Shown: piece by piece, positions 1-64,000 of the stretch
Position numbering within the stretch: the first letter of the stretch is position 1
Layout of the letters: every line of letters starts with the position of its first letter
From: Lepidostoma basale
Lineage: Eukaryota; Arthropoda; Insecta; Trichoptera; Lepidostomatidae
Reading direction: 5' to 3'
Assembly (NCBI GenBank): GCA_022606425.2
Contig: JAHDVF020000893.1
Coordinates: 1 to 64,000, forward strand
DNA length: 64,000 nucleotides
Notes under the pieces: model-generated
What the model was told of the DNA's origin: nothing
The model's input: only the letters and a program-made list of their open reading frames with translations
The model's database searches: none
Made by a program: the position numbers and the translations under genes

Positions 1-99
1 TAGCGCAACCCGTCCAGGAGGTTGTTGTACGGGGTTCCGCTCATCTAGAAATAGATTTGGCATTAAATACATATTACAAGTCAGCGACATGAGAAACAA

Positions 100-452
100 A
101 CAAACCACCATGCCGTTTCTCCACACGGGTAGGCAGAGATAATGGACTGCCACACTACTCTATTACACACTACGCATTCATATAGCGAGTCATACACGTA
201 CGTCGATTCTTCCGACTTCTAACATGACCAACCTTTAAAATTGGATTAATTTGGTCATGCCATGTTTTCCTCGGTCTCTTTCTTAACCATTCTTTCTCCA
301 TCCATGCGCTCCATATGTCCGAACCAACACAGCCATCCTTTTATAATTTTGTTCATAATACCTTCTTCCGCTCTACATTCCTTTCTTATATCCAGCATTT
401 GAGATTCTGTTGTACATCGTTCTACCACACATACGTCTTAGGGACCTCATCG
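100..452 (-). mobile_element. RTE-type LINE 3' fragment (subfamily B)
   Basis: Read on the minus strand this is the 3' third of the RTE-like LINE that recurs through the window. It contains diverged versions of the conserved block coding for RACMTRCMN and ends near the degenerate GGTAGGCAGA and ccgtttctcc motifs. Frames are broken. It lies in intron 3 of SLC25A17. Confidence 0.7.
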
Positions 453-689
453 TGGTAAGAAAACCCCCACGAATAGTCCAATAGAAATGTTGGGATAAAT
501 AATATTGATGAATATTAAAAGTTTTTTAGTATCATTTAATGGAAATGACACGTATTACATTGCTAAAGCATTATCAAATGTCATTTCAAAATGATCCAAA
601 AGATTTTGTATCTAAATTGAAAACCCCTTTTTTCATATTTGATACCCAAATTAACACCCAACTTGTATATTTATTTTTGCGTTTTATAT

Positions 690-833
690 TATTTTTTAAC
701 CGATCCCGAATATCAGATGCAGCGTTCATATTTAGATGTTTAGATTTAAAACACGTTTCAATGCGCCCTTGAGGTGATTAAGTCACAAAAACGGCGCTTT
801 AAAAGTTTGCATATTTTTATTATTATTTCATTA
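690..833 (+). repeat. CR1/L2-like LINE 3' UTR fragment
   Basis: The sequence carries GCGCCCTTGAGGTGATTA followed by ACGGCGCTTTAAAAG. The same pair of motifs recurs at 2097..2230 in inverted orientation, and in diverged form at 38140..38185 and 39625..39660 beside LINE C-terminal coding remnants. This supports a shared LINE 3' UTR. With the 2097..2230 copy it forms an inverted repeat around exon 3. Confidence 0.65.
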
Positions 834-934
834 AATCTCAGCAAGACGGAACATGTCATTTCCATAAAATATAATAAAAGAGAATTTTTTTTTATCGTTG
901 TATAAGAAACACAAAATAGAAATGGTGTGGTTAC
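834..934 (-). other. Start of SLC25A17 intron 3
   Basis: The intron begins at the GTAACC donor (934..929) and runs off the left edge of the window. This first part is AT-rich and unremarkable. Positions 453..689, further in, hold no gene I can support. Confidence 0.8.
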
Positions 935-1488
935 CTTCAGCCTGGTGTTGACGACCCAGAGGGGAGTGGTGACCATGACGTTGACGGCCCCCGCGACGGC
1001 TGCCAGCAGCAGGTCGCGCGCTGCGGACTGCGTGCGGGCCCCCTCCAGCGTGCGCGCCCCCCAGGCGGACCTCAGCCCGTGGAAGGTGTAGAAGTACACG
1101 AAGTTGCTCGCGCACAGCGACTGCAGCACGGGCACCACGCCGCGGTACAGCCCCCCCAGCCCCTCCGTGGCCGCCAGCTTCTTCAGCACCCTCCATGTCC
1201 CCGCTCCCAGCACCCCGTTGTACTTCACCACTTGCTTGCCGTTTGAGTAACCGCTTGCGTGACCATTGGCGTGACCGTTACCGTTGGCGTAACCATTACC
1301 GTTGGCGTAACCGTTACCGTTAGAATGACCGCTACCATTGGCGTATCCGTTACCGTTGGCGTGACCGTTACCGTTGGCGTGACCGTTCCCGTTGGCGTAT
1401 CCATTTCCATTCGCGTGACCATTTCCATTCGCGTATGTGATACCGTTCGAGCTCGTGCTTGGGACAGCGTTGTCTAGGGTTCCTTCCA
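935..1488 (-). CDS. SLC25A17: SLC25A17/PMP34 peroxisomal carrier, coding exon 3
   Basis: This exon codes residues 42 (split codon) to 226 of the PMP34 homologue, an SLC25 carrier of the peroxisomal membrane. In characterised animals the family exchanges CoA, FAD, NAD+ and related nucleotides. Residues 60-125 are an Asn-Gly-rich array. Residues 134-158 match the matrix helix and end in GLGGLYRG. Residues 166-180 (LCASNFVYFYTFHGLR, with human C at A168 and N at H178) and 215-226 (TTPLWVVNTRLK, the second carrier signature) are diagnostic of PMP34. The acceptor is a pyrimidine-rich tract ending in CAG at 1489, and the donor AAG|GTAACC starts at 934. One base from exon 2 plus 554 nt gives whole codons. 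The reading frame continues past the donor to 758, but the carrier homology stops at it. The remaining carrier repeats must lie left of the window. Confidence 0.95.
1238..1435 (-). repeat. 18-bp minisatellite coding (Y/H)ANGNG repeats
   Basis: Nine hexapeptide units (YANGNG or HANGNG, with one YANGSG and one HSNGNG) are followed by three tetrapeptides HANG, HASG and YSNG, giving residues 60-125 of the PMP34 homologue. The codons keep a regular 18-bp period. The array sits in the matrix loop between the first carrier signature (PLDTVR, residues 32-37) and the amphipathic matrix helix. Human PMP34 has only about 18 residues there. Confidence 0.95.
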
Positions 1489-1769
1489 CTGAAAATAAAA
1501 GAGAAAGGAAGGTGAGACAATGTCAATTATATAGTGATCACGAAAATCGTAAAACTGAACCTACAAATGATTAAGATACTTAATTAAATAGAATGAAAAC
1601 ATATCTTCTTCGCTAGTTTGAATCCAACCGATTTGTTTTGCAGCAAAGTGTAACATTTATGCTGATTCTTGGGATGCCACTTTGGGCCTATAATGTGGTA
1701 GTTTCTCGTTCCTTTCCACATTTGTATACAGCAGGTTATTTTAAACCAATTACTGTATACAACATTTTA

Positions 1770-1945
1770 GCTATTGATTCTCATGATGACATGTGATAGG
1801 TAGCAAGTCTATCGCCATTGTTATTGACATGTGAATTTTACCAGACCAAAGACAAGCGTGACAATCACAATACCATCGCCGGGAATCAAACCTTCGGCAT
1901 GGCAGTCATAGCTTTTGACACTCTGCCACTAAGGTTTTCTACCAT
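1770..1945 (-). mobile_element. tRNA-derived SINE, diverged copy
   Basis: On the minus strand this has a degenerate tRNA head (CACTCTGCCAC and CGCCGGGAATC in the plus sequence mark boxes A and B), then the SINE body with the AATTCACGTGACAATAAAATGG-like segment and the CTACCTATCACATGTCA segment. Its 3' tail is missing. Confidence 0.75.
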
Positions 1946-2096
1946 ATACCTATACCACTAATTTTGTAGTCATACGTAATAAACTCAATTTATTATGATT
2001 TGAATTTGTGAATTAATTAAAAGTATTATTGTTCATTAAAATAATCGGTGTAAACGCCTTAATTTTATCAAAAACGAACGGCAGATTACCTACTAT

Positions 2097-2230
2097 ATAT
2101 TATAATAATAATATGCTAACTTTTAAAGCGCCGTTTTTGTGATGTAATCACCTCAAGGGCGCATTAAGACGTGTTTTAAATCTTAAAAATCTAAATGTGA
2201 CCGCTTAAAAAACGATCGGTTTGAAAGTAT
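2097..2230 (-). repeat. CR1/L2-like LINE 3' UTR fragment, inverted to 690..833
   Basis: The reverse complement matches 690..833 over about 130 bp with few differences, including the GCGCCCTTGAGGTGATTA block. It lies about 610 bp upstream of exon 3 in transcript order. Confidence 0.65.
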
Positions 2231-2535
2231 AGTAGAACAAAGTATAAATGTTTAAATTGGGTATGATAAACACCAAATTATTTACATACAGACAGAATAC
2301 ATTTGTTGAAATATGTCAAATGAAATGTGCGTTAACACAAATTATAAAAAAAAAGAAGTTTCACATTCTAATCACCACTACAAAAGTTTAACTAGTATTT
2401 AATATTGATAAATTGCAATTTTTCAGTACTTTTATAACTTTTCTATCGAATGTTTGAATTGTTTGCTAGGGTAATCAAATATTTATTAATTCCTTGGCGA
2501 GACGACAGATGTCACTCTCATATAATATAAAAAAA

Positions 2536-2610
2536 CTTCTAGATAGCTGAAGTTTTCATTAATATTAGAACTTTAATATGGAGTTTTACATCAGTGTTCG
2601 AAAAACAATA
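2536..2610 (+). repeat. Half of a family-I foldback element
   Basis: It contains the family-I right arm: an AAAACTTCTAGA-type segment, then GTTTTCATTAATATTA, then AATATGGAGTTTTACATCA. The left arm and the GAAACAUGUC core are absent. Confidence 0.55.
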
Positions 2611-2857
2611 TAATAATAAAATAAAAACGTAAAACAACACGATATATGTTTATTGAAGTTATTACAACAATTTAATAATAATATATATTTTTTTAGTTAT
2701 TTAATAATATTATGAATGATGCACAGTCCTTGGATTCAAACGTAATTTTGAGATAAAAAATAATGTTGTGTTTTGAAATTTCATGGTAGAAGTTCATTGT
2801 AAATAATGAAAATATATTCTTTTTTAAATGTATTTTAAATTAGTTAAAATCCACTAA

Positions 2858-2908
2858 TGTTTGTGTCTTCGACTGGTTTCGGCAGTTCGCTGCCATCTTC
2901 TGGTATAA
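2858..2908 (-). ncRNA. Hammerhead-like motif, family A
   Basis: On the minus strand the core reads CAGAAGA (U4 replaced by A), one U, stem II GGCAG/CUGCC with a CGAA loop, GAA, then ACCAGU, C and GAAGAC. Further 3' comes ACAAACATTAGTGG, shared by other family-A copies. The U4 change makes activity doubtful. Confidence 0.55.
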
Positions 2909-3299
2909 TTATAATATATTAATAGAACTTACCAGAATTATAATATAACAGAATTAGAACAGAATTATAATATAACATAATCAAATGATTGAACTGAAAT
3001 CTCTTGATGGAAGTCCATATTAAATAGTATTAAATAAAACGATGTTTTTTTAACTATTTGATTAATGGGCTAAGATATATAACATATTATATTTAAATTC
3101 AATAATAATAAAAACAAGTGTACCAATTTTTCTAACGTTATATATACATAGGTATGTCCACTATAATAAAATTTATAATCTTGAATATCTCTTGAATAAC
3201 TGTAATACCAATATTTAAATTCACAAAATTTTACAAAATTATTTTAAGATTATTTTTGTATAGAATCATGTTTACCACCCTGATCTGTATGTATATAAA

Positions 3300-3400
3300 T
3301 GACTCAGTTTGCAATAGTGTCACCAGTCTATCGACGAGAGCGAGCCTGGCGAAACCGGTCGCTGTCGAAATAAAGACAAAAGTGAAAGTAGTTAAAAAAC
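3300..3400 (+). repeat. GAAACCGGUC-bearing repeat fragment
   Basis: CGACGAGAGCGAGCCTGGC is followed by GAAACCGGTC. This resembles the 3' half of the hammerhead-like cores seen elsewhere, but stem II is weak and C3/U4 are not recognisable. Confidence 0.35.
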
Positions 3401-3420
3401 ATCGTTTTATTTAATTAAAT

Positions 3421-3600
3421 TAATACGAATGAAAACGTCAGTTTTCTAGAAGTTTTATTAAATTTTAATGACATTTTTCGTCCTTCTTTCGCCGAAACAT
3501 GTCATTCCCATAAAATATAATAAAACTTCTAGAAAACTGACGTTTTCATTAATAATATGGATTAATTATTTAATATGGAGTTTTACATCATTGTTCATGA
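3421..3600. repeat. Family-I foldback element
   Basis: The arms GAAAACGTCAGTTTTCTAG and its complement face each other and enclose CGCCGAAACATGTCATTCCC on the plus side. The 3' end reads AATATGGAGTTTTACATCA, as in other copies. It is inserted in a stretch rich in ATCGTTTTATTTAATTA, which is found on both flanks. Confidence 0.75.
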
Positions 3601-3654
3601 ATAATAAAAAATCGTTTTATTTAATTATGATATAACAGAATTATAAGAAAACCA

Positions 3655-3735
3655 GAAAACAGATGGTTCAGATAACCAGAAGATGGCAGCGAGCTGCCGA
3701 AACCGGCCGAAGACACAAACATTAGTGGATTGTAA
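3655..3735 (+). ncRNA. Hammerhead-like motif, family A
   Basis: CAGAAGA, one U, stem II GGCAG/CUGCC with a CGAG loop, GAA, ACCGGC, C and GAAGACACAAACATTAGTGG. Position 4 is A instead of U, and the stem III palindrome has decayed (GGC for GGU). Confidence 0.55.
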
Positions 3736-3769
3736 CTGTTATACTGAATAAATTATTACAGTTAAAATT

Positions 3770-3965
3770 TATAACACTGTTATAATATCATAATTTATTT
3801 TTATTCACCGAGAATATCGCTACAGCTGTTTCGCCAACCGATGTTGGCATCATCAGGTTTTTTGTAACGCCTGATGATGTCAACATCGGTTGGCGAAATA
3901 GCTATTGCGACATTCTCGGTGAATAAAAAAAAATTGCGATATTATAACGGTGTTATAAATTTTAA
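3770..3965. ncRNA. Family-B inverted pair with two hammerhead-like cores
   Basis: Two arms face head to head. The minus core (3812..3857) has CUGAUGA, one U, stem II GCCAAC/GUUGGC with loop AUCG, GAA, ACAGCUGU and A. The plus core (3866..3911) has CUGAUGA, one U, GUCAAC/GUUGGC, GAA, AUAGCUAU and U, with a CGC/GCG stem I. Both are flanked by CACCGAGAATRTCG complements and AT-rich arms ending near TTATAACACTG. Confidence 0.75.
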
Positions 3966-4465
3966 TAGTAATAATGTTGAAGTATCATAGAGTTTCGGCC
4001 AAAACAATGGAATAATCTCAAAAAGATTTTTTACAATTTTTTTTTTAATGTTGAGTTATTTTGTATAATGGATGATGAATGTTTGCTGCCGAAACAGGTC
4101 AGAGTGATCGATTCAGACAATAACAAATATTTTATCCTCTCCACATTTAATAACTTCAAAGCAAGTATCGCCTGTGTGTATAGGCATAGGTATAATAGAA
4201 CAAAATATGAAGATTCCTAGAATTCGAGATAGTCAATTCACAAGTCTAGAGTTGTTTCAATATCAAATCAAAAGGATCAAAATGCAGCCGTGACTCGCCA
4301 GTAGAGGTGAGCGCGCGAGTGTTTGCTCGGCTGTACAGGAGTTGGGTGACGGATAAAAAACAAGCACTCCGAACGACAATATTTGGCCGCATAACTTATT
4401 ACAATATTTAAAACATACCATTCGAAATAAGTATTATAGCAAATTACATTTTGGTGTAGCCAACC
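3966..4465. other. AT-rich intronic sequence, no gene seen
   Basis: I recognise no family here apart from the edge of the family-B arm. No intact reading frame, RNA gene or TIR pair is evident. Confidence 0.5.
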
Positions 4466-4860
4466 CATGACCGACAGGGTATTTCTAAATTCACGTTGCT
4501 TTTCAAAATGCGGAGATTGTATTCAATTATCGGACTTAAATTTACTGCCTTACGGAGGTTCAGCTCTTGGGGCTAATTCTTTTACGTCTGATGGGAAAAT
4601 TCTTGGGAAGATAGTTTGGTGTCAAAATACCTATGTATTCAATTATGCTTTGCATAGTTTTTGCAGAGAGTTCGCTTATCTCGGTACGGTCATGACGGAA
4701 GCCAACGATATGCACGCGGAGTTAGAACACAGTATATATAAGGTTCCCACCACCACCCGAGACTGTTATAGGACGCAGCGACGCCCTTTCGTCAGTCTCG
4801 CTGCACTATCTAGGCCCGTTCCTTGTCCATCCGGGACTTACGTTAATTTAATTTAGCCTT
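4466..4860 (+). pseudogene. Possible LINE remnant
   Basis: An open frame of 129 codons includes FAYLGTVMTEANDMHAELEHSI, which resembles the Y-LG segment downstream of the reverse transcriptase fingers in RTE-type LINEs. The rest is not recognisable. I treat it as a decayed fragment rather than a gene. Confidence 0.35.
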
Positions 4861-5695
4861 TTCTTGTCATCAATCAAAAGGGTGACAGACCACATTTAAT
4901 CTATTCTTTTAACCTTATATATCTCCCGCGCGGCCTCACATCTCTTTATTATGAAATAAAATCAGAAGTAAATATTATATAAAGCACACCTTAAATTAGT
5001 AAAAAAAAAAAAAGACACATTAAAATGATATAAAACACACATTAATTCACAATACACAATAGGACAAATATATAACAAACTAAATTTTAAAACAAGAAGA
5101 AGATGGTGTATGAGAGAGGCGGGAAGATGTTAAGTAAGAATGAATAAATTGGGATGGGATGGATGGAGGACAGGTTTTAGAAAGAGCAGAAATTAATTAA
5201 AAAAAAAAAAAAACAGTATTTATAAAAGACACATTATAAAGAGAAAAGTAGATCAGAACACACCCACCAAGGGGCAGTGTAGACTTCCGGTCAAACAAAA
5301 CCAATGAACAGGAGCCAGTGGCAACATCCATGAGCAGCAACTCAGGGGCGCAGAAACAGAAAACAAAACTAAAATGCACAAAACTATTGTAGCAATCATA
5401 GCGAACATACTATTCATAATTATCACAATAATTATAATAGCAATAATACCATAATAATAACATAACCAAAGACAAAGATAATAATAATCATTTATTTATA
5501 ACTATCAAAGTAATCATAATAGCAATAATAACACAACCAAAAACAATGACAATTTTAACAAATAATGCCAAATAATTTATAGAAACAACAACATGGCACG
5601 AGAAGACATAGGAAGAAGGAGTTAGAACACAGAGTGCAAAAAGCCTGCGAGCTGCAGCCTCCTTGCGAACGTTTCTAAAGTCCAAGCTACTATCC
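4861..5695. other. AT-rich intronic sequence with (ATA)n stretches
   Basis: Dominated by short simple-sequence stretches (poly-A runs at 5001 and 5198, ATA repeats at 5400..5500). No gene or element boundary is supported. Confidence 0.5.
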
Positions 5696-6150
5696 AGAAA
5701 CACCAAGCTGCGTCAAGCCAGTGGTAACATTTGGTTCTGAGCCATGGACAATGAATCTAAAAGAACAACAAAGAATCTACTGGTTTGAGAATAGAATACT
5801 CAGAATTATCATGAATAGGACCAACCAAGAGATCCGTACGATGACCCAGCAGCCCCTTATAACGAGCACCGTGAGAGCCGGTTGCCTAGCATGGATTGGG
5901 CACGTATGCCGAGCCGAAGAGACCAGAGCAATCAAGACCCTGTACGCGTCTAGACCGACTGGAGTAAGACCTCTAGGAAGGCCTAGACAGCGCATAATGG
6001 ATAATGTTCTGGCTGACCTGGCTAGGTTGGGCGAATCGGACTGCTGAGAGCAAAAGGCGCAAGATTGAGGAGCTTGGCGAAAAATCATCAAGGAGGCTAA
6101 AACTCTTCAAGGGTTGTATGGCCATAGGAAGTAAGTAAATAAGAATAGTT
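5696..6150 (+). mobile_element. LINE 3' fragment, family C
   Basis: The 108-codon frame at 5721..6047 contains GSEPWTMNLKEQQRIYWFENR, AWIGHVCRAEETRA and GRPRQRIMDNVLADLARLG. This is the C-terminal region of an endonuclease-reverse-transcriptase LINE. The catalytic domain is absent through 5' truncation. It ends in a degenerate (TAAG)n tail. Related copies lie at 11385..12175 and 41500..41965. Confidence 0.75.
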
Positions 6151-6254
6151 TTTGCATGTCGTGTCAATTAACTATAAAAATATAAACATGATTTATTAAA
6201 AAAAAAAAACATTACATGCTCCTTAACATGGTACTCCTTCATTATCCAAAGCGG

Positions 6255-6745
6255 TAACTGACGGCAGTACATAATGGGGTTCTAGTGCCGACAATTATGT
6301 ATAAAAGTGAAGTTTGTGAAGTTGGAGCTGGCAAAATAAGGATGAAAGTAGGATAAATGCTGTAGAAATGAGATCACTGAGATGAATGCGCAGGAAAACG
6401 ATATATTATGATGGATTACCGAACGACGAAATAAGGAAGAAATTTAAGGCAGATGATTGTATCACAAAAAAAATTAAAAGAGGATTAGTAAGATGGTTTG
6501 GACATATGCAACGATTGTAAGAGAGAAGAATGGTTAAATGTTGAATACAAGCAGTGTGAGTGGAAAGAGAAGCCGCGGAAGATCAAGGAAAGCATAGCAT
6601 GACCAAATAAATTAAATAATAAAAAGCCACACATTCAAAGGTCGGAAAAATCGACAAGCGTGCATATTACGATGTATGAATGTACAGGAATCTAGAGCAG
6701 TTTGGCGGTCCATCTTCTCTACCACTATAAACGGTTAGTTAGTTT
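6255..6745 (+). mobile_element. RTE-type LINE 3' fragment
   Basis: It carries decayed versions of the blocks coding for NAVEMRSLR, RWFGHM and RACMTRCMN, and ends with (TTAG)n at 6733..6740. It contains several frameshifts. Confidence 0.7.
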
Positions 6746-7137
6746 ATAGTGGTAACCGGCAGCACACACGCTTATACTCGTATATTGTGTAGACCATAGA
6801 TATTTTATAATTGTAATTTTAAATCAGTTTGCCCAGGTCCACCGTGTATAGAACTACAATGGTAAATGTTTACGCACCGCGAATGACGGAGAACTTGAGA
6901 TACGTAGATCGGTAAACAGCCAATATACATTATGGAAATTATAAATTAACACTAGTTTTTATTTATTCAAAAAAATTAACAATCGCAACGGACTTGGCGA
7001 CATTTTGTTGGTGACGCACCAGAATACAATTACGGCATTAAACCAACAATCCAGACTCGAGCGTCGCGCGCACTCCGTTCCAAGGGGCGTAAACCTTCAT
7101 TTTGAAATTTTTACAACAAAGATATCAAAACTAAATA
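6746..7137. other. Intronic sequence, no element recognised
   Basis: Mixed composition. It holds GTAGACCATAGA at 6789 and a GC-richer patch near 7050. Nothing assignable. Confidence 0.45.
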
Positions 7138-7443
7138 CCTAACTAACCATCACGCCGTCTCCGAAGGAGTAGACAGAAATGATGGACCGCCACACTATTC
7201 GTTTCCGAAATTTCTACTTCTATGGATTCCTCAAGATCATACACGTCAATTTTTCCGACTACTCACGTGACCACTCCATACATTAACAATTAATCGATTG
7301 ATTGGATCGTGCCACGTTTTCCTCGGTCTTCCTCTAGTTCTTGTTCTATTTATGTCGTTACACAGTCTATAGCGATCTTTCTTCATTCATTCTTTCCGTG
7401 TGTCCGAACGTCTTTAATGATCCTTTTAATAATTTTGTTATTT
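7138..7443 (-). mobile_element. RTE-type LINE 3' fragment
   Basis: It begins with (CTAA)n and the complement of the conserved 3' end (CCATCACGCCGTCTCCGAAG) and extends inward to the block coding for MERM and WFGH. 5'-truncated and frameshifted. Confidence 0.75.
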
Positions 7444-7645
7444 ATTTATAAGGATTAATTGTATCTCAATAGAGACGAAGATGTTAATTGTTTTCTGGGA
7501 ACAGAATATGGTGGTCGAGGCGCTTACAGAACTTATGACCTGTCATTGAAAATAATTTACCCGTAATGGGTAAAATCCAGTATTTGTCTACAAGTATTTT
7601 TATGCATTCAAAATGTTTGTTATTTATTGTTTCTTGAACAAAAAC
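7444..7645 (+). repeat. Uncharacterised repeat family R, partial
   Basis: It contains ATTGTATCTCAATAGAGACG and, further on, GGGTAAAATCCAGTATTTGT. These two blocks mark a family also seen at 24180..24455, 26235..26645, 26690..26825 and 56869..57410. Confidence 0.6.
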
Positions 7646-7667
7646 TTCACATTAAATAATCATTATG

Positions 7668-7815
7668 ATCCTAAACGTCTGTTTTATAGAAGTTTTATTA
7701 GATTTTACGTGAACGACATTTGATAATGCCTTAAACAGGCGAAACATATCATTCACATAAAATATAATAAATCTTTCACAAAACATAAGTTTTTATTCGT
7801 ATTAATTAAATAATT
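7668..7815. repeat. Family-I foldback element
   Basis: Left arm AACGTCTGTTTTATAGAAG; centre TTGATAATGCCTTAAACAGG then CGAAACATATC; right arm with ATAAAATATAATAAA and TTTTTATTCGTATTAATTA. Confidence 0.7.
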
Positions 7816-8039
7816 TTGTTCACAACTTTCATTCACCCTGAATCCCCTGCTTATATTTGCTATCATATACAGATTAATGGCACATTCGTCAAAGAGATCT
7901 CATTGTGCATACTAGCTATTACATATAAGAATAAAACTCTTCAATATTTAGAAAATCAATATTGTTAATTGAAATTTCTTGGTAGAGGTTCAATGTAAAT
8001 ATTGTAACAAAAAAAACTCTCTGATCAATGACATATTTA

Positions 8040-8105
8040 GTTTTCATCCACTTGTTCATAAATTTCGACCGGTTTCGCAGCTCGCTGCCATCTTCTGAAA
8101 TTCAG
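8040..8105 (-). ncRNA. Hammerhead-like motif, family A
   Basis: On the minus strand: CAGAAGA, one U, stem II GCAG/CUGC with loop CGAG, GAA, ACCGGU, C, then GAAAUUU, which can pair with AAUUUC upstream of the core. Position 4 is A, not U. Confidence 0.55.
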
Positions 8106-8615
8106 ATCTACCATCATCCAACGGTTGAAACTAAAGAATAAGCGAAATAAAACTAATGACATTTTACAAATAAAATTCAGTAATATATTATTTTCATTAT
8201 TTTATTCAATATTTGATAATAAATGAACACATCAAATATGGTAAAAATCTATATACGCCTTTATGAAATACAAACACGACGAGTTGCCACTTGAAGTATT
8301 GTAGTTTTACATTGAAATAATTTACCAGAATACACAATAGGAAAGAATAAAATAAACACAATTGAATTAACATGCGCACACGAGACTTACCACCGCGGTA
8401 GTGTCAATTTATAAATGTCTGCGTGTGTGAACATTTTAATATTTCGATTTGTTTTGTTAAAGAAATATTGTTGGATGTTGTAAGAGGGGTGAACGCCTGA
8501 TTGTATACAATATTCAGAACATCAAGCTCACAAGCGCGACTTTCCTCAAAACATTCTATTATCATATAATAAAATGAATTACTGTTTTTAAAGCACACAG
8601 CAAACTAAATAACTT
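8106..8615. other. AT-rich intronic sequence, no gene seen
   Basis: No repeat family recognised. Two short frames overlap on the minus strand with no homology I can name. Confidence 0.45.
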
Positions 8616-8624
8616 ACTAACGAT

Positions 8625-8752
8625 AGCGACCTTCGTGACAGAGTGGTAAGAGCTCTGACTACCATGCCGAAGTTCCCGGATTCGATTCCCGGCGATGACA
8701 GTGTGATTGTCACACTGTCTTTGGTCTGGTGTAGAATTCACATGATTGAACA
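8625..8752 (+). mobile_element. tRNA-derived SINE head
   Basis: Box A lies in GTGACAGAGTGGTAAGAGCT and box B in GATTCGATTCC. Then come CAGTGTGATTGTCACACTGT, a 20-bp palindromic segment shared by all copies, and TGTAGAATTCAC. It is truncated before the (TAA)n tail. Confidence 0.85.
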
Positions 8753-9175
8753 TTGTCCAAACAAAGCGTCGAGAAACTACGAGTGACCCAAAGAGCCATG
8801 GAAAGAGCCATGTTATGAATAAGCCTAAGGGACAGAGTCAGAAACGATACGGTGAGAGAAAAAACAAAGGTCACTGACATCATCCACCGGGCGGCGACTC
8901 TAAAATGGCAATAGGCAGGTCACGAAGCCAGAAGCTCAGATGAAAAATGGACGAGAAGACTGCTGACTTGGAGACCGTGGATGGCAAAGAGAAGTGCAGA
9001 GCGACCGCAACTATAGTGGAAGGATGATCTGAACAGACACATCGGAATAACCTGGATACAGTCTGCACAAGACAGAGTGACATGGAAGCGAATGGAGGAG
9101 GCCTTTGTCCAGGAATGGACGGAAATAGGCTGAGGAAGAAGGAGAAGAAGAAGAAGAAGAAGACTTCAAGTGATA
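8753..9175 (+). mobile_element. LINE C-terminal remnant, RTE-RT family
   Basis: Broken frames read MERAM, GTESET, TSSTGRRL and WTEIG, matching the order seen in the better copy at 34740..35095. It ends with (GAA)n at 9140..9165. Confidence 0.6.
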
Positions 9176-9224
9176 ATAAAATTGGGTTCAAACGACCTGT
9201 TGTATACAAAAAAGTGGATAGAAG

Positions 9225-9770
9225 TAATGGAGCACCACACCGCTTCAACAATCATACATCATATCATGCAAGCACGTCGACTTCTCCAACTCCTCGCGTG
9301 GTCGACATTTAATATTTGATTTACTTGATCTTGCCACGTTTTCCTCGATCTTCTTCTATTCTGTTCCGTTCACATCGTTAACATACATTTTCTTAACCAT
9401 TATTTTTTAATTCTTTCCTTGTGTGTAACTGATTTCATTCTTTCTCTTTGCTTCTAACATAATTTCTTCAAACTTCTTCTTATTTCCGTGCATCCAAACC
9501 ACTTTAATAAAACATTAATTTTGTTAATAACGCTTTCATTCGCATTGCATTTGAATCTCTATCATACACGAATTTACTAGACATTCTAGGAGATCTCATT
9601 TCTACAGCATTTATTCTACTTTCATCCATCTTTTGCCAGATCCGTGCTTCACTTTAATACTCAAGGGGGGGTACAAGACAACCACTGTGTTGCCATCTCA
9701 GCTCTTTGGATAGACTTTTATTTGCGATGACAACTTCAAGTGCACCATTCACTTTGTTGCCACACAGCAA
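9225..9770 (-). mobile_element. RTE-type LINE fragment
   Basis: Decayed complement of the block from RVGAGNKVNGALKVV, through MAVHNG, to NVEEA. The (TTAG)n 3' end is missing on the left. Confidence 0.7.
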
Positions 9771-9954
9771 ACAGGTTATCGAGTACTTTTTTTTATATTA
9801 AATAAAACATTTATTTAACTAAAATGTTTTAGAATCAACAAAAGTTTTTTTACAACTGAAATACATACGTTTTTTTTTTGATATTATAAATGTCAGTGAT
9901 AAAAAGCTTAAAAAAATAAGAATACATATTTCTAAAATTAAACACCTGTGTAAA

Positions 9955-10125
9955 AAATATAACTAACTAACTAACTAACTAACCATCACGCCGTCTCCCC
10001 GAAGGGGTAGGCAGAAAGAATGGACTGCCACACCTTTCTTTCCTGACATATTTCTCTCGCTTCCTCAACATTCATACATCGTGTCATGCACGCGCGTCGA
10101 TTTCTCTGACTCCTCACATATAATG
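9955..10125 (-). mobile_element. RTE-type LINE 3' end with (CTAA)n
   Basis: Five CTAA units, then CCATCACGCCGTCTCCCCGA and GGACTGCCACAC. Stops after about 160 bp, a strongly 5'-truncated insertion. Confidence 0.85.
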
Positions 10126-10249
10126 TGATGTAAAATAGCAAAAAGGAATTGGAAAACGACACACTGTGAAAATTTGCAATATATATTAATATAATAATAG
10201 TACACTTTTAAAATTTGTATTATATTTAAACCACTTTATTCTTTACAAA

Positions 10250-10289
10250 AACCAACCGGTTTCGCTCCCACCGGAGCTTCGTCAGGGTT
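10250..10289 (-). ncRNA. Hammerhead ribozyme-like motif, all core positions present
   Basis: On the minus strand: stem I AACC pairing with GGUU; core CUGACGA; one unpaired A; stem II GCUCC/GGAGC with loop GGUG; GAA; palindromic stem III ACCGGU; cleavage base U. Beyond an internal loop, CUUU and AAAG can extend stem I. C3, U4, G5, A6, G8, A9, G12, A13 and A14 are all as in active hammerheads. The extra A before stem II is unusual. It is in sense with SLC25A17. Confidence 0.75.
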
Positions 10290-10374
10290 ACAAAAAGACA
10301 CTAAACATAAAATCAGAGAACAACACAATATATAAATAAGAAATATTAAATAAAGGGGAGAAAGAGGGGTAGGA

Positions 10375-10465
10375 AATGTTGGCATCAGGTGTTACAAACA
10401 ACAGTTAGTTGTTAGTCGTAACACCTGATGGTGCCAATATAGATTGGCGAAACAGCTGTCGCGAC
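10375..10465 (+). ncRNA. Hammerhead-like motif, family B
   Basis: CUGAUGG (A9 replaced by G), one U, stem II GCCAAU/AUUGGC with loop AUAG, GAA, ACAGCUGU, C, then GCGAC, which pairs with GUCGU upstream. A remnant of the opposite arm (GGCATCAGGTGTTAC) lies just left, so this was an inverted pair. Confidence 0.6.
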
Positions 10466-10769
10466 AATTTCATAGAAATGAATAATTAATATGTGATACG
10501 CATTGTAAGTGTTTCAAAATTAAAACAGTCAAAAATATGATTTGTAAAATCGGTGTATAAAAATAAACGTCGAGAGATGCCTAAGAAATAATGAATAAAA
10601 TTTATTGTGTCTTAAATAATGATGTTAACTCTTCTTCTTCTTCTTATACTGGTTGAAGGCCGCTGGGGCCTGTTTGTGGAGAGTTTACGGCTTCTTGCTT
10701 GCTCCTTCTTCCCTCTGGTTTCCCATGTAAGGCAAGGTGTGGTAGTCTTTGGGCGTCCATTCTTTCCAA

Positions 10770-10825
10770 ATAGTAAACTCCATATTAAATATTCAATACG
10801 AATGAAAACGCCTGGTTGCTATAAG
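10770..10825 (-). repeat. Half of a family-I foldback element
   Basis: AAACTCCATATTAAATATT then ACGAATGAAAACGCCTG, the complement of the family-I outer arm, without the core. Confidence 0.5.
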
Positions 10826-11384
10826 TGTTATTATCTGCTATGAGAATTTAAAACATGTTTTCCACCGATTGAGAGATCGTGTGTTTGATTTTGTGACTTT
10901 ATGTGAAGCTCATCGCCGTATACAATGTGACATATTAGAGAAGATGGAAATGTCAATGGCGGCCGTGAAGGCCAACAGATAATAAGTCATAATTATGCTC
11001 GCGACAGATTGACGGCAAATATTAGCAAAACACGGTGCCATGACATTCGCAAGTTGACGACAACTTTATAACGAAACATTATTACCGACTACCCAAACAG
11101 AAGTAGGCAAAACCAACATTAGTATAATATATTTTAACAAGGACCTCTTTAATGTTTAGAAAACATGACGTTTCGAATTCGGTAATGACGATAAAATATA
11201 AATAATAGTAGGCAGATCTCCTGTACGGTGCGCGGTGGTGTGACCAGATTAAGGAGATGACCGGAGGAAACCTCTACTCGGCGGTGTGGACTGCGGAGAA
11301 CAGGGGAGATTGGAGGCGTTTTGTTTTAGCCACGTGGAGTTCCAAAGATCACGACCCGTAGTCATGTGAAAACGAAGATATAAC
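10826..11384. other. Intronic sequence, no element recognised
   Basis: The GC-richer stretch at 11200..11360 has no homology I can name. Confidence 0.4.
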
Positions 11385-11488
11385 ACCATCATCAGGTTCT
11401 GAGTCGTGGACAATGACTATTAAAGAACAACAAAGGATCTACTTTTAAATAACTTGTTGAAAACAGAAGTACTTATTTTCGGTTACAA

Positions 11489-11537
11489 TTTCAACACTGA
11501 GGAAGGGCTTCGTGTCTCGAAACATGTTTTTGAAAAG
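11489..11537 (+). ncRNA. Hammerhead-like motif, family E
   Basis: CUGAGGA (N7 is G, allowed), one A, a weak stem II GGGCU/GUCUC, GAA, ACAUGU, U, then UUUGAAA pairing with UUUCA upstream of the core. The sister copy lies at 16554..16602. Confidence 0.6.
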
Positions 11538-11544
11538 TGCAATA

Positions 11545-11705
11545 GGGAGATGCCTATTGATGACGATGAGGTTCGCAACCCATCACGCCGCGTCTCGCGC
11601 GGGGCGAAAAGAGGAGGATGGAATGCCGCATCGGTTTAAGTGTGACAGTCCATTCTTTCTGCCTACCCTTTCGGGGAGACGGCGTGATGGTTAGTAACTA
11701 ACAAG
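11545..11705 (+). mobile_element. Non-autonomous element with RTE 3' end (module S2)
   Basis: It holds GGGAGATGCCTATTG, GAGGTTCGCAACCCATCACG and GTGCCGCATCGG-like segments, then joins exactly the RTE 3' end (CAGTCCATTCTTTCTGCC onward) with TTAG units. Related copies: 47655..47995 and 52305..52450 (minus), and 56160..56490 (plus). Confidence 0.75.
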
Positions 11706-12175
11706 TTAGCAAAAAATTGTTGTAAAAATATCATGTTTTTCAAAAGTTATTCAAATGTGAATCCATAACACAAAGTGATGAGGAATATACGAGAAGTAGA
11801 AGAGAATAATTTACTGGTTTGAGAATAGGATCCTAAGAAAGATCCCGGGACCCAGACCTGGTGTTATACCGGGAACTTGGAGGCATAGGAACAACCAAGA
11901 GATCCATAAGATGACCCAGCAGCCCCTTATAACGAGCTCTGTTAGAGCCAGTTGCCTTGCGTGGATTGGGCACGTATGCCGAGAGTAATCAAGATCCTGT
12001 ACACGTCAAGACTGACGGGCCTAGACAGCGTCTAATAGATAATGTTCTGGCTGATCTGGCTAGGTTGAGCTTAGCAAACTGCTGGGAGCAAAAGGCGCAG
12101 GATCAAAAAGCTTGGAATAAAATCTTCAAGAAGGCTTAAACTATTCAAGAATCGTATGGCAACAGGAATTATGTA

Positions 12176-12689
12176 AGACTGTTTAAAAAGTATATTTTTA
12201 GGTCACACATTATACATTATTCTTAAGTTTGAAGTCTACACAGTGATTAATAATCTTAAAATATTTAAATAACAACTTTTTGTAAATTCCAATATTCAAA
12301 AACAACAAGACTTCATTAATAATCATAAAATTGACAACACCCAAGAACAAAGTATTTTTTTCACGTTATTTTATTAAGTAGTAGTCAACCACTTAAAAAC
12401 ATGAACAATTATTTAAATTTAATGTTTTGAATAATTACATAGTTAATTATAGTTTTAATGTAAATTTGACAAACGGTATGATTGTCTTGATGATTAAAAA
12501 AAAAGATTAGTATAAAAAGATGAAAATATAATTAATTAAGTTTACGTGGTTATTCGAAAGACGTGTGAGATTAAATAGTCCAGATTCGTTGGTCGGTTGG
12601 AATATTTATTTCGTATTTTTTTTTTTTAATTTTGGTGTTATTTATTTATTTTAATACGTAACATGCGTTGTGTTTTTTTGGGATCTTGG
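12176..12689. other. AT-rich intronic sequence, no gene seen
   Basis: Long A/T runs only. Confidence 0.5.
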
Positions 12690-12880
12690 GAAGAACCGTG
12701 TAACTCGTTTTTCTGGACATACGTTTCGGAGATCATTTCAGTATCCATCTTCATGATGGTTTTGTTATAGACAGACTTATATAGAGATAACTACCCCGAA
12801 GATGCAGAATGCAACGATCTCCGAAACGTCCATCTAGAAAGACGAGATCCAAAAAAACATACTGCTACCAACCGAGAAAT
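12690..12880. repeat. Family-C inverted pair with GAAACGUC cores
   Basis: The minus arm carries GATCTCCGAAACGTATGTCC and the plus arm CGATCTCCGAAACGTCCATC, each preceded by GAAGATG. Both ends show GGGATCTTGG / GAGATCC-type arms with poly-T/poly-A. Stem II is not convincing, so I call this hammerhead-derived only by analogy. Confidence 0.55.
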
Positions 12881-13063
12881 TCTATGCAATTACATCAAAT
12901 GCAATTTGGATATTCTAAATGGCGACATGCCAATATTACATATTTTACAAGATAATATGTTGTTTCTTCTATGCTCACCATAAATTTGTGTTGTAAATAT
13001 TTAATGTTTTTTTTTATATATACTTTGTATACAACACTTACATTTATTAATAATAAAAAATTA

Positions 13064-13109
13064 AATATCAAACATGTTTCGGACTAACCAGCCCTTCATC
13101 AGTGATATT
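13064..13109 (-). ncRNA. Hammerhead ribozyme-like motif, best-formed copy
   Basis: On the minus strand: stem I AAUAUCA pairs perfectly (7 bp) with UGAUAUU; core CUGAUGA; one unpaired A; stem II GGGCU/AGUCC with loop GGUU; GAA; palindromic stem III ACAUGU; cleavage base U (GUU triplet). Every invariant hammerhead core base is present. Stem III is two pairs with a tiny loop, as in Penelope-like and retrozyme hammerheads that work best as dimers. It is in sense with SLC25A17. Confidence 0.8.
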
Positions 13110-13309
13110 ATATAAATATTTTAAATTGTATAAAATTGTTTATAAATATGGTCAGTTTTGACAGATGTTATAATGATTTATTTTGGAACATTTATGCTTT
13201 TGTCTTTTTCCAAGATCTTTTTCCAACACAACGGCGATTCGTCGACTGGTTCGTAGTAACTTGGAGTACTGCTCTATCATTTGAGATCCCAGAGAAAGAT
13301 CAGTCATCT

Positions 13310-13695
13310 TGGAACTAGAAAGAATCCAGAAACGATTTTTAAAATATTTATACCTCAGGGAGTATAACTATTATCCTTTTTTTACCCCTCACTATTTCTC
13401 TCAGGAATGTTGGATTTCAACACTCTTGAAACTTGTCGAATGATCTTTCTAGGAAAGCATTTTTTTAAACTATTATCCGGAGGTATTTACAATCCAGGAA
13501 TACTGAGAGAGCTAAATCTACACGTTCTCCATAGTTATAGTAGAGCAAGGGGGCATATATTATTTTATGCCCCAAATTACCGCACAGAGGCCCTTCGAAG
13601 TTCTCCTGTATTGAGCGATTCGTCTTTTAAATGAGGTTGCAAAAGAGATAGACCTCTTTGGATGCAAATAACTGGCTTTTCCTATTCATAAGGTT
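13310..13695 (+). mobile_element. CR1/L2-like LINE C-terminal remnant
   Basis: Frames read ERIQKRFLKYLYLREYN, FYAPNYRTEA and IRLLNEVAKEIDLF, in the same order as 44215..44805. Several stops interrupt it. Confidence 0.65.
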
Positions 13696-13732
13696 CTATG
13701 TATATTTCCTTTGATATTCTTTTTTTTAACCC

Positions 13733-13795
13733 TTTACATCGATTTGGCTCGCGCTGTAATGATGTAAGGAGTTTTTTCAACAAAATAATAATAAA
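13733..13795 (+). mobile_element. SINE 3' tail
   Basis: ACATCGATTTGGCTCGCGCT, a GTAATGATGTAA segment, TTCAACAAAATAATAATAAA. This is the (TAA)n-ended 3' part of the tRNA-derived SINE. Confidence 0.75.
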
Positions 13796-14347
13796 ACTCC
13801 TAGAACAATATTGAAATTAATATCATTTAAGCAAATACGTAAGAAAATATTTAATTAGATGATTAATACAGTTTTAGTAAAAAAAAATACGAAAAGACAT
13901 TATGTGTTAATTTATGCAACACGAAACTATGTACACATTTTTTATAAAATAGATTTTAATGTCGATAGCGTCAGATGAGGTGATGCGCCTAGTGATATTA
14001 AACAGTACCTACTCCGGAGAGGAGCGTTGGATTTGTACATAATCACGGTGCAAATATTGGGTCTTCTATTGGGTGCAAAATACAAACAGACACAGACTAT
14101 ACTAGACTTAGCGACTGGCGGTCAATAAAGAATCCAATGTTAATAAATTTATGTAAATGCATTCCTGGAATACAAAAACATTTACACAATGAATGAAACA
14201 TGAAGAAAAATAGCAAACGGTGAGTAATCAAACAATAAATTGTTATAACTTTTTTGATAAAAAATATTTTTCGCGGTTTTACAATTGATTATATATTCAG
14301 TATAAAAAATCTCGAGGGTGCTGGTTACCCGTAAGAACCTGCTCAGA
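13796..14347. other. Intronic sequence, no element recognised
   Basis: AT-rich. Nothing assignable. Confidence 0.45.
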
Positions 14348-14575
14348 TGAACTAACTAACTAACTAACTAACCATCACGCCGTCTCCCCGAAGGGGTAGG
14401 CAGAAAGAATGGACTGCCACACTTTTCTTTCCTGACATATTTCTCTCGCTTCCTCAACATTCATACATCGTGTCATGCACGCGCGTCAATTTCTCTGACT
14501 CCTCACATAACCGACATTCAATATTTGATTTATTTGATCGTGCCACGTTTTCCTCGGTCTTCCTCTATATATTTC
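14348..14575 (-). mobile_element. RTE-type LINE 3' end with (CTAA)n
   Basis: (CTAA)n, then CCATCACGCCGTCTCCCCGA, then the complement of the blocks coding for RACMTRCMN and RKTWHDQI. Nearly identical to 9955..10125 over the shared part, so comparatively young. Confidence 0.85.
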
Positions 14576-14777
14576 TCAGATGATACCTGCCTAAATGTTA
14601 TAAGTGGCATTTGGTAGTTATATAATTATTGCCAATCACGACAATCGGTAACTATCTAAGAGGCAGTTGTCTAAACCGGTACAAAACTAATTGGGAGTGT
14701 TATTTTTATGTTATGAATATTTCAGTTTTATAGAAGTTTTTATATATTTTATTATCCAATAATACAATGTTATCAAC

Positions 14778-14945
14778 AGGACGACCTTCGTGGCGGAGTG
14801 GCAAGAGGTATGACTGCCACACCGAAGGTCCCGTGTGCGATTTCCGGCGATGGCAGTGTGATTGTCACACTGTCTTTGATCTGATGTAGAATTCACGCAA
14901 CAATAAAATAGCGACAGATAAGCTACCTATTGCATGTCAAGAGAA
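14778..14945 (+). mobile_element. tRNA-derived SINE
   Basis: Box A in GTGGCGGAGTGGCAAGAGG, a degenerate box B (TGCGATTTCC), CAGTGTGATTGTCACACTGT, AATTCACGCAACAATAAAAT, then GCTACCTATTGCATGTCA. Truncated before the tail. Confidence 0.8.
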
Positions 14946-15057
14946 TCAATATATTGGTTTAAAAACGTATGCAGTAATTGGGTTCAAACGACTTTTTGTA
15001 TACAAAATAATAATAATAAAAACAATGTACAGCGGAAAATACCGAAAATCTCAACTC

Positions 15058-15500
15058 AGTATTTATTCTTCTTGTCCTGTCACACCTCCGTGGTGCATAG
15101 GGACTCGAGGAACCTTCTCCACCCGACTCTATTGCATGGCTAATGCCTAACATCATCCCAAGTGAGGCCTTTGACCTCGTCCTGCTGGGCTCTTCTCCAG
15201 GTGGCTCTAGGTCTGCCTCGCTTCCTCTTTCCCCCCATAGGAGACCAGTCTAGTGCGCTCTGAGCGATGCAGGCTGGGTTCCGTCTCAGAGTGTGACCGA
15301 TCCACAGCCATTTGCGTCTAGCGATTTGTTCTCTGATTGGCTTTTCGCCTGCCATGGTTCAGAGAACGACATTTGACACTGTTTGGGGCCAATAGAAGGC
15401 ACATATTTATAAACACATGGAGTTTTCCAATAACGTCCGCGGTAGATTTCCAAGTCTCATATCCGTACAGCAGTACTATAGAAATAACAGTGTTTTTATT
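15058..15500 (-). mobile_element. LINE 3' fragment, family G
   Basis: The minus frame at 15140..15355 reads KPIREQIARRKWLWIGHTLRR, then KRKRGRPRATWRR. This is the C-terminal tail of an endonuclease-reverse-transcriptase LINE. A second copy lies at 33590..34085. Confidence 0.75.
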
Positions 15501-15840
15501 TAAACAATTTTGAACTTGAAGAACTAATTAACCAGGAAACAGTAGTGAGATTCTGTAAGTCTCAACGCCTACGGTGGGCTGGCAATGTGGAAAGAATGCC
15601 AGAGGGTAGAACACCACAAATTATATACAGATGGGTGCCTCGCGAAAAGAGACCAAGAGGCAGATCGAGGAAAAGATGGGCGGATTGCGTGGAACAAGAT
15701 TGTGAGAAAATGGAAGTAGCTGGGGAATGGAGAGAGATGACCAGAGACAGAAGTCAGTGGAGGACCGTTGTGGAGGAGACCAAGTCCCACACCGGGATGT
15801 AGCGCCGAGAAATGAATGAATGAATAAACTAAACACCACG
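15501..15840 (+). mobile_element. LINE 3' fragment, family H
   Basis: The frame 15545..15802 reads RLRWAGNVERMPEGRTPQII, then RPRGRSRKRWADCVEQD, and ends at a stop before a (TGAA)n tail. 5' truncation removed the catalytic domain. Confidence 0.75.
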
Positions 15841-16509
15841 CCTTCTCCCCATAATAGACCGCTATAAAGTTATTTCCCAGCATACTTCTCTCGATTTCAA
15901 GTCTATTGAGCTGACTCAGTCAAGCTCTGTGGTCTAATAGAATCAATGTGTACTAGCTACACGTCAGTCACAAGGATGGAAATGTCGAATAATAATTATA
16001 AGAGTATTCCTTTATTGCTGTATTTACTTGAAAAACATACAAATACTTCTCTGACACGAGAGTGTTTGTTTTGCACCGGACAAACAAACAGTACAATACT
16101 GGCGAGTACACACAGAGCGTCTACGCAAAAACATGCATGAATACAATTTTTTCTTCGGTCCGAGTTAAAGTTCATCCCACTTGTATTAACCGGAGGACCC
16201 TCCCCACACATCGTGCGCTCTCTCGATACTAGCGAGTACAAAGTTACAGAGACTAACAATGGTCCATACAGAACCACTCGCCGTATAATAGCCGGGACGG
16301 GACTCCTGCCTATAGCGCCATTTGTCATCTGCCATTCATCAATTATTATCTCTCAAGGTGGCGTATTCAGAAGACAGAGAATACGAGGAAAAATATTCAA
16401 CAAAAATATATAATATTACATACGTTTTAATGAAAACAGTATTTATCTACAACTCTGTATTGTGCATTTGAATATTTTTTTGAAACATTGTTTTTTACAA
16501 CACTCTTTG
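15841..16509. other. Intronic sequence, no element recognised
   Basis: Two overlapping open frames of about 110 and 66 codons (15996..16328 minus, 16213..16413 plus) have no similarity I recognise. Confidence 0.4.
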
Positions 16510-16605
16510 CACTTTTCACAAACATGTTTCAGTACGCAGACACAGGTTAAAATTTCAACACTGATGAAGGGCGTCTGTGTCCCGAAACAAATTTGTGAAA
16601 AGTTT
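16510..16605. ncRNA. Family-E inverted pair, hammerhead-like
   Basis: The plus core (16554..16602): stem I UUUC(A)ACA with UGUGAAA, CUGAUGA, one A, stem II based on GGG/CCC, GAA, then a decayed stem III ACAAAU. The minus arm (16510..16548) keeps GAAACATGTTTGTGAAA but has lost the CUGANGA side. Confidence 0.6.
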
Positions 16606-16734
16606 TTTATGCTTCTCTTTTAAATTTTTATAATGTAATTGCAAACGATCTGGAATTATATGTCTGTACTGTTTGTAATTTTTATTAAAATAAATGAAGA
16701 AAATGAAATGAATGTAAAAACCGCAAGAAGAACA

Positions 16735-17395
16735 AAAAGCAGTTGAATACATGAGGGTAGCCTCACTAGGAACACCAAGGAGTTTGTCTACCTCGGGAGC
16801 AAAATAACATGGGACGGTCGGTCTAAGAGCGAGGTCGACAGCCGTATACATCAGGCTAGGCTTGCATTTAATAAAAGGTCGAAAATAATAGAATCAAATA
16901 ATATAGACCTAAAACTGAGAATACTCCTCATCAAGACCTATGTATGGAGTGTCTTGATGTACGGCTGTGAGACATGGTGCCTATCCGAAAGGGATAAGCG
17001 GAGACTAGAGGCTTTTGAGATGTGGTCCTATAGAAGACTCTTTGGAATTTCCTGAGAGACCACATCACGAATGAGGAAGTTCTTCAAGGAATCGAAGGAG
17101 GAAGGCACCTGCTCAGGACCTTGTCCGAAAGGCGTGCAAGATGGATCGGCCATGTAATACGTCAAGAAGGTCTCTTGCATGCCATAATGGAGGGTATGAT
17201 CGAGGGGACAAACTCTAGGGGACGCCCACGCCGAGAGTACCTGGAGGACCTGTTGGTGGACGTACGCTGCTCATCATATGCAAATCTCAAAAGAGCCGCA
17301 CAAGACAGGGAAAAATGGAAGAGAATAATGGAGGAAATTGCTGCAAACCAATCCCAGGATTGAAACCAGAGAAGAAGAAGAAGAGAGCCTCACTA
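16735..17395 (+). mobile_element. RTE-type LINE 3' fragment, family F
   Basis: Frames in order: NTKEFVYLGSKITWDG, NIDLKLRILLIKTYVW, SVLMYGCETWCLSERDK, then RARWIGHVIRQEGLLHAIME and RGRPRREYLEDL. The tail is (GAA)n after AACCAGA. At least three frameshifts or stops. A tail-only copy lies at 51000..51118. Confidence 0.8.
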
Positions 17396-17744
17396 TCGTG
17401 AAAGATGTCCACACCCGAAGCGAGACGGTTGAGAAGTATTATATTACCCTGCCCGCGGGTATTATTATCTCGGTTAGTCGTTAGGATAGCATCATCACCA
17501 ACATAATGACATGACCTCTAAGAAAAGCCTGTAATAAAGTGACGATTTTAAGACTCGCGCCAAGGATTTAAATCGATGGTATTCGAACTTACTACACAAT
17601 CTCCTATTATGACGAAGGAACTGGATCCATAAAGGAATCAGATCGTGTCCAGGGTTGAACCCATGTCCCCTTGATCAGGAACTAACCGTTCTAACCCCTA
17701 GTCAATAAATGTATCTACTTGTATTATTATTAATAAACATTTAT

Positions 17745-17915
17745 GAACTGTTTAAATAAAAACACTGTTATTTCTATAGCCTATATCAGTTGATTGTAGC
17801 ACCTGATGATGCTAACATCGGTTAGCGAAACAGCTTTCGCGACAATTTCAGAAGAAATATTATCAATTGTGATTATTCTATAACAGTGTTCTAATTAAAC
17901 AGTTAATTTCTTAAT
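17745..17915 (+). ncRNA. Hammerhead-like motif, family B
   Basis: Core at 17797..17845: CUGAUGA, one U, stem II GCUAAC/GUUAGC with loop AUCG, GAA, a decayed palindrome ACAGCUUU, C, GCGACAAUUUC. The flanks AACACTGTTAT and ATAACAGTGTT are complementary ends of the foldback. Confidence 0.65.
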
Positions 17916-17919
17916 TTTG

Positions 17920-18245
17920 TTTAGGACGCATTCATCCGCCTTACATATTTTTTTTACTTCGTCATTTGGTATTCTATCATACATTGTTTTTCCGCACATT
18001 TTCTCAGTGCCCTCATTTTTACGGCATTCATCCTACTTTCATCCTTCTTCTGCCAATTTCAAGCTTCACTTCCATAAGGGTAGGCACTAGAACTCCATTG
18101 TGCACTGCCATCTTTGCTTCGTATATATTTGCGATACTTGAGTGCACCATTTATTTTGTTTCCGGCTCCAACCCTTCTTTCGATATCTTTCTCCATTTTT
18201 TCATATCTCGTAAACATGCTTCCCAGATTTATAAATAAATTGAGT
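17920..18245 (-). mobile_element. RTE-type LINE fragment (subfamily B)
   Basis: The complement codes for decayed KMEKDIERRVGAGNKINGALK, GSEA and MYDRIPNDE. Lacks its 3' end on the left. Confidence 0.7.
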
Positions 18246-18409
18246 ATGGGTACGGCCACACCGAAGTGTCAGAGTAGGAGTCAAAATGAAAAGCCTATGG
18301 GACCGGCCACACTATACGCTCCGCGCCACAGGGCGTGATCACAAGCGAACTATGTGACCGTACCCTAACTTGCTCCAATTTCTCACCGCTCGCACTGATG
18401 GTGTATTAA

Positions 18410-18480
18410 GATGAGTGTCTGGAGAAGTATGGGGGGGGGGGGCTATGTCCAGCAGTGGACGACATCTGCTGCACGAGTGA
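18410..18480 (+). mobile_element. LINE family-D 3' end with a G12 run
   Basis: GGAGAAGTATG, twelve G at 18431..18442, then CTATGTCCAGCAGTGGACGA, which is the 3' signature of family D seen again at 19795..19820 and 33495..33530. Confidence 0.55.
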
Positions 18481-18764
18481 AAGTAAAAGTATAGTAATAA
18501 CGGCACAGTGGAAGATTAACAAAAAATTGTGTGCAATAACAATGGCGACCTCAACATTCTCGAGAGGACCCACCGAGGGCGAGGCAGGTGGCGCAACGTG
18601 TACCGCCATCACAGCCATCGTCTCGGCCGTGACCCCGCCCGCTTGTGCAAGTACGACTGTCAATGTTCAACTTGACGAAATTAAATGCGAATAGCCATCA
18701 CACGTGTTCGCACCTATCCACGGGCTCAACTATTTCATTCGACTGTCATTATTTTATATTAAGT

Positions 18765-19370
18765 CAATGAATACAAGTATCTCTGCCACAACATCTTACT
18801 TTCCAGAGATAATCAGACTGCTGAGCTTCAGAAAAGAATCAGTCATGGGTGGGCGGCATATGGCAATTTGAATAAGTTCTTTGACAGCAACGTTCCCTTA
18901 ATGTCTGAAACGCAAAATGTATGATCAATGCGTACTTCCAGTACTGACATATGGAGCAGAAACGCTATCCCTCACCAAGTCGACCATAAGGAGACTCCGT
19001 GTAGCACAAAGGAAACACGAAAGAGCCATGCTACATGTAAGACTCTCAGACCGGATAAGAAATGCTGAAATACGTAGAAGGTCTGGAGTAACAGATGTCG
19101 TCGAAAAGGTAGCTAAACTTAAATGGTCATTAGAGGGGCATGTTGCCAGATTGGTAGACGATAGATGGACCAGAAGGGTGGTGGAAAGGAGACCCTGCGA
19201 AGATAAAAGAAACAGAGGGACACCCCATCACGATGGTCCGATGACATTCGAAGAATTGCTGGCGATTGGATGCGAAAGGCACAAGACAGGAATACGTGGA
19301 AAAGTATGAGCGAGACCTATGTTGACAACTGCTGTTTAAGTAAGTAAATAAGTAAGTAACCGAAGCCGTA
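18765..19370 (+). mobile_element. LINE 3' fragment, family D
   Basis: The frame 18917..19309 reads CVLPVLTYGAETLSLTKSTI, then ERAMLHVRLSDRIRN, EIRRRSGVTDVVEKVAKLKW, and GHVARLVDDRWTRRV. This is the thumb and C-terminal region of an RTE-type reverse transcriptase protein. The tail is (TAAG)n at 19335..19362. Confidence 0.8.
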
Positions 19371-19454
19371 CGAACACCGGTTGTCTATCGTCACCCACGC
19401 TCCGACAAGGTCTAACAACGTACTTGTTTAATAACGTAATAATATCGATTGATG

Positions 19455-19850
19455 GTATGGAGCGGAAACGCTTACACTCATCAAATCAAGTATAAGGAAA
19501 TTCCATAAAGTATCATACAAAGGAAACATGAAAAAGCTATGCTACATATATAATTCTCAGACCAAATAAGAAACAAAGTCGGGAGTAACGGATGTCATCG
19601 AAAGGATACCAAAGATCAAATGGTCATTTGAAGGGACATGTTGCCAAACTGGGAGACCAAAAATGGACAAGGAGGGTAGTGTAGAATGGAGACATCGTGA
19701 AGATAGAAAAAGTAAAAGGAGACCTCCCACACGATGGTCTGATGATATAAGCAGGATTGAATGATGACTAAATGCAGAAGACTGTGGAGAAGTATGAGGG
19801 AGGTCTTTGTTCAGCAGTGATCGGTGTCGGCTATATAAATGAAGAGAAGA
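19455..19850 (+). mobile_element. LINE family-D copy, heavily decayed
   Basis: Parallel order to the preceding copy (YGAETLTLIKSSIRKF, then KAMLHI, SGVTDVIERI, KWSFEGTC), with many frameshifts. Two same-strand copies in a row suggest independent insertions. Confidence 0.65.
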
Positions 19851-20112
19851 ATATCGATTAATAACGCGACCCGATATAATAATTCTTTTGTTTGAAGGTA
19901 ATTCGTCTTCTCAACGAGGTGGCATTCGAAGTACATATCTTTAGTTGCAGCCATAGACTATTTGTGAAAAGATAAAGAGGACAAAGAGATAATTATCATA
20001 TTTCCATTACCGGGGTTCAAAACATATTCCCATTGAAATTTTTTTCAATCTTTGTATCTATTTTGCTTATGTATGTATGTATTTGTTCAACAAAATAATA
20101 ATATTATTCTTC
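19851..20112. other. Intronic sequence, no element recognised
   Basis: Includes (ATGT)n at 20068..20080 and a SINE-tail-like TTCAACAAAATAATAATAT at 20087..20105. Confidence 0.4.
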
Positions 20113-20205
20113 TTATTTTTCTTTCTGTGACATATGAATTACGTCTCTTGAAATGATGAGGTCCAACTGTCCCTCCATCTCTTAGATGGTCTTCAAGATG
20201 TTATT
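20113..20205 (-). mobile_element. 3' end of the 27656..28360 LINE family
   Basis: Complement of a block shared with 27690..27785 (GTCCCTCCATCTCTTAG and TGGTCTTC-type motifs). Tail fragment only. Confidence 0.6.
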
Positions 20206-20640
20206 TAAATATTATGAATTTTCAGAAATAATCAATAACAACTTTGTGTAGTCTTGTTATAACCATACTTTGACCGACTTTTGTTTTAATAACTAACTTT
20301 TGCTGTTTTGGTAATACAGATTCATCAAATTCCATTATTACATGTTTCTATGGAATATCACAAACTTGCCACTGTCTTAATGGGCTTGTCCCCTGCTAGC
20401 ATGAATGGTCATTTCGGACAGCCGAAATCCGGCCGAAGTTCGGTAGAGCGACATACAGGTTTACAGTCGTAAATATTATGCAAAGCGACGATTAAAAAGC
20501 GAAATGATTTTGGGAAGACTTTGGAGGAATGGACACGACAATGGACTTACCGGTTTGTGAATTAACTTCCAATTAAAATTTGAGTCGCTTTAATAATTAA
20601 CTTCTAATGAATAATCTCGGGATTAAATGATTTTGAAAAC
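20206..20640. other. Intronic sequence, no element recognised
   Basis: Nothing assignable. Confidence 0.4.
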
Positions 20641-20643
20641 AGA

Positions 20644-21213
20644 GACTGAATGGACTGCCACACTTTTCTTTCCTGACACATTTCTCTCGCTTCTACAACA
20701 TTCATACATCGTGTCATGCACGCGCGTCGATTTCTCTGACTCCTCACATGGCCGACATTCAATATTTGATTTATTTGATCGTGCCACGTTTTCCTCGGTC
20801 TTCCTCTATTTCTGGTTCCATTTACATCGTTATCATGTAATTTTTTACCATTCTTTCTTCATTCATTCTTTCAATATGTCCAAACCATCTTAATGATCCT
20901 TTCATTATTTTGTTCATAACACCATCATTCGCACCGCATTCACTTATTATATTTTCATTCGACACTCTATCATACGGAGTATCCACACATTCGTCTAAGA
21001 CATCTCATTTCTACTGCATTTATTCTACATTCATCCTTCTTTTGCCAGTTCCATGCTTCGCTTCCATACATAAGGGTCGGTAGAAGAACACCATTGTGCA
21101 CTGCCATTCTAGCTTTTTTGGATAGGTTTTTGTTTGCGATGACAACTTTAAGTGCACCATTCACTTTGTTGCCTGCCCCAACCCTTCATTCAATATCCCT
21201 CTCCACCCGCCCA
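20644..21213 (-). mobile_element. RTE-type LINE fragment
   Basis: The minus strand reads RRVGAGNKVNGALKVVIANK, MAVHNGVLLPTLMYGSEAWN, RINAVEMRCLRRMCGYS in one frame (20970..21164), then the RWFGH, GRPRKTWHDQI and RACMTRCMN blocks in others. Its 5' end abuts a SINE at 21215. Confidence 0.85.
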
Positions 21214-21214
21214 T

Positions 21215-21332
21215 CACGTGAATTCTACACCAGACCAATGTGACAATCACACTGCCATCGCCGGGAATCGAACCCGGGACCTTCGGTATGGAAGTCAGAG
21301 CTCTTACCACTCTGCCACGAAGGTCGTCATCT
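21215..21332 (-). mobile_element. tRNA-derived SINE head
   Basis: On the minus strand: box A in GTGGCAGAGTGGTAAGAGCT, perfect box B GGTTCGATTCC, then GTGTGATTGTCACATTGGTC and GTGTAGAATTCACGTGA. One of the best-preserved heads. Confidence 0.9.
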
Positions 21333-21338
21333 GTTTCG

Positions 21339-21500
21339 CTCTTGCACATCCTAGGTCCGTCCTGCGTCCATGCGGGACTGAGCCATTAGAGCTGAACCTC
21401 TGTCAGCCAGAAGATCCAAGTCCAAGTCCAAGTTACAAAATATTTTGTGCCCCGATGGAAACGGTTGCGGATTCGAATCCCGCCGCCAAAAATATTTATA
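21339..21500 (+). mobile_element. Jockey-type LINE 3' end with (CCAAGT)n, next to a tRNA-like B box
   Basis: GAGCTGAACCTCTGTCAGCC, AGAAGATCCAAGTCCAAGT. The same sequence ends the 28524..29628 LINE. Directly after comes GGATTCGAATCC (21469..21480), which looks like a tRNA B box. I cannot find a matching A box. Confidence 0.65.
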
Positions 21501-21595
21501 AGTTTTTACTGAAATCGTGTTATAAAATTCCAATTTGAATTATTAAGTTTTGTAATTGTTGTATTACTTAATTTTTATTTTATTTTATACATATA

Positions 21596-22523
21596 CGAGG
21601 TCCGTTCAAAAAGTATCACGAATTTTGTGTTTTTTCAAAAATTATTTATATATTCATGAATTTCTATTTTGTCCCCTTCAAAGTAATCCCAACCAGATAT
21701 TATACACTAGTGCCAACGTTTTTTTCAATCCTCGAAGCACCCCAAAAAATCATTTTTTGTGATCTTGTTCAGCTCCTCCTTCGATGCCGTCTTTATCTCC
21801 TCAATCGTAGCCTAGCGTCGTCCTTTCATGGGCCTCTTCAGTTTCGGGAACAAGAAAAAGTCACAGGGGGTCAGATCTGGGGAATACGGTGGCTGCGGCA
21901 TTATTGGTGTGTTGTTTTGGCCAAAAATTCGCGCACAAGCAGATGCGAAATTGAGCAATTTTGGTACGAATTTCGCGACGACCGATCTCATGCCCAAATC
22001 ATTGGTAAAAATCGAATGGCACGAGCCAAGCGATATGTTTAAGTCCTCAGCAACTTCTCAAGCGGTGATTCGACGATTGGCCAATACTATGTTATTCACT
22101 TCATCAATGTTTTCGTCTGTTGTTGACGTGCTCGGGCGTCCGGCAGGCTCTTTTTCGTTCACATCTTCTCGGTCCTCTGAGAACATTTTGTACCACCGAT
22201 AAACGTTGCTTTGGTCCAAGATAGCTTCACCATATGCCACAGTCAACATTCGGAATGCGTCCAGGGACTTAATTTTGTTTTTCACTCAAAATTTGATACA
22301 GATTCTTTGATCCATTTTTTTGGAGTGGGCAAAAATCGAAGACGACCCAAAACACGTGCAAGCAAAGTGGCTCTCAAAAATTAACTGAACATTCAAACGG
22401 GCCGAACTTATCGGCATAAGTGAGAGACATGAGTACCAACATAACGCCACAAAAAAAATCAAAAATCGAATTTACGTAGCCGCCGGAAATTCAAAATTCG
22501 CGATACTTTTTGAACATACCTCG
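21596..22523 (-). mobile_element. Mariner transposon, internally deleted
   Basis: The terminal inverted repeats (about 32 bp, starting CGAGGTCCGTTCAAAAAGTA left and CGAGGTATGTTCAAAAAGTA right) differ at three positions and are flanked by TA. The minus strand codes for the transposase helix-turn-helix region (QSNVYRWYKMFSEDREDVN, GRPSTSTTDENIDEV) and then the catalytic C-terminal part with PYSPDLTPCDFFLFPKLK, which holds the third Asp. The first two catalytic Asp are missing. At 928 bp it is about 350 bp short of a full mariner, and it has stops after RRITA and in the C-terminus. Non-functional. Confidence 0.92.
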
Positions 22524-22594
22524 TACATTCTATTTCGCATTGTATCGAATAATTACATCGACCACTTGCTTTGAATATGTACTCGTATACTCGT

Positions 22595-22870
22595 ATATAG
22601 TAAAGCATATGTGATGGATAATGCGAGGGAGGGTCGCCAACGATCATGTGTGCAGAAAGGACTAACACCACATCGTCCAAAAAGCCATACAACTAGACGT
22701 GGAAAGGAGAGGATCAAATAAGCCACCGGCACAGCTTGCTGTCAACCGTCAAAACGACATGGAATTTCTGGAGATCGACAGCGAGATGGCCCAAGACCGA
22801 GAAGCCTGGCGCTGTTCTATAAAGAAAGGCGTCTCCAAATACTTGGGAAAGGGATAGGGAGTAGAGAAGG
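22595..22870 (+). mobile_element. LINE 3' end fragment, unassigned
   Basis: Broken frames with KGLTPHRPKSHTTRRGKERIK and REAWRCSIKKGVSKYLGKG look like an endonuclease-RT LINE C-terminus. No second copy found here. Confidence 0.45.
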
Positions 22871-22876
22871 AAAGCA

Positions 22877-23135
22877 TATGTTATTATTATTATTTTGTTG
22901 AATCGCTCTTTACATCATGACAGCATGAGCCAAATCGATGTAAAGGGTATATATAGCTATCATAGTGATTCTCGTGACATGTGATAGGTAGCTAATCTAT
23001 CGCCATTTTATTGTCACGTGAATTCTACACCAGACCAATGACAGTGTGACAATCACATTGCCCTCGCCGGGAATCGAACCCGGAACCTTCGGGGTGGCAG
23101 TGAATGCACTTACCACTCGATTATCTTGCGAAACC
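22877..23135 (-). mobile_element. tRNA-derived SINE, near full length
   Basis: The tail is (TAA)n at the left. Then come the 3' body (GAGCCAAATCGATGTAAAGG, complement), the middle body (TGACATGTGATAGGTAGC) and the head with CGCCGGGAATCGAACCCGG (complement of a perfect B box). Shows the full layout of the element, about 250 bp. Confidence 0.9.
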
Positions 23136-23209
23136 GGTAAAAAATATTAATTAAATGATAACATTACATTCGACAATTTAATGCTTAAAGTAAAATAGGC
23201 AGTAATTAA

Positions 23210-23718
23210 CCCTTAACCGCATACTGGCTCATATATGATCAAAAATAATCTTTCGCCATAAAAAACAACAAAATAATAAAATATGTCTTGCTTCTAGCAA
23301 TAATACTAAAGTTTTATCTATGATCCGCGTTACTAGTTGTCAAACATCTTGCTAGATGTCTCTGGTTGTACTAGATGTGCGTTCGACTATTTCCAACTGT
23401 CGGTTTATGATTTTCTGTACAAACGTGATATTCAAAAGTGTTTTTGTTTTGTTTGTAAAACGCTATAAATAATTATATTACACTGGTTTATTATTATTTT
23501 CATTAGGTAAGTAATAAAATGTTCACTTTTATATAAAATTATGGATAATATTGTGTAAAATCTAGGGATAAAAAGGGGAAGACCTAGAAATATTTTTTTG
23601 TATTTTATATAGGAAAAAATATTTTTTTTTAAAAATAAAAAAAATACGTGTCTTTTTTTTTCATCGTTTACACATATATTTTTTTTGCAAATTTAAAAAA
23701 AAATCATGCAGTAAGGGG
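23210..23718. mobile_element. Candidate TTAA-flanked (piggyBac-like) short element
   Basis: TTAA at 23206..23209 and 23719..23722 flank ends CCCTTAACCGCAT and, inverted, CCCCTTACTGCAT (10 of 13 alike). No coding sequence visible; very AT-rich inside. The ends resemble those of 53465..54111 only in starting CCCTTA. Confidence 0.5.
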
Positions 23719-23722
23719 TTAA

Positions 23723-24054
23723 CAAAAACAACAAAAAAGTCCGTATGCAGTTTAGTTCTATATCACAAATAGAACGAAATTACAAACTTTTTTTGTACTT
23801 AGTGCTTATTTTACTTCAACCATTCAATTACGTGACGAAATACTTTTCGGTAAAAATCTCGAAATAAATGCGATTCAAAGGTTAATTAACAGAGTTTCGT
23901 AATATTTCAATAGAAATGGCGCAGGAAATACATTATTTGAAGTGTTTCGACCTAGGCCCACTGATTAGTCCAGCTTTATAGCGCACATCAAACTCCGGAC
24001 TGGGTCCGAGATTGCCCTTGCCCTTGACATAGAACGGTAGGAAGGTGTCTTCTG
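23723..24054. other. Intronic sequence, no element recognised
   Basis: Nothing assignable. Confidence 0.4.
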
Positions 24055-24125
24055 ATGACATCCCATAAGATGGCAACGAGCTGTCGAAACCGGTCAAAGA
24101 CACAAACATTAGTGAATTTAACTAA
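24055..24125 (+). ncRNA. Hammerhead-like motif, family A, decayed
   Basis: CAUAAGA, one U, stem II GGCA(A)/UGUC, GAA, ACCGGU, C, AAAGACACAAACATTAGTG. The CUGANGA side has decayed. Confidence 0.45.
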
Positions 24126-24179
24126 ATATGCATTTAAAAAAAGTAAATCTAGTACTGTATGATTTGCAGAGACTATCAC

Positions 24180-24456
24180 AGCACATTAATAAAGGTTTTC
24201 TGCCTAATGCTTTCCAAATTTAATAGATGACGCTAGTGTAGAGTGAACTTAAAAATGTAAATATAGGCGTGGAATCCTACCATATATACAAGTTCCAAAA
24301 ATTTGTCAGCCGTAGTGGTCGTAAGAAGGGCGGAATGGGGAATGTTGTTAAACATAAAGCGATCGCTCAACCCAACCAATGACAGGTCATAAGTCCTGTC
24401 ACCTTCTGTTCCCAGAAAACAATTTACATCTTCGTCTCTATTGAGATACAATTAAT
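24180..24456 (-). repeat. Repeat family R, long copy
   Basis: On the minus strand it starts ATTGTATCTCAATAGAGACG, continues through GACCTGTCATTGGTTGGG and AGCGATCGCTTTATG, and ends near TCACTCTACACTAGCGTCAT. No protein homology. Confidence 0.65.
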
Positions 24457-24509
24457 CCATATAAAATAAAAAAGTTTTTTCACATTTTTATTTTCATAAA
24501 ACTAAAAAA

Positions 24510-25140
24510 AAATAACTAACCATCACGCCGTCTTCCCGGAGGGGTAGGCAGAAAGAATGGAACGCCACACTGTTCTGTCCTGACATACTTCTCTCGATTC
24601 CTCTACATTCATACATCTTGTCATGCACGCACGTCAATTTCTCCGACTCCTCACGCGACCAACATTTAATACTTGATTGATTTGATCGTGCCACGTTTTC
24701 CTTGACCTTCCTCTTTCTCTAGCTCCATTCATGCTGTTTACATATACCTTCTTTACCATTTTGTCTTCACTCATTATTTCCATGTGTCCAAACCATCTTA
24801 ATGACCCTTTCATTATTTTGTTCATAACACTTTCATTCACACCACATTCACTTCTTATACTTGCATTTGACACTCTATCATACACAGATTTGGCACACAT
24901 TCGTCTTAGAGATCTTATTTCTACTGCATTTATTCTACTTTCATCCTTCTTTTGCCAGTTCCATGCTTCGCTTCCATACATAAGGGTCGGCACAAGAACA
25001 CCATTATGCACGGCCATCTTAGCTTTTTTGGTTTGTTTTTTGTTTGCGATGACAACTTTAAGTGCACCATTTACTCTGTTGCCTGCCCCAACCCTTCTTT
25101 CAATATCCTTCTCCACCCTCCCATCCTTTGTAAACATACT
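24510..25140 (-). mobile_element. RTE-type LINE, longest open copy
   Basis: The frame 24634..25137 (minus, 167 codons) reads ERRVGAGNRVNGALKVV, MAVHNGVLVPTLMYGSEAWN, RRMCAKSVYDRVSN, GSLRWFGHMEIM and RKTWHDQINQVLNVG. One frameshift later the sequence gives RRACMTRCMNVEESREVCQD and SAYPSGKTA, then the conserved 3' end and CTAA units. This is the C-terminal third of the protein; polymerase motifs are absent. Confidence 0.88.
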
Positions 25141-25154
25141 TAAATAAACAAAAC

Positions 25155-25692
25155 TAACTAACTAACCATCACGCCATTTCACGGGAGGGGTAGGCAGAGA
25201 TGATGGATCGCCACAATGCTCTGTCCTGGCATACCTCTCGGGCTCCCTCTACATTCATACATTGTACCATGCACGCACGTCGATTATTCCGACTTCGAAT
25301 GTGACCGCCTTTTAGTAATTGATTAATTTGGTCATGTCATGTTTTCCTCGGTCGTCCTCGGCTTCTTTTTCCACTCACGCTGCTTGTTTACACCTTTTCA
25401 ACCATTCTACTCTCATCCATTCGTTCTATATGTCCAAACCATCTCAGGGATCCTTTATTAATTTTATCCATGATGCAGTCATCTGCCTTACATTTCTTTC
25501 TAATTTCATCGTTCGGTATTCTATCATACAACGTTTTCCCGCAAATTTTTCTTAGTGATCTCATTTCTATGGCGTTTATCCTGCTTTCATCCTTCTTTTG
25601 CCAGCTCCAAGCTTCACTTCCACACATGAGGGTTGGCACTAGAACACCATTGTGTACTGCCATCTTTGCTTCTGTGGATATATTTCTAAATA
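25155..25692 (-). mobile_element. RTE-type LINE, subfamily B
   Basis: (CTAA)n and the 3' end, then the minus frame 25388..25663 (MAVHNGVLVPTLMCGSEAWS, KTLYDRIPNDEIRKKC, GSLRWFGHIERMDESRM). Lies 15 bp from, and in the same direction as, the preceding copy of a different subfamily. Confidence 0.85.
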
Positions 25693-26234
25693 AACAAATT
25701 CATACAAATAAACATCTCTGTAAAACCGACCAAACAATCTCTTTTACATTATAAATTATTCTAACTCAATTATGGGATGTCCACATTGCCATTTGTCATG
25801 GACAGTGTTGAGATTATATAAGTGGAATAAATCGATATTTGGTAATTTGTAAAACGAAGGAAGTTGTGATGTACAATATTACTTGGAGTTCTTAATAGTA
25901 AAATAATGTCATGGCCTGTCATCTATGTACGTTTCAATGTCATCTGTGTGACCGCTAATGATCAGAGTGGACAGTTAAGAAGAGCCCATTTTTCATTATC
26001 AGCCTCGGTCAGGTTAGAGTTCAGACCGCCGCGTTCTGCGACCATTACTCCAGGAAGTTCGGAGACCTTTCTTCCCGAATTCTAAAGACGGAAATGCTAG
26101 TCGTGACCGGCGTGGCGTAGCTGACTAATGTATTTTAAAACAAACTATGTGCGGCACAAAGGCGAGCAATGTTCTAACTGAAGTCTCGAGAAGTCCATCT
26201 TGAAATATATAATATAGGAATAAAATATATTTTT
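25693..26234. other. Intronic sequence, no element recognised
   Basis: Slightly GC-richer at 25970..26120. Nothing assignable. Confidence 0.4.
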
Positions 26235-26645
26235 TACAAGATTTTGAATGTACTCGTATACAAATTCTTGTAGACAAATACTGGATTTTACCCATTGCGG
26301 ATAAATTATTTTTTTATAGGGATTAATTGTATCTCAATAGAGACGAAGGTGTAAATTGTTTTCTGGGAACAGAATATGGTGACCGAGGCGCTTATGACCT
26401 GTCATTGGTTGGGTTGAGCGATCGCTTTATGTTTAACAACATTTCCCATTCCTCCCTTCTTACGACCACCACGTCTGACAATTTTTTTTGGAAGTTGTAT
26501 ATATGCTAGAATGCTGCGCCTATCTTCACATTTTTAAGTTCACTCTACACTAGCGTCATCTATTAAAATTGGGAAGCATTAAGCAGAAAATCTGTATTAA
26601 TGCACTGTGAAAGGCTCTGCAAATCATACAGTACTAGATTACGCC
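26235..26645 (+). repeat. Repeat family R, longest copy
   Basis: Begins TTTTACAAGATTTTGAATGT, then ATACTGGATTTTACCCATTG, ATTGTATCTCAATAGAGACG, GACCTGTCATTGGTTGGG and TCACTCTACACTAGCGTCAT. A second 5' part follows at 26690..26825, so the first 130 bp are duplicated in direct orientation. Confidence 0.7.
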
Positions 26646-26689
26646 TGGAGATGTCTCCCCAATTTTTATGTCATTAACTTGGACCAGTT

Positions 26690-26825
26690 ATTTTACACAA
26701 CATTTTGAATGTATACAAATTCTTGTAGACAAATACTGGATTTTACCCATTGCGGATAAATTATTTTTTATAAGGATTAATTGTATCTCAATAGAGACGA
26801 AGATGTAAATTGTTTTTATATTTTT
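26690..26825 (+). repeat. Repeat family R, 5' part
   Basis: Repeats the first about 130 bp of 26235..26645, then stops at AATTGTTTTTAT. Confidence 0.7.
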
Positions 26826-26837
26826 TAGATAAACTTA

Positions 26838-27085
26838 AGGCGTTAACACTTTGGAATTCCATAATAACGCATTTTTTATGGATTAAAACACTGTTTTTTC
26901 CACTTTTGAATTTATTTTCCTCGACATGTTTCGAAGGCTTACACATTCATCATCAACTACATAAGCTGTTTATGTAGTAAAATTCTTAGTTTATATCGTT
27001 CTCCCGATTGTGAAGGTGCCTTCGAAACATGTCGAGAGTATAATATAAACTTAAAAGTGGAAAAAACAGTGCTTTAATTCATAAA
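26838..27085. ncRNA. Family-F inverted pair with GAAACAUGUC cores
   Basis: The minus arm reads GCCUUC, GAA, ACAUGU, C, GAGGAAAA. The plus arm reads UUCUC, CCGAUUG, one U, GAAGG/CCUUC, GAA, ACAUGU, C, GAGAG, so stem I is UUCUC/GAGAG. U4 is C across this family. Outer arms carry AAAACACTGTTTTTTCCACTT complements. Confidence 0.6.
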
Positions 27086-27149
27086 AAAATTAACAAAATA
27101 TTATTTACTTTTTCTTGAACAAAGAAGTCAAACTCTATATTATCAATTA

Positions 27150-27345
27150 TTAATTCGAATGAAAATGTCTGTTTTATAGCAGTTTTATTAAATTTTATGG
27201 GAATGAAATGTTTTGCTTTTCTAGGGGATTATCAAATGACATTTGATATAATGCCTTAGCAAGACAAAACATGCCATTCCCATAAAATATAATAATACAT
27301 ATAGAAAACAGACGTTTTCAATCGTTTAATGAATAAAATATTTTC
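27150..27345. repeat. Family-I foldback element, full pair
   Basis: Arms AAAATGTCTGTTTTATAG and AAACAGACGTTTTCA; the centre holds ATTTGATATAATGCCTTAGC and the decayed CAAAACATGCC. About 190 bp. Confidence 0.75.
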
Positions 27346-27409
27346 TTCCGCTATTTTAAAAATGTCATAATTTTAAAGTTTTCCGGTAATTGGAAGCAAA
27401 AGGCACAAG

Positions 27410-27545
27410 ACGACCTTCGTGACAGGGTGGTGAGAGAAGCTCTGCCATACCGAAGATCCCGGGTTCGATTCCTGGCGATGGCAGTGTGATTTTCACACTG
27501 TCATTGTTTTTGCGTAAAATTCATGTGTCAATAAAATGGCTATAA
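27410..27545 (+). mobile_element. tRNA-derived SINE head
   Basis: Box A region GTGACAGGGTGGTGAGAG, perfect box B GGTTCGATTCC, CAGTGTGATTTTCACACTGT, ATTCATGTGTCAATAAAATG. Truncated 3'. Confidence 0.85.
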
Positions 27546-27599
27546 ATTTAAATTTATAAGGGGTAGAAAATCGTTACTTCCGTGAATATTTCATGGATT

Positions 27600-27655
27600 G
27601 CGACTAGTTATAATATAATAAAACTTCTAGAAAACGTTTTCATTCGTATTAATTA
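27600..27655 (+). repeat. Half of a family-I foldback element
   Basis: TAATATAATAAAACTTCTAG, AAAACGTTTTCATTCGTATT. Right arm only. Confidence 0.5.
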
Positions 27656-28360
27656 CACTTCTTCTTCTTCTTCTTCTTCTTCTTTTAATAGATCTGACGA
27701 TCTGTGACACAGAAATCATATCTCGTCGGATGATGAGATCCAGCTGTCCCTCCATCTCTTAGGCGGTCTTCCAGGTGGGCGGTGTCCGGAAGGGATTTCA
27801 TAGGCGGCTGTATATGCGAGTCTGTCACCATCCATTTGGGCTACATGGTCCCTCCAGTATCTTCTTCTGGATCTACTCCACTGAACGATATCCTCTATTT
27901 CGCAGGTTTTCCTTATGTCTGCGTTGCGGACACGATCTCGGAGGGTTTTTCCAGTAATTGATCTTAGGACCTTCATCTCCGATGTTCTAAGTAGTCCCTT
28001 GGTTCGCACAGTGTCAGCCCGCGTCTCTACAGCGTACGTCATGATGGGTCGCACGCATGTTTTGTAGATTCTGATCTTGCTGTCGATACGCATGTGCTTG
28101 TTTTTCCAGACCAGATTCTTCAGGCATCCTGACACGGCAGAGGCTTTACTGACTTGTTCACGTACTTCGGTATAAAGGTCACTTTGGCTGCAGATCTCCA
28201 CTCCCAAATACCTGAAACTCATCACCTGCTCCACAGGTATATCATCAACAGTCAGTTTACATCTTGCAGGTTGCCTAGATATAGTGAGACTTTTTGTTTT
28301 GTTGACTGATATAGCCATATTTAGCCTTTGGGATACTGTGTGGAATTTGTACAACATTAA
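27656..28360 (-). mobile_element. LINE 3' fragment with (GAA)n tail
   Basis: The minus frame 27716..28357 (213 codons) reads NMAISVNKTKSLTISRQPARC, MSFRYLGVEICSQ, RIYKTCVRPIMTYAVETRAD, KVLRSITGKTLRDRVRNADI, and GRPPKRWRDSW. This is the post-palm region of an RTE-type reverse transcriptase. The (CTT)n at 27659..27685 is the complement of its tail. It is intact as far as it goes but 5'-truncated. Confidence 0.85.
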
Positions 28361-28496
28361 TTACACAACATTACTAAACCATACGCTGTCCCCTGGGAAA
28401 TATTACCTATTTGCATACTTATTTTGGAATTTAATTAAAATTAAATCTACTTATTACCGCACACTTAATTAATACATTACACGCCCTCAATATGTT

Positions 28497-29628
28497 TAAG
28501 GCACGCGCAAATTCACCACTTTCTTTTCCCTAGATGTCAGTAAAGCATTCGACCGCGTCTGGCACACCGGCCTGTTATACAAAATGGGAAAAGCAAACAT
28601 CCCACTGCCTATGATTCAACTCATAGCCAGGTCTCTGTCCGATCGCCTTTTCAGGGTCAAAATCAACAAGGCCAAATCCCTTGTACGCCCTATCAGAGCA
28701 GGAGTTCCCCAAGGTTCAGTAATGGCTCCTACTCTGTTCAACATCTACTGCAGTGATATCCCTCTTCCCCGAGATCAGAACACCCATATTGCCCAATTCG
28801 CTGACGATACGGGCATCATCTCCAGTGCTAAAAGGCCGCTTCTCGCGACCCGCAGGGTGCAAAAACAGGCCGATGTGCTAGAGGTGTGGTGCAGAAACTG
28901 GCGCATTACCATCAATCCGAGTAAAAGCGCAGCGACCCTTTTCAGTAAAAGACACATTCCTCCAAACATTCCCAACATAAAAATGTTCGGCCAAGACGTT
29001 CCTTGGACCAAAACAATCAAATACCTTGGGGTTACCTTGGATTCTAAGCTGACATGGAGGCCACACATTACAAATAAAGTCAAAGCCGCGTTAAAAGCAA
29101 TCTCAGCCCTCTACCCAATGTTAGCTAGAAACAGTAAACTAAGCATCGACAATAAACTCCTGATATACAAAACGGTTATAAGGCCGATCTTCACTTGTGC
29201 AGCCCCAATCTGGGGCTATGCAGCTTCGAGTCACATACAAAAACTCCAAATCCTGCAAAATAAGGCTATCCGTTTATCGCTTGGTGCGCCTTCATGGACC
29301 AGGATTACACAACTGCACCTAGAATCGGGAATCCCGATGATAGATGAATTCATTCTGAAACTTGCCGAACGTTTTTACAAAGGACTCCCTTCACATCCCA
29401 ACCCCACAATAAAAGACCTCTCTAATTACGACCCAAACACTTCCAGCCGCCACAAGCGCCCAAAATCGATTCTCCTTCAGAGGAACACTCCGGGCCACAC
29501 AAATCATGCCCCGAATAAACTAACAACCCACCAAATCACCTTCCAACAATGTTCCCATCAGACGTAAGAGGAATAGCCACATGAGCTGAACCTCTGTAAG
29601 CCAGAAGATCCAAGTCCAAGTCCAATAT
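28497..29628 (+). mobile_element. Jockey-type LINE, reverse transcriptase palm to 3' end
   Basis: Starting in frame just upstream of the Met at 28584, it reads FSLDVSKAFDRVWH (motif A, catalytic Asp), then RAGVPQGSVMAPTLFNIYCSD (motif B), QFADDTGII (motif C, FADD), NPSKSAATLF (motif D), KYLGVTLDSKLTWRPH and IRPIFTCAAPIWGYAAS. The frame is open from about 28530 to the stop at 29567. The N-terminal endonuclease and ORF1 are missing. The 3' end is GAGCTGAACCTCTGTAAGCC and (CCAAGT)n. It could still have a working palm but is not an autonomous element. Confidence 0.9.
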
Positions 29629-29639
29629 GTTTAAGTTTT

Positions 29640-30029
29640 AATATTTTCGATAAAAGGTGGAGTTTCGCAGTTAAAGCCGACGATATTCTGGTTAGGAACT
29701 TGAAGGCGATTATTTAAGATGGAATAACCTGTTTTATATAAAAGAATAAACTTCTATGGAAATTAAGGAAGGTTAAGAACCTCAGACATGTATTTCAAGA
29801 TTGATTGAATGTTTTCACAACTTCTCCTTTGTAATAGCCAGAGGTCAACGAGTTCACCGATCAGATTTCATAATTTTAATTATATCCAATTGTATCGATT
29901 ATGAATATCATATAATAAAGCGTTTAAAGGTGATCAATATTAAAATCATTTTTAAAACATCAAATTAATTTAATTTAATAAAATCTGAAAAATCAAAACG
30001 GTAGAAGTAACAAATAAACAATATAACAT
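29640..30029. other. Intronic sequence, no element recognised
   Basis: AT-rich. Nothing assignable. Confidence 0.45.
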
Positions 30030-30245
30030 GTTTGATAAACTAAAGGTGTTTGCAAAGTGGAATTCTATAATAACGATTTATATAATAATTAAAACACTGT
30101 GTTTTCCATTTTAAAGTTTATTTTTCTCGAAAGTTTCGAACGTGTAAAACTTTTTAAAAATGCCGTGAAAAATAAACTCCAATGGTGTAAAAAAACTGTG
30201 TTTTTCCACAGTGTTAACGCCGTAAATTTAATAAAAATTGTTTTA
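30030..30245. repeat. Family-F foldback, decayed
   Basis: Outer arms AAACACTGTGTTTTCCATTT and its complement; the central TTTCTCGAAAGTTTCGAACG keeps only part of the GAAAC side. Confidence 0.5.
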
Positions 30246-30539
30246 ATTCATTAAAATATCGATATAACAATTCTTAAAGTTTTCCCGATAATTAAGGTAT
30301 ACTACTATCAAAACAGTTTCAAATTAATAAACTCATTATAGTAGAACTAGGAATGCTCTGGTTTTTAAAAATCCATAAATTACATTAAAACTGCCATGAT
30401 AAAGCTAACCAAGATACAGCAAGACAAAAATATCTCAAACAAGACCAAGATGAGGCTGGTTTAACCCTTGTTTTCTCCATATTCGTTTATGTTTGGGAGT
30501 CTTGAACTATGCGAACATCAGAGAAGTCCAAAATTAAAG

Positions 30540-30800
30540 ATTTCGAGATGTGGTGCTGGCGACGAACCGATTTTGGACACACAACCCGGATAGATTAGGA
30601 CAACCTTGAAAAGCTTCTTCGTCATGGGCAATGTGGAGGGAAGGCGACCACAAGGACGTCCACGAACCGCTGGTCCGATCAAATCAATGAGTTGACTGGT
30701 CTCTCATTAGCTGCAGCCTGGAGACTGACGGGTGACAGGAGCGCATGGCGTGCCATGGTCAGTGGTTTACACGATGGATATGGCCCTCAATCATGAGGAA
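30540..30800 (+). mobile_element. LINE 3' fragment, family K
   Basis: Frames read RWSDQINELTGLSLAAAWRL, then TGDRSAWRAMVSGLHDGYG. The same segment on the minus strand of 40135..40390 is better kept. Confidence 0.7.
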
Positions 30801-30867
30801 AAAGACTGAGAAGATATGCATTAAGATTATCAATAATTACAATTATTTTTTTGGTTCATTTTGCTAC

Positions 30868-31495
30868 AAAAGATATCGAGGTTGTAGGGCAGCCAAGTGG
30901 ATTTCCAGCGACTTGCTGGGCCTTCTCTCCCGACACGCCCGCAGAGAATGACACCAACAGTCTCCCGGAGTGCCGACACCAACAGGCTCGCGCCGAGCCC
31001 AGCGTCCTCTCTCCCGACCTCCTGTCCTGGACCGGCTCCACCAAGTTCCAGAACTACGCAAGGAGCCCTGGATACGGCCCGGAGCCGAGCCCTTCCGGGA
31101 ACTTCGATTTCGTCACGCGTAGAAGGCACCAGGAAACGACTTTCTAAGATCCCCGAGCGTCTGAAAGCTTTCGAGAGCGTAACAGCATATGTCGGATCTC
31201 CAGAATACCGCCCTGTTTCATCGGACCTCGATGAAAGATCGCCCGATCATCCGAAGTCTTCCGATAATTCCGAGAGTTTGGCCATTCAGCGTCGGCTGAA
31301 CTTGGAGTCGCCGTCAGACACTCCGCTGTCTCCGGAGACCAATCCGTTTATGAAAGTAACAGTTCAGTGTTTCCTAAAACCTTTAAAGAGCTTCCTCACT
31401 AGGCGCAGAATTACGGAAAATCTAAAAATTCTTCCAAGCGTACGATCCGAAGCCAGATTCTCTGAGAAACAGGGCATTCGCGAATTACAATGATT
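30868..31495 (+). pseudogene. GC-rich coding-like island of unknown origin
   Basis: A 198-codon open frame (30897..31493) overlaps a second frame (30851..31147). The second frame looks more natural over its part (SLPECRHQQARAEPSVLSPD, DLLSWTGSTKFQNYARSPGY, GNFDFVTRRRHQ). The first looks more natural after about 31140 (KIPERLKAFESVTAYVGSPE, RRLNLESPSDTPLSPETNPF). This suggests one Ser/Pro-rich reading frame broken by a frameshift near 31140. GC content is far above the flanks. No family recognised. It could be a captured or retrocopied gene fragment, or an exon of a nested plus-strand gene. It is not a carrier exon. It ends beside the family-G palindrome. Confidence 0.4.
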
Positions 31496-31692
31496 AAATT
31501 GTAAATAAAACACTTGTTTTTTACCACTTCAGTATTATATTTTACACGACTAGTTTCGGAAGCTACAGATGCTTCCATCTACAGTTTATATTGAAACCTG
31601 TAGATGGAAGCATCTGTAGCTTCCGAAACTAGTCGTGTAAAATATAATCAAGTGGTAAAAAACAAATGTTTTATTTACAATTTAATCATGTC
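31488..31692. ncRNA. Family-G near-perfect palindrome with hammerhead-like cores
   Basis: About 200 bp fold back with few mismatches from AATGATTAAATTGTAAATAA to its complement. Each arm has CUGUAGA (A6 replaced by U), one U, stem II GGAAGC/GCUUCC, GAA, ACUAGU, C, GUGUAAAAUAU. The arms are so alike that the pair must be young or maintained. Confidence 0.65.
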
Positions 31693-32554
31693 CTACCACC
31701 AAGTGAATGCCGAAACAAAAAATAACATACAATTATTATTATGTTCCCTTACAAGGTGGTAAAGTTTTTCTTCCAAGTTCGCCGTCACATCGTGTTGTTT
31801 AATAATTATTAATGATAACTAACTTCATGGATGTAAAAAAAACATCTTTTATTTTAACATTCATTTATTATCTAACGCGCGAAGTTTGCGGAAACGAGTG
31901 GAATGAATATATCATAATATAAAGTTAGTGTTGTTAAGTAACAAGGTTACGATAATTTCTATATATTTGTTGAGTAGTTCCATAATACACGAAGATGTTA
32001 ACAAATCAAAAGGGCTTGCGAAGGTCGTCATATGACAGCCTTGCTCCCTCGAACTTGTGGAGACGTAATATGAACATATGCAAATGGATAAATATTCCAC
32101 AAATACTGTGCGCGTATTTTATATTGATTAAAATGTGGCTCTGTTTGGCAAACAGGTTTGCTAGCGGAGCGCCGTTTACTCTTCAGCTCCCAAGGATAAT
32201 ACCGAGTGTCCATTGTGGCGCAATAGCAGCACCGTGAAATCGCCAAGAAAGAATCTAGGCGGGTGCTTGCATCAGGCCTTATAACTGATAGCGTCAACAT
32301 GCGAGTAGGCCCACCGCAAATTACGTGTTGACATTACATTACGCGCCAATGTAATTTCACCAAACATAGTTTACACCCGATATCAATTTAACAAGACTTA
32401 AACAACTACGTCAATGTGGATGACGATGATCGTCTAGGACACGGAGTTCTCTCATCGTCCCTGCCACCACCACCTTAACCACTTTAATACCATTAACAAC
32501 ATTTCATCTTATTTAAGGGAAACGAAAAAAACTAATTAAAGGTAATTTTTGCAT
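31693..32554. other. Intronic sequence, no element recognised
   Basis: Nothing assignable. Three open frames under 90 codons overlap at 31995..32300 without homology. Confidence 0.4.
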
Positions 32555-32975
32555 CAATTGAAACACTGTCAATTTTTCTCGACATGTTTCGAAGGTTTTA
32601 CACTTTCATCACCGAGAGAACGATATCGATCTGTTTATTATTATTATTTTGTTGAATCGCTCTTTGCATCATTACAGCGCGAGCCAAATCGATGTAAGCG
32701 ATATAGCTATCATAGTGATTCTCGTGACATGTGATAGGAAACTAATCTATCGCCATTTTATTGTCTCGTGAATTCTTCACCAAACCGAAGACAGTGTGAC
32801 AATCACCGGGAATAGAACCCGGGGACCTTTGGTGTGGCGTTCAAATCACTTACGACTCGGTCAAGAAGGTCTTTAATGATCGTTTATATCGTTCTACCGA
32901 CGATGAAGGTGTTAAACCTTCAAAACCTTCGAAACTTCCGAGAAAAAACACTTTAAAATATGAATTATTTCAATA
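32555..32975. ncRNA. Family-F inverted pair split by a SINE
   Basis: The minus arm (32570..32635) has UUCUC, UCGGUGA, UGAAAGU, ACCUUC, GAA, ACAUGU, C, GAGAAAAA. The plus arm (32885..32960) has the matching CGACGATGAAGGTG and CCTTCGAAAC. A complete SINE separates them. Confidence 0.65.
32636..32882 (-). mobile_element. tRNA-derived SINE, near full length
   Basis: (TAA)n tail at left, GAGCCAAATCGATGTAAGCG, TGACATGTGATAGGAAAC, then a head with a partly deleted B-box region. GATCTGTTTA and GATCGTTTA at its two sides look like the target duplication. Confidence 0.85.
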
Positions 32976-33114
32976 TATCTTCAAATAAACGTTCCAGTGA
33001 GAATTCCTAAAAATGGAGCTGTATGAATCATCCAATTTATTATTATTATTATTCCAATCATGACGGAATCAATTGGGTGGTATTCTTGTTAGTAACGATA
33101 TATTAATAAATATG

Positions 33115-33560
33115 TCCAAATATCTCCAAACTAAGATAAAAAGTATCTCGGCCACAACATCTCACTTTCCAGAGATAATCTGGTATAATCAGTCTTGGGT
33201 GGGCGGCATATGGCAAGAGCCATGCTACATGTATGACTGGATAATAAATACTGGAATACGTAGAAGGTCGGGAGTAACAGATGTCGTCAAAAGGGTAGCT
33301 AAGCTTAAATGGTCATTTGCGGGACATGTCACCAGATTGGTAGACGATAGATGGACCTGAAGGGTGGTGGAGTGAAGACCCCGCGAAGATAAAAAAAAAA
33401 CAGAGAGAGACCCCCCCACACGATGGTTCGATGACATTCGAAGAATTGCTGGCGATTGGATGTGAAAGGCACAAGACAAGAATACGCGGAGAAGTTCGGG
33501 GAAGGCCTGTGTCCAACAGTGGACGACAAGGGCTGTTTAAGTAAGTAAATGAGTAATATT
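33115..33560 (+). mobile_element. LINE family D, internally deleted
   Basis: YLQTKIKSISATTSHFPEI, then GIRRRSGVTDVVKRVAKLKW and GHVTRLVDDRWT. The segment for TYGAETL is missing. (TAAG)n tail at 33539..33555. Confidence 0.75.
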
Positions 33561-33589
33561 AAAAAATGTCCATTCCGGTATCATTTCGA

Positions 33590-34085
33590 GAAAGCTTAAG
33601 CTCCAAATATTCAGCAGTAGCGTTAAAAGCGTACTATTGTACGGATGTGAGACTTGGGGAGAAATCTACCGCGGAAGTTATTGGAAAACTCCAGGTGTTT
33701 ATAAATAGGTGCCTTCGCTCAATATTCAAAAAATATTCAAAAACAGTGTCAAATGCTGTTCTCTGGACCATGGCAGGCTAAAAGCCAATAAGAGAACAAG
33801 TCGCTAGGCGCAAATGACTGTGGATCGGCCACACTCTGAGACGGAACCCAGCCTGCATCGCTCAGGGCGCACTAGACCGATCCCCTATGGGGCAAAAGAG
33901 GAAGCGAGGCAGACCTAGAGCAACCTGGAGAAGAGCCCTTTAGGACGAGGTTAAGGCAGCAGGCCTCGCTTGGGATGATGTTAGGCATCAGGCATGCGAT
34001 AGAGTCGGGTGGAGAAGGTTCCTTGAGGCCCTATGCACTACGGAGGTGTGACTGGACAAAAAGAAGGAGAAGAAGACGAGGTAAA
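33590..34085 (+). mobile_element. LINE family G copy
   Basis: Frames with KPIREQVARRK, LWIGHTLRRNPACIAQGA, KRKRGRPRATWRRA, VGWRRFLEALCTTEV; ends with (GAAG)n. Parallel to 15058..15500. Confidence 0.75.
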
Positions 34086-34189
34086 CTAATTCAACAATCT
34101 ATTCGCTCTCCCTACCAGCATCCCCAAATATAAGTTGGCTCTGCATACCGTCTCATAAAACATCCGAGATTAAATCAGAAATATTATAT

Positions 34190-35110
34190 TTATGAAGACC
34201 CAAAACGTGAGACAAGGAGATCCAATTTCTCCGAAACTATTTACTTTGGCGTTGGAATATGCCTTAAAACATCTACCATGGGACTCCAAAGGCATAATCA
34301 TAGATGGCACTCACCTTAATCACCTACGTTTCGCAGACGATATTATTGTCATCAGTAACGACCCTACACAACTGACGGAAATGCTAAAGGAGTTGAACGA
34401 AGCATCTAAAAAAGTTGGCCTAAAAATGAACCTCACTAAAACCAAGTTGATGACGTCACAACCAGCACAAATCGTATTGGACAATGCCAGCATTGAATCT
34501 GTCAGTGAATACATTTATTTGGGTCACAAAATACAGCTTGGGCGAGATAAACAGACAACAGACCTGAATAGGAGAGTCGGACTAAGCTGGGCAGCATTCA
34601 AAAATCTTGGTCACATTTTGAAAAATCCGAAAATACCCATCAACCTGAAAAGGAGAGTGTTCAATGCCTGTGTCCTGCCAGTGTTCACTTATGGTATTGA
34701 GACAGTCACAATGTCACAAAAAGTGCCAACAAGCTAAGAGTCACTCAGAGAGCAATGGAGAGAGCCATGTTGGGTATCAGTTTACGGGACAGACTCAGAA
34801 ATGAGGACATAAGAGTCAGGACAAAGGTTTCCGATGTTGTCAAGATGGCCGCAACCCTCAAGTGGCGATGGGCGGGACATGTCGCTCGCGATCCAGAAAA
34901 AAAGTGGACAAGGCGACTGCTGTGCTGGTGGCCAAGGACGGCAAAGCGCGGAGTTGGGCGCCCACAGTTGCGTTGGCGCGACGATATCCGGAGAAGTGCG
35001 GAAAGTGCCTGGATGCGGATCGCTCAGAATAGAAGAGAATGGAAAATGCGAGAGGAGGCCTACGTCCAGGAGTGGACGGTCAATACGGGCTGAAGAAGAA
35101 GAAGAAGAAA
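34190..35110 (+). mobile_element. RTE-type LINE, reverse transcriptase palm to 3' end
   Basis: The frame 34192..34734 (181 codons) holds NVRQGDPISPKLFTLALEYA (motif B), LRFADDIIVISND (motif C, FADD), GLKMNLTKTKLM (motif D), YIYLGHKIQLGRDKQ and RVFNACVLPVFTYGIETVTM. A frameshift at about 34735 leads to the second frame with MERAMLGISLRDRLRNEDIR, VVKMAATLKWRWAGHVARDP, and GVGRPQLRWRDDI. Ends with (GAA)n. Motif A lies 5' of the truncation. Confidence 0.88.
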
Positions 35111-35409
35111 ACGTGAGGGTTCAAACTCTTGCTTGCATTGTCATAGGATGCTCACACCTAACAAATAAATATTTCGCAGAAAATTCGAGAAATCCATCAC
35201 GTGTGAAAAATTTACTCTCTGGCGTCACTCACCGCAAGATAAATAATAACATAATTAATACAGTATGGAAATCATTAAAAACGATCATGAACTCGAGACG
35301 CGTACATCATATACTAATTCCATAGAAATTTGGAAACAAACGTAAGCAGAAAAATACACTGACAATACCGTCAACTTTGTGACGTCAAACACAGTATTTA
35401 CATTAGATA
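35111..35409. other. Intronic sequence, no element recognised
   Basis: Nothing assignable. Confidence 0.4.
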
Positions 35410-35960
35410 CACCATTTGAAGAAATTTCTCCTCGGTAGGTTCACGCATATATCGGGTATTCAGGTCCAATCACTATCTACTAGAACCTATATTTTCGTTT
35501 GGGAATGCTTGGGACCAACTCTCTGCAGCTTCGAAGAGAAGCATCTCATAATCCATTTATTTAGATTATTCACGGGATATTTCGAGAACTCGGCCATGCC
35601 GAAGGATGTTCGGCTTTTTGTCCCTGATAGATATCTCAGACAGCGACAACACAGATTGTTTTACCTACCGGCCGCCAAAACCAACCTGCCTCTGAAGACA
35701 CCGTTGGGAAGAGCAATTCATCTGCTGAACGCAGTCTTCTCGGAGATCGACGTCTTTCATATTAGTGAAAGTACGTTCAGAAAGCAAATACTCTTGATTT
35801 TGAAGAGTATCTTGTCTTCCTAATGTCGAACCAACTCTCATGTGTTTCTGGTAGTATACTGTATACAATATATTATTTTACCTGTTCTCAATAGATGCCT
35901 TAAACCTTAATTTTGTAATGTCTTTTGATAAAATAAAGTGATTTGATTTGATATTATAAA
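35410..35960 (+). mobile_element. CR1/L2-like LINE 3' end
   Basis: The frame 35416..35823 contains SAMPKDVRLFVPDRYLRQRQ, HRLFYLPAAKTNLPLKTPLG, IHLLNAVFSEIDVFHISEST. The 3' UTR ends AATGTCTTTTGATAAAATAA and (GATTT)n. The minus copy is at 44215..44805. Confidence 0.8.
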
Positions 35961-36009
35961 ATTTATTTAAAAAAAAATTCCTGTAGATCATCGAAAAACA
36001 CTGACTTAT

Positions 36010-36442
36010 TGAAATCTATAACTAACTAACTAACCAACCATCACTTTGTTTCCCTGGAAAGGTTAACAAAGAGGATGACCACCGCCATACTGCTCTGTCC
36101 TGACATACCTCTCTATATTCCTCTACATTCATTCATCGTAACATGCACGCTCGTCGATTTTTTAGTATTTGATAAGTTTGGTCATGCCATGCTTTCTTTG
36201 GTCTTCCGCGGCTTCTTTACACTCACACTGCTTGTATATAACATTTTAACCATTCTTCTCTCGTCCATTTGTTTCATGTGTTCAAACCATATCAGGGATC
36301 CTGTTTCAATTTTGCTTATGACGCAATCATCTGCTATATTTCGTCGTTCGGTATTCTATCATAAATCGTTTTACCGCACATTTTTCTCAGTGATCTATTT
36401 TCTACGGCATTTATCCTAATTTCATCCTTCTTTTATCTATAA
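36010..36442 (-). mobile_element. RTE-type LINE, subfamily B
   Basis: (CTAA)n, a decayed 3' end (CCATCACTTTGTTTCCCTGG), then the complement of the RACM, GRPRK, WF-H and SLRKMCG blocks. Confidence 0.7.
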
Positions 36443-36721
36443 CACGGAAGCTAGTGTAAGATGGGACATGAAAAAGAGATGATGATGATGAGGGCGACCA
36501 CGTGGAGAAAATAGATACCAAAAAACTTCAACACGTGATATGACGTAGAAGCCAACGGAGTGTACAATTTATAACAGAACTGCGACGCCATAGAAAATCG
36601 AATGCACTCTTTGATCCCATAAACAATTGTTGTTATTACCACATCCATAGAGCCGAGATTTTCTCACAAAATATAATTTGCAATGAGCAAAGTCCATTAT
36701 CTTACTAACATTTATATTATA

Positions 36722-37210
36722 TAGGATGTTTTTTTTTAGAGGTTTGGTTTTTAAACTGGCAACATTGTTTCTACAGACTGTCAATTTGACAGTTGACAGT
36801 TGATTTGTAGTCAGTACGTTTTGCCATTTCACTGACGTCAGAACAGCGCTTGCAAATCGTGCAAATTTATTTTGAAAATCACGGTTCGGTCTTATCATGC
36901 ACTACGTCCATTTTACGGTCGACACAATCGTCCATCCGAGCAAATTATTCGGAAGACCATGGATCGTTTTCGCACTCTAGTGGATAACACGCATTCACAA
37001 AGTAGACAATTGTCGAAAATTGGACTTCACGATTGCGCTTCATTCGAGCTAGCCGTGGCGCTCATATGCCCGAAATCTAGTTTAAACAATAGTGGCATAA
37101 AATTATCTATTAAATAAAGCCAATATCATAGACATTAACATTATTTTAATGTGTTGCTTTTTTTTCATTTTTAATAAGTACCTATTGTATACCTCTAAAA
37201 AAACACCCTA
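36722..37210 (+). mobile_element. Mariner-type deletion derivative, copy 1
   Basis: Ends TAGGATGTTTTTTTTTAGAG and, inverted, TAGGGTGTTTTTTTAGAGGT, flanked by TA. Codes for a broken transposase N-terminal HTH region (decayed QIVQIYFENHGSV, YHALRPFYGRHNRPSEQIIR, MDRFRTLVDN), then jumps to SKIGLHDCASFELAVALICP and stops. The DDE domain is gone. The same junction occurs at 58598..59104. Confidence 0.85.
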
Positions 37211-37319
37211 TACAAGCAAGCGTGGTTGACTTTATATGTTCTAAGCTATCAAAGTCATACACTATTAGAATACACGATACTAAGATCTAGGAAGACGTAG
37301 TACAATGGAGTATTACCAT

Positions 37320-37440
37320 AATTTATACGAATGAAAACGTCTGTTTTCCAGAAGTTTTATTATAATTTATAAGAATGACATGTTTCGCCTTTCTAAGTCA
37401 TTATTGAAAATGCCCTTAAAATTTTATTCACTTTACAATC
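37320..37440 (+). repeat. Family-I foldback element, left arm
   Basis: ACGAATGAAAACGTCTGTTT, GAATGACATGTTTCGCCTTT. The right arm is lost. Confidence 0.6.
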
Positions 37441-37459
37441 ATTATCAGTAATGGGTTTT

Positions 37460-37680
37460 AACTATTAATGTACTATTTTAAACGTGGCACGTTCAAATAA
37501 ATAAAATATTGAATGTCGGCCATGTGAGGAGTCAGAGAAATCGACGCGCGTGCATGACACGATGTATGATTGTTGAGGAAGCAAGAGAAATATGTCAGGA
37601 AAGAAAAGTGTGGCAGTCCATTCTTTCTGCCTACCCCTTCGGGGAGACGGCGTGATGGTTAGTTAGTTAGTTAGTTATGT
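37460..37680 (+). mobile_element. RTE-type LINE 3' end with (TTAG)n
   Basis: From AATATTGAATGTCGGCCATG through GGCAGTCCATTCTTTCTGCC to four TTAG units. Nearly identical to 46930..47115. Confidence 0.88.
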
Positions 37681-37734
37681 ACTTTTTTTTTTAGATAAAC
37701 CATCGTTTTGGCGGAAACGCTTTGATATTTCAAC

Positions 37735-37955
37735 ATTATTAATTGTTTAAATGAAAACACCGTTATGGAATATTACAATTTATCTTATTTCTTTCGAAAT
37801 TTTCGCTCATTTTCACTCAATCAATCACTGATTGTAAGACCTGACGATGCTAACATCGGTTAGCGAAAGAGCTGTCGCGACAATTTCGAAAGAAATATAA
37901 TCAATTGTGATATTCTATAACAGTGTTTTTATTAAAACAGTAAATCTGTTTTGTT
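37735..37955 (+). ncRNA. Hammerhead-like motif, family B
   Basis: Core 37835..37883: CUGACGA, one U, stem II GCUAAC/GUUAGC with loop AUCG, GAA, AGAGCUGU, C, GCGACAAUUUC. All catalytic-core bases present. The stem III palindrome is off by one base. A remnant arm on the left (TTCTTTCGAAATTTTCGC) shows that this was an inverted pair. Confidence 0.7.
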
Positions 37956-38215
37956 CACACACGTTAAAATTTTCTCAAACCAAATTTTTCCCCATTTGTT
38001 TTCTACACTACTGTCATTGCTTTCAGCGTAGCGGGTCCGTTGGCGTCGAATAGCCTCCATTATAGTATTAAGTATGAGGATAGTGACGTTAAATTTATGA
38101 AACTTCTAAAGACTGCACTGTGTTCGGTCGGTCATTTCCTAGTGCGCCCTTGGAGCAATTGATTTTACAAAACGGCGCACTTAAAATAAAAGTCATCAAA
38201 AAAATTAAAATAATA

Positions 38216-38905
38216 ATTCAACACTAATGCGAACAAAATTCAAAATAATCCAGAAACGTTCTCGGGCATGCACATCGTGTGCATTTCCAAATAATTTCGA
38301 AGAGAATCCAAGTATTCCTCTCTCGCTCTCTTGTACTCAAAATATTCTCGTACTCTTTCTTGATGACGTCCAGCCTTTTGTCTTAAGTATAAATATCAAA
38401 TTCTTAGTATTCGACAACTTTACATCAAAATATCAGCCATATTCTCCAAATTTAAAATTTCGAATCCGAGATCACAACAGAACCGTCCCACAAGATATTC
38501 CTCTCACCATAATTTCAAAGTTCCTCGCTGTCGCTCAGCTCTAGCCCAAAAGCAATTTCCATTCCGCGCGCCCTATATTTTCAATCGTCTTCCTGAGAAT
38601 CTTAAATCAATTAACGACACTAAGAATTTTAAACGTGCTCTAACCAAATATATAAAGGGATCAACCTTAGACGTAGAATGGTGTTTTTTTCTTTTAGTTT
38701 TAGTAATTTTAATTATGTCATCATATTGTGATTACCAATGTTAGCATAAGATTACTAACAACCGTCATTTTACTAACAATGCTACTAACATCCTATTTTA
38801 TGTAGTTGTCACGATACAGGCCATGCCTAGTGTGACAACTACAGTCCATAAACTTTTTTTGGCAAATTATTGTTATAACATGTAAAATAAATAAATAAAA
38901 TGCGG
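38216..38905 (+). mobile_element. CR1-like LINE C-terminus and 3' UTR
   Basis: A frameshifted reading gives FPFRAPYIFNRLPENLKSIN and DTKNFKRALTKYIKG, a typical CR1/L2 C-terminus. Then come TAGTTGTCACGATACAGGCC, TGTGACAACTACAGT (its partial inverse) and an (AAAT)n tail. 38140..38185 resembles the GCGCCCTTG 3' UTR motif. Confidence 0.7.
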
Positions 38906-39319
38906 TGAATACCTATATACAATAGAAAAGTGACACAGCGCTTCCTAGATACGAGCATGGCGGGTCTGTTGATTCGCAGTGACTCTATTTCAGTCTAATA
39001 ATTTTCATCACAATCGAATCGAATACGCAATATCTCTTATCTGCGAGTACCTGCATATTCGGAAGTTATTTTCGATACGTATGAATACTTAGAGTATAAT
39101 ACAATATTAAATTACGGCGTCATGAGTACACACTAACAAAAATTAACCGTAAATTATCTTGGACAATGAACTCGTACAAGAAAATATTATAATGTCCTCA
39201 GCGAAGTGTGTGTTTGCAGTAATTCGGGGTAAACATAGATCATAATGTAAATATTAATTAATTAATATTCATACACATGGACTTAAATATAAATATTATG
39301 TTTAATTATTTGGAGACCG
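38906..39319. other. Intronic sequence, no element recognised
   Basis: Nothing assignable. Confidence 0.4.
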
Positions 39320-39405
39320 AAGTATCCGTGTCAAGTTGGTTTTCTTCGAGCTTCATTTCGGAGATTGTTGCAGTCTTTATCTTCAGAATAAATTAATAGA
39401 AATAC
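39320..39405 (-). repeat. Family-C single arm
   Basis: On the minus strand CUGAAGA, one U, then CAACAATCTCCGAAATGAAG. CUGANGA and GAAA are present, but no clear stem II and no stem III palindrome. Confidence 0.4.
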
Positions 39406-39599
39406 GACACCCAATGAAGAGATTTGTAGATCCTGCCAAATAGGTATAATAGTGAAGTGGAGTAGGCGAAGACGAAGACGACGATTCTGAAGGTGCCGCA
39501 TCGAGATGATGGACTTATGATCGTGATGCAAGAGTGACTCCAGAGAGCCGTCGCCACCAAAGAGACACTAAAGCCGAACGTCTTCACCACAGGATCAAA

Positions 39600-39910
39600 T
39601 TCGATGATGATTTATATAGCGCCATTTTTGTGAGAGATTCACTTCAAGGGCGCTCAACGTCCGGAAAGCTTCTCTTAAAAAGAAAAGTTTTAAGAGAGCT
39701 TCTGAACACTCCTTCGTCGTCTTGATTGCGTATATTGTAGGCAGCCTGTTCCACGCCGTCGGTCCCGCGATGCCAAAAGCGCGATCTGCGAAGTTTGAAG
39801 CTCCTTGAAGCCGCGGGACGAGAAGTTTTTGTGTTGCTTCTTCCTTCGAGGCTCGTAGAGTTGACTGCCGAGGGTTCAAATCTATCAGCTTGCAAAGTTC
39901 GATATTCTAT
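39600..39910 (-). mobile_element. CR1/L2-like LINE C-terminus
   Basis: Minus frames with QGASNFADRAFGIAGPTAWN and RLPTIYAIKTTK, then by frameshift DDEGVFRSSLKTFLFKRSF. Followed by GCGCCCTTGAAGTGAATC and ATGGCGCTATATAAA, the 3' UTR seen near exon 3. Confidence 0.72.
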
Positions 39911-40134
39911 TTTCGTAAGATTTACATTAAGGAGAAGAAGCAGAAGAAGATGAAGACTGTCACAATATCCAAAACATCCTACCTACGCTAGATCAAAATA
40001 ATTATTGATTTTTCGTTCTTCTTCGTGGCGGGATTCGATCTGGCAATGATGAATGAACGAACAGAAATCCTTCTGGATACATTTCGTCTTCATCATTATC
40101 AGACATTTCTTCTTCTTCTTATCAGTTGTATTCC

Positions 40135-40390
40135 TCATGATGGAGGATCGTGTCTATCCTGTAAATCATTGACCATGGCACGCCATGCGCTCCTGTTACC
40201 TGTCAGCCTCCAGGCTGCAGCTAGTGAGAGACCAGTCAGATCACTGATGATTTGATCAGACCAGCGGCTCGGTGGTCGTCCTTGTGATCGCCTTCCCTCC
40301 ACCTTGCCCACGATGATGAGTATTCCAAGGTTGTCCTGATCTCTCCAGGCTATGTGTCCAAAACATTTCAACACTCTCTGAGGACATAGC
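40135..40390 (-). mobile_element. LINE 3' fragment, family K
   Basis: The minus frame reads MLKCFGHIAWRDQDNLGILI, KVEGRRSQGRPPSRWSDQII and LTGLSLAAAWRLTGNRSAWR. C-terminus of an endonuclease-RT LINE. Copy at 30540..30800. Confidence 0.75.
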
Positions 40391-40974
40391 CTCCCTAGAG
40401 TGAAATTTTGAGGGCTTTTTTTCTACAAATTGACTGGCTATTGCGCTTTATTACTTTGACTATGGACGACTCTTAGGGGGTACTACAATCCTATCTCGTA
40501 GTCCATTTTCCATGTCGTGCCCTCCTCTTGATAGAGAAACTATATTCGACATAGATTAAAAGTTGAAAATATAATACAGTTCTACCACATTCGACCAGAA
40601 GTATTATAATAACATCACTTGAGAAGAACTTATTAAGTGTGCAAGAATAAATTAATGAAAGGAACCCATTATATCCTGGAGGGGAATACGAGTGCGTGTG
40701 GAGTGCCGTGTTTGCTCAGTCCGTGGCGCATGCGACATTTTTGCATTTTGTAAGAATCGACATTTTTATGAGCGACGTGTCGAGAATGTCCGCCACGGCG
40801 ATGTTTGCTCCCGACAATAAGATGTTTGGACTGGGACAAAAAATGCAATAAAACATTATGTGAACAATGCTATATGAACCGGTTGAATTGTGTTCATAAT
40901 GAAATGGCACAAGTACCTGTATGCAGCAAAGCAAAGGACACGCGCAAAATGGGGATCAGAAATTTAGACTAAGT
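40391..40974. other. Intronic sequence, no element recognised
   Basis: Nothing assignable. Confidence 0.4.
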
Positions 40975-41165
40975 TTAATATTGAGGAAAACGTCAGTTTT
41001 TAATATTTTTTATTCTATTTTATAAGTGCGAAGTGTTTCGGGTTGCTATGGTTTTATCAGATATAGCAAATGCTCTAAGAAACATATCACTCCTATAAAA
41101 TAAAATAAAAACTTCTAGACAAAGGACGTTTTCATTAGTATTAATTATTTAATATTAAGTTATAC
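40975..41165. repeat. Family-I foldback element, diverged pair
   Basis: Arms GAAAACGTCAGTTTTTAATA and GACGTTTTCATTAGTATTAA; the centre is decayed. Confidence 0.6.
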
Positions 41166-41345
41166 ATTTTACTTTTTCCAGTTTCTAGATTATTTTTCTC
41201 GACATGTTTCGAAGGTTTTTTTTTTAACTTCAAACTGAGTTTATATAGTTCTCCCGATGAAGAAACTATCAAAACTTCGAAACATGTCGAAAAAAAATTA
41301 AAAAAAATGGAAATAAGTGTTTAAATAAAATAAAAATTAAAAACG
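41166..41345. ncRNA. Family-F inverted pair
   Basis: Minus arm TTTTTCTCGACATGTTTCGA; plus arm UUCUC, CCGAUGA, AGAAACUAUCAAAACUUC, GAA, ACAUGU, C, GAAAAAA. Stem II decayed; U4 is C. Confidence 0.55.
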
Positions 41346-41499
41346 TTATTAAATACGATATTTTGGATCATGGAAAAAAATCTGACAAAGTTATGGTAAT
41401 TTATGAACAAAAATTTGGTGTTGAAAATAAACATATTTATTTGAACATACTCGTAAATATTGTTGCTAACTTATGTTATTTTTAGAGGAGGAAAGGCAC

Positions 41500-41965
41500 A
41501 GGATTGCAGTGTTTATGGTATAATATTCTCTATGGCCCGAGAGGGAGTGATTCTATGACGAATTCTATTTTCATTTATTATCAAATTAACAGGATGCTAA
41601 GAATGATTCCGCGATCCAAAACTGGTGTTGCGACGAGAACTAGGAGGCGAGGAACCAAGAGATAAGTAAAATGACCCAGCAGCCTCATATAACGAGAACA
41701 GTGAGAGACGGTCGCCTAGCATGGATTTAACACGTATGCCGAGCCGAAGAAATCAGAGCATTTTAGACCCTGTACACGTCAATATCGACCGGAGTAAGAC
41801 CTCTAGGAAGGCCTAGACAGCGCCTAATGGATAATGTTCTGGCTGATCTGGCTACGTTGGGCGAATCGGACTGCTGGGAGCAAAAGGCGCAGGATCGAGG
41901 AGCTTGGCGAAAAATCATCAAGAGTTGTATGGCCATATGAAGAAAAAGTAAGTAGTGCAGTAAAT
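41500..41965 (+). mobile_element. LINE family C copy
   Basis: SKMTQQPHITRTVRDGRLAW, then GRPRQRLMDNVLADLATLGE and AQDRGAWRKIIK. Frameshifted, ends in a degenerate (TAAG) tail. Confidence 0.75.
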
Positions 41966-42584
41966 ACGTACACCTGTATGCTATTTTCTTGCACGGAAAC
42001 ACTGCGACGTCTGACAAGAACATTTTGGAAAAACACGAAATGTATTTTTAAATCGCAGACCAACACCGCAGGCAATTAAAAATCCAAGACAAATTAACGT
42101 AGGATATTCAGCATTATCGATAATTAAAAATACAAAACATATACCATATATGTATCTTCCTATGCAAAAATGTCACACCAATTTATAAAAAAACATAAAC
42201 AGTTTATGGTCGACGTTGACCAAAACCGGTATACAGGTATACTTCATAGGTAGGTAACAACACATATTCATATTTTAATAATTTTATGATTTGCAAAATA
42301 TGACGTCATTTTAATATCAAAAGGAAAACATTTCTATAAAAAAAGCATTATAGTTTATTGGGTAATAATTTTTGTAGCCTAAAAGGAACTTGTTTTATTT
42401 TCGGATTAGTTCTAAAAATTCTCGCACGTAACTTTTTACCCATATTACTGGCTTACAAGATAAGGGCAAGACCTGGGAATTTTGTGTGATTGCAGTACCC
42501 CCTAAATGTCATCGATAGTCAAAGTAAGAAAGTGCACTATCCAACCAATTCCAAGAAAAGAGTTCTCAAGCTATGATCGATGAT
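41966..42584. other. AT-rich intronic sequence, no gene seen
   Basis: Nothing assignable. Confidence 0.45.
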
Positions 42585-42755
42585 TAACTAACTAACCATC
42601 ACGTCGACTCCCCGAAGAGGTAGGCAGAAAGAATGGACTGACACACTTTTTTTTCCTGACACATTCGTCTAAGAGATCTCATTTCTACTGCATTTATTCT
42701 ACTTTCATCCTTCTTTTGCCAGTTCCATGCTTCGCTTCCATACGTAAGGAATATG
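42585..42755 (-). mobile_element. RTE-type LINE 3' fragment, internally deleted
   Basis: (CTAA)n and 3' end, then the sequence jumps at about 42660 straight to the complement of the block coding for NAVEMRSLRR, so about 400 bp are missing. Confidence 0.75.
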
Positions 42756-42944
42756 TATGATAATTTTGTTACTATTTAATATTTTTCAATTAAAATTTAC
42801 GTAAACTATATTGAATGTACACTTAATAAAAGAAAATAAAAACTGCGATGATATTCCTTGATTATTCTAGTCAAAAAAAATCCCAAAAATCCCTTATTTT
42901 TTCGGCTGTCACAATGGCTATTCCCCATAATAAATAATATTGTC

Positions 42945-43075
42945 TATAATTTTTACTATATTTTATGTGAAGGACATGTTTCTCCTGTCTATGCCATAAA
43001 TATAATAAAACTTCTATAAAACAGACGTTTTCATTAATATTAATGATTTAATATGGAATTTTACTTCATTGTTCC
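42945..43075. repeat. Family-I foldback element, centre deleted
   Basis: GAAGGACATGTTTCTCCTG, then TAATAAAACTTCTATAAAAC, GACGTTTTCATTAATATTAA and GGAATTTTACTTCATTG. Confidence 0.6.
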
Positions 43076-43874
43076 AAAAAATAATGTTATTGTATTGTTT
43101 TGGTGACAATTAATTTATTCCAGTTTTTATAGAGCACTGATCGGCAAGCTCTCTAGACAAAATAGTCAAAAAAGTATATTTCTTTTGAGACACGAATTTG
43201 TTTTAAAAAATCTTGTTTTTGGAAGACGGATGCGTATAATTAAAGGACGGAACTATTGTAGTTATAATACCAATTATCATATTTTACACCAATCTTTTTA
43301 ATTGATAAAAATTTATTATTATTATAGAAATGAAAACACTGTCACGTTTAATTTAATCAACGACCTTGCACTTCGTAAGAATGTTTGGGTAAGGCAAGTT
43401 TGTATGTTGTTGTTTTTAATTTCGATTGAATTTGTAATAAAATACATATATTATTAAATTAATATTTGATAAAGCAAATAAGTCGCTATACAAAATAAGT
43501 AAAAATAAAAACATTAATCGTGATTCTATGTAATGTTGATGTACTCTAATAATATCTAAATTAAAAAAATATTGAAAATCTATCGGCTAAAAAGATTATT
43601 TCGGAGAGGTTAGAAACCGTTTTAATTTTTTTTTTATACGACAGGTCTTTAGAACCCAATTACTGTATACATTTTACATTTACAAAAATACATGTTAAAA
43701 TAAAACAATTGTGGTATGTACAAGGTATCAGCAATTGTGGTATGTACCTATATGATCCTTAAAGGAGGCATAGGTCATTTGGAGAATGTCCACATCGACT
43801 GACACCTCATTCAAGAGCACCATACCCCGGGTCATTGTATGCTGCGCCATGACATTTGTTCTGATATGCGGTAT
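43076..43874. other. AT-rich intronic sequence, no gene seen
   Basis: Nothing assignable. Confidence 0.45.
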
Positions 43875-44000
43875 CTTCTTCTTCGTCAGCCTTTATCGGT
43901 CCACTGCTGGACATAGGCCTCTTCCCTTCCCTTCCACTCGTCTCTATCTCCGGCCAGCCGTAGCCACATCCCCCCCCCCCCCCCACGGCAGCAATGTCGT
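43875..44000 (-). mobile_element. LINE 3' end with a C15 run
   Basis: Starts with (CTT)n complement of a (GAA)n tail, then GTCCACTGCTGGACATAGGC (complement of the LINE 3' signature), then fifteen C at 43970..43984. Confidence 0.6.
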
Positions 44001-44009
44001 CGGCCCACC

Positions 44010-44215
44010 TTTTTTGCGGCCTTATGACTTATGGGATGGAAACTATGACCCTCACCAAGAGAAATGTAGAGAGATTAAGAGTCACGCAGCGTTCCATGGA
44101 AAGACATATGCTCATAGTCTCCGAGATAAAATGAATGAACACAGAAATGAGGAGATTAGACGCCGAACAAAAATAACGGACATCATGGAACGACTAGCGA
44201 GACTGAAGTGGCAAT
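44010..44215 (+). mobile_element. LINE remnant, RTE-RT family
   Basis: Decayed TYGMETMTLTKRNVERLRVT, MERHMLIVSLRDKMN, NEEIRRRTKITDIMERLARL in shifting frames. Confidence 0.65.
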
Positions 44216-44805
44216 CAATCAAATCAGTTTATTTTCTCAAAAGACATTACAAACACAGACATTACATTGAGAACAGGTAAAACATAAGGAATATATAATA
44301 CCAGGAACGCATGAGAGATGGTTCGACATTAGGAATACAAAATACTCTCCAAAGTCAAGAGTATTTGTCTTCTGAATGTACTTTCACGAATATGAAAGAC
44401 ATCGATCTCCGAAGCGATCATGTTCAGCAGTTTGATTGCTCTCCCCACCGGCATCACCAGAGGCAGGTTGGTTCTGCATGCTGGGAGATAAAACAGTCTG
44501 TGCTGACGCTGTCGAAGATAGCCATCCGGAACATAAAGATGGATAGCCTCCAAGATGACGGAGTTCTCAAAGAATCCCCTGATAAGTCTGAAGAAATGGG
44601 TAAGTGTGCACCCATCCCTTCTTATCTGTAAACTATTGGTCCCCAGCATGCCCAAGAGGAATGCAGTGGGATAAAGCCACGGATAGCTACCAAACTCCCT
44701 CATGTAGAGATATCTCAGAAATCTTTTCTGAACCCTCTCTAACATGAGCGAGTATCTCGCCTCGTGGGGACTCCATATCACCGAGCATAGCAATGGGCGG
44801 GTCAT
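44215..44805 (-). mobile_element. CR1/L2-like LINE 3' end
   Basis: The minus frame 44329..44805 (158 codons) reads VIWSPHEARYSLMLERVQKR, FLRYLYMREFGSYPWLYPTA, FFENSVILEAIHLYVPDGYL, RQRQHRLFYLPACRTNLPL and IASEIDVFHIRES. C-terminal domain only. The tail (complement of GATTTGATT) is at 44215. Parallel to 35410..35960. Confidence 0.85.
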
Positions 44806-44964
44806 GTGGCGAGACAGAGTGAGGATAGATGGACCCAGAAAATAATAAGGTGGAGACCATGGGAGAATAGAAGAAACGTCGGCAGGCCACTATGCGGTAT
44901 GCACAACAGATTTAATTATATTAACCAGTATTTATTTTTCTTGAAAAATTATGTAAAACTTCAT

Positions 44965-45110
44965 TTTTAATATTGACGTCCGTTTTTCATAAGTTTTATT
45001 ATATCTTTATGGGAGTGATATATATCACCTTGCGATGGCATTATCATTTGTCACAATATACAATAAGGTGAAACACGTCACTCCTATAAAAAAAATCTAC
45101 ATATTATAAT
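44965..45110. repeat. Family-I foldback element
   Basis: TTGACGTCCGTTTTTCATA, ATGGGAGTGATATATATCAC, AGGTGAAACACGTCACTCC. Diverged. Confidence 0.55.
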
Positions 45111-45444
45111 ATCTAATGTGAATGAAATGAATTAAAAGTCATAAATCGGTCATTCTTATTACTATCCAGATTCATTACTTGGACCGCAACATACACACGG
45201 TTATATTGAATTAGATTATGTATGCGAAGCGTAATAAAATATCGAGTGGACCAAATAACCAGGTGTATGGTACATAGCCTTCGAATAGAGCCAAACACAA
45301 ATTAATTCCTTCGTAGATTGAACATCGACATTATTCATAAAACACGAACAAACAACAAACAAAACAAACAATTAATAAAATAGATAACTACGCATAAACT
45401 CATTCTTCAGTTCTTTTAGACCCTTGCTCTATTCTTATTGTCAG
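45111..45444. other. Intronic sequence, no element recognised
   Basis: Nothing assignable. Confidence 0.4.
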
Positions 45445-45645
45445 GCTTGGCTCTCTTGGGAAGTTGACTCCCAGCTATCTCAACAGGAATCTGATGCAAT
45501 ACGGGAGGGATCCATCCTATGCACGTGCGCGCGCCAGTGTCTTCTGCGTTGTCTGCCCCATCTGACAATATCTTCAACCTTGCAGATTTCGATTGCAGAT
45601 TAAACAGAAACGATTACTTTTTATAGTTTACTAAAGCTTTGTAAC
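45445..45645 (-). mobile_element. LINE fragment, unassigned
   Basis: GC-richer; the complement reads like RWGRQRRRHWRARAC and KVEDIVRWGRQRR, an endonuclease-RT LINE segment. Broken. Confidence 0.45.
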
Positions 45646-45824
45646 ATCACAATGATTTCACAAACCTCGTGGCGTGACCGATAATTCACAATTCCTGGAA
45701 CGATAACAAATAAAAATAATTTCAACTACCCAACTAATACGTGTTGAACCGTTGGTCTCTATATATTTCAACGTCTAAAATAATTCGCATAACTCAGGTA
45801 TTTGACAATCAATGTCAACTAAAT

Positions 45825-45930
45825 AACTAACTAACTCACTAACCATCACGACGTTTCTCGCCGTACCATTTACATCGATTTGGCTCGCAGTTGTGAAGAG
45901 CGATTCAACATTATAATAAATACATAAAAA
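45825..45930. mobile_element. RTE (CTAA)n end joined to a SINE 3' tail
   Basis: (CTAA)n and CCATCACGACGT (minus), then ACCATTTACATCGATTTGGC and GAGCGATTCAAC (plus), the SINE 3' body. Two truncated insertions back to back. Confidence 0.65.
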
Positions 45931-46585
45931 TAATAAATAATCTGTGAAGAAGTACAAACGCATAAAATCATTTCATATTGTAAAAAGATACGGAAGCTAT
46001 TTTTTTAATTTATACCCCTTTTAGCTAACCGGTAGGTACCTACCTAGATACTTTTAAGGAAACAACGTTTAAGGAAAATGCTTCCAAATTCGAAAAAATA
46101 TTTGATTAGGATCGCTAAATTGGTAAACTTCAGTGTTTACCTGAAAAAAAAATTAAACAAGTAGCTACTTGTGAAAACAAAGAAGGGAAACTCAAATAAT
46201 AGAATTTGAATTATTCATTAGTCGGGTGAGGTTTGTTTGTTCTGCTTACTACTAAATTGTCGGGAATTCGAGAACAATTTTAAGTATTCCTTAGTAAATC
46301 GAGAAGACGTTTTGCCCACGCAGGCTTTATTCGTATTCAAATGTCAATGATATTTGAGTGTAATAACATGCTAAGTGCATTACCTTTTCCTTGAAAAATA
46401 TATCGAAAAATTTATCAACGCAAATATGTATTCATTGCTTTATCACGACTTAATGTGAATAAAAAAAAGTGTATCGCTAATAGTTAATAATTAATGCAAA
46501 TTATTACCCAACCCCGTGAACATTTCATATGAATAATAATGAACTTTGAGATGAAGAAGTGGTTTGACATATTTAAAAATAAAAT
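45931..46585. other. AT-rich intronic sequence, no gene seen
   Basis: Nothing assignable. Confidence 0.45.
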
Positions 46586-46589
46586 TAAA

Positions 46590-47118
46590 CACCCAAAGCT
46601 AGAATGGCAGTGCACAATGGTGTTCTTCTACCGACCCTTATGTATGGAAGCGAAGCATGGAACTGGCAAAAGAAGGATGAAAGTAGAATAAATGCAGTAG
46701 AAATGAGATCTCTTAGACGAATGTGTAAATACTCTGTATGATAGACTATCGAATGAAAATATAAGAAGTGAATGCGGTGCGAATGATGGTGTCATGAACA
46801 AAATAATGAAAGGATCATTAAGATGGTTTGGACACATGGAAAGAATGAATGAAGAAAGAATGGTTAAAAAAAATATATGTTAATGATGTAAATGTAACCA
46901 GAAAAAGAGGAAGACCGAGGAAAACGTGGCACGATCAAATAAATCAAATATTGAATGTCGGCCATGTGAGGAGTCAGAGAAATCGACGCGCGTGCATGAC
47001 ACGATGTATGAATGTTGAGGAAGCGACAGAAATATGTCAGGAAAGAAAAGTGTGGCAGTCCATTATTTCTGCCTACCCCTTCGGGGAGACGGCGTGATGG
47101 TTAGTTAGTTAGTTAGTT
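46590..47118 (+). mobile_element. RTE-type LINE, well-preserved 3' end
   Basis: Reads MAVHNGVLLPTLMYGSEAWN, then by small indels RRMC, GSLRWFGHMERMNEERMV, and in the frame 46849..47097 KKIYVNDVNVTRKRGRPRKT, HDQINQILNVGHVRSQRN, RACMTRCMNVEEATEICQE, and SAYPFGETA-stop. The stop lies inside the conserved 3' end, which is followed by four TTAG units. This defines the 3' end of the element. Confidence 0.9.
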
Positions 47119-47134
47119 AAATTAAACACTTTAT

Positions 47135-47305
47135 CATTTGGTATAAATCACTTTGAGTTAGCAGCGCCAACCGGTTTCACTGCTGCATTGAGCTTCCTTA
47201 GACTATACACAAACTAAACTGAGTTTAGTTTGTGTATAGCTCTAAGGAAGTTCGTTACAGAGTGAAACCGGTCGGCGCTACTTACTCAAATAATGTGGTT
47301 TTACT
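47135..47305. ncRNA. Family-H inverted pair
   Basis: The plus arm: CUAAGGA (G5 replaced by A), one A, a weak stem II, GAA, ACCGGU, C, GGCGCUAC. The minus arm is the mirror, with GAAACCGGTTGGCGCTGC. The centre is CAAACTAAACTGAGTTTAGTTTG, a 23-bp palindrome at 47211..47233. Confidence 0.55.
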
Positions 47306-47309
47306 AAAT

Positions 47310-47612
47310 AACTAACTAACCATCACGCCATCTCTCAGAAGGGGTAGACAGAAAGAATGGACAACCACACTTTTCTTTCCTGACATAATTTTCTAGCTTT
47401 CTTAACATTCATACATCGTGTCATACACGCACGTTTCTCAGACTCCTCACGTAGCCGACATTCAATATTTGATTTATTTGATTTTTTACCATTCTTACTT
47501 CATTCATTATTTCCATGTGTCCAAACCATCTTAATGAATCTTTCATTATTTTGTTCATAACACTTTTATTCGCACCGCATTCACTTCTTATTTTTATAAT
47601 CATTCGACATTG
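47310..47612 (-). mobile_element. RTE-type LINE 3' fragment
   Basis: (CTAA)n and 3' end; the minus frame 47421..47603 keeps RSECGANKSVMNKIMKDSLR and WFGHMEIM. About 120 bp deleted between the GRPRK and DQI blocks. Confidence 0.75.
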
Positions 47613-47654
47613 TAAAGTGTTTTATATATACTAAGTGAAATGGTGTTTAATTTT

Positions 47655-47995
47655 AACTAACTAACTAACTTACCATCACGCCGTCTCCCCGAAAGGGTAG
47701 ACAGAAAGAATGGACTGTCACACTTTAACCGATCCGGCATTCCATCGTTCTCTTTTCGCCCCGCGGGAGACGCGGTGTGATGGGTTGCGAACCTCATCGC
47801 CACCAATAGGCATCTCCCGCGCACACTTCGATCGTCCAACATCCACAAAATAAATCTAAAACAAATAATATAAAATACAATGATAAAAAATAAAAATAAT
47901 TTAACACAAAATGTTCTTTTCAGATGGTGCACATATTGTCTATTTAATTTATGTTCCACGTATCCACCGTTTTTCAAAATTAGCAGTAATTAGGC
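47655..47995 (-). mobile_element. Non-autonomous element with RTE 3' end (module S2), long copy
   Basis: (CTAA)n, RTE 3' end of about 50 bp, then TGTGATGGGTTGCGAACCTC, GGCATCTCCCGCGCACAC and, further 5', AGATGGTGCACATATTGTC. The minus frame reads VEHKLNRQYVHHLKRTFCVK; the copy at 56160..56490 keeps nearly the same peptide (VEHKINRQHVHHLKRTFCVK). Confidence 0.75.
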
Positions 47996-48436
47996 ACTTA
48001 ACAAACCAACACCAGCAAGAACTTTAAAATAATATTGAAGAAATAATTCAAATGTGTTTAATTTTATTTTTGAATAATAAAAAAACTTCTATCATGGAAA
48101 TATCCTAATTAAAATAGTTTTAATATATAAACGTACTATACAAACTGCGTACTATACATACATATAATAATTACATATAATATTATATAATAACTAAATA
48201 CATATAATAATTATGTTGGAAAAACTTAATTTGTCTAATTATGCGTATAGGTACTTAGTATGTCATATTGAACATTACAAATTATTAAAAATACGCATAA
48301 AAAGTGCGACTATTACGCAAACAACTTTTGATCTTGTTTTTTAATTCAAAATTATTCGTGACATACTCGTACATGTACATCAAGGGGCCGCGAAATGAAG
48401 GCGGGGCAAAATTTAAAGTAATAATAATTTAGTCCG
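47996..48436. other. AT-rich intronic sequence, no gene seen
   Basis: Nothing assignable. Confidence 0.45.
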
Positions 48437-48475
48437 GGGTTCGATTGTCACACTGTTTTAACCCGACGATCGCCG
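48437..48475 (+). repeat. SINE head fragment
   Basis: GGGGTTCGAT then TGTCACACTGT, a B box fused by deletion to the following SINE segment. Confidence 0.5.
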
Positions 48476-48694
48476 TAAGCACAAATATGCGCTCTACGTA
48501 GACGATCGCCATAAGCGCAGCTGTGCGCGCTTCGCAATATTCTAAAGATGTATTTCAAAATTAATTCCGATTTTTTCACAACGATATCCATGAATATTTT
48601 AAAATATTAACAAACCAAAAAGGATCGATATTTTTCGATAGTTTGGGAGAAAATACGTGGCGTACCGGCGCGCTGTTTCTACAAACATGTGGCG

Positions 48695-48845
48695 ATGAAT
48701 GGGTTAAGCCTGGTGTATAATTCACGTGACAATAAAAAATGTCATGAGAATCAATATGGTAGCTATACCCTTTACATGAATTTGGCTCGCGCGGTAATGA
48801 TGTAATGAGCGATTCAACAAAATAATAATAATAATAATAATAATA
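48695..48845 (+). mobile_element. SINE body and (TAA)n tail
   Basis: AATTCACGTGACAATAAAAA, then TGAATTTGGCTCGCGCGGTA and GCGATTCAACAAAATAATAA with ten TAA units. Head missing. Confidence 0.8.
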
Positions 48846-48869
48846 TGATATGGTTCCAATAATATGCAT

Positions 48870-49440
48870 ACGGCTTGACTACAGTGGGTCAGTATTGCAT
48901 TTGAACGGCCGTAACTTTGAAAGGGTGGAAAAATTTAAATACCTCGCAGCATACTAACGAGTTGAGGCAGCAGGAGCTACGTTTAATAAAATGAAATCAC
49001 TATTCTGCAATGATAACATAAACTTGAAACTCCGCCAGAGAATGATCAAATGCTATGTGTGGTCTGTTTTATTGTATAGATGTAAAACGTGGACCTTGAA
49101 AGTCAACTCAATGAACAGACTGGAAGCATTTGAAATGTGTCTCCATCGCCGAATGCTTAGAATTCCCTGGACAGACATGGTTACCAATACCGAAGTCATG
49201 AGGCGAGCTAGAGTTGACAGGGAACTGTTATTAACTATCAAGGTTCGGATGATATTGGAGGGAAAAGTTGAAGGACGCCGAGGGCCCGATAGGAGAAAAA
49301 TGTCCTGGCTGCGAAACGTGAGGGAGTGGACCGGCATCCCAAGTGTGGAGGAGCTGTTCCGAGGATAGGGACAGGTTCGCCGAAGTGATCGCCAACGTTG
49401 GGGGGGCCCGACAGGGCACTTGAAGATGAAGAAGAATATG
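48870..49440 (+). mobile_element. RTE-type LINE 3' fragment, family L
   Basis: The frame 48991..49368 reads NINLKLRQRMIKCYVWSVLL, CKTWTLKVNSMNRLEAFEMC, RRMLRIPWTDMVTNTEVMRR, EGKVEGRRGPDRRKMSWLRN. Ends in (GAA)n-like sequence at 49425. 5'-truncated. Confidence 0.82.
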
Positions 49441-49889
49441 CATACAATAACGAGTGGAAAAAGCAATGAAAAACTCTAGCAACACATAATACGCATAATC
49501 ATTAAAACCAACAAAATAAATAACTGAAGTCACGTAAGATTGAACAAACGAAGTGTTATTTTTATTATTATGACGCCAAAAATTCCTACATATAAGTTTT
49601 CTATACCGGTTAGTCAGGTCCAAATATCGGACCCAACCCACCACATCCTCCATGAAACCCTCTAACATGGGGGGGAGCAATAGCGTCCGACCTGGTACTC
49701 TTGAAAAGACAATATCTAAGTAAGAAAAAGTTTTCTGTTGATATTATCATTTGAATTTTGAATTCGGAATATGCATACCGAAGATTTTGAGAAACTACAT
49801 TTTTATTGGCGATCGTTTTGATATATTTTGAATGAAAAATATAGATACCTATTTAGATTTCTGATTAATATTGTAAAATTGATATGAAT

Positions 49890-49990
49890 GAGGAGGAAGC
49901 TAGAGAGGTGTGTCAAGATAGTGTATTGTGGAGGTTTATTTTCTCTGAGTATCCTTCCGGAGAAACGGCGTGACGTTGTTGTTGTATTAA
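49890..49990 (+). mobile_element. RTE-type LINE 3' end, old copy
   Basis: MNEEEAREVCQDSVLWRFI and AYPSGETA-like frames with a decayed 3' end (CCGGAGAAACGGCGTGACG). Confidence 0.6.
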
Positions 49991-50019
49991 TTATAACAGT
50001 TAATAAATAAAAATACTTC

Positions 50020-50205
50020 AGAGCGTTTTAATATTGAGGAAAACGCGCAGAAGTTTATGTTTGATAATATTAATTATATTATCAAACTTTTGATAATATC
50101 CTTGAAAGGCGAAACATGTCCACTCCGTAAAATATAATAAAACACCTAAAAAATGTACGTTTTCTTCCATTTTAAATACTTAATATGCAGTTTTACACCA
50201 CCATT
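50020..50205. repeat. Family-I foldback element, diverged pair
   Basis: TTGAGGAAAACGCGCAG; the centre holds two facing TTTGATAATAT arms; then AGGCGAAACATGTCCACTCC and ATGCAGTTTTACACCA. Confidence 0.6.
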
Positions 50206-50999
50206 CAAGAGACGAAAAAAGTAACAGAAGTTTGTAACCAACAGAAAATGACTGCCTGTCTTCTAAAATATTATTCTTAACACGTAACTAATACAATCGG
50301 GTTTAAGAAAGTTATGCCGGTAATCATCGGCTTACTTCGGCTTTGTAGAGCATCGTCTCTGTCATCCATAATATACTTTGGCAAATTCATATACGAAGTT
50401 ACCCGATGATGTAAGGCAGACTCTTTCTAAAAGCCGATGTGTATTACGTACCGCCAGGTATTTTGCTTCTACTTGTAGTTGTTTTTAAAATAAGAGTAAA
50501 CAATGATACAATCTAAAATATTAATACATGTATCAAAATATTGGCAGATCGAATTTGAAAAGCCCAAATTTCTCTGTGTACGAATAAGGAAAATCACACC
50601 TGGGAAAATCTTACATTAGAAAGATGAAAAAAAAAAAAACATGAACTCTCAATAAACATCAAAACAAGGAAAATAGTCTTACGAGATTATTCAATAAAGT
50701 CAAGGAGATCCAAATCCAATGATCATTCTAAATTTTCCTTGTTGCTTTTAATATAAAACTTTATGATGAACAAAAAAAGGCTAGATAAAATTAATATTTT
50801 ATATGACCATAAATATCCATCGCTTGTAAATGGAGTAATAAAAATATAGCACTTCTTTACAGACATGTGATTATGGGTTATCCTGTAAGAACGATACATT
50901 CTCATAAATGTGCACGTTGCCGTATGAAAATATTTATATATCATGTTTTTAATTACACAGTAAAAATTATATTAATTCTTAGAATTATTTACATTTATT
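50206..50999. other. AT-rich intronic sequence, no gene seen
   Basis: Nothing assignable. Confidence 0.45.
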
Positions 51000-51560
51000 A
51001 AGTTAATCATATGCAGATCTCAAAAGAGCCGCACAAGACAGGGAAAAATGGAAGAGAATAATGGAGGAAATTGCTGCAAACCAATCCCAGGATTGAAACC
51101 AGAGAAGAAGAAGTTAAACAACAAGCAGGTTCCATTTTATTTCTAAAAAGAAAAATGTTAGATACATGCATACTGCCTATCCTGACAAATAGTCAAAGGA
51201 CAGCAAAAAGTGTCAACAGACTAAAAAGCCCACAACGATCCATGAAGAGGCTCGGCGTGAGTCCGAGACAAAATGAGAAATGAAGAAATAAGAAGCCAAC
51301 ATCATGGATCGTACAGCTCAATTAAAGTGACAATGGGCTGGACATATAGCAAAACCCGATGGATATCCTGAATACTTCAGTGGGAGTCTTGGACAAAGAA
51401 GTATAGTGTCGGGAGGCCACCAAAAAGATGTACTAACGATAATGTCCGAATAGCTAGAATAACTTGGATGCGGAAGGGACAAGACAGGGACGAGTGGAAG
51501 AAAATTGAAGAGGCCAATATCCAGCAGTGGAGGGAAAAAGACTGAAGAAAAAGAAGATTA
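51000..51560 (+). mobile_element. LINE family-F tail followed by an RTE-RT family remnant
   Basis: 51000..51118 repeats the last 110 bp of 16735..17395 up to (GAAG)n. 51120..51560 then reads KMLDTCILPILTN, KRLGVSPRQNEK and KWRQWAGHIAKPDGYP-like frames, and ends in another (GAA)n. Confidence 0.65.
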
Positions 51561-52214
51561 AGTTAAAAATAATAGAAAGATGTCCAAAATTGATACAATA
51601 AGGGGGAGAAATACAATCTTTCAAAGCATAGCAATCATAACGAATCTGTATATGAACTGTCTAATAATACTCGTTATAATTTGAGAATATATTTTTTAAA
51701 TAAAACTTCAGTATAGAGTGACAAATTACATTTTAAAAATATTCGTATGGTTTTTACAAGGCAATTTATTATATATTTTTCACTATAAGTTTTATGGATT
51801 TGTTCTAAATGTTTAAAAATCAATATTATTATACCACATAGGCATTAATTAATTAAATTCGTAATTATGGAATTCCACAGTGGTAACGCCTTTTGTTAAT
51901 AAAAAAAAATTATAAATAAACCTGACATTAAAGATGACATAAAAAAATGCCTTTGAATACACATATTCATATAAATAAAACTCAATGTGTGTTATTGTGG
52001 AGACCATTTTCTCGACAAATAGCCAGCAGATCGACCTCAAACTTACAGAATTGATTAAGTGGAATACGGCGGTGGTTATAGGCATATTTTTGGTACTAAT
52101 CGAGCTCTAATTAACTTTATAAGTTAATAAATTAATTGATAATTTTCGTAGTACAGGCGAATATAGCCTAATTTTTAGAGTTCATATTCACTTGGCATGG
52201 TCAGATAGCAAATT
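51561..52214. other. AT-rich intronic sequence, no gene seen
   Basis: 51860..51900 has the GGAATTCCACAGTGGTAACG edge of a family-F arm. Otherwise nothing. Confidence 0.45.
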
Positions 52215-52290
52215 AGCCGCTTCGTAAAACATAATAAATGTTCTAGGAAACAGACGTGTTAATTCGTATTGATTATCTAACATTAAAGGT
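52215..52290 (+). repeat. Half of a family-I foldback element
   Basis: GTAAAACATAATAAATGTTC, AAACAGACGTGTTAATTCG. Right arm only. Confidence 0.45.
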
Positions 52291-52304
52291 TTTTCTTATT
52301 TAAA

Positions 52305-52450
52305 ACTAACTAACTAACTAACCATCACGACGTCTCCCCGAAGGGGTAGGCAGAAATAATGGACTGCCATACTTTAACCGATGAAGCACTCCATCCTTCT
52401 CTTGTCGCCCGCGTGAGAAGCGGTGTGTTGGGTTATTGTGATGGTTAATT
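52305..52450 (-). mobile_element. Module S2 copy, truncated
   Basis: (CTAA)n, RTE 3' end, CTTTAACCGATGAAGCACTC, then AGAAGCGGTGTGTTGGGTT. It runs into a plus-strand (TTAG)n at 52448..52462, so a second tail abuts it head-on. Confidence 0.7.
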
Positions 52451-52464
52451 AGTTAGTTAGTTGC

Positions 52465-53020
52465 CAAGTAACACGGTTTCCCTGGATGAGTAAGCAGAGA
52501 TGATGGACTATGCCATACTGCTCTTCTGATATGCTTCTTAAGATTCATCTACATTTCGTCACCTGAGAGTAAGAAGGTTCCAACTGACAAAAGTAAAAAG
52601 CTGAGAAAAATGAAGTCAAAGTTTTGTTGGTTTCGGGTGTGTATCTTGGAATAAAAGGATTTTATTCCAATTTCCAGAGATTCTTTTACCGAGAAACGTG
52701 TAAATTTTGTCTGGCAACAGTTGGAATAATAAAGTTCTAAGTTTAAATGAATCCTTCTTCAGCGAATCGTGTGTTTTGAATGATCAGATGGAACTTGATT
52801 CTTTTCGTAACATCAAAATGACGATACTATTACATGTTTTTTTTTAATTGTACGTATAGATAAGGTTAGTAAGAACCCTTTTCATGAAAAAAAGCCAAAT
52901 ATGAAATTTTGTTAGTTGGAACCCTCTTACTCTCAGGTAACGATTTATAAATCGTAACACGCACGCTCTTCGATATTTACGACTTCGAATATAGCCGCCA
53001 ATTAGTAATTAATTAAATAT
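52465..53020 (-). mobile_element. RTE subfamily-B fragment, interrupted
   Basis: 52465..52560 and 52948..53015 are consecutive parts of the 3' region (GATGAGTAAGCAGAGATGAT; then TCGTAACACGCACGCTCTTC). The element at 52562..52937 sits between them. Confidence 0.7.
52562..52937. mobile_element. Short TIR element inserted into an RTE copy
   Basis: 31-bp terminal inverted repeats begin CCTGAGAGTAAGAAGGTTCC on the left and CCTGAGAGTAAGAGGGTTCC on the right, with two differences. 376 bp, no transposase. The host RTE sequence resumes on the other side. The target duplication is not clear, so I cannot assign a superfamily. Confidence 0.85.
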
Positions 53021-53464
53021 AGCATAATTAATACTTGAATAATCATACACCAATATTCTGTCAAAAAAAATATATAATAAATACATTTTTCGTACATTAC
53101 GCAAAAAATAGTATGAAAAATTGCGATCCAAACACGAATACGATTATGAAAAACATTAATTAGCGTTAAAACCGGAATAGTTGTACCAAAAAATTAATTC
53201 CCTATCGCGCTTCTATGTAATTATAATTAATTGGATGAATTCATAAATAAATATAATAAAACTCTTTGTATATAAACCACGGAATCTTAAATATATTTGA
53301 CAGCAACTAGTTTCGCTGGAAGCAATGTAAAACTACTACATTTAAGGCCCAAGTGGTATATCCCAAGAGCCAGCGAAGATATTAGACTTTGCTGCAAAGC
53401 AATCTCTAGAATTGAACCTTAAAATAATAATTAGTGTGATGGCTGTCGATGAAAATTTACTTAA

Positions 53465-54111
53465 CCCTTACCACTCCATTATTTTTGATATTGTTTATCA
53501 GCCAACTCTCATTTAAATAATGTAAAAATATTTTTATTGATAGGTAGTTACAAAAAAAATCATTAAAAATTCATTTGTAATGATTTTTTCTTCAAATAAA
53601 AAACAATTAAAAAAAACATTATGGACAACTTATAGTTTTGCATAGTATGGTACTTTTTAAAACTATCTCCAGGATGGAGACCCGGTTTTCTGGAACAGGT
53701 CTCACAAAACCACACTGTTTCCCGCCTTCTCCCTGGAATCTTTCTGTTACTGCACACAGTACAGTCTTTAGAACCTTTGTCCAGTTTCGCAATGAAGTGG
53801 GGCTTGTACTCTAATCGCTCCTCTGCATGACGTATCATGCGAAGTTCCCGCCATTTAAGGTTATGTTAATTTGCAAGGATTATTTTATAGTTAAATAAAA
53901 ACGGAAAAGTCAAAATCTTATTAAAAGTGAAATTAAATGTTTTTTTAACGAATAATCACAAGAAACAACGACACGTGTCAAGTTTTGCGCACGAAAATAC
54001 ACCGCGCGCGCAAGTCTTATCTTGTCGGCCGCCAGTCGGCCGTCAGTAGACAATTGATTTGAGCGTACATATAGCGATGTCGGCTGGCATTCGACAAAGG
54101 AGTGGTAAGGG
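53465..54111 (-). mobile_element. piggyBac-type element, internally deleted
   Basis: TTAA at 53461..53464 and 54112..54115 flank 13-bp perfect inverted ends CCCTTACCACTCC. The minus frame 53563..53838 codes for the cysteine-rich C-terminal domain of a piggyBac transposase: KDCTVCSNRKIPGRRRETVW, then FCETCSRKPGLHPGDSFKKY and HT. Four of the expected Cys plus the terminal His are visible. The DDD catalytic core is missing. 647 bp in all. Confidence 0.9.
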
Positions 54112-54184
54112 TTAAAGATAGGTTATGAAAATTGATCCAAACGCTAACGGGCTATCGATGCGCCCTTCTTTAAGTATAATTAAT

Positions 54185-54290
54185 GTTATACAGCGAGTCA
54201 TACACGCACGTTGATTCTAACATGACCAACCTTTAAAATTTGATTAATTTGGTCATGCCATGTTTTCCTCGGTCTGCCTCGACTCATTTA
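54185..54290 (-). mobile_element. RTE subfamily-B fragment
   Basis: CAGCGAGTCATACACGCACG, ATTTGGTCATGCCATGTTTT. Matches 180..270. Confidence 0.65.
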
Positions 54291-54394
54291 TTACTATTTA
54301 AAATTAATATCCATCAAAGTCATTAGATTATCTTAAAAACATAATTAGATCATACCATAAATAATGAAAACAATAATAATATTGATACAAAATT

Positions 54395-54555
54395 TCTTTA
54401 TTATTATATATTTAGTGTGCTTCCACTTATGTTTAACGACGACCGGTTTCGGCAGCTTGCAGTAGTCTTGCAACCGGTCGACGTTAAAAACAAGTGGAAG
54501 CACACTTAATATATAATAATAAAGAAATTTTGTATAATTTTTTTTTTGTTTTCAT
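54395..54555. ncRNA. Family-A palindrome
   Basis: Arms from ACAAAATTTCTTTATTATTA to its complement, about 70 bp each and nearly perfect. The minus side keeps GCTGCCGAAACCGGTCGTCG; the plus side only GCAACCGGTCGACGTT. The centre lost the CUGANGA part. Confidence 0.6.
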
Positions 54556-54599
54556 TATTTAAAATGAACTTCTACCAAGAAATTTCTATTAAAAATATT

Positions 54600-54785
54600 A
54601 ATTATTTGATCATACCGTGTTTTCTTCGACTCCGTTCTTCTTTCAGATCGTTAACGTATACTTTATTAACCATTATTATTTCTTCACCCATGCGTTTCTT
54701 ATGTACAAACCAAAGCGGTGACCTCTTACATACTTCAAATATGTTAGAATCTCTCAAAATTGTGAGAATACCAACACTTTTCAAT
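54600..54785 (-). mobile_element. RTE-type LINE fragment, old
   Basis: The complement reads MGEEIIMVNKVYVNDLKEER and SRRKHGMIK. No 3' end. Confidence 0.6.
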
Positions 54786-55009
54786 TCACTAATTTACAAC
54801 GATATTTTATTCCAATTTCTTTGCAATCCCTATTTTATTGATACTATCAATTATAGCATAAAAATTAATTAACATTTCAAATGAGAACCACTTATTCATA
54901 TTCAGTTTACACCTGGAAATTTTTAAAACTCGGAAGCGACGCATGTCCTTACGAATAATAAAAACGCTGTCGGGAATTATAACATAAATTATTCATTTCT
55001 CTTTCTCTT
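54786..55009. other. AT-rich intronic sequence
   Basis: Nothing assignable. Confidence 0.4.
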
Positions 55010-55350
55010 TTTATACTTTGTATATACAACACTTATATTAAAAAAATAAAATTACATAGACATGTTTCGGACAACCAGTCCTTCTTCAGTGATACATATT
55101 TAAAATTGTTTACATGATCTGACAGATATTATAAAGATTTATTTTTGAACGTTTATAAACGTTTATGAACGTTCCAAAATAAATCTTTTTAACATCTGTC
55201 AGATCATGTAAACAATTTTATAATATTTTAGATATATACAATGTATCTTTATAATATGTATCAATGAAGAGGGACTGGTTGTCCCAAACACGTCTATGTA
55301 AATTTTTTTAAATATAAGCGTTGTATATACAAAGTACATAAAAAAGACAA
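55010..55350. ncRNA. Family-D inverted pair, long palindrome
   Basis: The minus core (about 55055..55097): CUGAAGA, one A, stem II GGAC/GUCC with loop UGGUU, GAA, ACAUGU, C, an intact core. The plus core has decayed (AUGAAGA, GGGACUGGUUGUCCC, AAACACGUC). Outer arms TTTGTATATACAAC and its complement extend the foldback to about 330 bp. Same family as 13064..13109. Confidence 0.7.
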
Positions 55351-55429
55351 AGAGAAATAAACCATCATAACAACACAAAGTATGGTGAATATAGAAGAGA
55401 TATATTATTCAATTAAAAATACCCATAAA

Positions 55430-55845
55430 TACTCGTCAACTTGAAAAGGATATTATTCAACGCCTATGTTCTGCCATTGTTCACGTATAGTGTTGAGACA
55501 GTCACAATGTCACAAAAAAAGTGCCAACAAGCTGAGAATAACACAGAGAGCCATGTTGGGCATTAGCTTGTGGGACAGAGTCAGGAATGAGGACATACAA
55601 GCCAGGACTAGTCTCCGATGTCATCAAGTTGGCCGCAACCCTTAAGTGGCCTTGGGCGGAACACTTCGCTCGTGACCCAGAAGAAAAATGGACAAGGCGA
55701 CTGGTATGCTGGTGCCCGAGTGGTGGTTAGGCGCGTAAAGGGCGGAAGTGACTGAAATGCGGATGGCTCAGGATAGAAGGGAGTGGAAAATACGAGAGGA
55801 AGCCTACGTCCAGGAGTTAACGTTCACAACAAGCTGAATAAAAAT
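55430..55845 (+). mobile_element. RTE-RT LINE C-terminal remnant
   Basis: LKRILFNAYVLPLFTYSVET, AMLGISLWDRVRNEDIQA, LAATLKWPWAEHFARDPEEK. Frameshifted relative of 34670..35095. Confidence 0.75.
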
Positions 55846-56155
55846 GAAATAAAAGCACTTGATTGTTATCAAATGCTTTTATTTCATTTGTGCATAACAA
55901 TGACTTGTGGAAAAGAAAAACGAGATTGGTCGCATGTATTGCGCGTGTCGACTTAAAAATGAATCCTGTGCAGTTTGTTTGGTTTTTTCGCGAAAATCCG
56001 TAATGTTTGTGCAATTGTCCAGAATGGGGAAAATGAAAACGGTGTCGGCGGCACGGTATCGCCCGGGAGGAGCTAAGCGTGCGCATCATCACCCGCACAA
56101 AACACAGTTCCCCGGGCCGAAAATTCGCAAGAAATGAAAATTGGATCAGAAAATT
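55846..56155. other. Intronic sequence with a GC-richer patch
   Basis: An open frame 55907..56137 (76 codons, RYRPGGAKRAHHHPHKTQFP) has no known relatives. AAAGCACTTGATTG at 55851 and TCAAATGCTTTTATTTCA at 55870 nearly mirror each other. Confidence 0.35.
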
Positions 56156-56159
56156 AATC

Positions 56160-56490
56160 TCAAATCTAAATTTAAAAAACGGTGGATTCGTGGAACATAA
56201 AATAAATAGACAACATGTGCACCATCTAAAAAGAACATTTTGTGTTAAATTATTTTGGTTTTTATAACATTGTATTTTATATTATTTGTTTTAGATTTAT
56301 TTTGTGGGTGTTGGACGATCGAAGTGTGCGCGGGAGATGCCTATTGGTGGCGATGAGGTTCGCAACCCATCACGCCGCGAATCCCGCGGAGCGAAAAGCG
56401 AAGGATGGAGTGCCGCATCAGTAAAAGTGTGACAGTCCATTCTTTCTGCCTACCCTTTCGGGGAGACGGCGTGATGGTTAGTTAGTTAAA
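56160..56490 (+). mobile_element. Module S2, longest plus copy
   Basis: Peptide VEHKINRQHVHHLKRTFCVK, then a stretch ending TTATATTATTTGTTTTAG, then GTGTTGGACGATCGAAGTGT, GGGAGATGCCTATTGGTGGC, GAGGTTCGCAACCCATCACG, RTE 3' end and (TTAG)n. See 47655..47995. Confidence 0.75.
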
Positions 56491-56868
56491 AGCATTTGTT
56501 ATTCATTTAATGCCAAAATATAGTAGGAAGTGACAGGTTAATAGATTCGACAAGGCAACAAGTAGCGACTCGATAAATCAATAAACCAATCACCCATTAT
56601 TGTGGTATCTGATACACTGGTGCGAACACAATGCCTTTTAAATTACTATAGTTATGAATAAATTAAAGATAAATCGGACGTATAAATAACGAAACATGTC
56701 GAATCATGGGGTGATAACGATACTTGGATGAAAATCACGCTGTTGATTATACAAAACATCCAACGATTACATGTGCGGATACCAGATAATACGACAAACA
56801 CATCTTTAGTGCAAAGACTTCGATAACAAAAATTCCAAATAAATAAAAATAAAAAACATATATTTATA
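56491..56868. other. AT-rich intronic sequence
   Basis: Nothing assignable. Confidence 0.4.
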
Positions 56869-57410
56869 CATGATTTAATTGTATCTCAATAGAGACGAAG
56901 ATGCAAATTGGAAACTGAATATGGTTGATCAAGGTGTTTACAGGACTTATGACCTGTCATTGGTTGGGTTAAGCGTACGCTTTATGTAATTACAACATTC
57001 CCCATTCCACCTTTTTCTTTATGACTATGTAAGACAAATTTTTGGAAGTTGTATATATGTTACAAATCTATGCCTAATTTCACATGTCACTTTCAATGTG
57101 CCATCTATGAAGATTTTGATTACATATGTTAATCTTTTTAAGATTACTCTATATAATCCACATACTAATGCCATTTATGGAGATTAATTTTAGCATTTAG
57201 CAGAATCGTCGTTTTAGCATTTAACAGAAGCATCCAACAGCCAACCAATGACAGGTCATAAGTCCTGTAAACACCTTGATCAACTATATTCAGTTTCCAA
57301 TTTGCATCTTCGTCTCTATTGAGATACAATTAAATCATGAATTAATAACCCACGGTGGGTGAAATCCAGTATTCGTGTACAAGTATCAGTATACATTCAC
57401 AAAAAATATA
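56869..57410. repeat. Family-R inverted dimer with 101-bp arms
   Basis: Arms 56869..56969 and 57240..57340 differ at one position. They start CATGATTTAATTGTATCTCA and run inward to CCTGTCATTGGTTGG. About 270 bp of family-R sequence lies between. The right arm continues to 57410 with the family's GTGAAATCCAGTATTCGTG segment. Confidence 0.8.
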
Positions 57411-58140
57411 TATTTATAAAAGCATACTATTGTCTAGTTAGTTTTAAAATGTGTTATGCTTTTAAGTTGGGTTTTACGAAATGATTAACCTGTCTGGCAG
57501 TGAGTTTTTTTAGCTCCACAAAATTATTTTTATAATATAACAACAGCTATTACAAAATAATCAATATAAAGCGATTTGGGGGGAAACATAAATGATTTTT
57601 CGTAAATAGTCAACCATTGGTCTATCAGAACAGATCGTTAATTTATTAACCACAATTGGCATTACGTCAAGAAAAAGGAGAAGTATAAAATCATCTTTTT
57701 CTTTTCACATTAACATACACTTAAATTGCAGCCTGGCATTAAAAGGTTGGCAAGCAATAAGAGAGTGATGACGTCACAGAATATTTAAAATGCGAATAAC
57801 TCCGTCGGTATTATAGTTACATTGCTAAAAACTTCCAACATTTGCGACAAATGGTTTACAGATGCCAGAATCGTTCAGTATTAGGATAGAAATTGAAAAA
57901 TAAATTATTTATAAACGCAACAGTACCTACTAGCGTAAAAGCAGACAGGTCAATAAGCCTTAAAATAAAATTAAAAAAAAAAATTTGAACGGCAATACCG
58001 AAACATGACCCCGACACATTGTGCTAATGCGACGATCAACGATCATTATCCGTTGTGCAATACTCATTTGAATTGGGAATCAAAGATGAAAGTGACCAAA
58101 TTAAATTGTAAAAAACGGAAGAAAAAAATTATTAAGATAT
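57411..58140. other. AT-rich intronic sequence, no gene seen
   Basis: Nothing assignable. Confidence 0.45.
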
Positions 58141-58144
58141 ACGA

Positions 58145-58597
58145 GTATATACATGCAGTAGAAATGAGATCTCTTAGACGAATGTGTGGATACTCTGTGT
58201 ATGATGAAATAGAGTATGAGAGTGTATGAGAGTGTCGAATGAAAATATAATAAGTGAATGCGGTGCGAATGATGGTGTCATGAACAAAATAATAAAAGGT
58301 TCATTAATATGGTTTGGACATATGGAAAGAATGAATACAGAAAGAATGGTAAAAAATTATATGTTAATGATGTAAATGGAACGAGAAATAGAGGAAGACC
58401 AAGGAAAACGTGGCACGATCAAATAAATCAAATATTGAATGTCGGCCATGTGAGGAGTCAGAGAAATCGACGCGCGTGCATGACGCGATGTATGAATGTT
58501 GAGGAAGCGAGAGAAATGTCAGGAAAGAAAAGTGTGGCAGTCTATTCTTTCTGCCTGCCCCTTCGGGGAGACGGCGTGATGGTTGGTTAGTTAGTTA
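58145..58597 (+). mobile_element. RTE-type LINE 3' end
   Basis: From YIHAVEMRSLRRMCGYSVYD through NVNGTRNRGRPRKTWHDQIN and ACMTRCMNVEEAREMSG to the 3' end and TTAG units. Its tail directly abuts the mariner derivative that follows. Confidence 0.87.
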
Positions 58598-59104
58598 TAA
58601 AGGATGTTTTTTTAGAGGTATACAAATTCAAAATGAAAAAAAAAACATTAGAATAATGTTAATGTTTGTGTTATTGGCTTTATTTAATGGATAATTTTAT
58701 GCCATTATTGTTTAAACTTGATTTCGGGCATATGAGCGCCACGGCTAGCTCGAATGAAGCGCAATCATGAAGTCCAATTTTCGACAATTGTCGTCTTTGT
58801 GGATGCGCATTATCCACTAGAGTGTACGTAGTGCGAAAACGATCCATGGTCTTCTGAATAACTTGCTCGGATGGACGATTATGTCTATCGTAAAATGGAC
58901 GTAGTGCACGATAAGTTTGGCGAACCGAACCATGATTTTCAAAATATATTTGCGCAATTTGCAAGCGCTATTCTGACGTCAGTCTATTCATGGTGAAATG
59001 GCAAAACGTACTGACTACAAATCAACTGTCAACTGTCAAATTGACAGTCTGTAGAAACAATGTTGCCAGTTTAAAAACCAAATCTCTAAAAAAAAAACAC
59101 CCTA
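58598..59104 (-). mobile_element. Mariner-type deletion derivative, copy 2
   Basis: TA-flanked, with the same inverted ends as 36722..37210. The minus frame 58680..58964 reads MQIAQIYFENHGSVRQTYRA, LRPFYDRHNRPSEQVIQKTM, DRFRTTYTLVDNAHPQRR, then joins QLSKIGLHDCASFELAVALI. Better preserved than copy 1. Confidence 0.88.
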
Positions 59105-59109
59105 TATAA

Positions 59110-59255
59110 TATAACACATTCGTCTAAGAGATCTCAGTTTTACTGCATTTATTCTAATTTCATCCTCCTTTTTCCAGTTCCATGCTTCACTTGCATACAT
59201 AAGGATCGGTACAAGAACACCATGGTGCACTGTTTAGCTTTTTGGATAGGAAGTA
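59110..59255 (-). mobile_element. RTE-type LINE fragment
   Basis: Complement of the MAVHNG, MYGSEAWNW, AVKLRSLRR blocks; no 3' end. Confidence 0.7.
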
Positions 59256-59439
59256 AGTAAGACTAATTAAAAAATATTTATTCTTATATTTATATTTACT
59301 GCAATTTAAATAAATTTTCGAAAATACTATATAAAAACTATGTAAATATAAACATTTCTGACACATTTGATAATCTTTTAAATTTAAATTTTACGATGAT
59401 AAATAGACTTAGACCACACTGTAAATAGAGCTTTGTCTG

Positions 59440-59610
59440 TGAATCTTCCTCGTCAACTATCCAGAAGAAGACCTAGGAAAACGTGGATGATTCAGTGCAA
59501 TAGTGTCTTGCAGAGAAATGGCTTGAATGAAGGCAATACTCCGCACCGTGCGAGGGTTGGGATAGTGCCAGGAAGAAGAAGAAAGAAGATCATAAATAGA
59601 CTTAAGTAAT
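59440..59610 (+). mobile_element. LINE 3' end, unassigned
   Basis: SRRRPRKTWMIQCNSVLQRN, then ARVGIVPGRRRK, and (GAA)n. Confidence 0.5.
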
Positions 59611-59618
59611 GTAAAAAC

Positions 59619-59880
59619 ATATCGCACGTTGAAAACAAAAGTGACACTATACAAAAATCTCAATTTTTCAGTACGGTCATTTAAAGTTTTTGTGAGGTCA
59701 ATAACTTGACTGTGAGTAGAAATATATCTAATGTTGTTGTTTTATCTATTAGTTTAGATATTATTCTATCAGAATTTAGTTGATTTTAATTAGGTTAATA
59801 AGCAGGCAAAACTTTAAATGACCGTACTGAAAAATTGAGATTTTTGTATAGTGTCACTTTTGTTTTCAACGTGCGATATT
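59619..59880. mobile_element. Short element with 70-bp terminal inverted repeats
   Basis: ATATCGCACGTTGAAAACAA to TTTAAAGTTTT on the left mirrors the right end almost perfectly. 262 bp, about 120 bp of unique centre, no coding. The near-identity of the arms suggests recent origin. Confidence 0.8.
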
Positions 59881-60104
59881 ATAATATTTGGTATAACTAT
59901 TATGTGAGAATTAAAATTTAAAAATAAAAATAAAATTCTCTATAAAACTGTAAAACTACACGAATATTATGTTCCTAAATATGATACTATAATACAACTT
60001 ACATGTTTATATTGGTTGGTACTTCTTGTTACAGTTAAAACTTTATTATTTCATAAATGAAAACTCAACAGATTAGATATATAAAGATTATAACTTCAGA
60101 TTAT

Positions 60105-60172
60105 AACTTCCATTCTTTCTGCCTACCCCACCGGGGAGACGGCGTGATGGTTAGTTAGTTAGTTAGTTAGTT
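60105..60172 (+). mobile_element. RTE 3' end only, with (TTAG)n
   Basis: CCATTCTTTCTGCCTACCCC to five TTAG units. About 60 bp, an extreme 5' truncation 130 bp from exon 2. Confidence 0.85.
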
Positions 60173-60302
60173 TTATAACTTATAATATAAAATGCAGATA
60201 GGGATTATCCAATATTAAAAGAATTGTATAATTACTTTCATTCACAACATTTCTGTTAATATCTCTTTGAAGAACCATAAATATTTTAAAACATTTACTC
60301 AC

Positions 60303-60363
60303 ATTGTAATCTACACCGAACTGTGTCCAGGGGATAGAATGTTGCCATTCCAACGACACTGCC
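60303..60363 (-). CDS. SLC25A17: SLC25A17/PMP34, coding exon 2
   Basis: 61 nt coding residues 22-41 plus the first base of codon 42: GSVVGMATFYPLDTVRCRLQ. The matching human PMP34 segment is [26 protein letters not shown] is the first carrier signature P-x-D-x-x-R; its Asp and Arg form the matrix gate. The acceptor ends ATTACAG and the donor is T|GTGAGT. Too short for a reading-frame search and found only by homology. Exon 1 ends on a codon boundary, so the frame is fixed. Confidence 0.93.
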
Positions 60364-60412
60364 CTGTAATAAAATAAAACATTAGTAAAAGATCACATTA
60401 ATAAATACAATT

Positions 60413-60868
60413 GACTAACCATCACGCCGTCTCCCCAAAGGGGTAGACAAAAAAATGGACTGCCACACTGTTCTTTTCTGACTTACTTCTCTAGCTTCGT
60501 CAATATTTATACATCATGTAACGCACTCAAGTCCATTTTTCTGACTCCTTAAATGGCCAACATTTAAAATTTGATTTATTTGATCAGGCTACATTTTCTT
60601 CGGTCTTCCTCTATTTGTTGTTCCGTTTACATTGTTAACATATACTTTCATCAAACATCTTAATGACCTTTTCATTATTATATTCATAACACTTCCATTT
60701 ATACATTCACATAAACATACATTCCATCATATGCATTCACATCAAATATTTGCTTTGACACCCTATCATAACAACAGATTCGTTTAAGAGATCCCATCTC
60801 TACTGCATCTATTTTACTTTCATCACTCTTTTGCCAGTTCCATGCTTCACTTCCATATCAACTTATAT
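60413..60868 (-). mobile_element. RTE-type LINE 3' part
   Basis: Complement of the 3' end with a single CTAA, then RACV-like, RKMxPDQI and GSEAWNW blocks. Old, many indels. Confidence 0.75.
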
Positions 60869-60894
60869 TGCAATGATATACAATTTTTTTTTTA

Positions 60895-61085
60895 AGATAA
60901 ACTTAAGGCATTAAACATTGTGAAATTCCATGAACTAAAACATTGTTTTTTTTCTACTTTTAACATCATCATCAGGAGAACGATATAAACTTCATACAGT
61001 TCTCCCAGTGATGAAGGTGTAAGCCTTCGAAATACGTCGAGAAAAATAAACTCAAAAGTGGAAAAACAGTGTTTTAAATCATAAA
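60895..61085. ncRNA. Family-F foldback, plus arm best kept
   Basis: Plus arm: GUUCUC, CCAGUGA, one U, stem II GAAGG/CCUUC with a UGUAAG loop, GAA, AUACGU, C, GAGAAAAA. Core C3 kept, others shifted. The flanks carry AAACATTGTTTTTTTTCTAC and AAAAGTGGAAAAACAGTGTT. Confidence 0.5.
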
Positions 61086-61089
61086 AGAA

Positions 61090-62480
61090 ATTTAATGACT
61101 AAATTTTTAACTGTGGTTGCCCGAATCTAACCTAATTAAATGCGCATTTAGTTATTCAAATAATTAAAATCTATAATAATTAAGATCTCTCAAATCTCAC
61201 AAGAGAATATAAATTTAAAGAACCCATTGTTTTTTTATTATATCTAGTAGATAACTAAAATTATGACACATTTTGTGTCATGATAAAAATAGTAACAGTA
61301 CTATAAAAATCACAATAACATTAATTAATTTATATTAATGTTTATATTTACATTAATTTTTCGACAATTGAACTAAGAGTAAGATAGGTTGTTAATAATA
61401 TCGGTTTGAGAAATAAGTGGTAAAAACTAGACAAGAATGAAAATGTGAGAACATAAGTCTACATCAAATATTATCTTTAAATAAGTAAAATCTTAGATTC
61501 AAATAACAGTAGCATGAGATAAGAACAAAAAGAACATTTAAACATTGCTCCACGATTCTCACAACAGAATTTCCCAGTGAGAATATAAATGGAGTAATAA
61601 TATATGGTTTACGTGTTATTATGGAATTTATTTTAAGAAATATATAAAAAAGCAATTTTCAACAGTTAAGTATGTTAATATAATATGTATTTTTTTAGTA
61701 AAGTCCGCATTTATGATAATGTACATATAAACAATTCAGAACCAAAGTCTAGAAAAATTATACTATTGTAGATGTGGCTTCTCTCTCTTGTAACTGAACA
61801 CACTAATAATGTTAACATACATCACTCAACTTGTATACAATAAAATATGTAGATGGAAAATTATATATGTCATTTATAATGTTATTGGATTAACATTATC
61901 TTATAAAACTCACAAATAACACTCAATCATTTTAGTTTTGAAGTTGAATAAATACAATGGATATATTTCTTAGTTCTTAAAATACTTTAAAGATTAAAAT
62001 AGACTTGTGGCAGTGAAGATAAATACCAAAATTGGTATTTTTTATCACAAAAAACAAAACATTATCTTAGCAGATAATAATCTGCAACCTCTCGTTTCAG
62101 ATTTCACACATTTATTCCAAATAATTAGAATGATTAATACAAAGCAAATCTCGGATAAAATAAAAATTTAGAGACTTGATAACAATATGATTTTGATCCC
62201 TGGAAATGTAAACTTAGAATAAAGTATGCATTTACTATATTATTTTTATCTTAAAATACAGGAACAAAATACATAAAACTTAAATCCGTTTTATACTGTT
62301 AAATATATTGTATTGTTAAAAAAAATCAGGCCACTTGTTTTGCTCTCAAATGTTATCAAATGATTAATGGACTTACACATAATAACCATTGCAAAGTTTC
62401 CAAATTTAAATCAAACTCAAGTTGCATATACTATACTATATTTATATAATAATATTATTACTGAACCATTATTTACAAAT
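61090..62480. other. AT-rich intronic sequence, no gene seen
   Basis: The longest stretch of the window without a recognisable repeat. No frame above 63 codons. Probably unique intron 1 sequence. Confidence 0.55.
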
Positions 62481-62484
62481 GTCA

Positions 62485-62632
62485 GTCAGGTAAAGAGTCG
62501 GAGAAATCGACATGCGTGCATGACACAGTGTATGAATGTACAGGAAGTGAGAAAAATATGCCAGAACACTGTGGCGGTCCATTATTTCTGCCTACCCCTC
62601 CGGCGAGACGGCACGATGGTTAGTTAATTATT
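62485..62632 (+). mobile_element. RTE 3' end
   Basis: VKSRRNRHACMTQCMNVQEVRKICQ-like frame (62490..62575), then ATTTCTGCCTACCCCTCCGG and TTAG. Confidence 0.8.
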
Positions 62633-62935
62633 TACAAATATATTTTGAAAAATCATACTTGAGTACTTGTATCAATGACAATCCGCACATAAAAAATTAA
62701 CCCTGAAAACCGGTTTTGTGGCAATGAATGATTATAATATGAGAACTTCAAAACATTATTTAAATTTTATACATCTCTTAATTTAAATTTGCTTAATATT
62801 AAAATTCTAATATAAGAGAAAATAAATTATATTTAGGGAATTAAATATTAATTATTGAAATACTGAAATAAACAAAAATATCACGCTGATGATTTTATTT
62901 ATTTTATTTTATTTCGCAAGCTTCCTTCATATTTA

Positions 62936-62961
62936 CAAGTTTTTTTTTTTTTTTTTTTAAA
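62936..62961 (+). repeat. Poly-T tract
   Basis: A run of about 20 T follows (ATTTT)n. It may be the complement of a poly-A tail, but no element is recognised beside it. Confidence 0.6.
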
Positions 62962-63436
62962 GACTTATTGGTAGAAATACACATTTTAAAAGTGTGTGAA
63001 TACAAATTACTACATTAAGTCGTCTTAATTGTTTCAACATACTGAAGGATGTTCTAAAATTAAAAGTGGTTTTTGCGCAGAGTACAATATTACGTGAAAA
63101 TTTTGAAAATGCAAGTTTCATTAAGTTCATCATATTACTCAATAAATTAAGCTACAAGAATTTCAAATCATAGGTTAGAAATAAAAATATATATTCGCTA
63201 AAAATAAAACATAAAGTTGCCTAGTTTGATTACATGAGTGGTGAGTTTTAAGCTGAACAAACTGATAAGATAGTAGAATTTACATGGCATGTTCTTTATA
63301 ATAATCGTACGATCTATATTCACGTGCTATAATACATGACATTCATATTCACAATAAAACAATTACACATTAGATAGAAAATTACACATTCCGTAAAACT
63401 AATTAATTACTTATTTAATTAATAGAAAAACCTCAC

Positions 63437-63499
63437 CGTTGCACCCGCCACGGCGTGCACGAGGGTGTCATAACTCAGTAGGCCCCTATTCTCGTTCAT
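63437..63499 (-). CDS. SLC25A17: SLC25A17/PMP34, coding exon 1 with start codon
   Basis: 63 nt, 21 codons: MNENRGLLSYDTLVHAVAGAT. Human PMP34 starts MASVLSYESLVHAVAGAV, so LSY-xLVHAVAGA lines up with the first transmembrane helix. The start is in the context ACAATGA, good for insects, and an upstream in-frame Met is not seen. Donor ACG|GTGAGG. With exons 2 and 3 this covers three of the six transmembrane helices; the second half of the carrier is outside the window. Peroxisomal targeting of PMP34 uses internal PEX19-binding segments, so no N-terminal signal is expected. Confidence 0.93.
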
Positions 63500-64000
63500 T
63501 GTAATAAAAAAATGAAAAATCACTTAAAGTGTATAAGAGTTGATTAAAACACGCGACCGCGCGCGCTGTCCTTATTCAACACGAAACATACGTGCGAGTA
63601 CGTTCATTTATAGCAACGTAATGAAAATGAATTTCCATCGGAGAACGGCCGTCACGATAAAACGATGGAAATTAGTATTGATAATGCGCGGGGAGGGGAG
63701 TGTCATTTCAGAAACGTCAAACTTGTTGCCATGTCAGACAATATCATTTTTTTAGGTACTTTTATAATATTTAAATGAAACCGATTCACTTATCTACAAT
63801 ATAAAATTTTAGTGAAAAGGAAGACGATTTTCTTAACTGTCAAACTGACGTTAATTTAGACACTTCGTCAGTGATAAGTTGTTTATTAATTTGTTTTCAC
63901 AATATTATCTATATTTTTTATAGTTATTAAAGTAGAATTTATATTTATATGAAATATCAATCATTTTTTTAAAATGATGAAAGCATCAACATTTAATATT
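63500..64000 (-). promoter_or_regulatory. SLC25A17 5' UTR and presumed promoter
   Basis: The 200 bp upstream of the start codon (63540..63720) are the only GC- and CpG-richer patch near this end (GCGACCGCGCGCGC at 63552, GCGCGGGGAGGGGAG at 63685). No clear TATA box. Transcription start not determinable from sequence. No divergent gene recognised to the window edge. Confidence 0.5.

What the first reader, a model, noticed from the sequence alone, without database searches (positions are those of the whole stretch)
2858..61085. About ten families of foldback repeats built on one hammerhead-like scaffold
Families A-I each show C-U-G-A-N-G-A or a derivative, one base, a hairpin, GAAA, a 4-8 base palindrome (ACAUGU, ACCGGU, ACAGCUGU, ACUAGU) and a cleavable base. 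About thirty cores are readable in 64 kb, most in head-to-head inverted pairs. Penelope-like elements carry hammerheads in their terminal repeats and often insert as inverted partial copies. A set this dense and varied with no visible Penelope ORF suggests a thriving non-autonomous (retrozyme-like) population. This is my best candidate for an under-described system.
Basis: partly seen in the sequence, partly recalled or inferred. Interest (0 to 1): 0.9.

Follow-up and report, generated by a model that had tools for sequence, protein, structure and literature searches.

The report
Penelope retroelement ends carrying hammerhead ribozymes
The foldback repeats are mostly short, head-to-head insertions of the ribozyme-bearing ends of Penelope-like retrotransposons, which are abundant in this animal genome, and their two ends appear to record where the element's enzyme began copying.

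Summary
The observation largely holds. Hammerhead-like cores are far above chance (14 with at most one core mismatch against 0.81 in shuffles). They share one extra base between CUGANGA and stem II, a covarying stem II and a short palindromic stem III; close neighbours are mostly head to head (13 of 19). The host genome is held (769 Mb). It gives 63 Penelope-like (PLE) reverse-transcriptase matches (a lower bound). Of 18 PLE loci whose flanks I fetched in part, 16 show the same inserted-base hammerhead nearby, C1386 and C258 both before and after the ORF. Window families C/F and D match PLE copies by profile, B and H by shared leader or core, J by eye; A, E and G have no partner yet. Copies of A, B, D and G end at one of two points about 45 nt apart, the longer (the known PLE 'tail') entering an ORF start. 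In 21 of 22 head-to-head pairs exactly one arm has the tail (0 of 20,000 permutations). So these are ORF-less PLE pseudo-LTR insertions, not retrozymes. Inverted pLTRs, tail and PLE hammerheads are in print; the density and the counted one-tail rule are the additions.

The parts
2709..3754 (.). family B inverted pair (cores 2861-2914 minus, 3665-3718 plus; core CAGAAGA); left arm with tail MNFYHEIS; a second, decayed B pair (2973-3056 minus, 3339-3417 plus) lies between them
3736..4033 (.). family A head-to-head unit, cores 3811-3868 minus and 3859-3916 plus; right arm with tail MLKYHRVSAKTM
7720..7770 (+). family H core TTGATAA with U3-A8 in place of C3-G8
7901..8109 (-). family B single copy with tail (a seed of the B profile)
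10213..10297 (-). family C core CTGACGA, found by a profile made only of C956 and C258 PLE copies (E 4.7e-6)
10413..10499 (+). family A single copy
12699..12851 (.). family J inverted unit, resembles by eye the hammerhead downstream of the PLE at C753
12907..13114 (-). family D copy with the best-formed core (CTGATGA, 7-bp stem I) and tail MVSIEE
16511..16611 (.). family D-like decayed inverted unit
17791..17905 (+). family A copy without tail
24052..24142 (+). family B copy
26792..27088 (.). family G head-to-head unit; left arm with tail MEFQSVNALSL
27137..27341 (.). family H inverted unit (decayed cores, assigned by eye)
30025..30204 (.). family G-like decayed unit; by eye both arms carry the tail (exception to the one-tail rule)
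31490..31689 (.). family E head-to-head unit, arms 92% alike, core CTGTAGA on both strands
32571..32627 (-). family G core
37692..37945 (.). family A head-to-head unit; left arm with tail, right arm with core CTGACGA and no tail
40960..41161 (.). family H-like inverted unit (decayed, assigned by eye)
41141..41340 (.). family G-like head-to-head unit
47159..47310 (.). family F head-to-head pair at the centre of a longer inverted repeat, found by the C956/C258 PLE profile (E 8.4e-6)
54358..54634 (.). family B head-to-head unit; right arm with tail MNFYQEIS; 9-bp direct repeat at both ends
54992..55437 (.). family D head-to-head unit (cores 55049-55101 minus, 55252-55304 plus); right arm with tail MVNIEEI; 8-bp direct repeat
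60993..61076 (+). family G single core

Best explanation
The repeats are short, ORF-less insertions made from the pseudo-LTR (pLTR) region of several Penelope-like retrotransposon (PLE) lineages. Each arm is a type I hammerhead variant with one inserted base, followed by about 80-100 nt of leader that ends either at a first point or about 45 nt further on, inside the first codons of an ORF (the tail). SHOWN: scaffold and covariation; the same scaffold beside PLE ORFs in the same genome; two groups of 3' ends; one arm with tail and one without in 21 of 22 classed head-to-head pairs; 8-9 bp direct repeats around 3 of 11 whole units. INFERRED: the PLE enzyme cuts both target strands and primes reverse transcription on each, one strand using the inner and the other the outer start site on the RNA; both cDNAs run to nearby 5' points upstream of the hammerhead and are joined head to head, leaving a foldback. 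The palindromic stem III suggests that cleavage, if any, works best in tandem (dimeric) transcripts.
For: Enrichment over shuffles (in an arbitrary 176-kb sample 17 perfect inserted-base cores against 0.10). Covariation on 15 cores spread over families and PLE groups: score 0.70 against 0.20, 0 of 500 shuffles, slid controls at most 0.18. 63 PLE RT matches in the host genome, many with open frames of 620-873 aa. Inserted-base hammerhead upstream, downstream and in a head-to-head copy at C1386; upstream and downstream at C258; at both outer ends at C956. The C853 ORF holds MANIEEIL at its start, as the family D tails seen earlier predict, and a family D hammerhead follows it. GIY-YIG (PF01541, E 5.5e-5) in a partial tandem copy at C308. 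Tail rule 21 of 22. Direct repeats of 8 bp or more at 3 of 11 units against 7 of 500 random placements. Core pair 3-8 is C-G (15) or U-A (7), with 2 A-G, 1 G-G and no C-A or U-G, in 270 kb; this swap is known in nature and active in vitro (PMC3088659, section 8 read).
Against: No ORF-bearing partner was found for families A, E and G. 2 of 18 PLE loci (C887, C219) show no core in the short stretches fetched. The profiles of B and D each hold one PLE-locus copy among four seeds, so those matches are partly built in. 8 of 11 units show no convincing direct repeat. One unit (30025-30204) by eye has tails on both arms. [quoted passage not shown] PMC3846280 prefers self-priming on an antisense template for the head-to-head form. 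In one search the number of pairs with changes on both sides (8) is reached by 192 of 500 shuffles. The U-A copies are mostly one lineage, so one event. Self-cleavage is untested, and several families have cores expected to be weak.
Confidence: 0.88

Rival explanations
1. Retrozyme-like non-autonomous elements that spread as unit-length circular RNAs between two tandem hammerheads.
For: Dense small hammerhead-bearing repeats without an ORF.
Against: Close neighbours are 13 head-to-head (11 within one family by eye), 3 convergent and 3 tandem, the tandems joining different families. 3' ends sit at tail positions that open an ORF start, shown to be the PLE ORF for D and C.
Confidence: 0.04
2. 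Foldback or MITE-type DNA transposons with long terminal inverted repeats.
For: Near-perfect inverted arms, e.g. 31490-31689; no ORF partner yet for A, E, G.
Against: Outer ends differ by a tail of about 45 nt on one arm only; direct repeats vary (8-9 bp or none); arms of other families are the ends of RT elements.
Confidence: 0.03
3. Same PLE origin, but the head-to-head form comes from self-priming (hairpin snap-back) on one strand and not from two primed ends. (A variant of the best explanation, not exclusive of its first half.)
For: Palindromes at the centre of units; proposed for rotifer PLEs in PMC3846280 (passages read).
Against: Snap-back does not by itself explain why the two outer ends use two different start sites in 21 of 22 pairs.
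Confidence: 0.3

Closest known systems
Penelope/Poseidon PLEs with tails (Anolis PAc, PMC11167929, main text read; Adineta vaga Pen2a, PMC3846280, passages read)
   Same: RT plus GIY-YIG ORF, pLTRs in tandem, inverted head-to-head pLTR, 30-40 or 31 bp tail at the ORF start, short TSD (Pen2a 9 bp); hammerhead at the pLTR/ORF junction (PAc)
   Different: Here most copies read are ORF-less units, several lineages coexist, and the density is about one core per 5.5 kb in the sample
Small PLE hammerhead variants that cleave as dimers (Lunse et al. 2017, not held; seen only as a citation)
   Same: hammerhead variants linked to PLEs; by its title they cleave as dimers
   Different: I could not read whether the insertion after A9 is described there; PMC10085705 (passages) says that insertions of one or two nucleotides next to the stems are the most known
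Natural hammerheads with U3-A8 (Perreault et al. 2011, PMC3088659, section 8 read)
   Same: C3-G8 covaries to U3-A8
   Different: Here it marks one PLE lineage and comes with the inserted base
Retrozymes (plant and metazoan; PMC7761336, passages)
   Same: non-coding hammerhead-bearing repeats
   Different: tandem units there, head-to-head pLTR units here

Membership tests
Penelope-like element (autonomous, host genome) | PLE-type reverse transcriptase ORF | tested here: met
   63 matches to a Papilio machaon PLE protein, best E 1.7e-171; 63 of 979 candidates scored
Penelope-like element (autonomous, host genome) | GIY-YIG endonuclease in the same element | tested here: met
   PF01541 E 5.5e-5 in a partial tandem copy at C308; no other copy was scanned
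Penelope-like element (autonomous, host genome) | pLTR with hammerhead repeated before and after the ORF | tested here: met
   C1386 and C258; elsewhere seen on one side or inverted, or the far side was not fetched; 16 of 18 loci show a core in some fetched stretch
PLE-derived unit (window repeats) | same pLTR/hammerhead as an ORF-bearing PLE | tested here: met
   families C/F and D by profile, B by leader and tail with one PLE copy among the profile's seeds, H by core and stem II, J by eye; no partner found for A, E, G
PLE-derived unit (window repeats) | optional tail on one inverted pLTR | tested here: met
   21 of 22 classed pairs in window plus sample and PLE flanks
PLE-derived unit (window repeats) | short target site duplication | tested here: inconclusive
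   3 of 11 units with 8 bp or more
Hammerhead ribozyme | CUGANGA/GAAA core, stems I and II, A-U closing stem III | tested here: met
   core intact in A, C, D and C1386/C956-type PLE copies, only in part in B, E, F, G
Hammerhead ribozyme | self-cleavage after H17 | not testable with these tools
   needs an RNA assay
Retrozyme | two hammerheads of one kind in direct tandem around a short unit | tested here: not met
   no same-family tandem within 400 bp among the 59 matches used, families assigned by eye
Retrozyme | unit-length circular RNA | not testable with these tools
   no RNA data
TIR DNA transposon / MITE | two equal ends | tested here: not met
   one arm longer by the tail in 21 of 22 pairs
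TIR DNA transposon / MITE | fixed-length TSD | tested here: inconclusive
   8-9 bp at 3 of 11 units, none convincing at 8

The most novel reading that the evidence does not exclude
PLE insertion is intrinsically asymmetric and two-sided: the enzyme primes one cut strand at the outer and the other at the inner start site of the RNA in nearly every event, so every head-to-head unit is a fossil of one double priming. Such genomes then hold a very large, datable record of a step so far seen in vitro. The hammerhead scaffold, kept in families whose catalytic core has drifted, may then serve as the protein's RNA landmark as much as a cutter.
Probability: 0.45. Interest if true: 0.65.

Novelty: new member of a known kind. 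Interest (0 to 1): 0.45.

Why it matters
Relatively little is known of how PLEs insert (PMC11167929). The one-tail rule turns a remark in print (a tail 'optionally present' at one of the inverted pLTRs, PMC3846280) into a counted, testable statement about how the two ends of an insertion are primed. The material is abundant: extrapolated from 32 matches in 176 kb, of the order of 100,000 hammerhead-like cores in the genome (rough, from an arbitrary sample).

Tried and rejected
Rfam search of the window and RF00008 in the genome (its controls also gave nothing, so it says nothing). Regex for PLE endonuclease motifs in window plus 206 kb: none. Pattern scans of viral and prokaryote contigs: no match; one loose pattern gave 24 viral-contig loci (L022-L045) that I did not analyse. 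ORF start at the AUG of CUGAUGA: the frame closes after 22 and 39 codons in the two family A arms at 3856 and 3871, rejected. Host identification by a jockey-type ORF: best hit unnamed (61%), best named ones spiders, moths and a bee at about 40%, so only 'arthropod-like'. A lepidopteran origin is a recollection about one repeat and is not shown.

Selections: the 25 window matches used are from the 36 and include one (47159, E 1.8) kept because it lies in an inverted unit, while 29322 (E 1) was left out; this favours head-to-head counts slightly. For the sample 34 of 43 matches were used (E<=0.027), 32 of them in L004-L021. Families were assigned by eye; 2 of the 13 head-to-head pairs join different families. 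Profile seeds were chosen as tail-bearing copies, and the end thresholds were set after seeing the ends. Two of 24 pairs could not be classed; the one two-tail pair (L062) has as its right member an internal pLTR of the C853 element, whose copy beyond the ORF (L063) has no tail; it is counted against the rule all the same. Unit boundaries were set by hand. Row 1 and row 2 of alignment A1 are one site twice; rests on it and is not used here. In alignment A4 families C/F and D appear three times each and B twice.
Full report
OBSERVATION. A scan for CUGANGA (at most one mismatch), one base, a stem of at least 4 bp and GAAA finds 14 cores in the window against a mean of 0.81 (maximum 4) in 100 shuffles; the classical form without the extra base is at background, 1 against 0.89. 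With stem I and a palindromic stem III also required, 3 perfect cores stand against 0.03 and 6 with at most one mismatch against 0.53. A covariance model from 15 window cores recovers those and 6 more at E<0.05. Rfam does not see them.

STRUCTURE. On 15 cores spread over families and PLE groups the covariation score of the three stems is 0.70 against 0.20 in shuffles (0 of 500) and at most 0.18 when slid; stem I is paired in 82% and stem II in 83% of cells, though the sixth stem II pair fails in 10 of 15 and the number of pairs changed on both sides (8) is no more than shuffles give (192 of 500 reach it). The window-only set agrees (0.57 against 0.18). The C3-G8 core pair occurs as C-G 15 times and U-A 7 times in 270 kb, with 2 A-G and 1 G-G but no C-A or U-G, and as C-G 14 and U-A 6 in the PLE flanks. 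The U-A copies are mostly one lineage. U3-A8 was reported in nature and active in vitro (PMC3088659, section 8 read). All 24 perfect CUGANGA cores that the descriptor found (7 in the window, 17 in the sample) have the inserted base. [quoted passage not shown] Stem III is ACNNGU-like and self-complementary, too short to close as a hairpin, which fits type I hammerheads that cleave as dimers (PMC7761336, passages; Lunse et al. not held).

UNITS. Many cores sit in palindromic units. Among 19 neighbour pairs within 400 bp in window plus sample, 13 are head-to-head (11 within one family by eye), 3 convergent and 3 tandem; the tandems join different families.

GENOME. The host assembly has 768.8 Mb. 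In 18 arbitrary stretches (176,460 bases) there are 17 perfect inserted-base cores against 0.10 in shuffles and 32 model matches, about one per 5.5 kb. The window, with about 21 per 64 kb of which 15 trained the model, is denser by under twofold.

AUTONOMOUS PARTNERS. A typed PLE probe retrieved PLE proteins; one of them, P0077 of Papilio machaon, matched 63 places in the host genome, best E 1.7e-171, many with open frames of 620-873 aa, several head to head or in mixed tandem and inverted arrays. I fetched parts of the flanks of 18 of these loci; 16 show an inserted-base core in some fetched stretch, 2 (C887, C219, 651 and 351 nt fetched) do not. At C1386 the core stands upstream and downstream of the ORF in the same direction, with an inverted copy head to head (model score modest, 20.3 bits, but a perfect core with 7-bp stem II). 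At C258 it stands upstream and downstream; at C956 at both outer ends, facing outward. At C853 the frame holds MANIEEIL at its start, as the tails of family D seen before predict, and a family D hammerhead follows. A profile of C956 and C258 copies alone finds window families C (E 4.7e-6) and F (E 8.4e-6). C236 and C742 carry a family B relative with tail MNFHQEIS; the C308 group carries the U3-A8 form of family H. GIY-YIG was confirmed in a partial tandem copy at C308. Families A, E and G have no ORF-bearing partner yet; the tails of A and G open related frames of the form M..[HQ]SV[NS]A.

TAIL RULE. In families A, B, D and G the 3' ends of copies fall in two groups about 45 nt apart. For C and D the longer end is shown to enter the PLE ORF; for A, B and G it opens a frame. 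Of 24 head-to-head pairs 22 could be classed; 12 had the tail on the left only, 9 on the right only, one on both; none of 20,000 permutations reached 21 mixed pairs. By eye the unit at 30025-30204, whose right arm the profile missed, is a true exception. PMC3846280 (passages read) describes, for rotifers, head-to-head inverted pLTRs, a 31-bp tail optionally present at one of the inverted pLTRs, and a pLTR that includes the first 12 codons (22 with tail). PMC11167929 (main text read) shows that a PLE protein cuts and extends both strands and starts copying at two adjacent sites whose interval is the tail; it sees no difference between strands in start site, needs no hammerhead cleavage for insertion in vitro, and finds its hammerhead active only with the protein. 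Direct repeats of 8-9 bp flank 3 of 11 whole units, against 7 of 500 random placements.

MECHANISM. The simplest account is a single insertion event with reverse transcription primed on both cut ends, one from each start site, and the two cDNAs joined near the hammerhead. The double priming and the joining are inferred. Self-priming on an antisense template, proposed in PMC3846280, remains possible for the centre of the units but does not by itself give two different outer ends.

VERDICT. Known kind of element, observation largely confirmed, sub-label (retrozyme) not supported. New here, as far as I can tell: the number of ORF-less head-to-head units, the inserted base in every perfect core found, and the counted one-tail rule. 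Paper searches behind that: (listings; only some of the papers listed were opened, and mostly by passages). Most subscription papers, Lunse et al. among them, are not held, so this is weak evidence of absence.

Noticed in passing
9978-10033, 11638-11695, 14367-14424, 36018-36077, 37619-37678 and several L loci: A dispersed repeat reading ACTAACCATCACGCCGTCTCCCCGAAGGGGTAGGCAGAAAGAATGG in both directions, in some cases next to the PLE units
   Followed up: no
758-1522 minus: Mitochondrial carrier (PF00153) exon next to an N/G/A-rich stretch encoded by an 18/54-bp tandem repeat
   Followed up: partly
59619-59879: 72-bp inverted repeat, 100% complementary, 117 nt apart, without a hammerhead model match
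   Followed up: no
56861-57347 and 24416-26816: Inverted repeats sharing a CATCTTCGTCTCTATTGAGATACAATTAA stretch, a separate foldback family
   Followed up: no
21253-21324 minus: tRNA-Gly(TCC)-like gene at low score (31.8 bits), possibly a tRNA-derived SINE head
   Followed up: no
28500-29567 plus, 34174-34737 plus: Reverse transcriptase ORFs (PF00078), the first jockey-like by its named relatives
   Followed up: partly
31490-31689 (family E); C236 PLE, L066 and L072: Core A6-to-U (CUGUAGA, CUGUCGA) in a nearly intact window unit and beside a PLE ORF: scaffold kept where catalysis is expected to be weak
   Followed up: no
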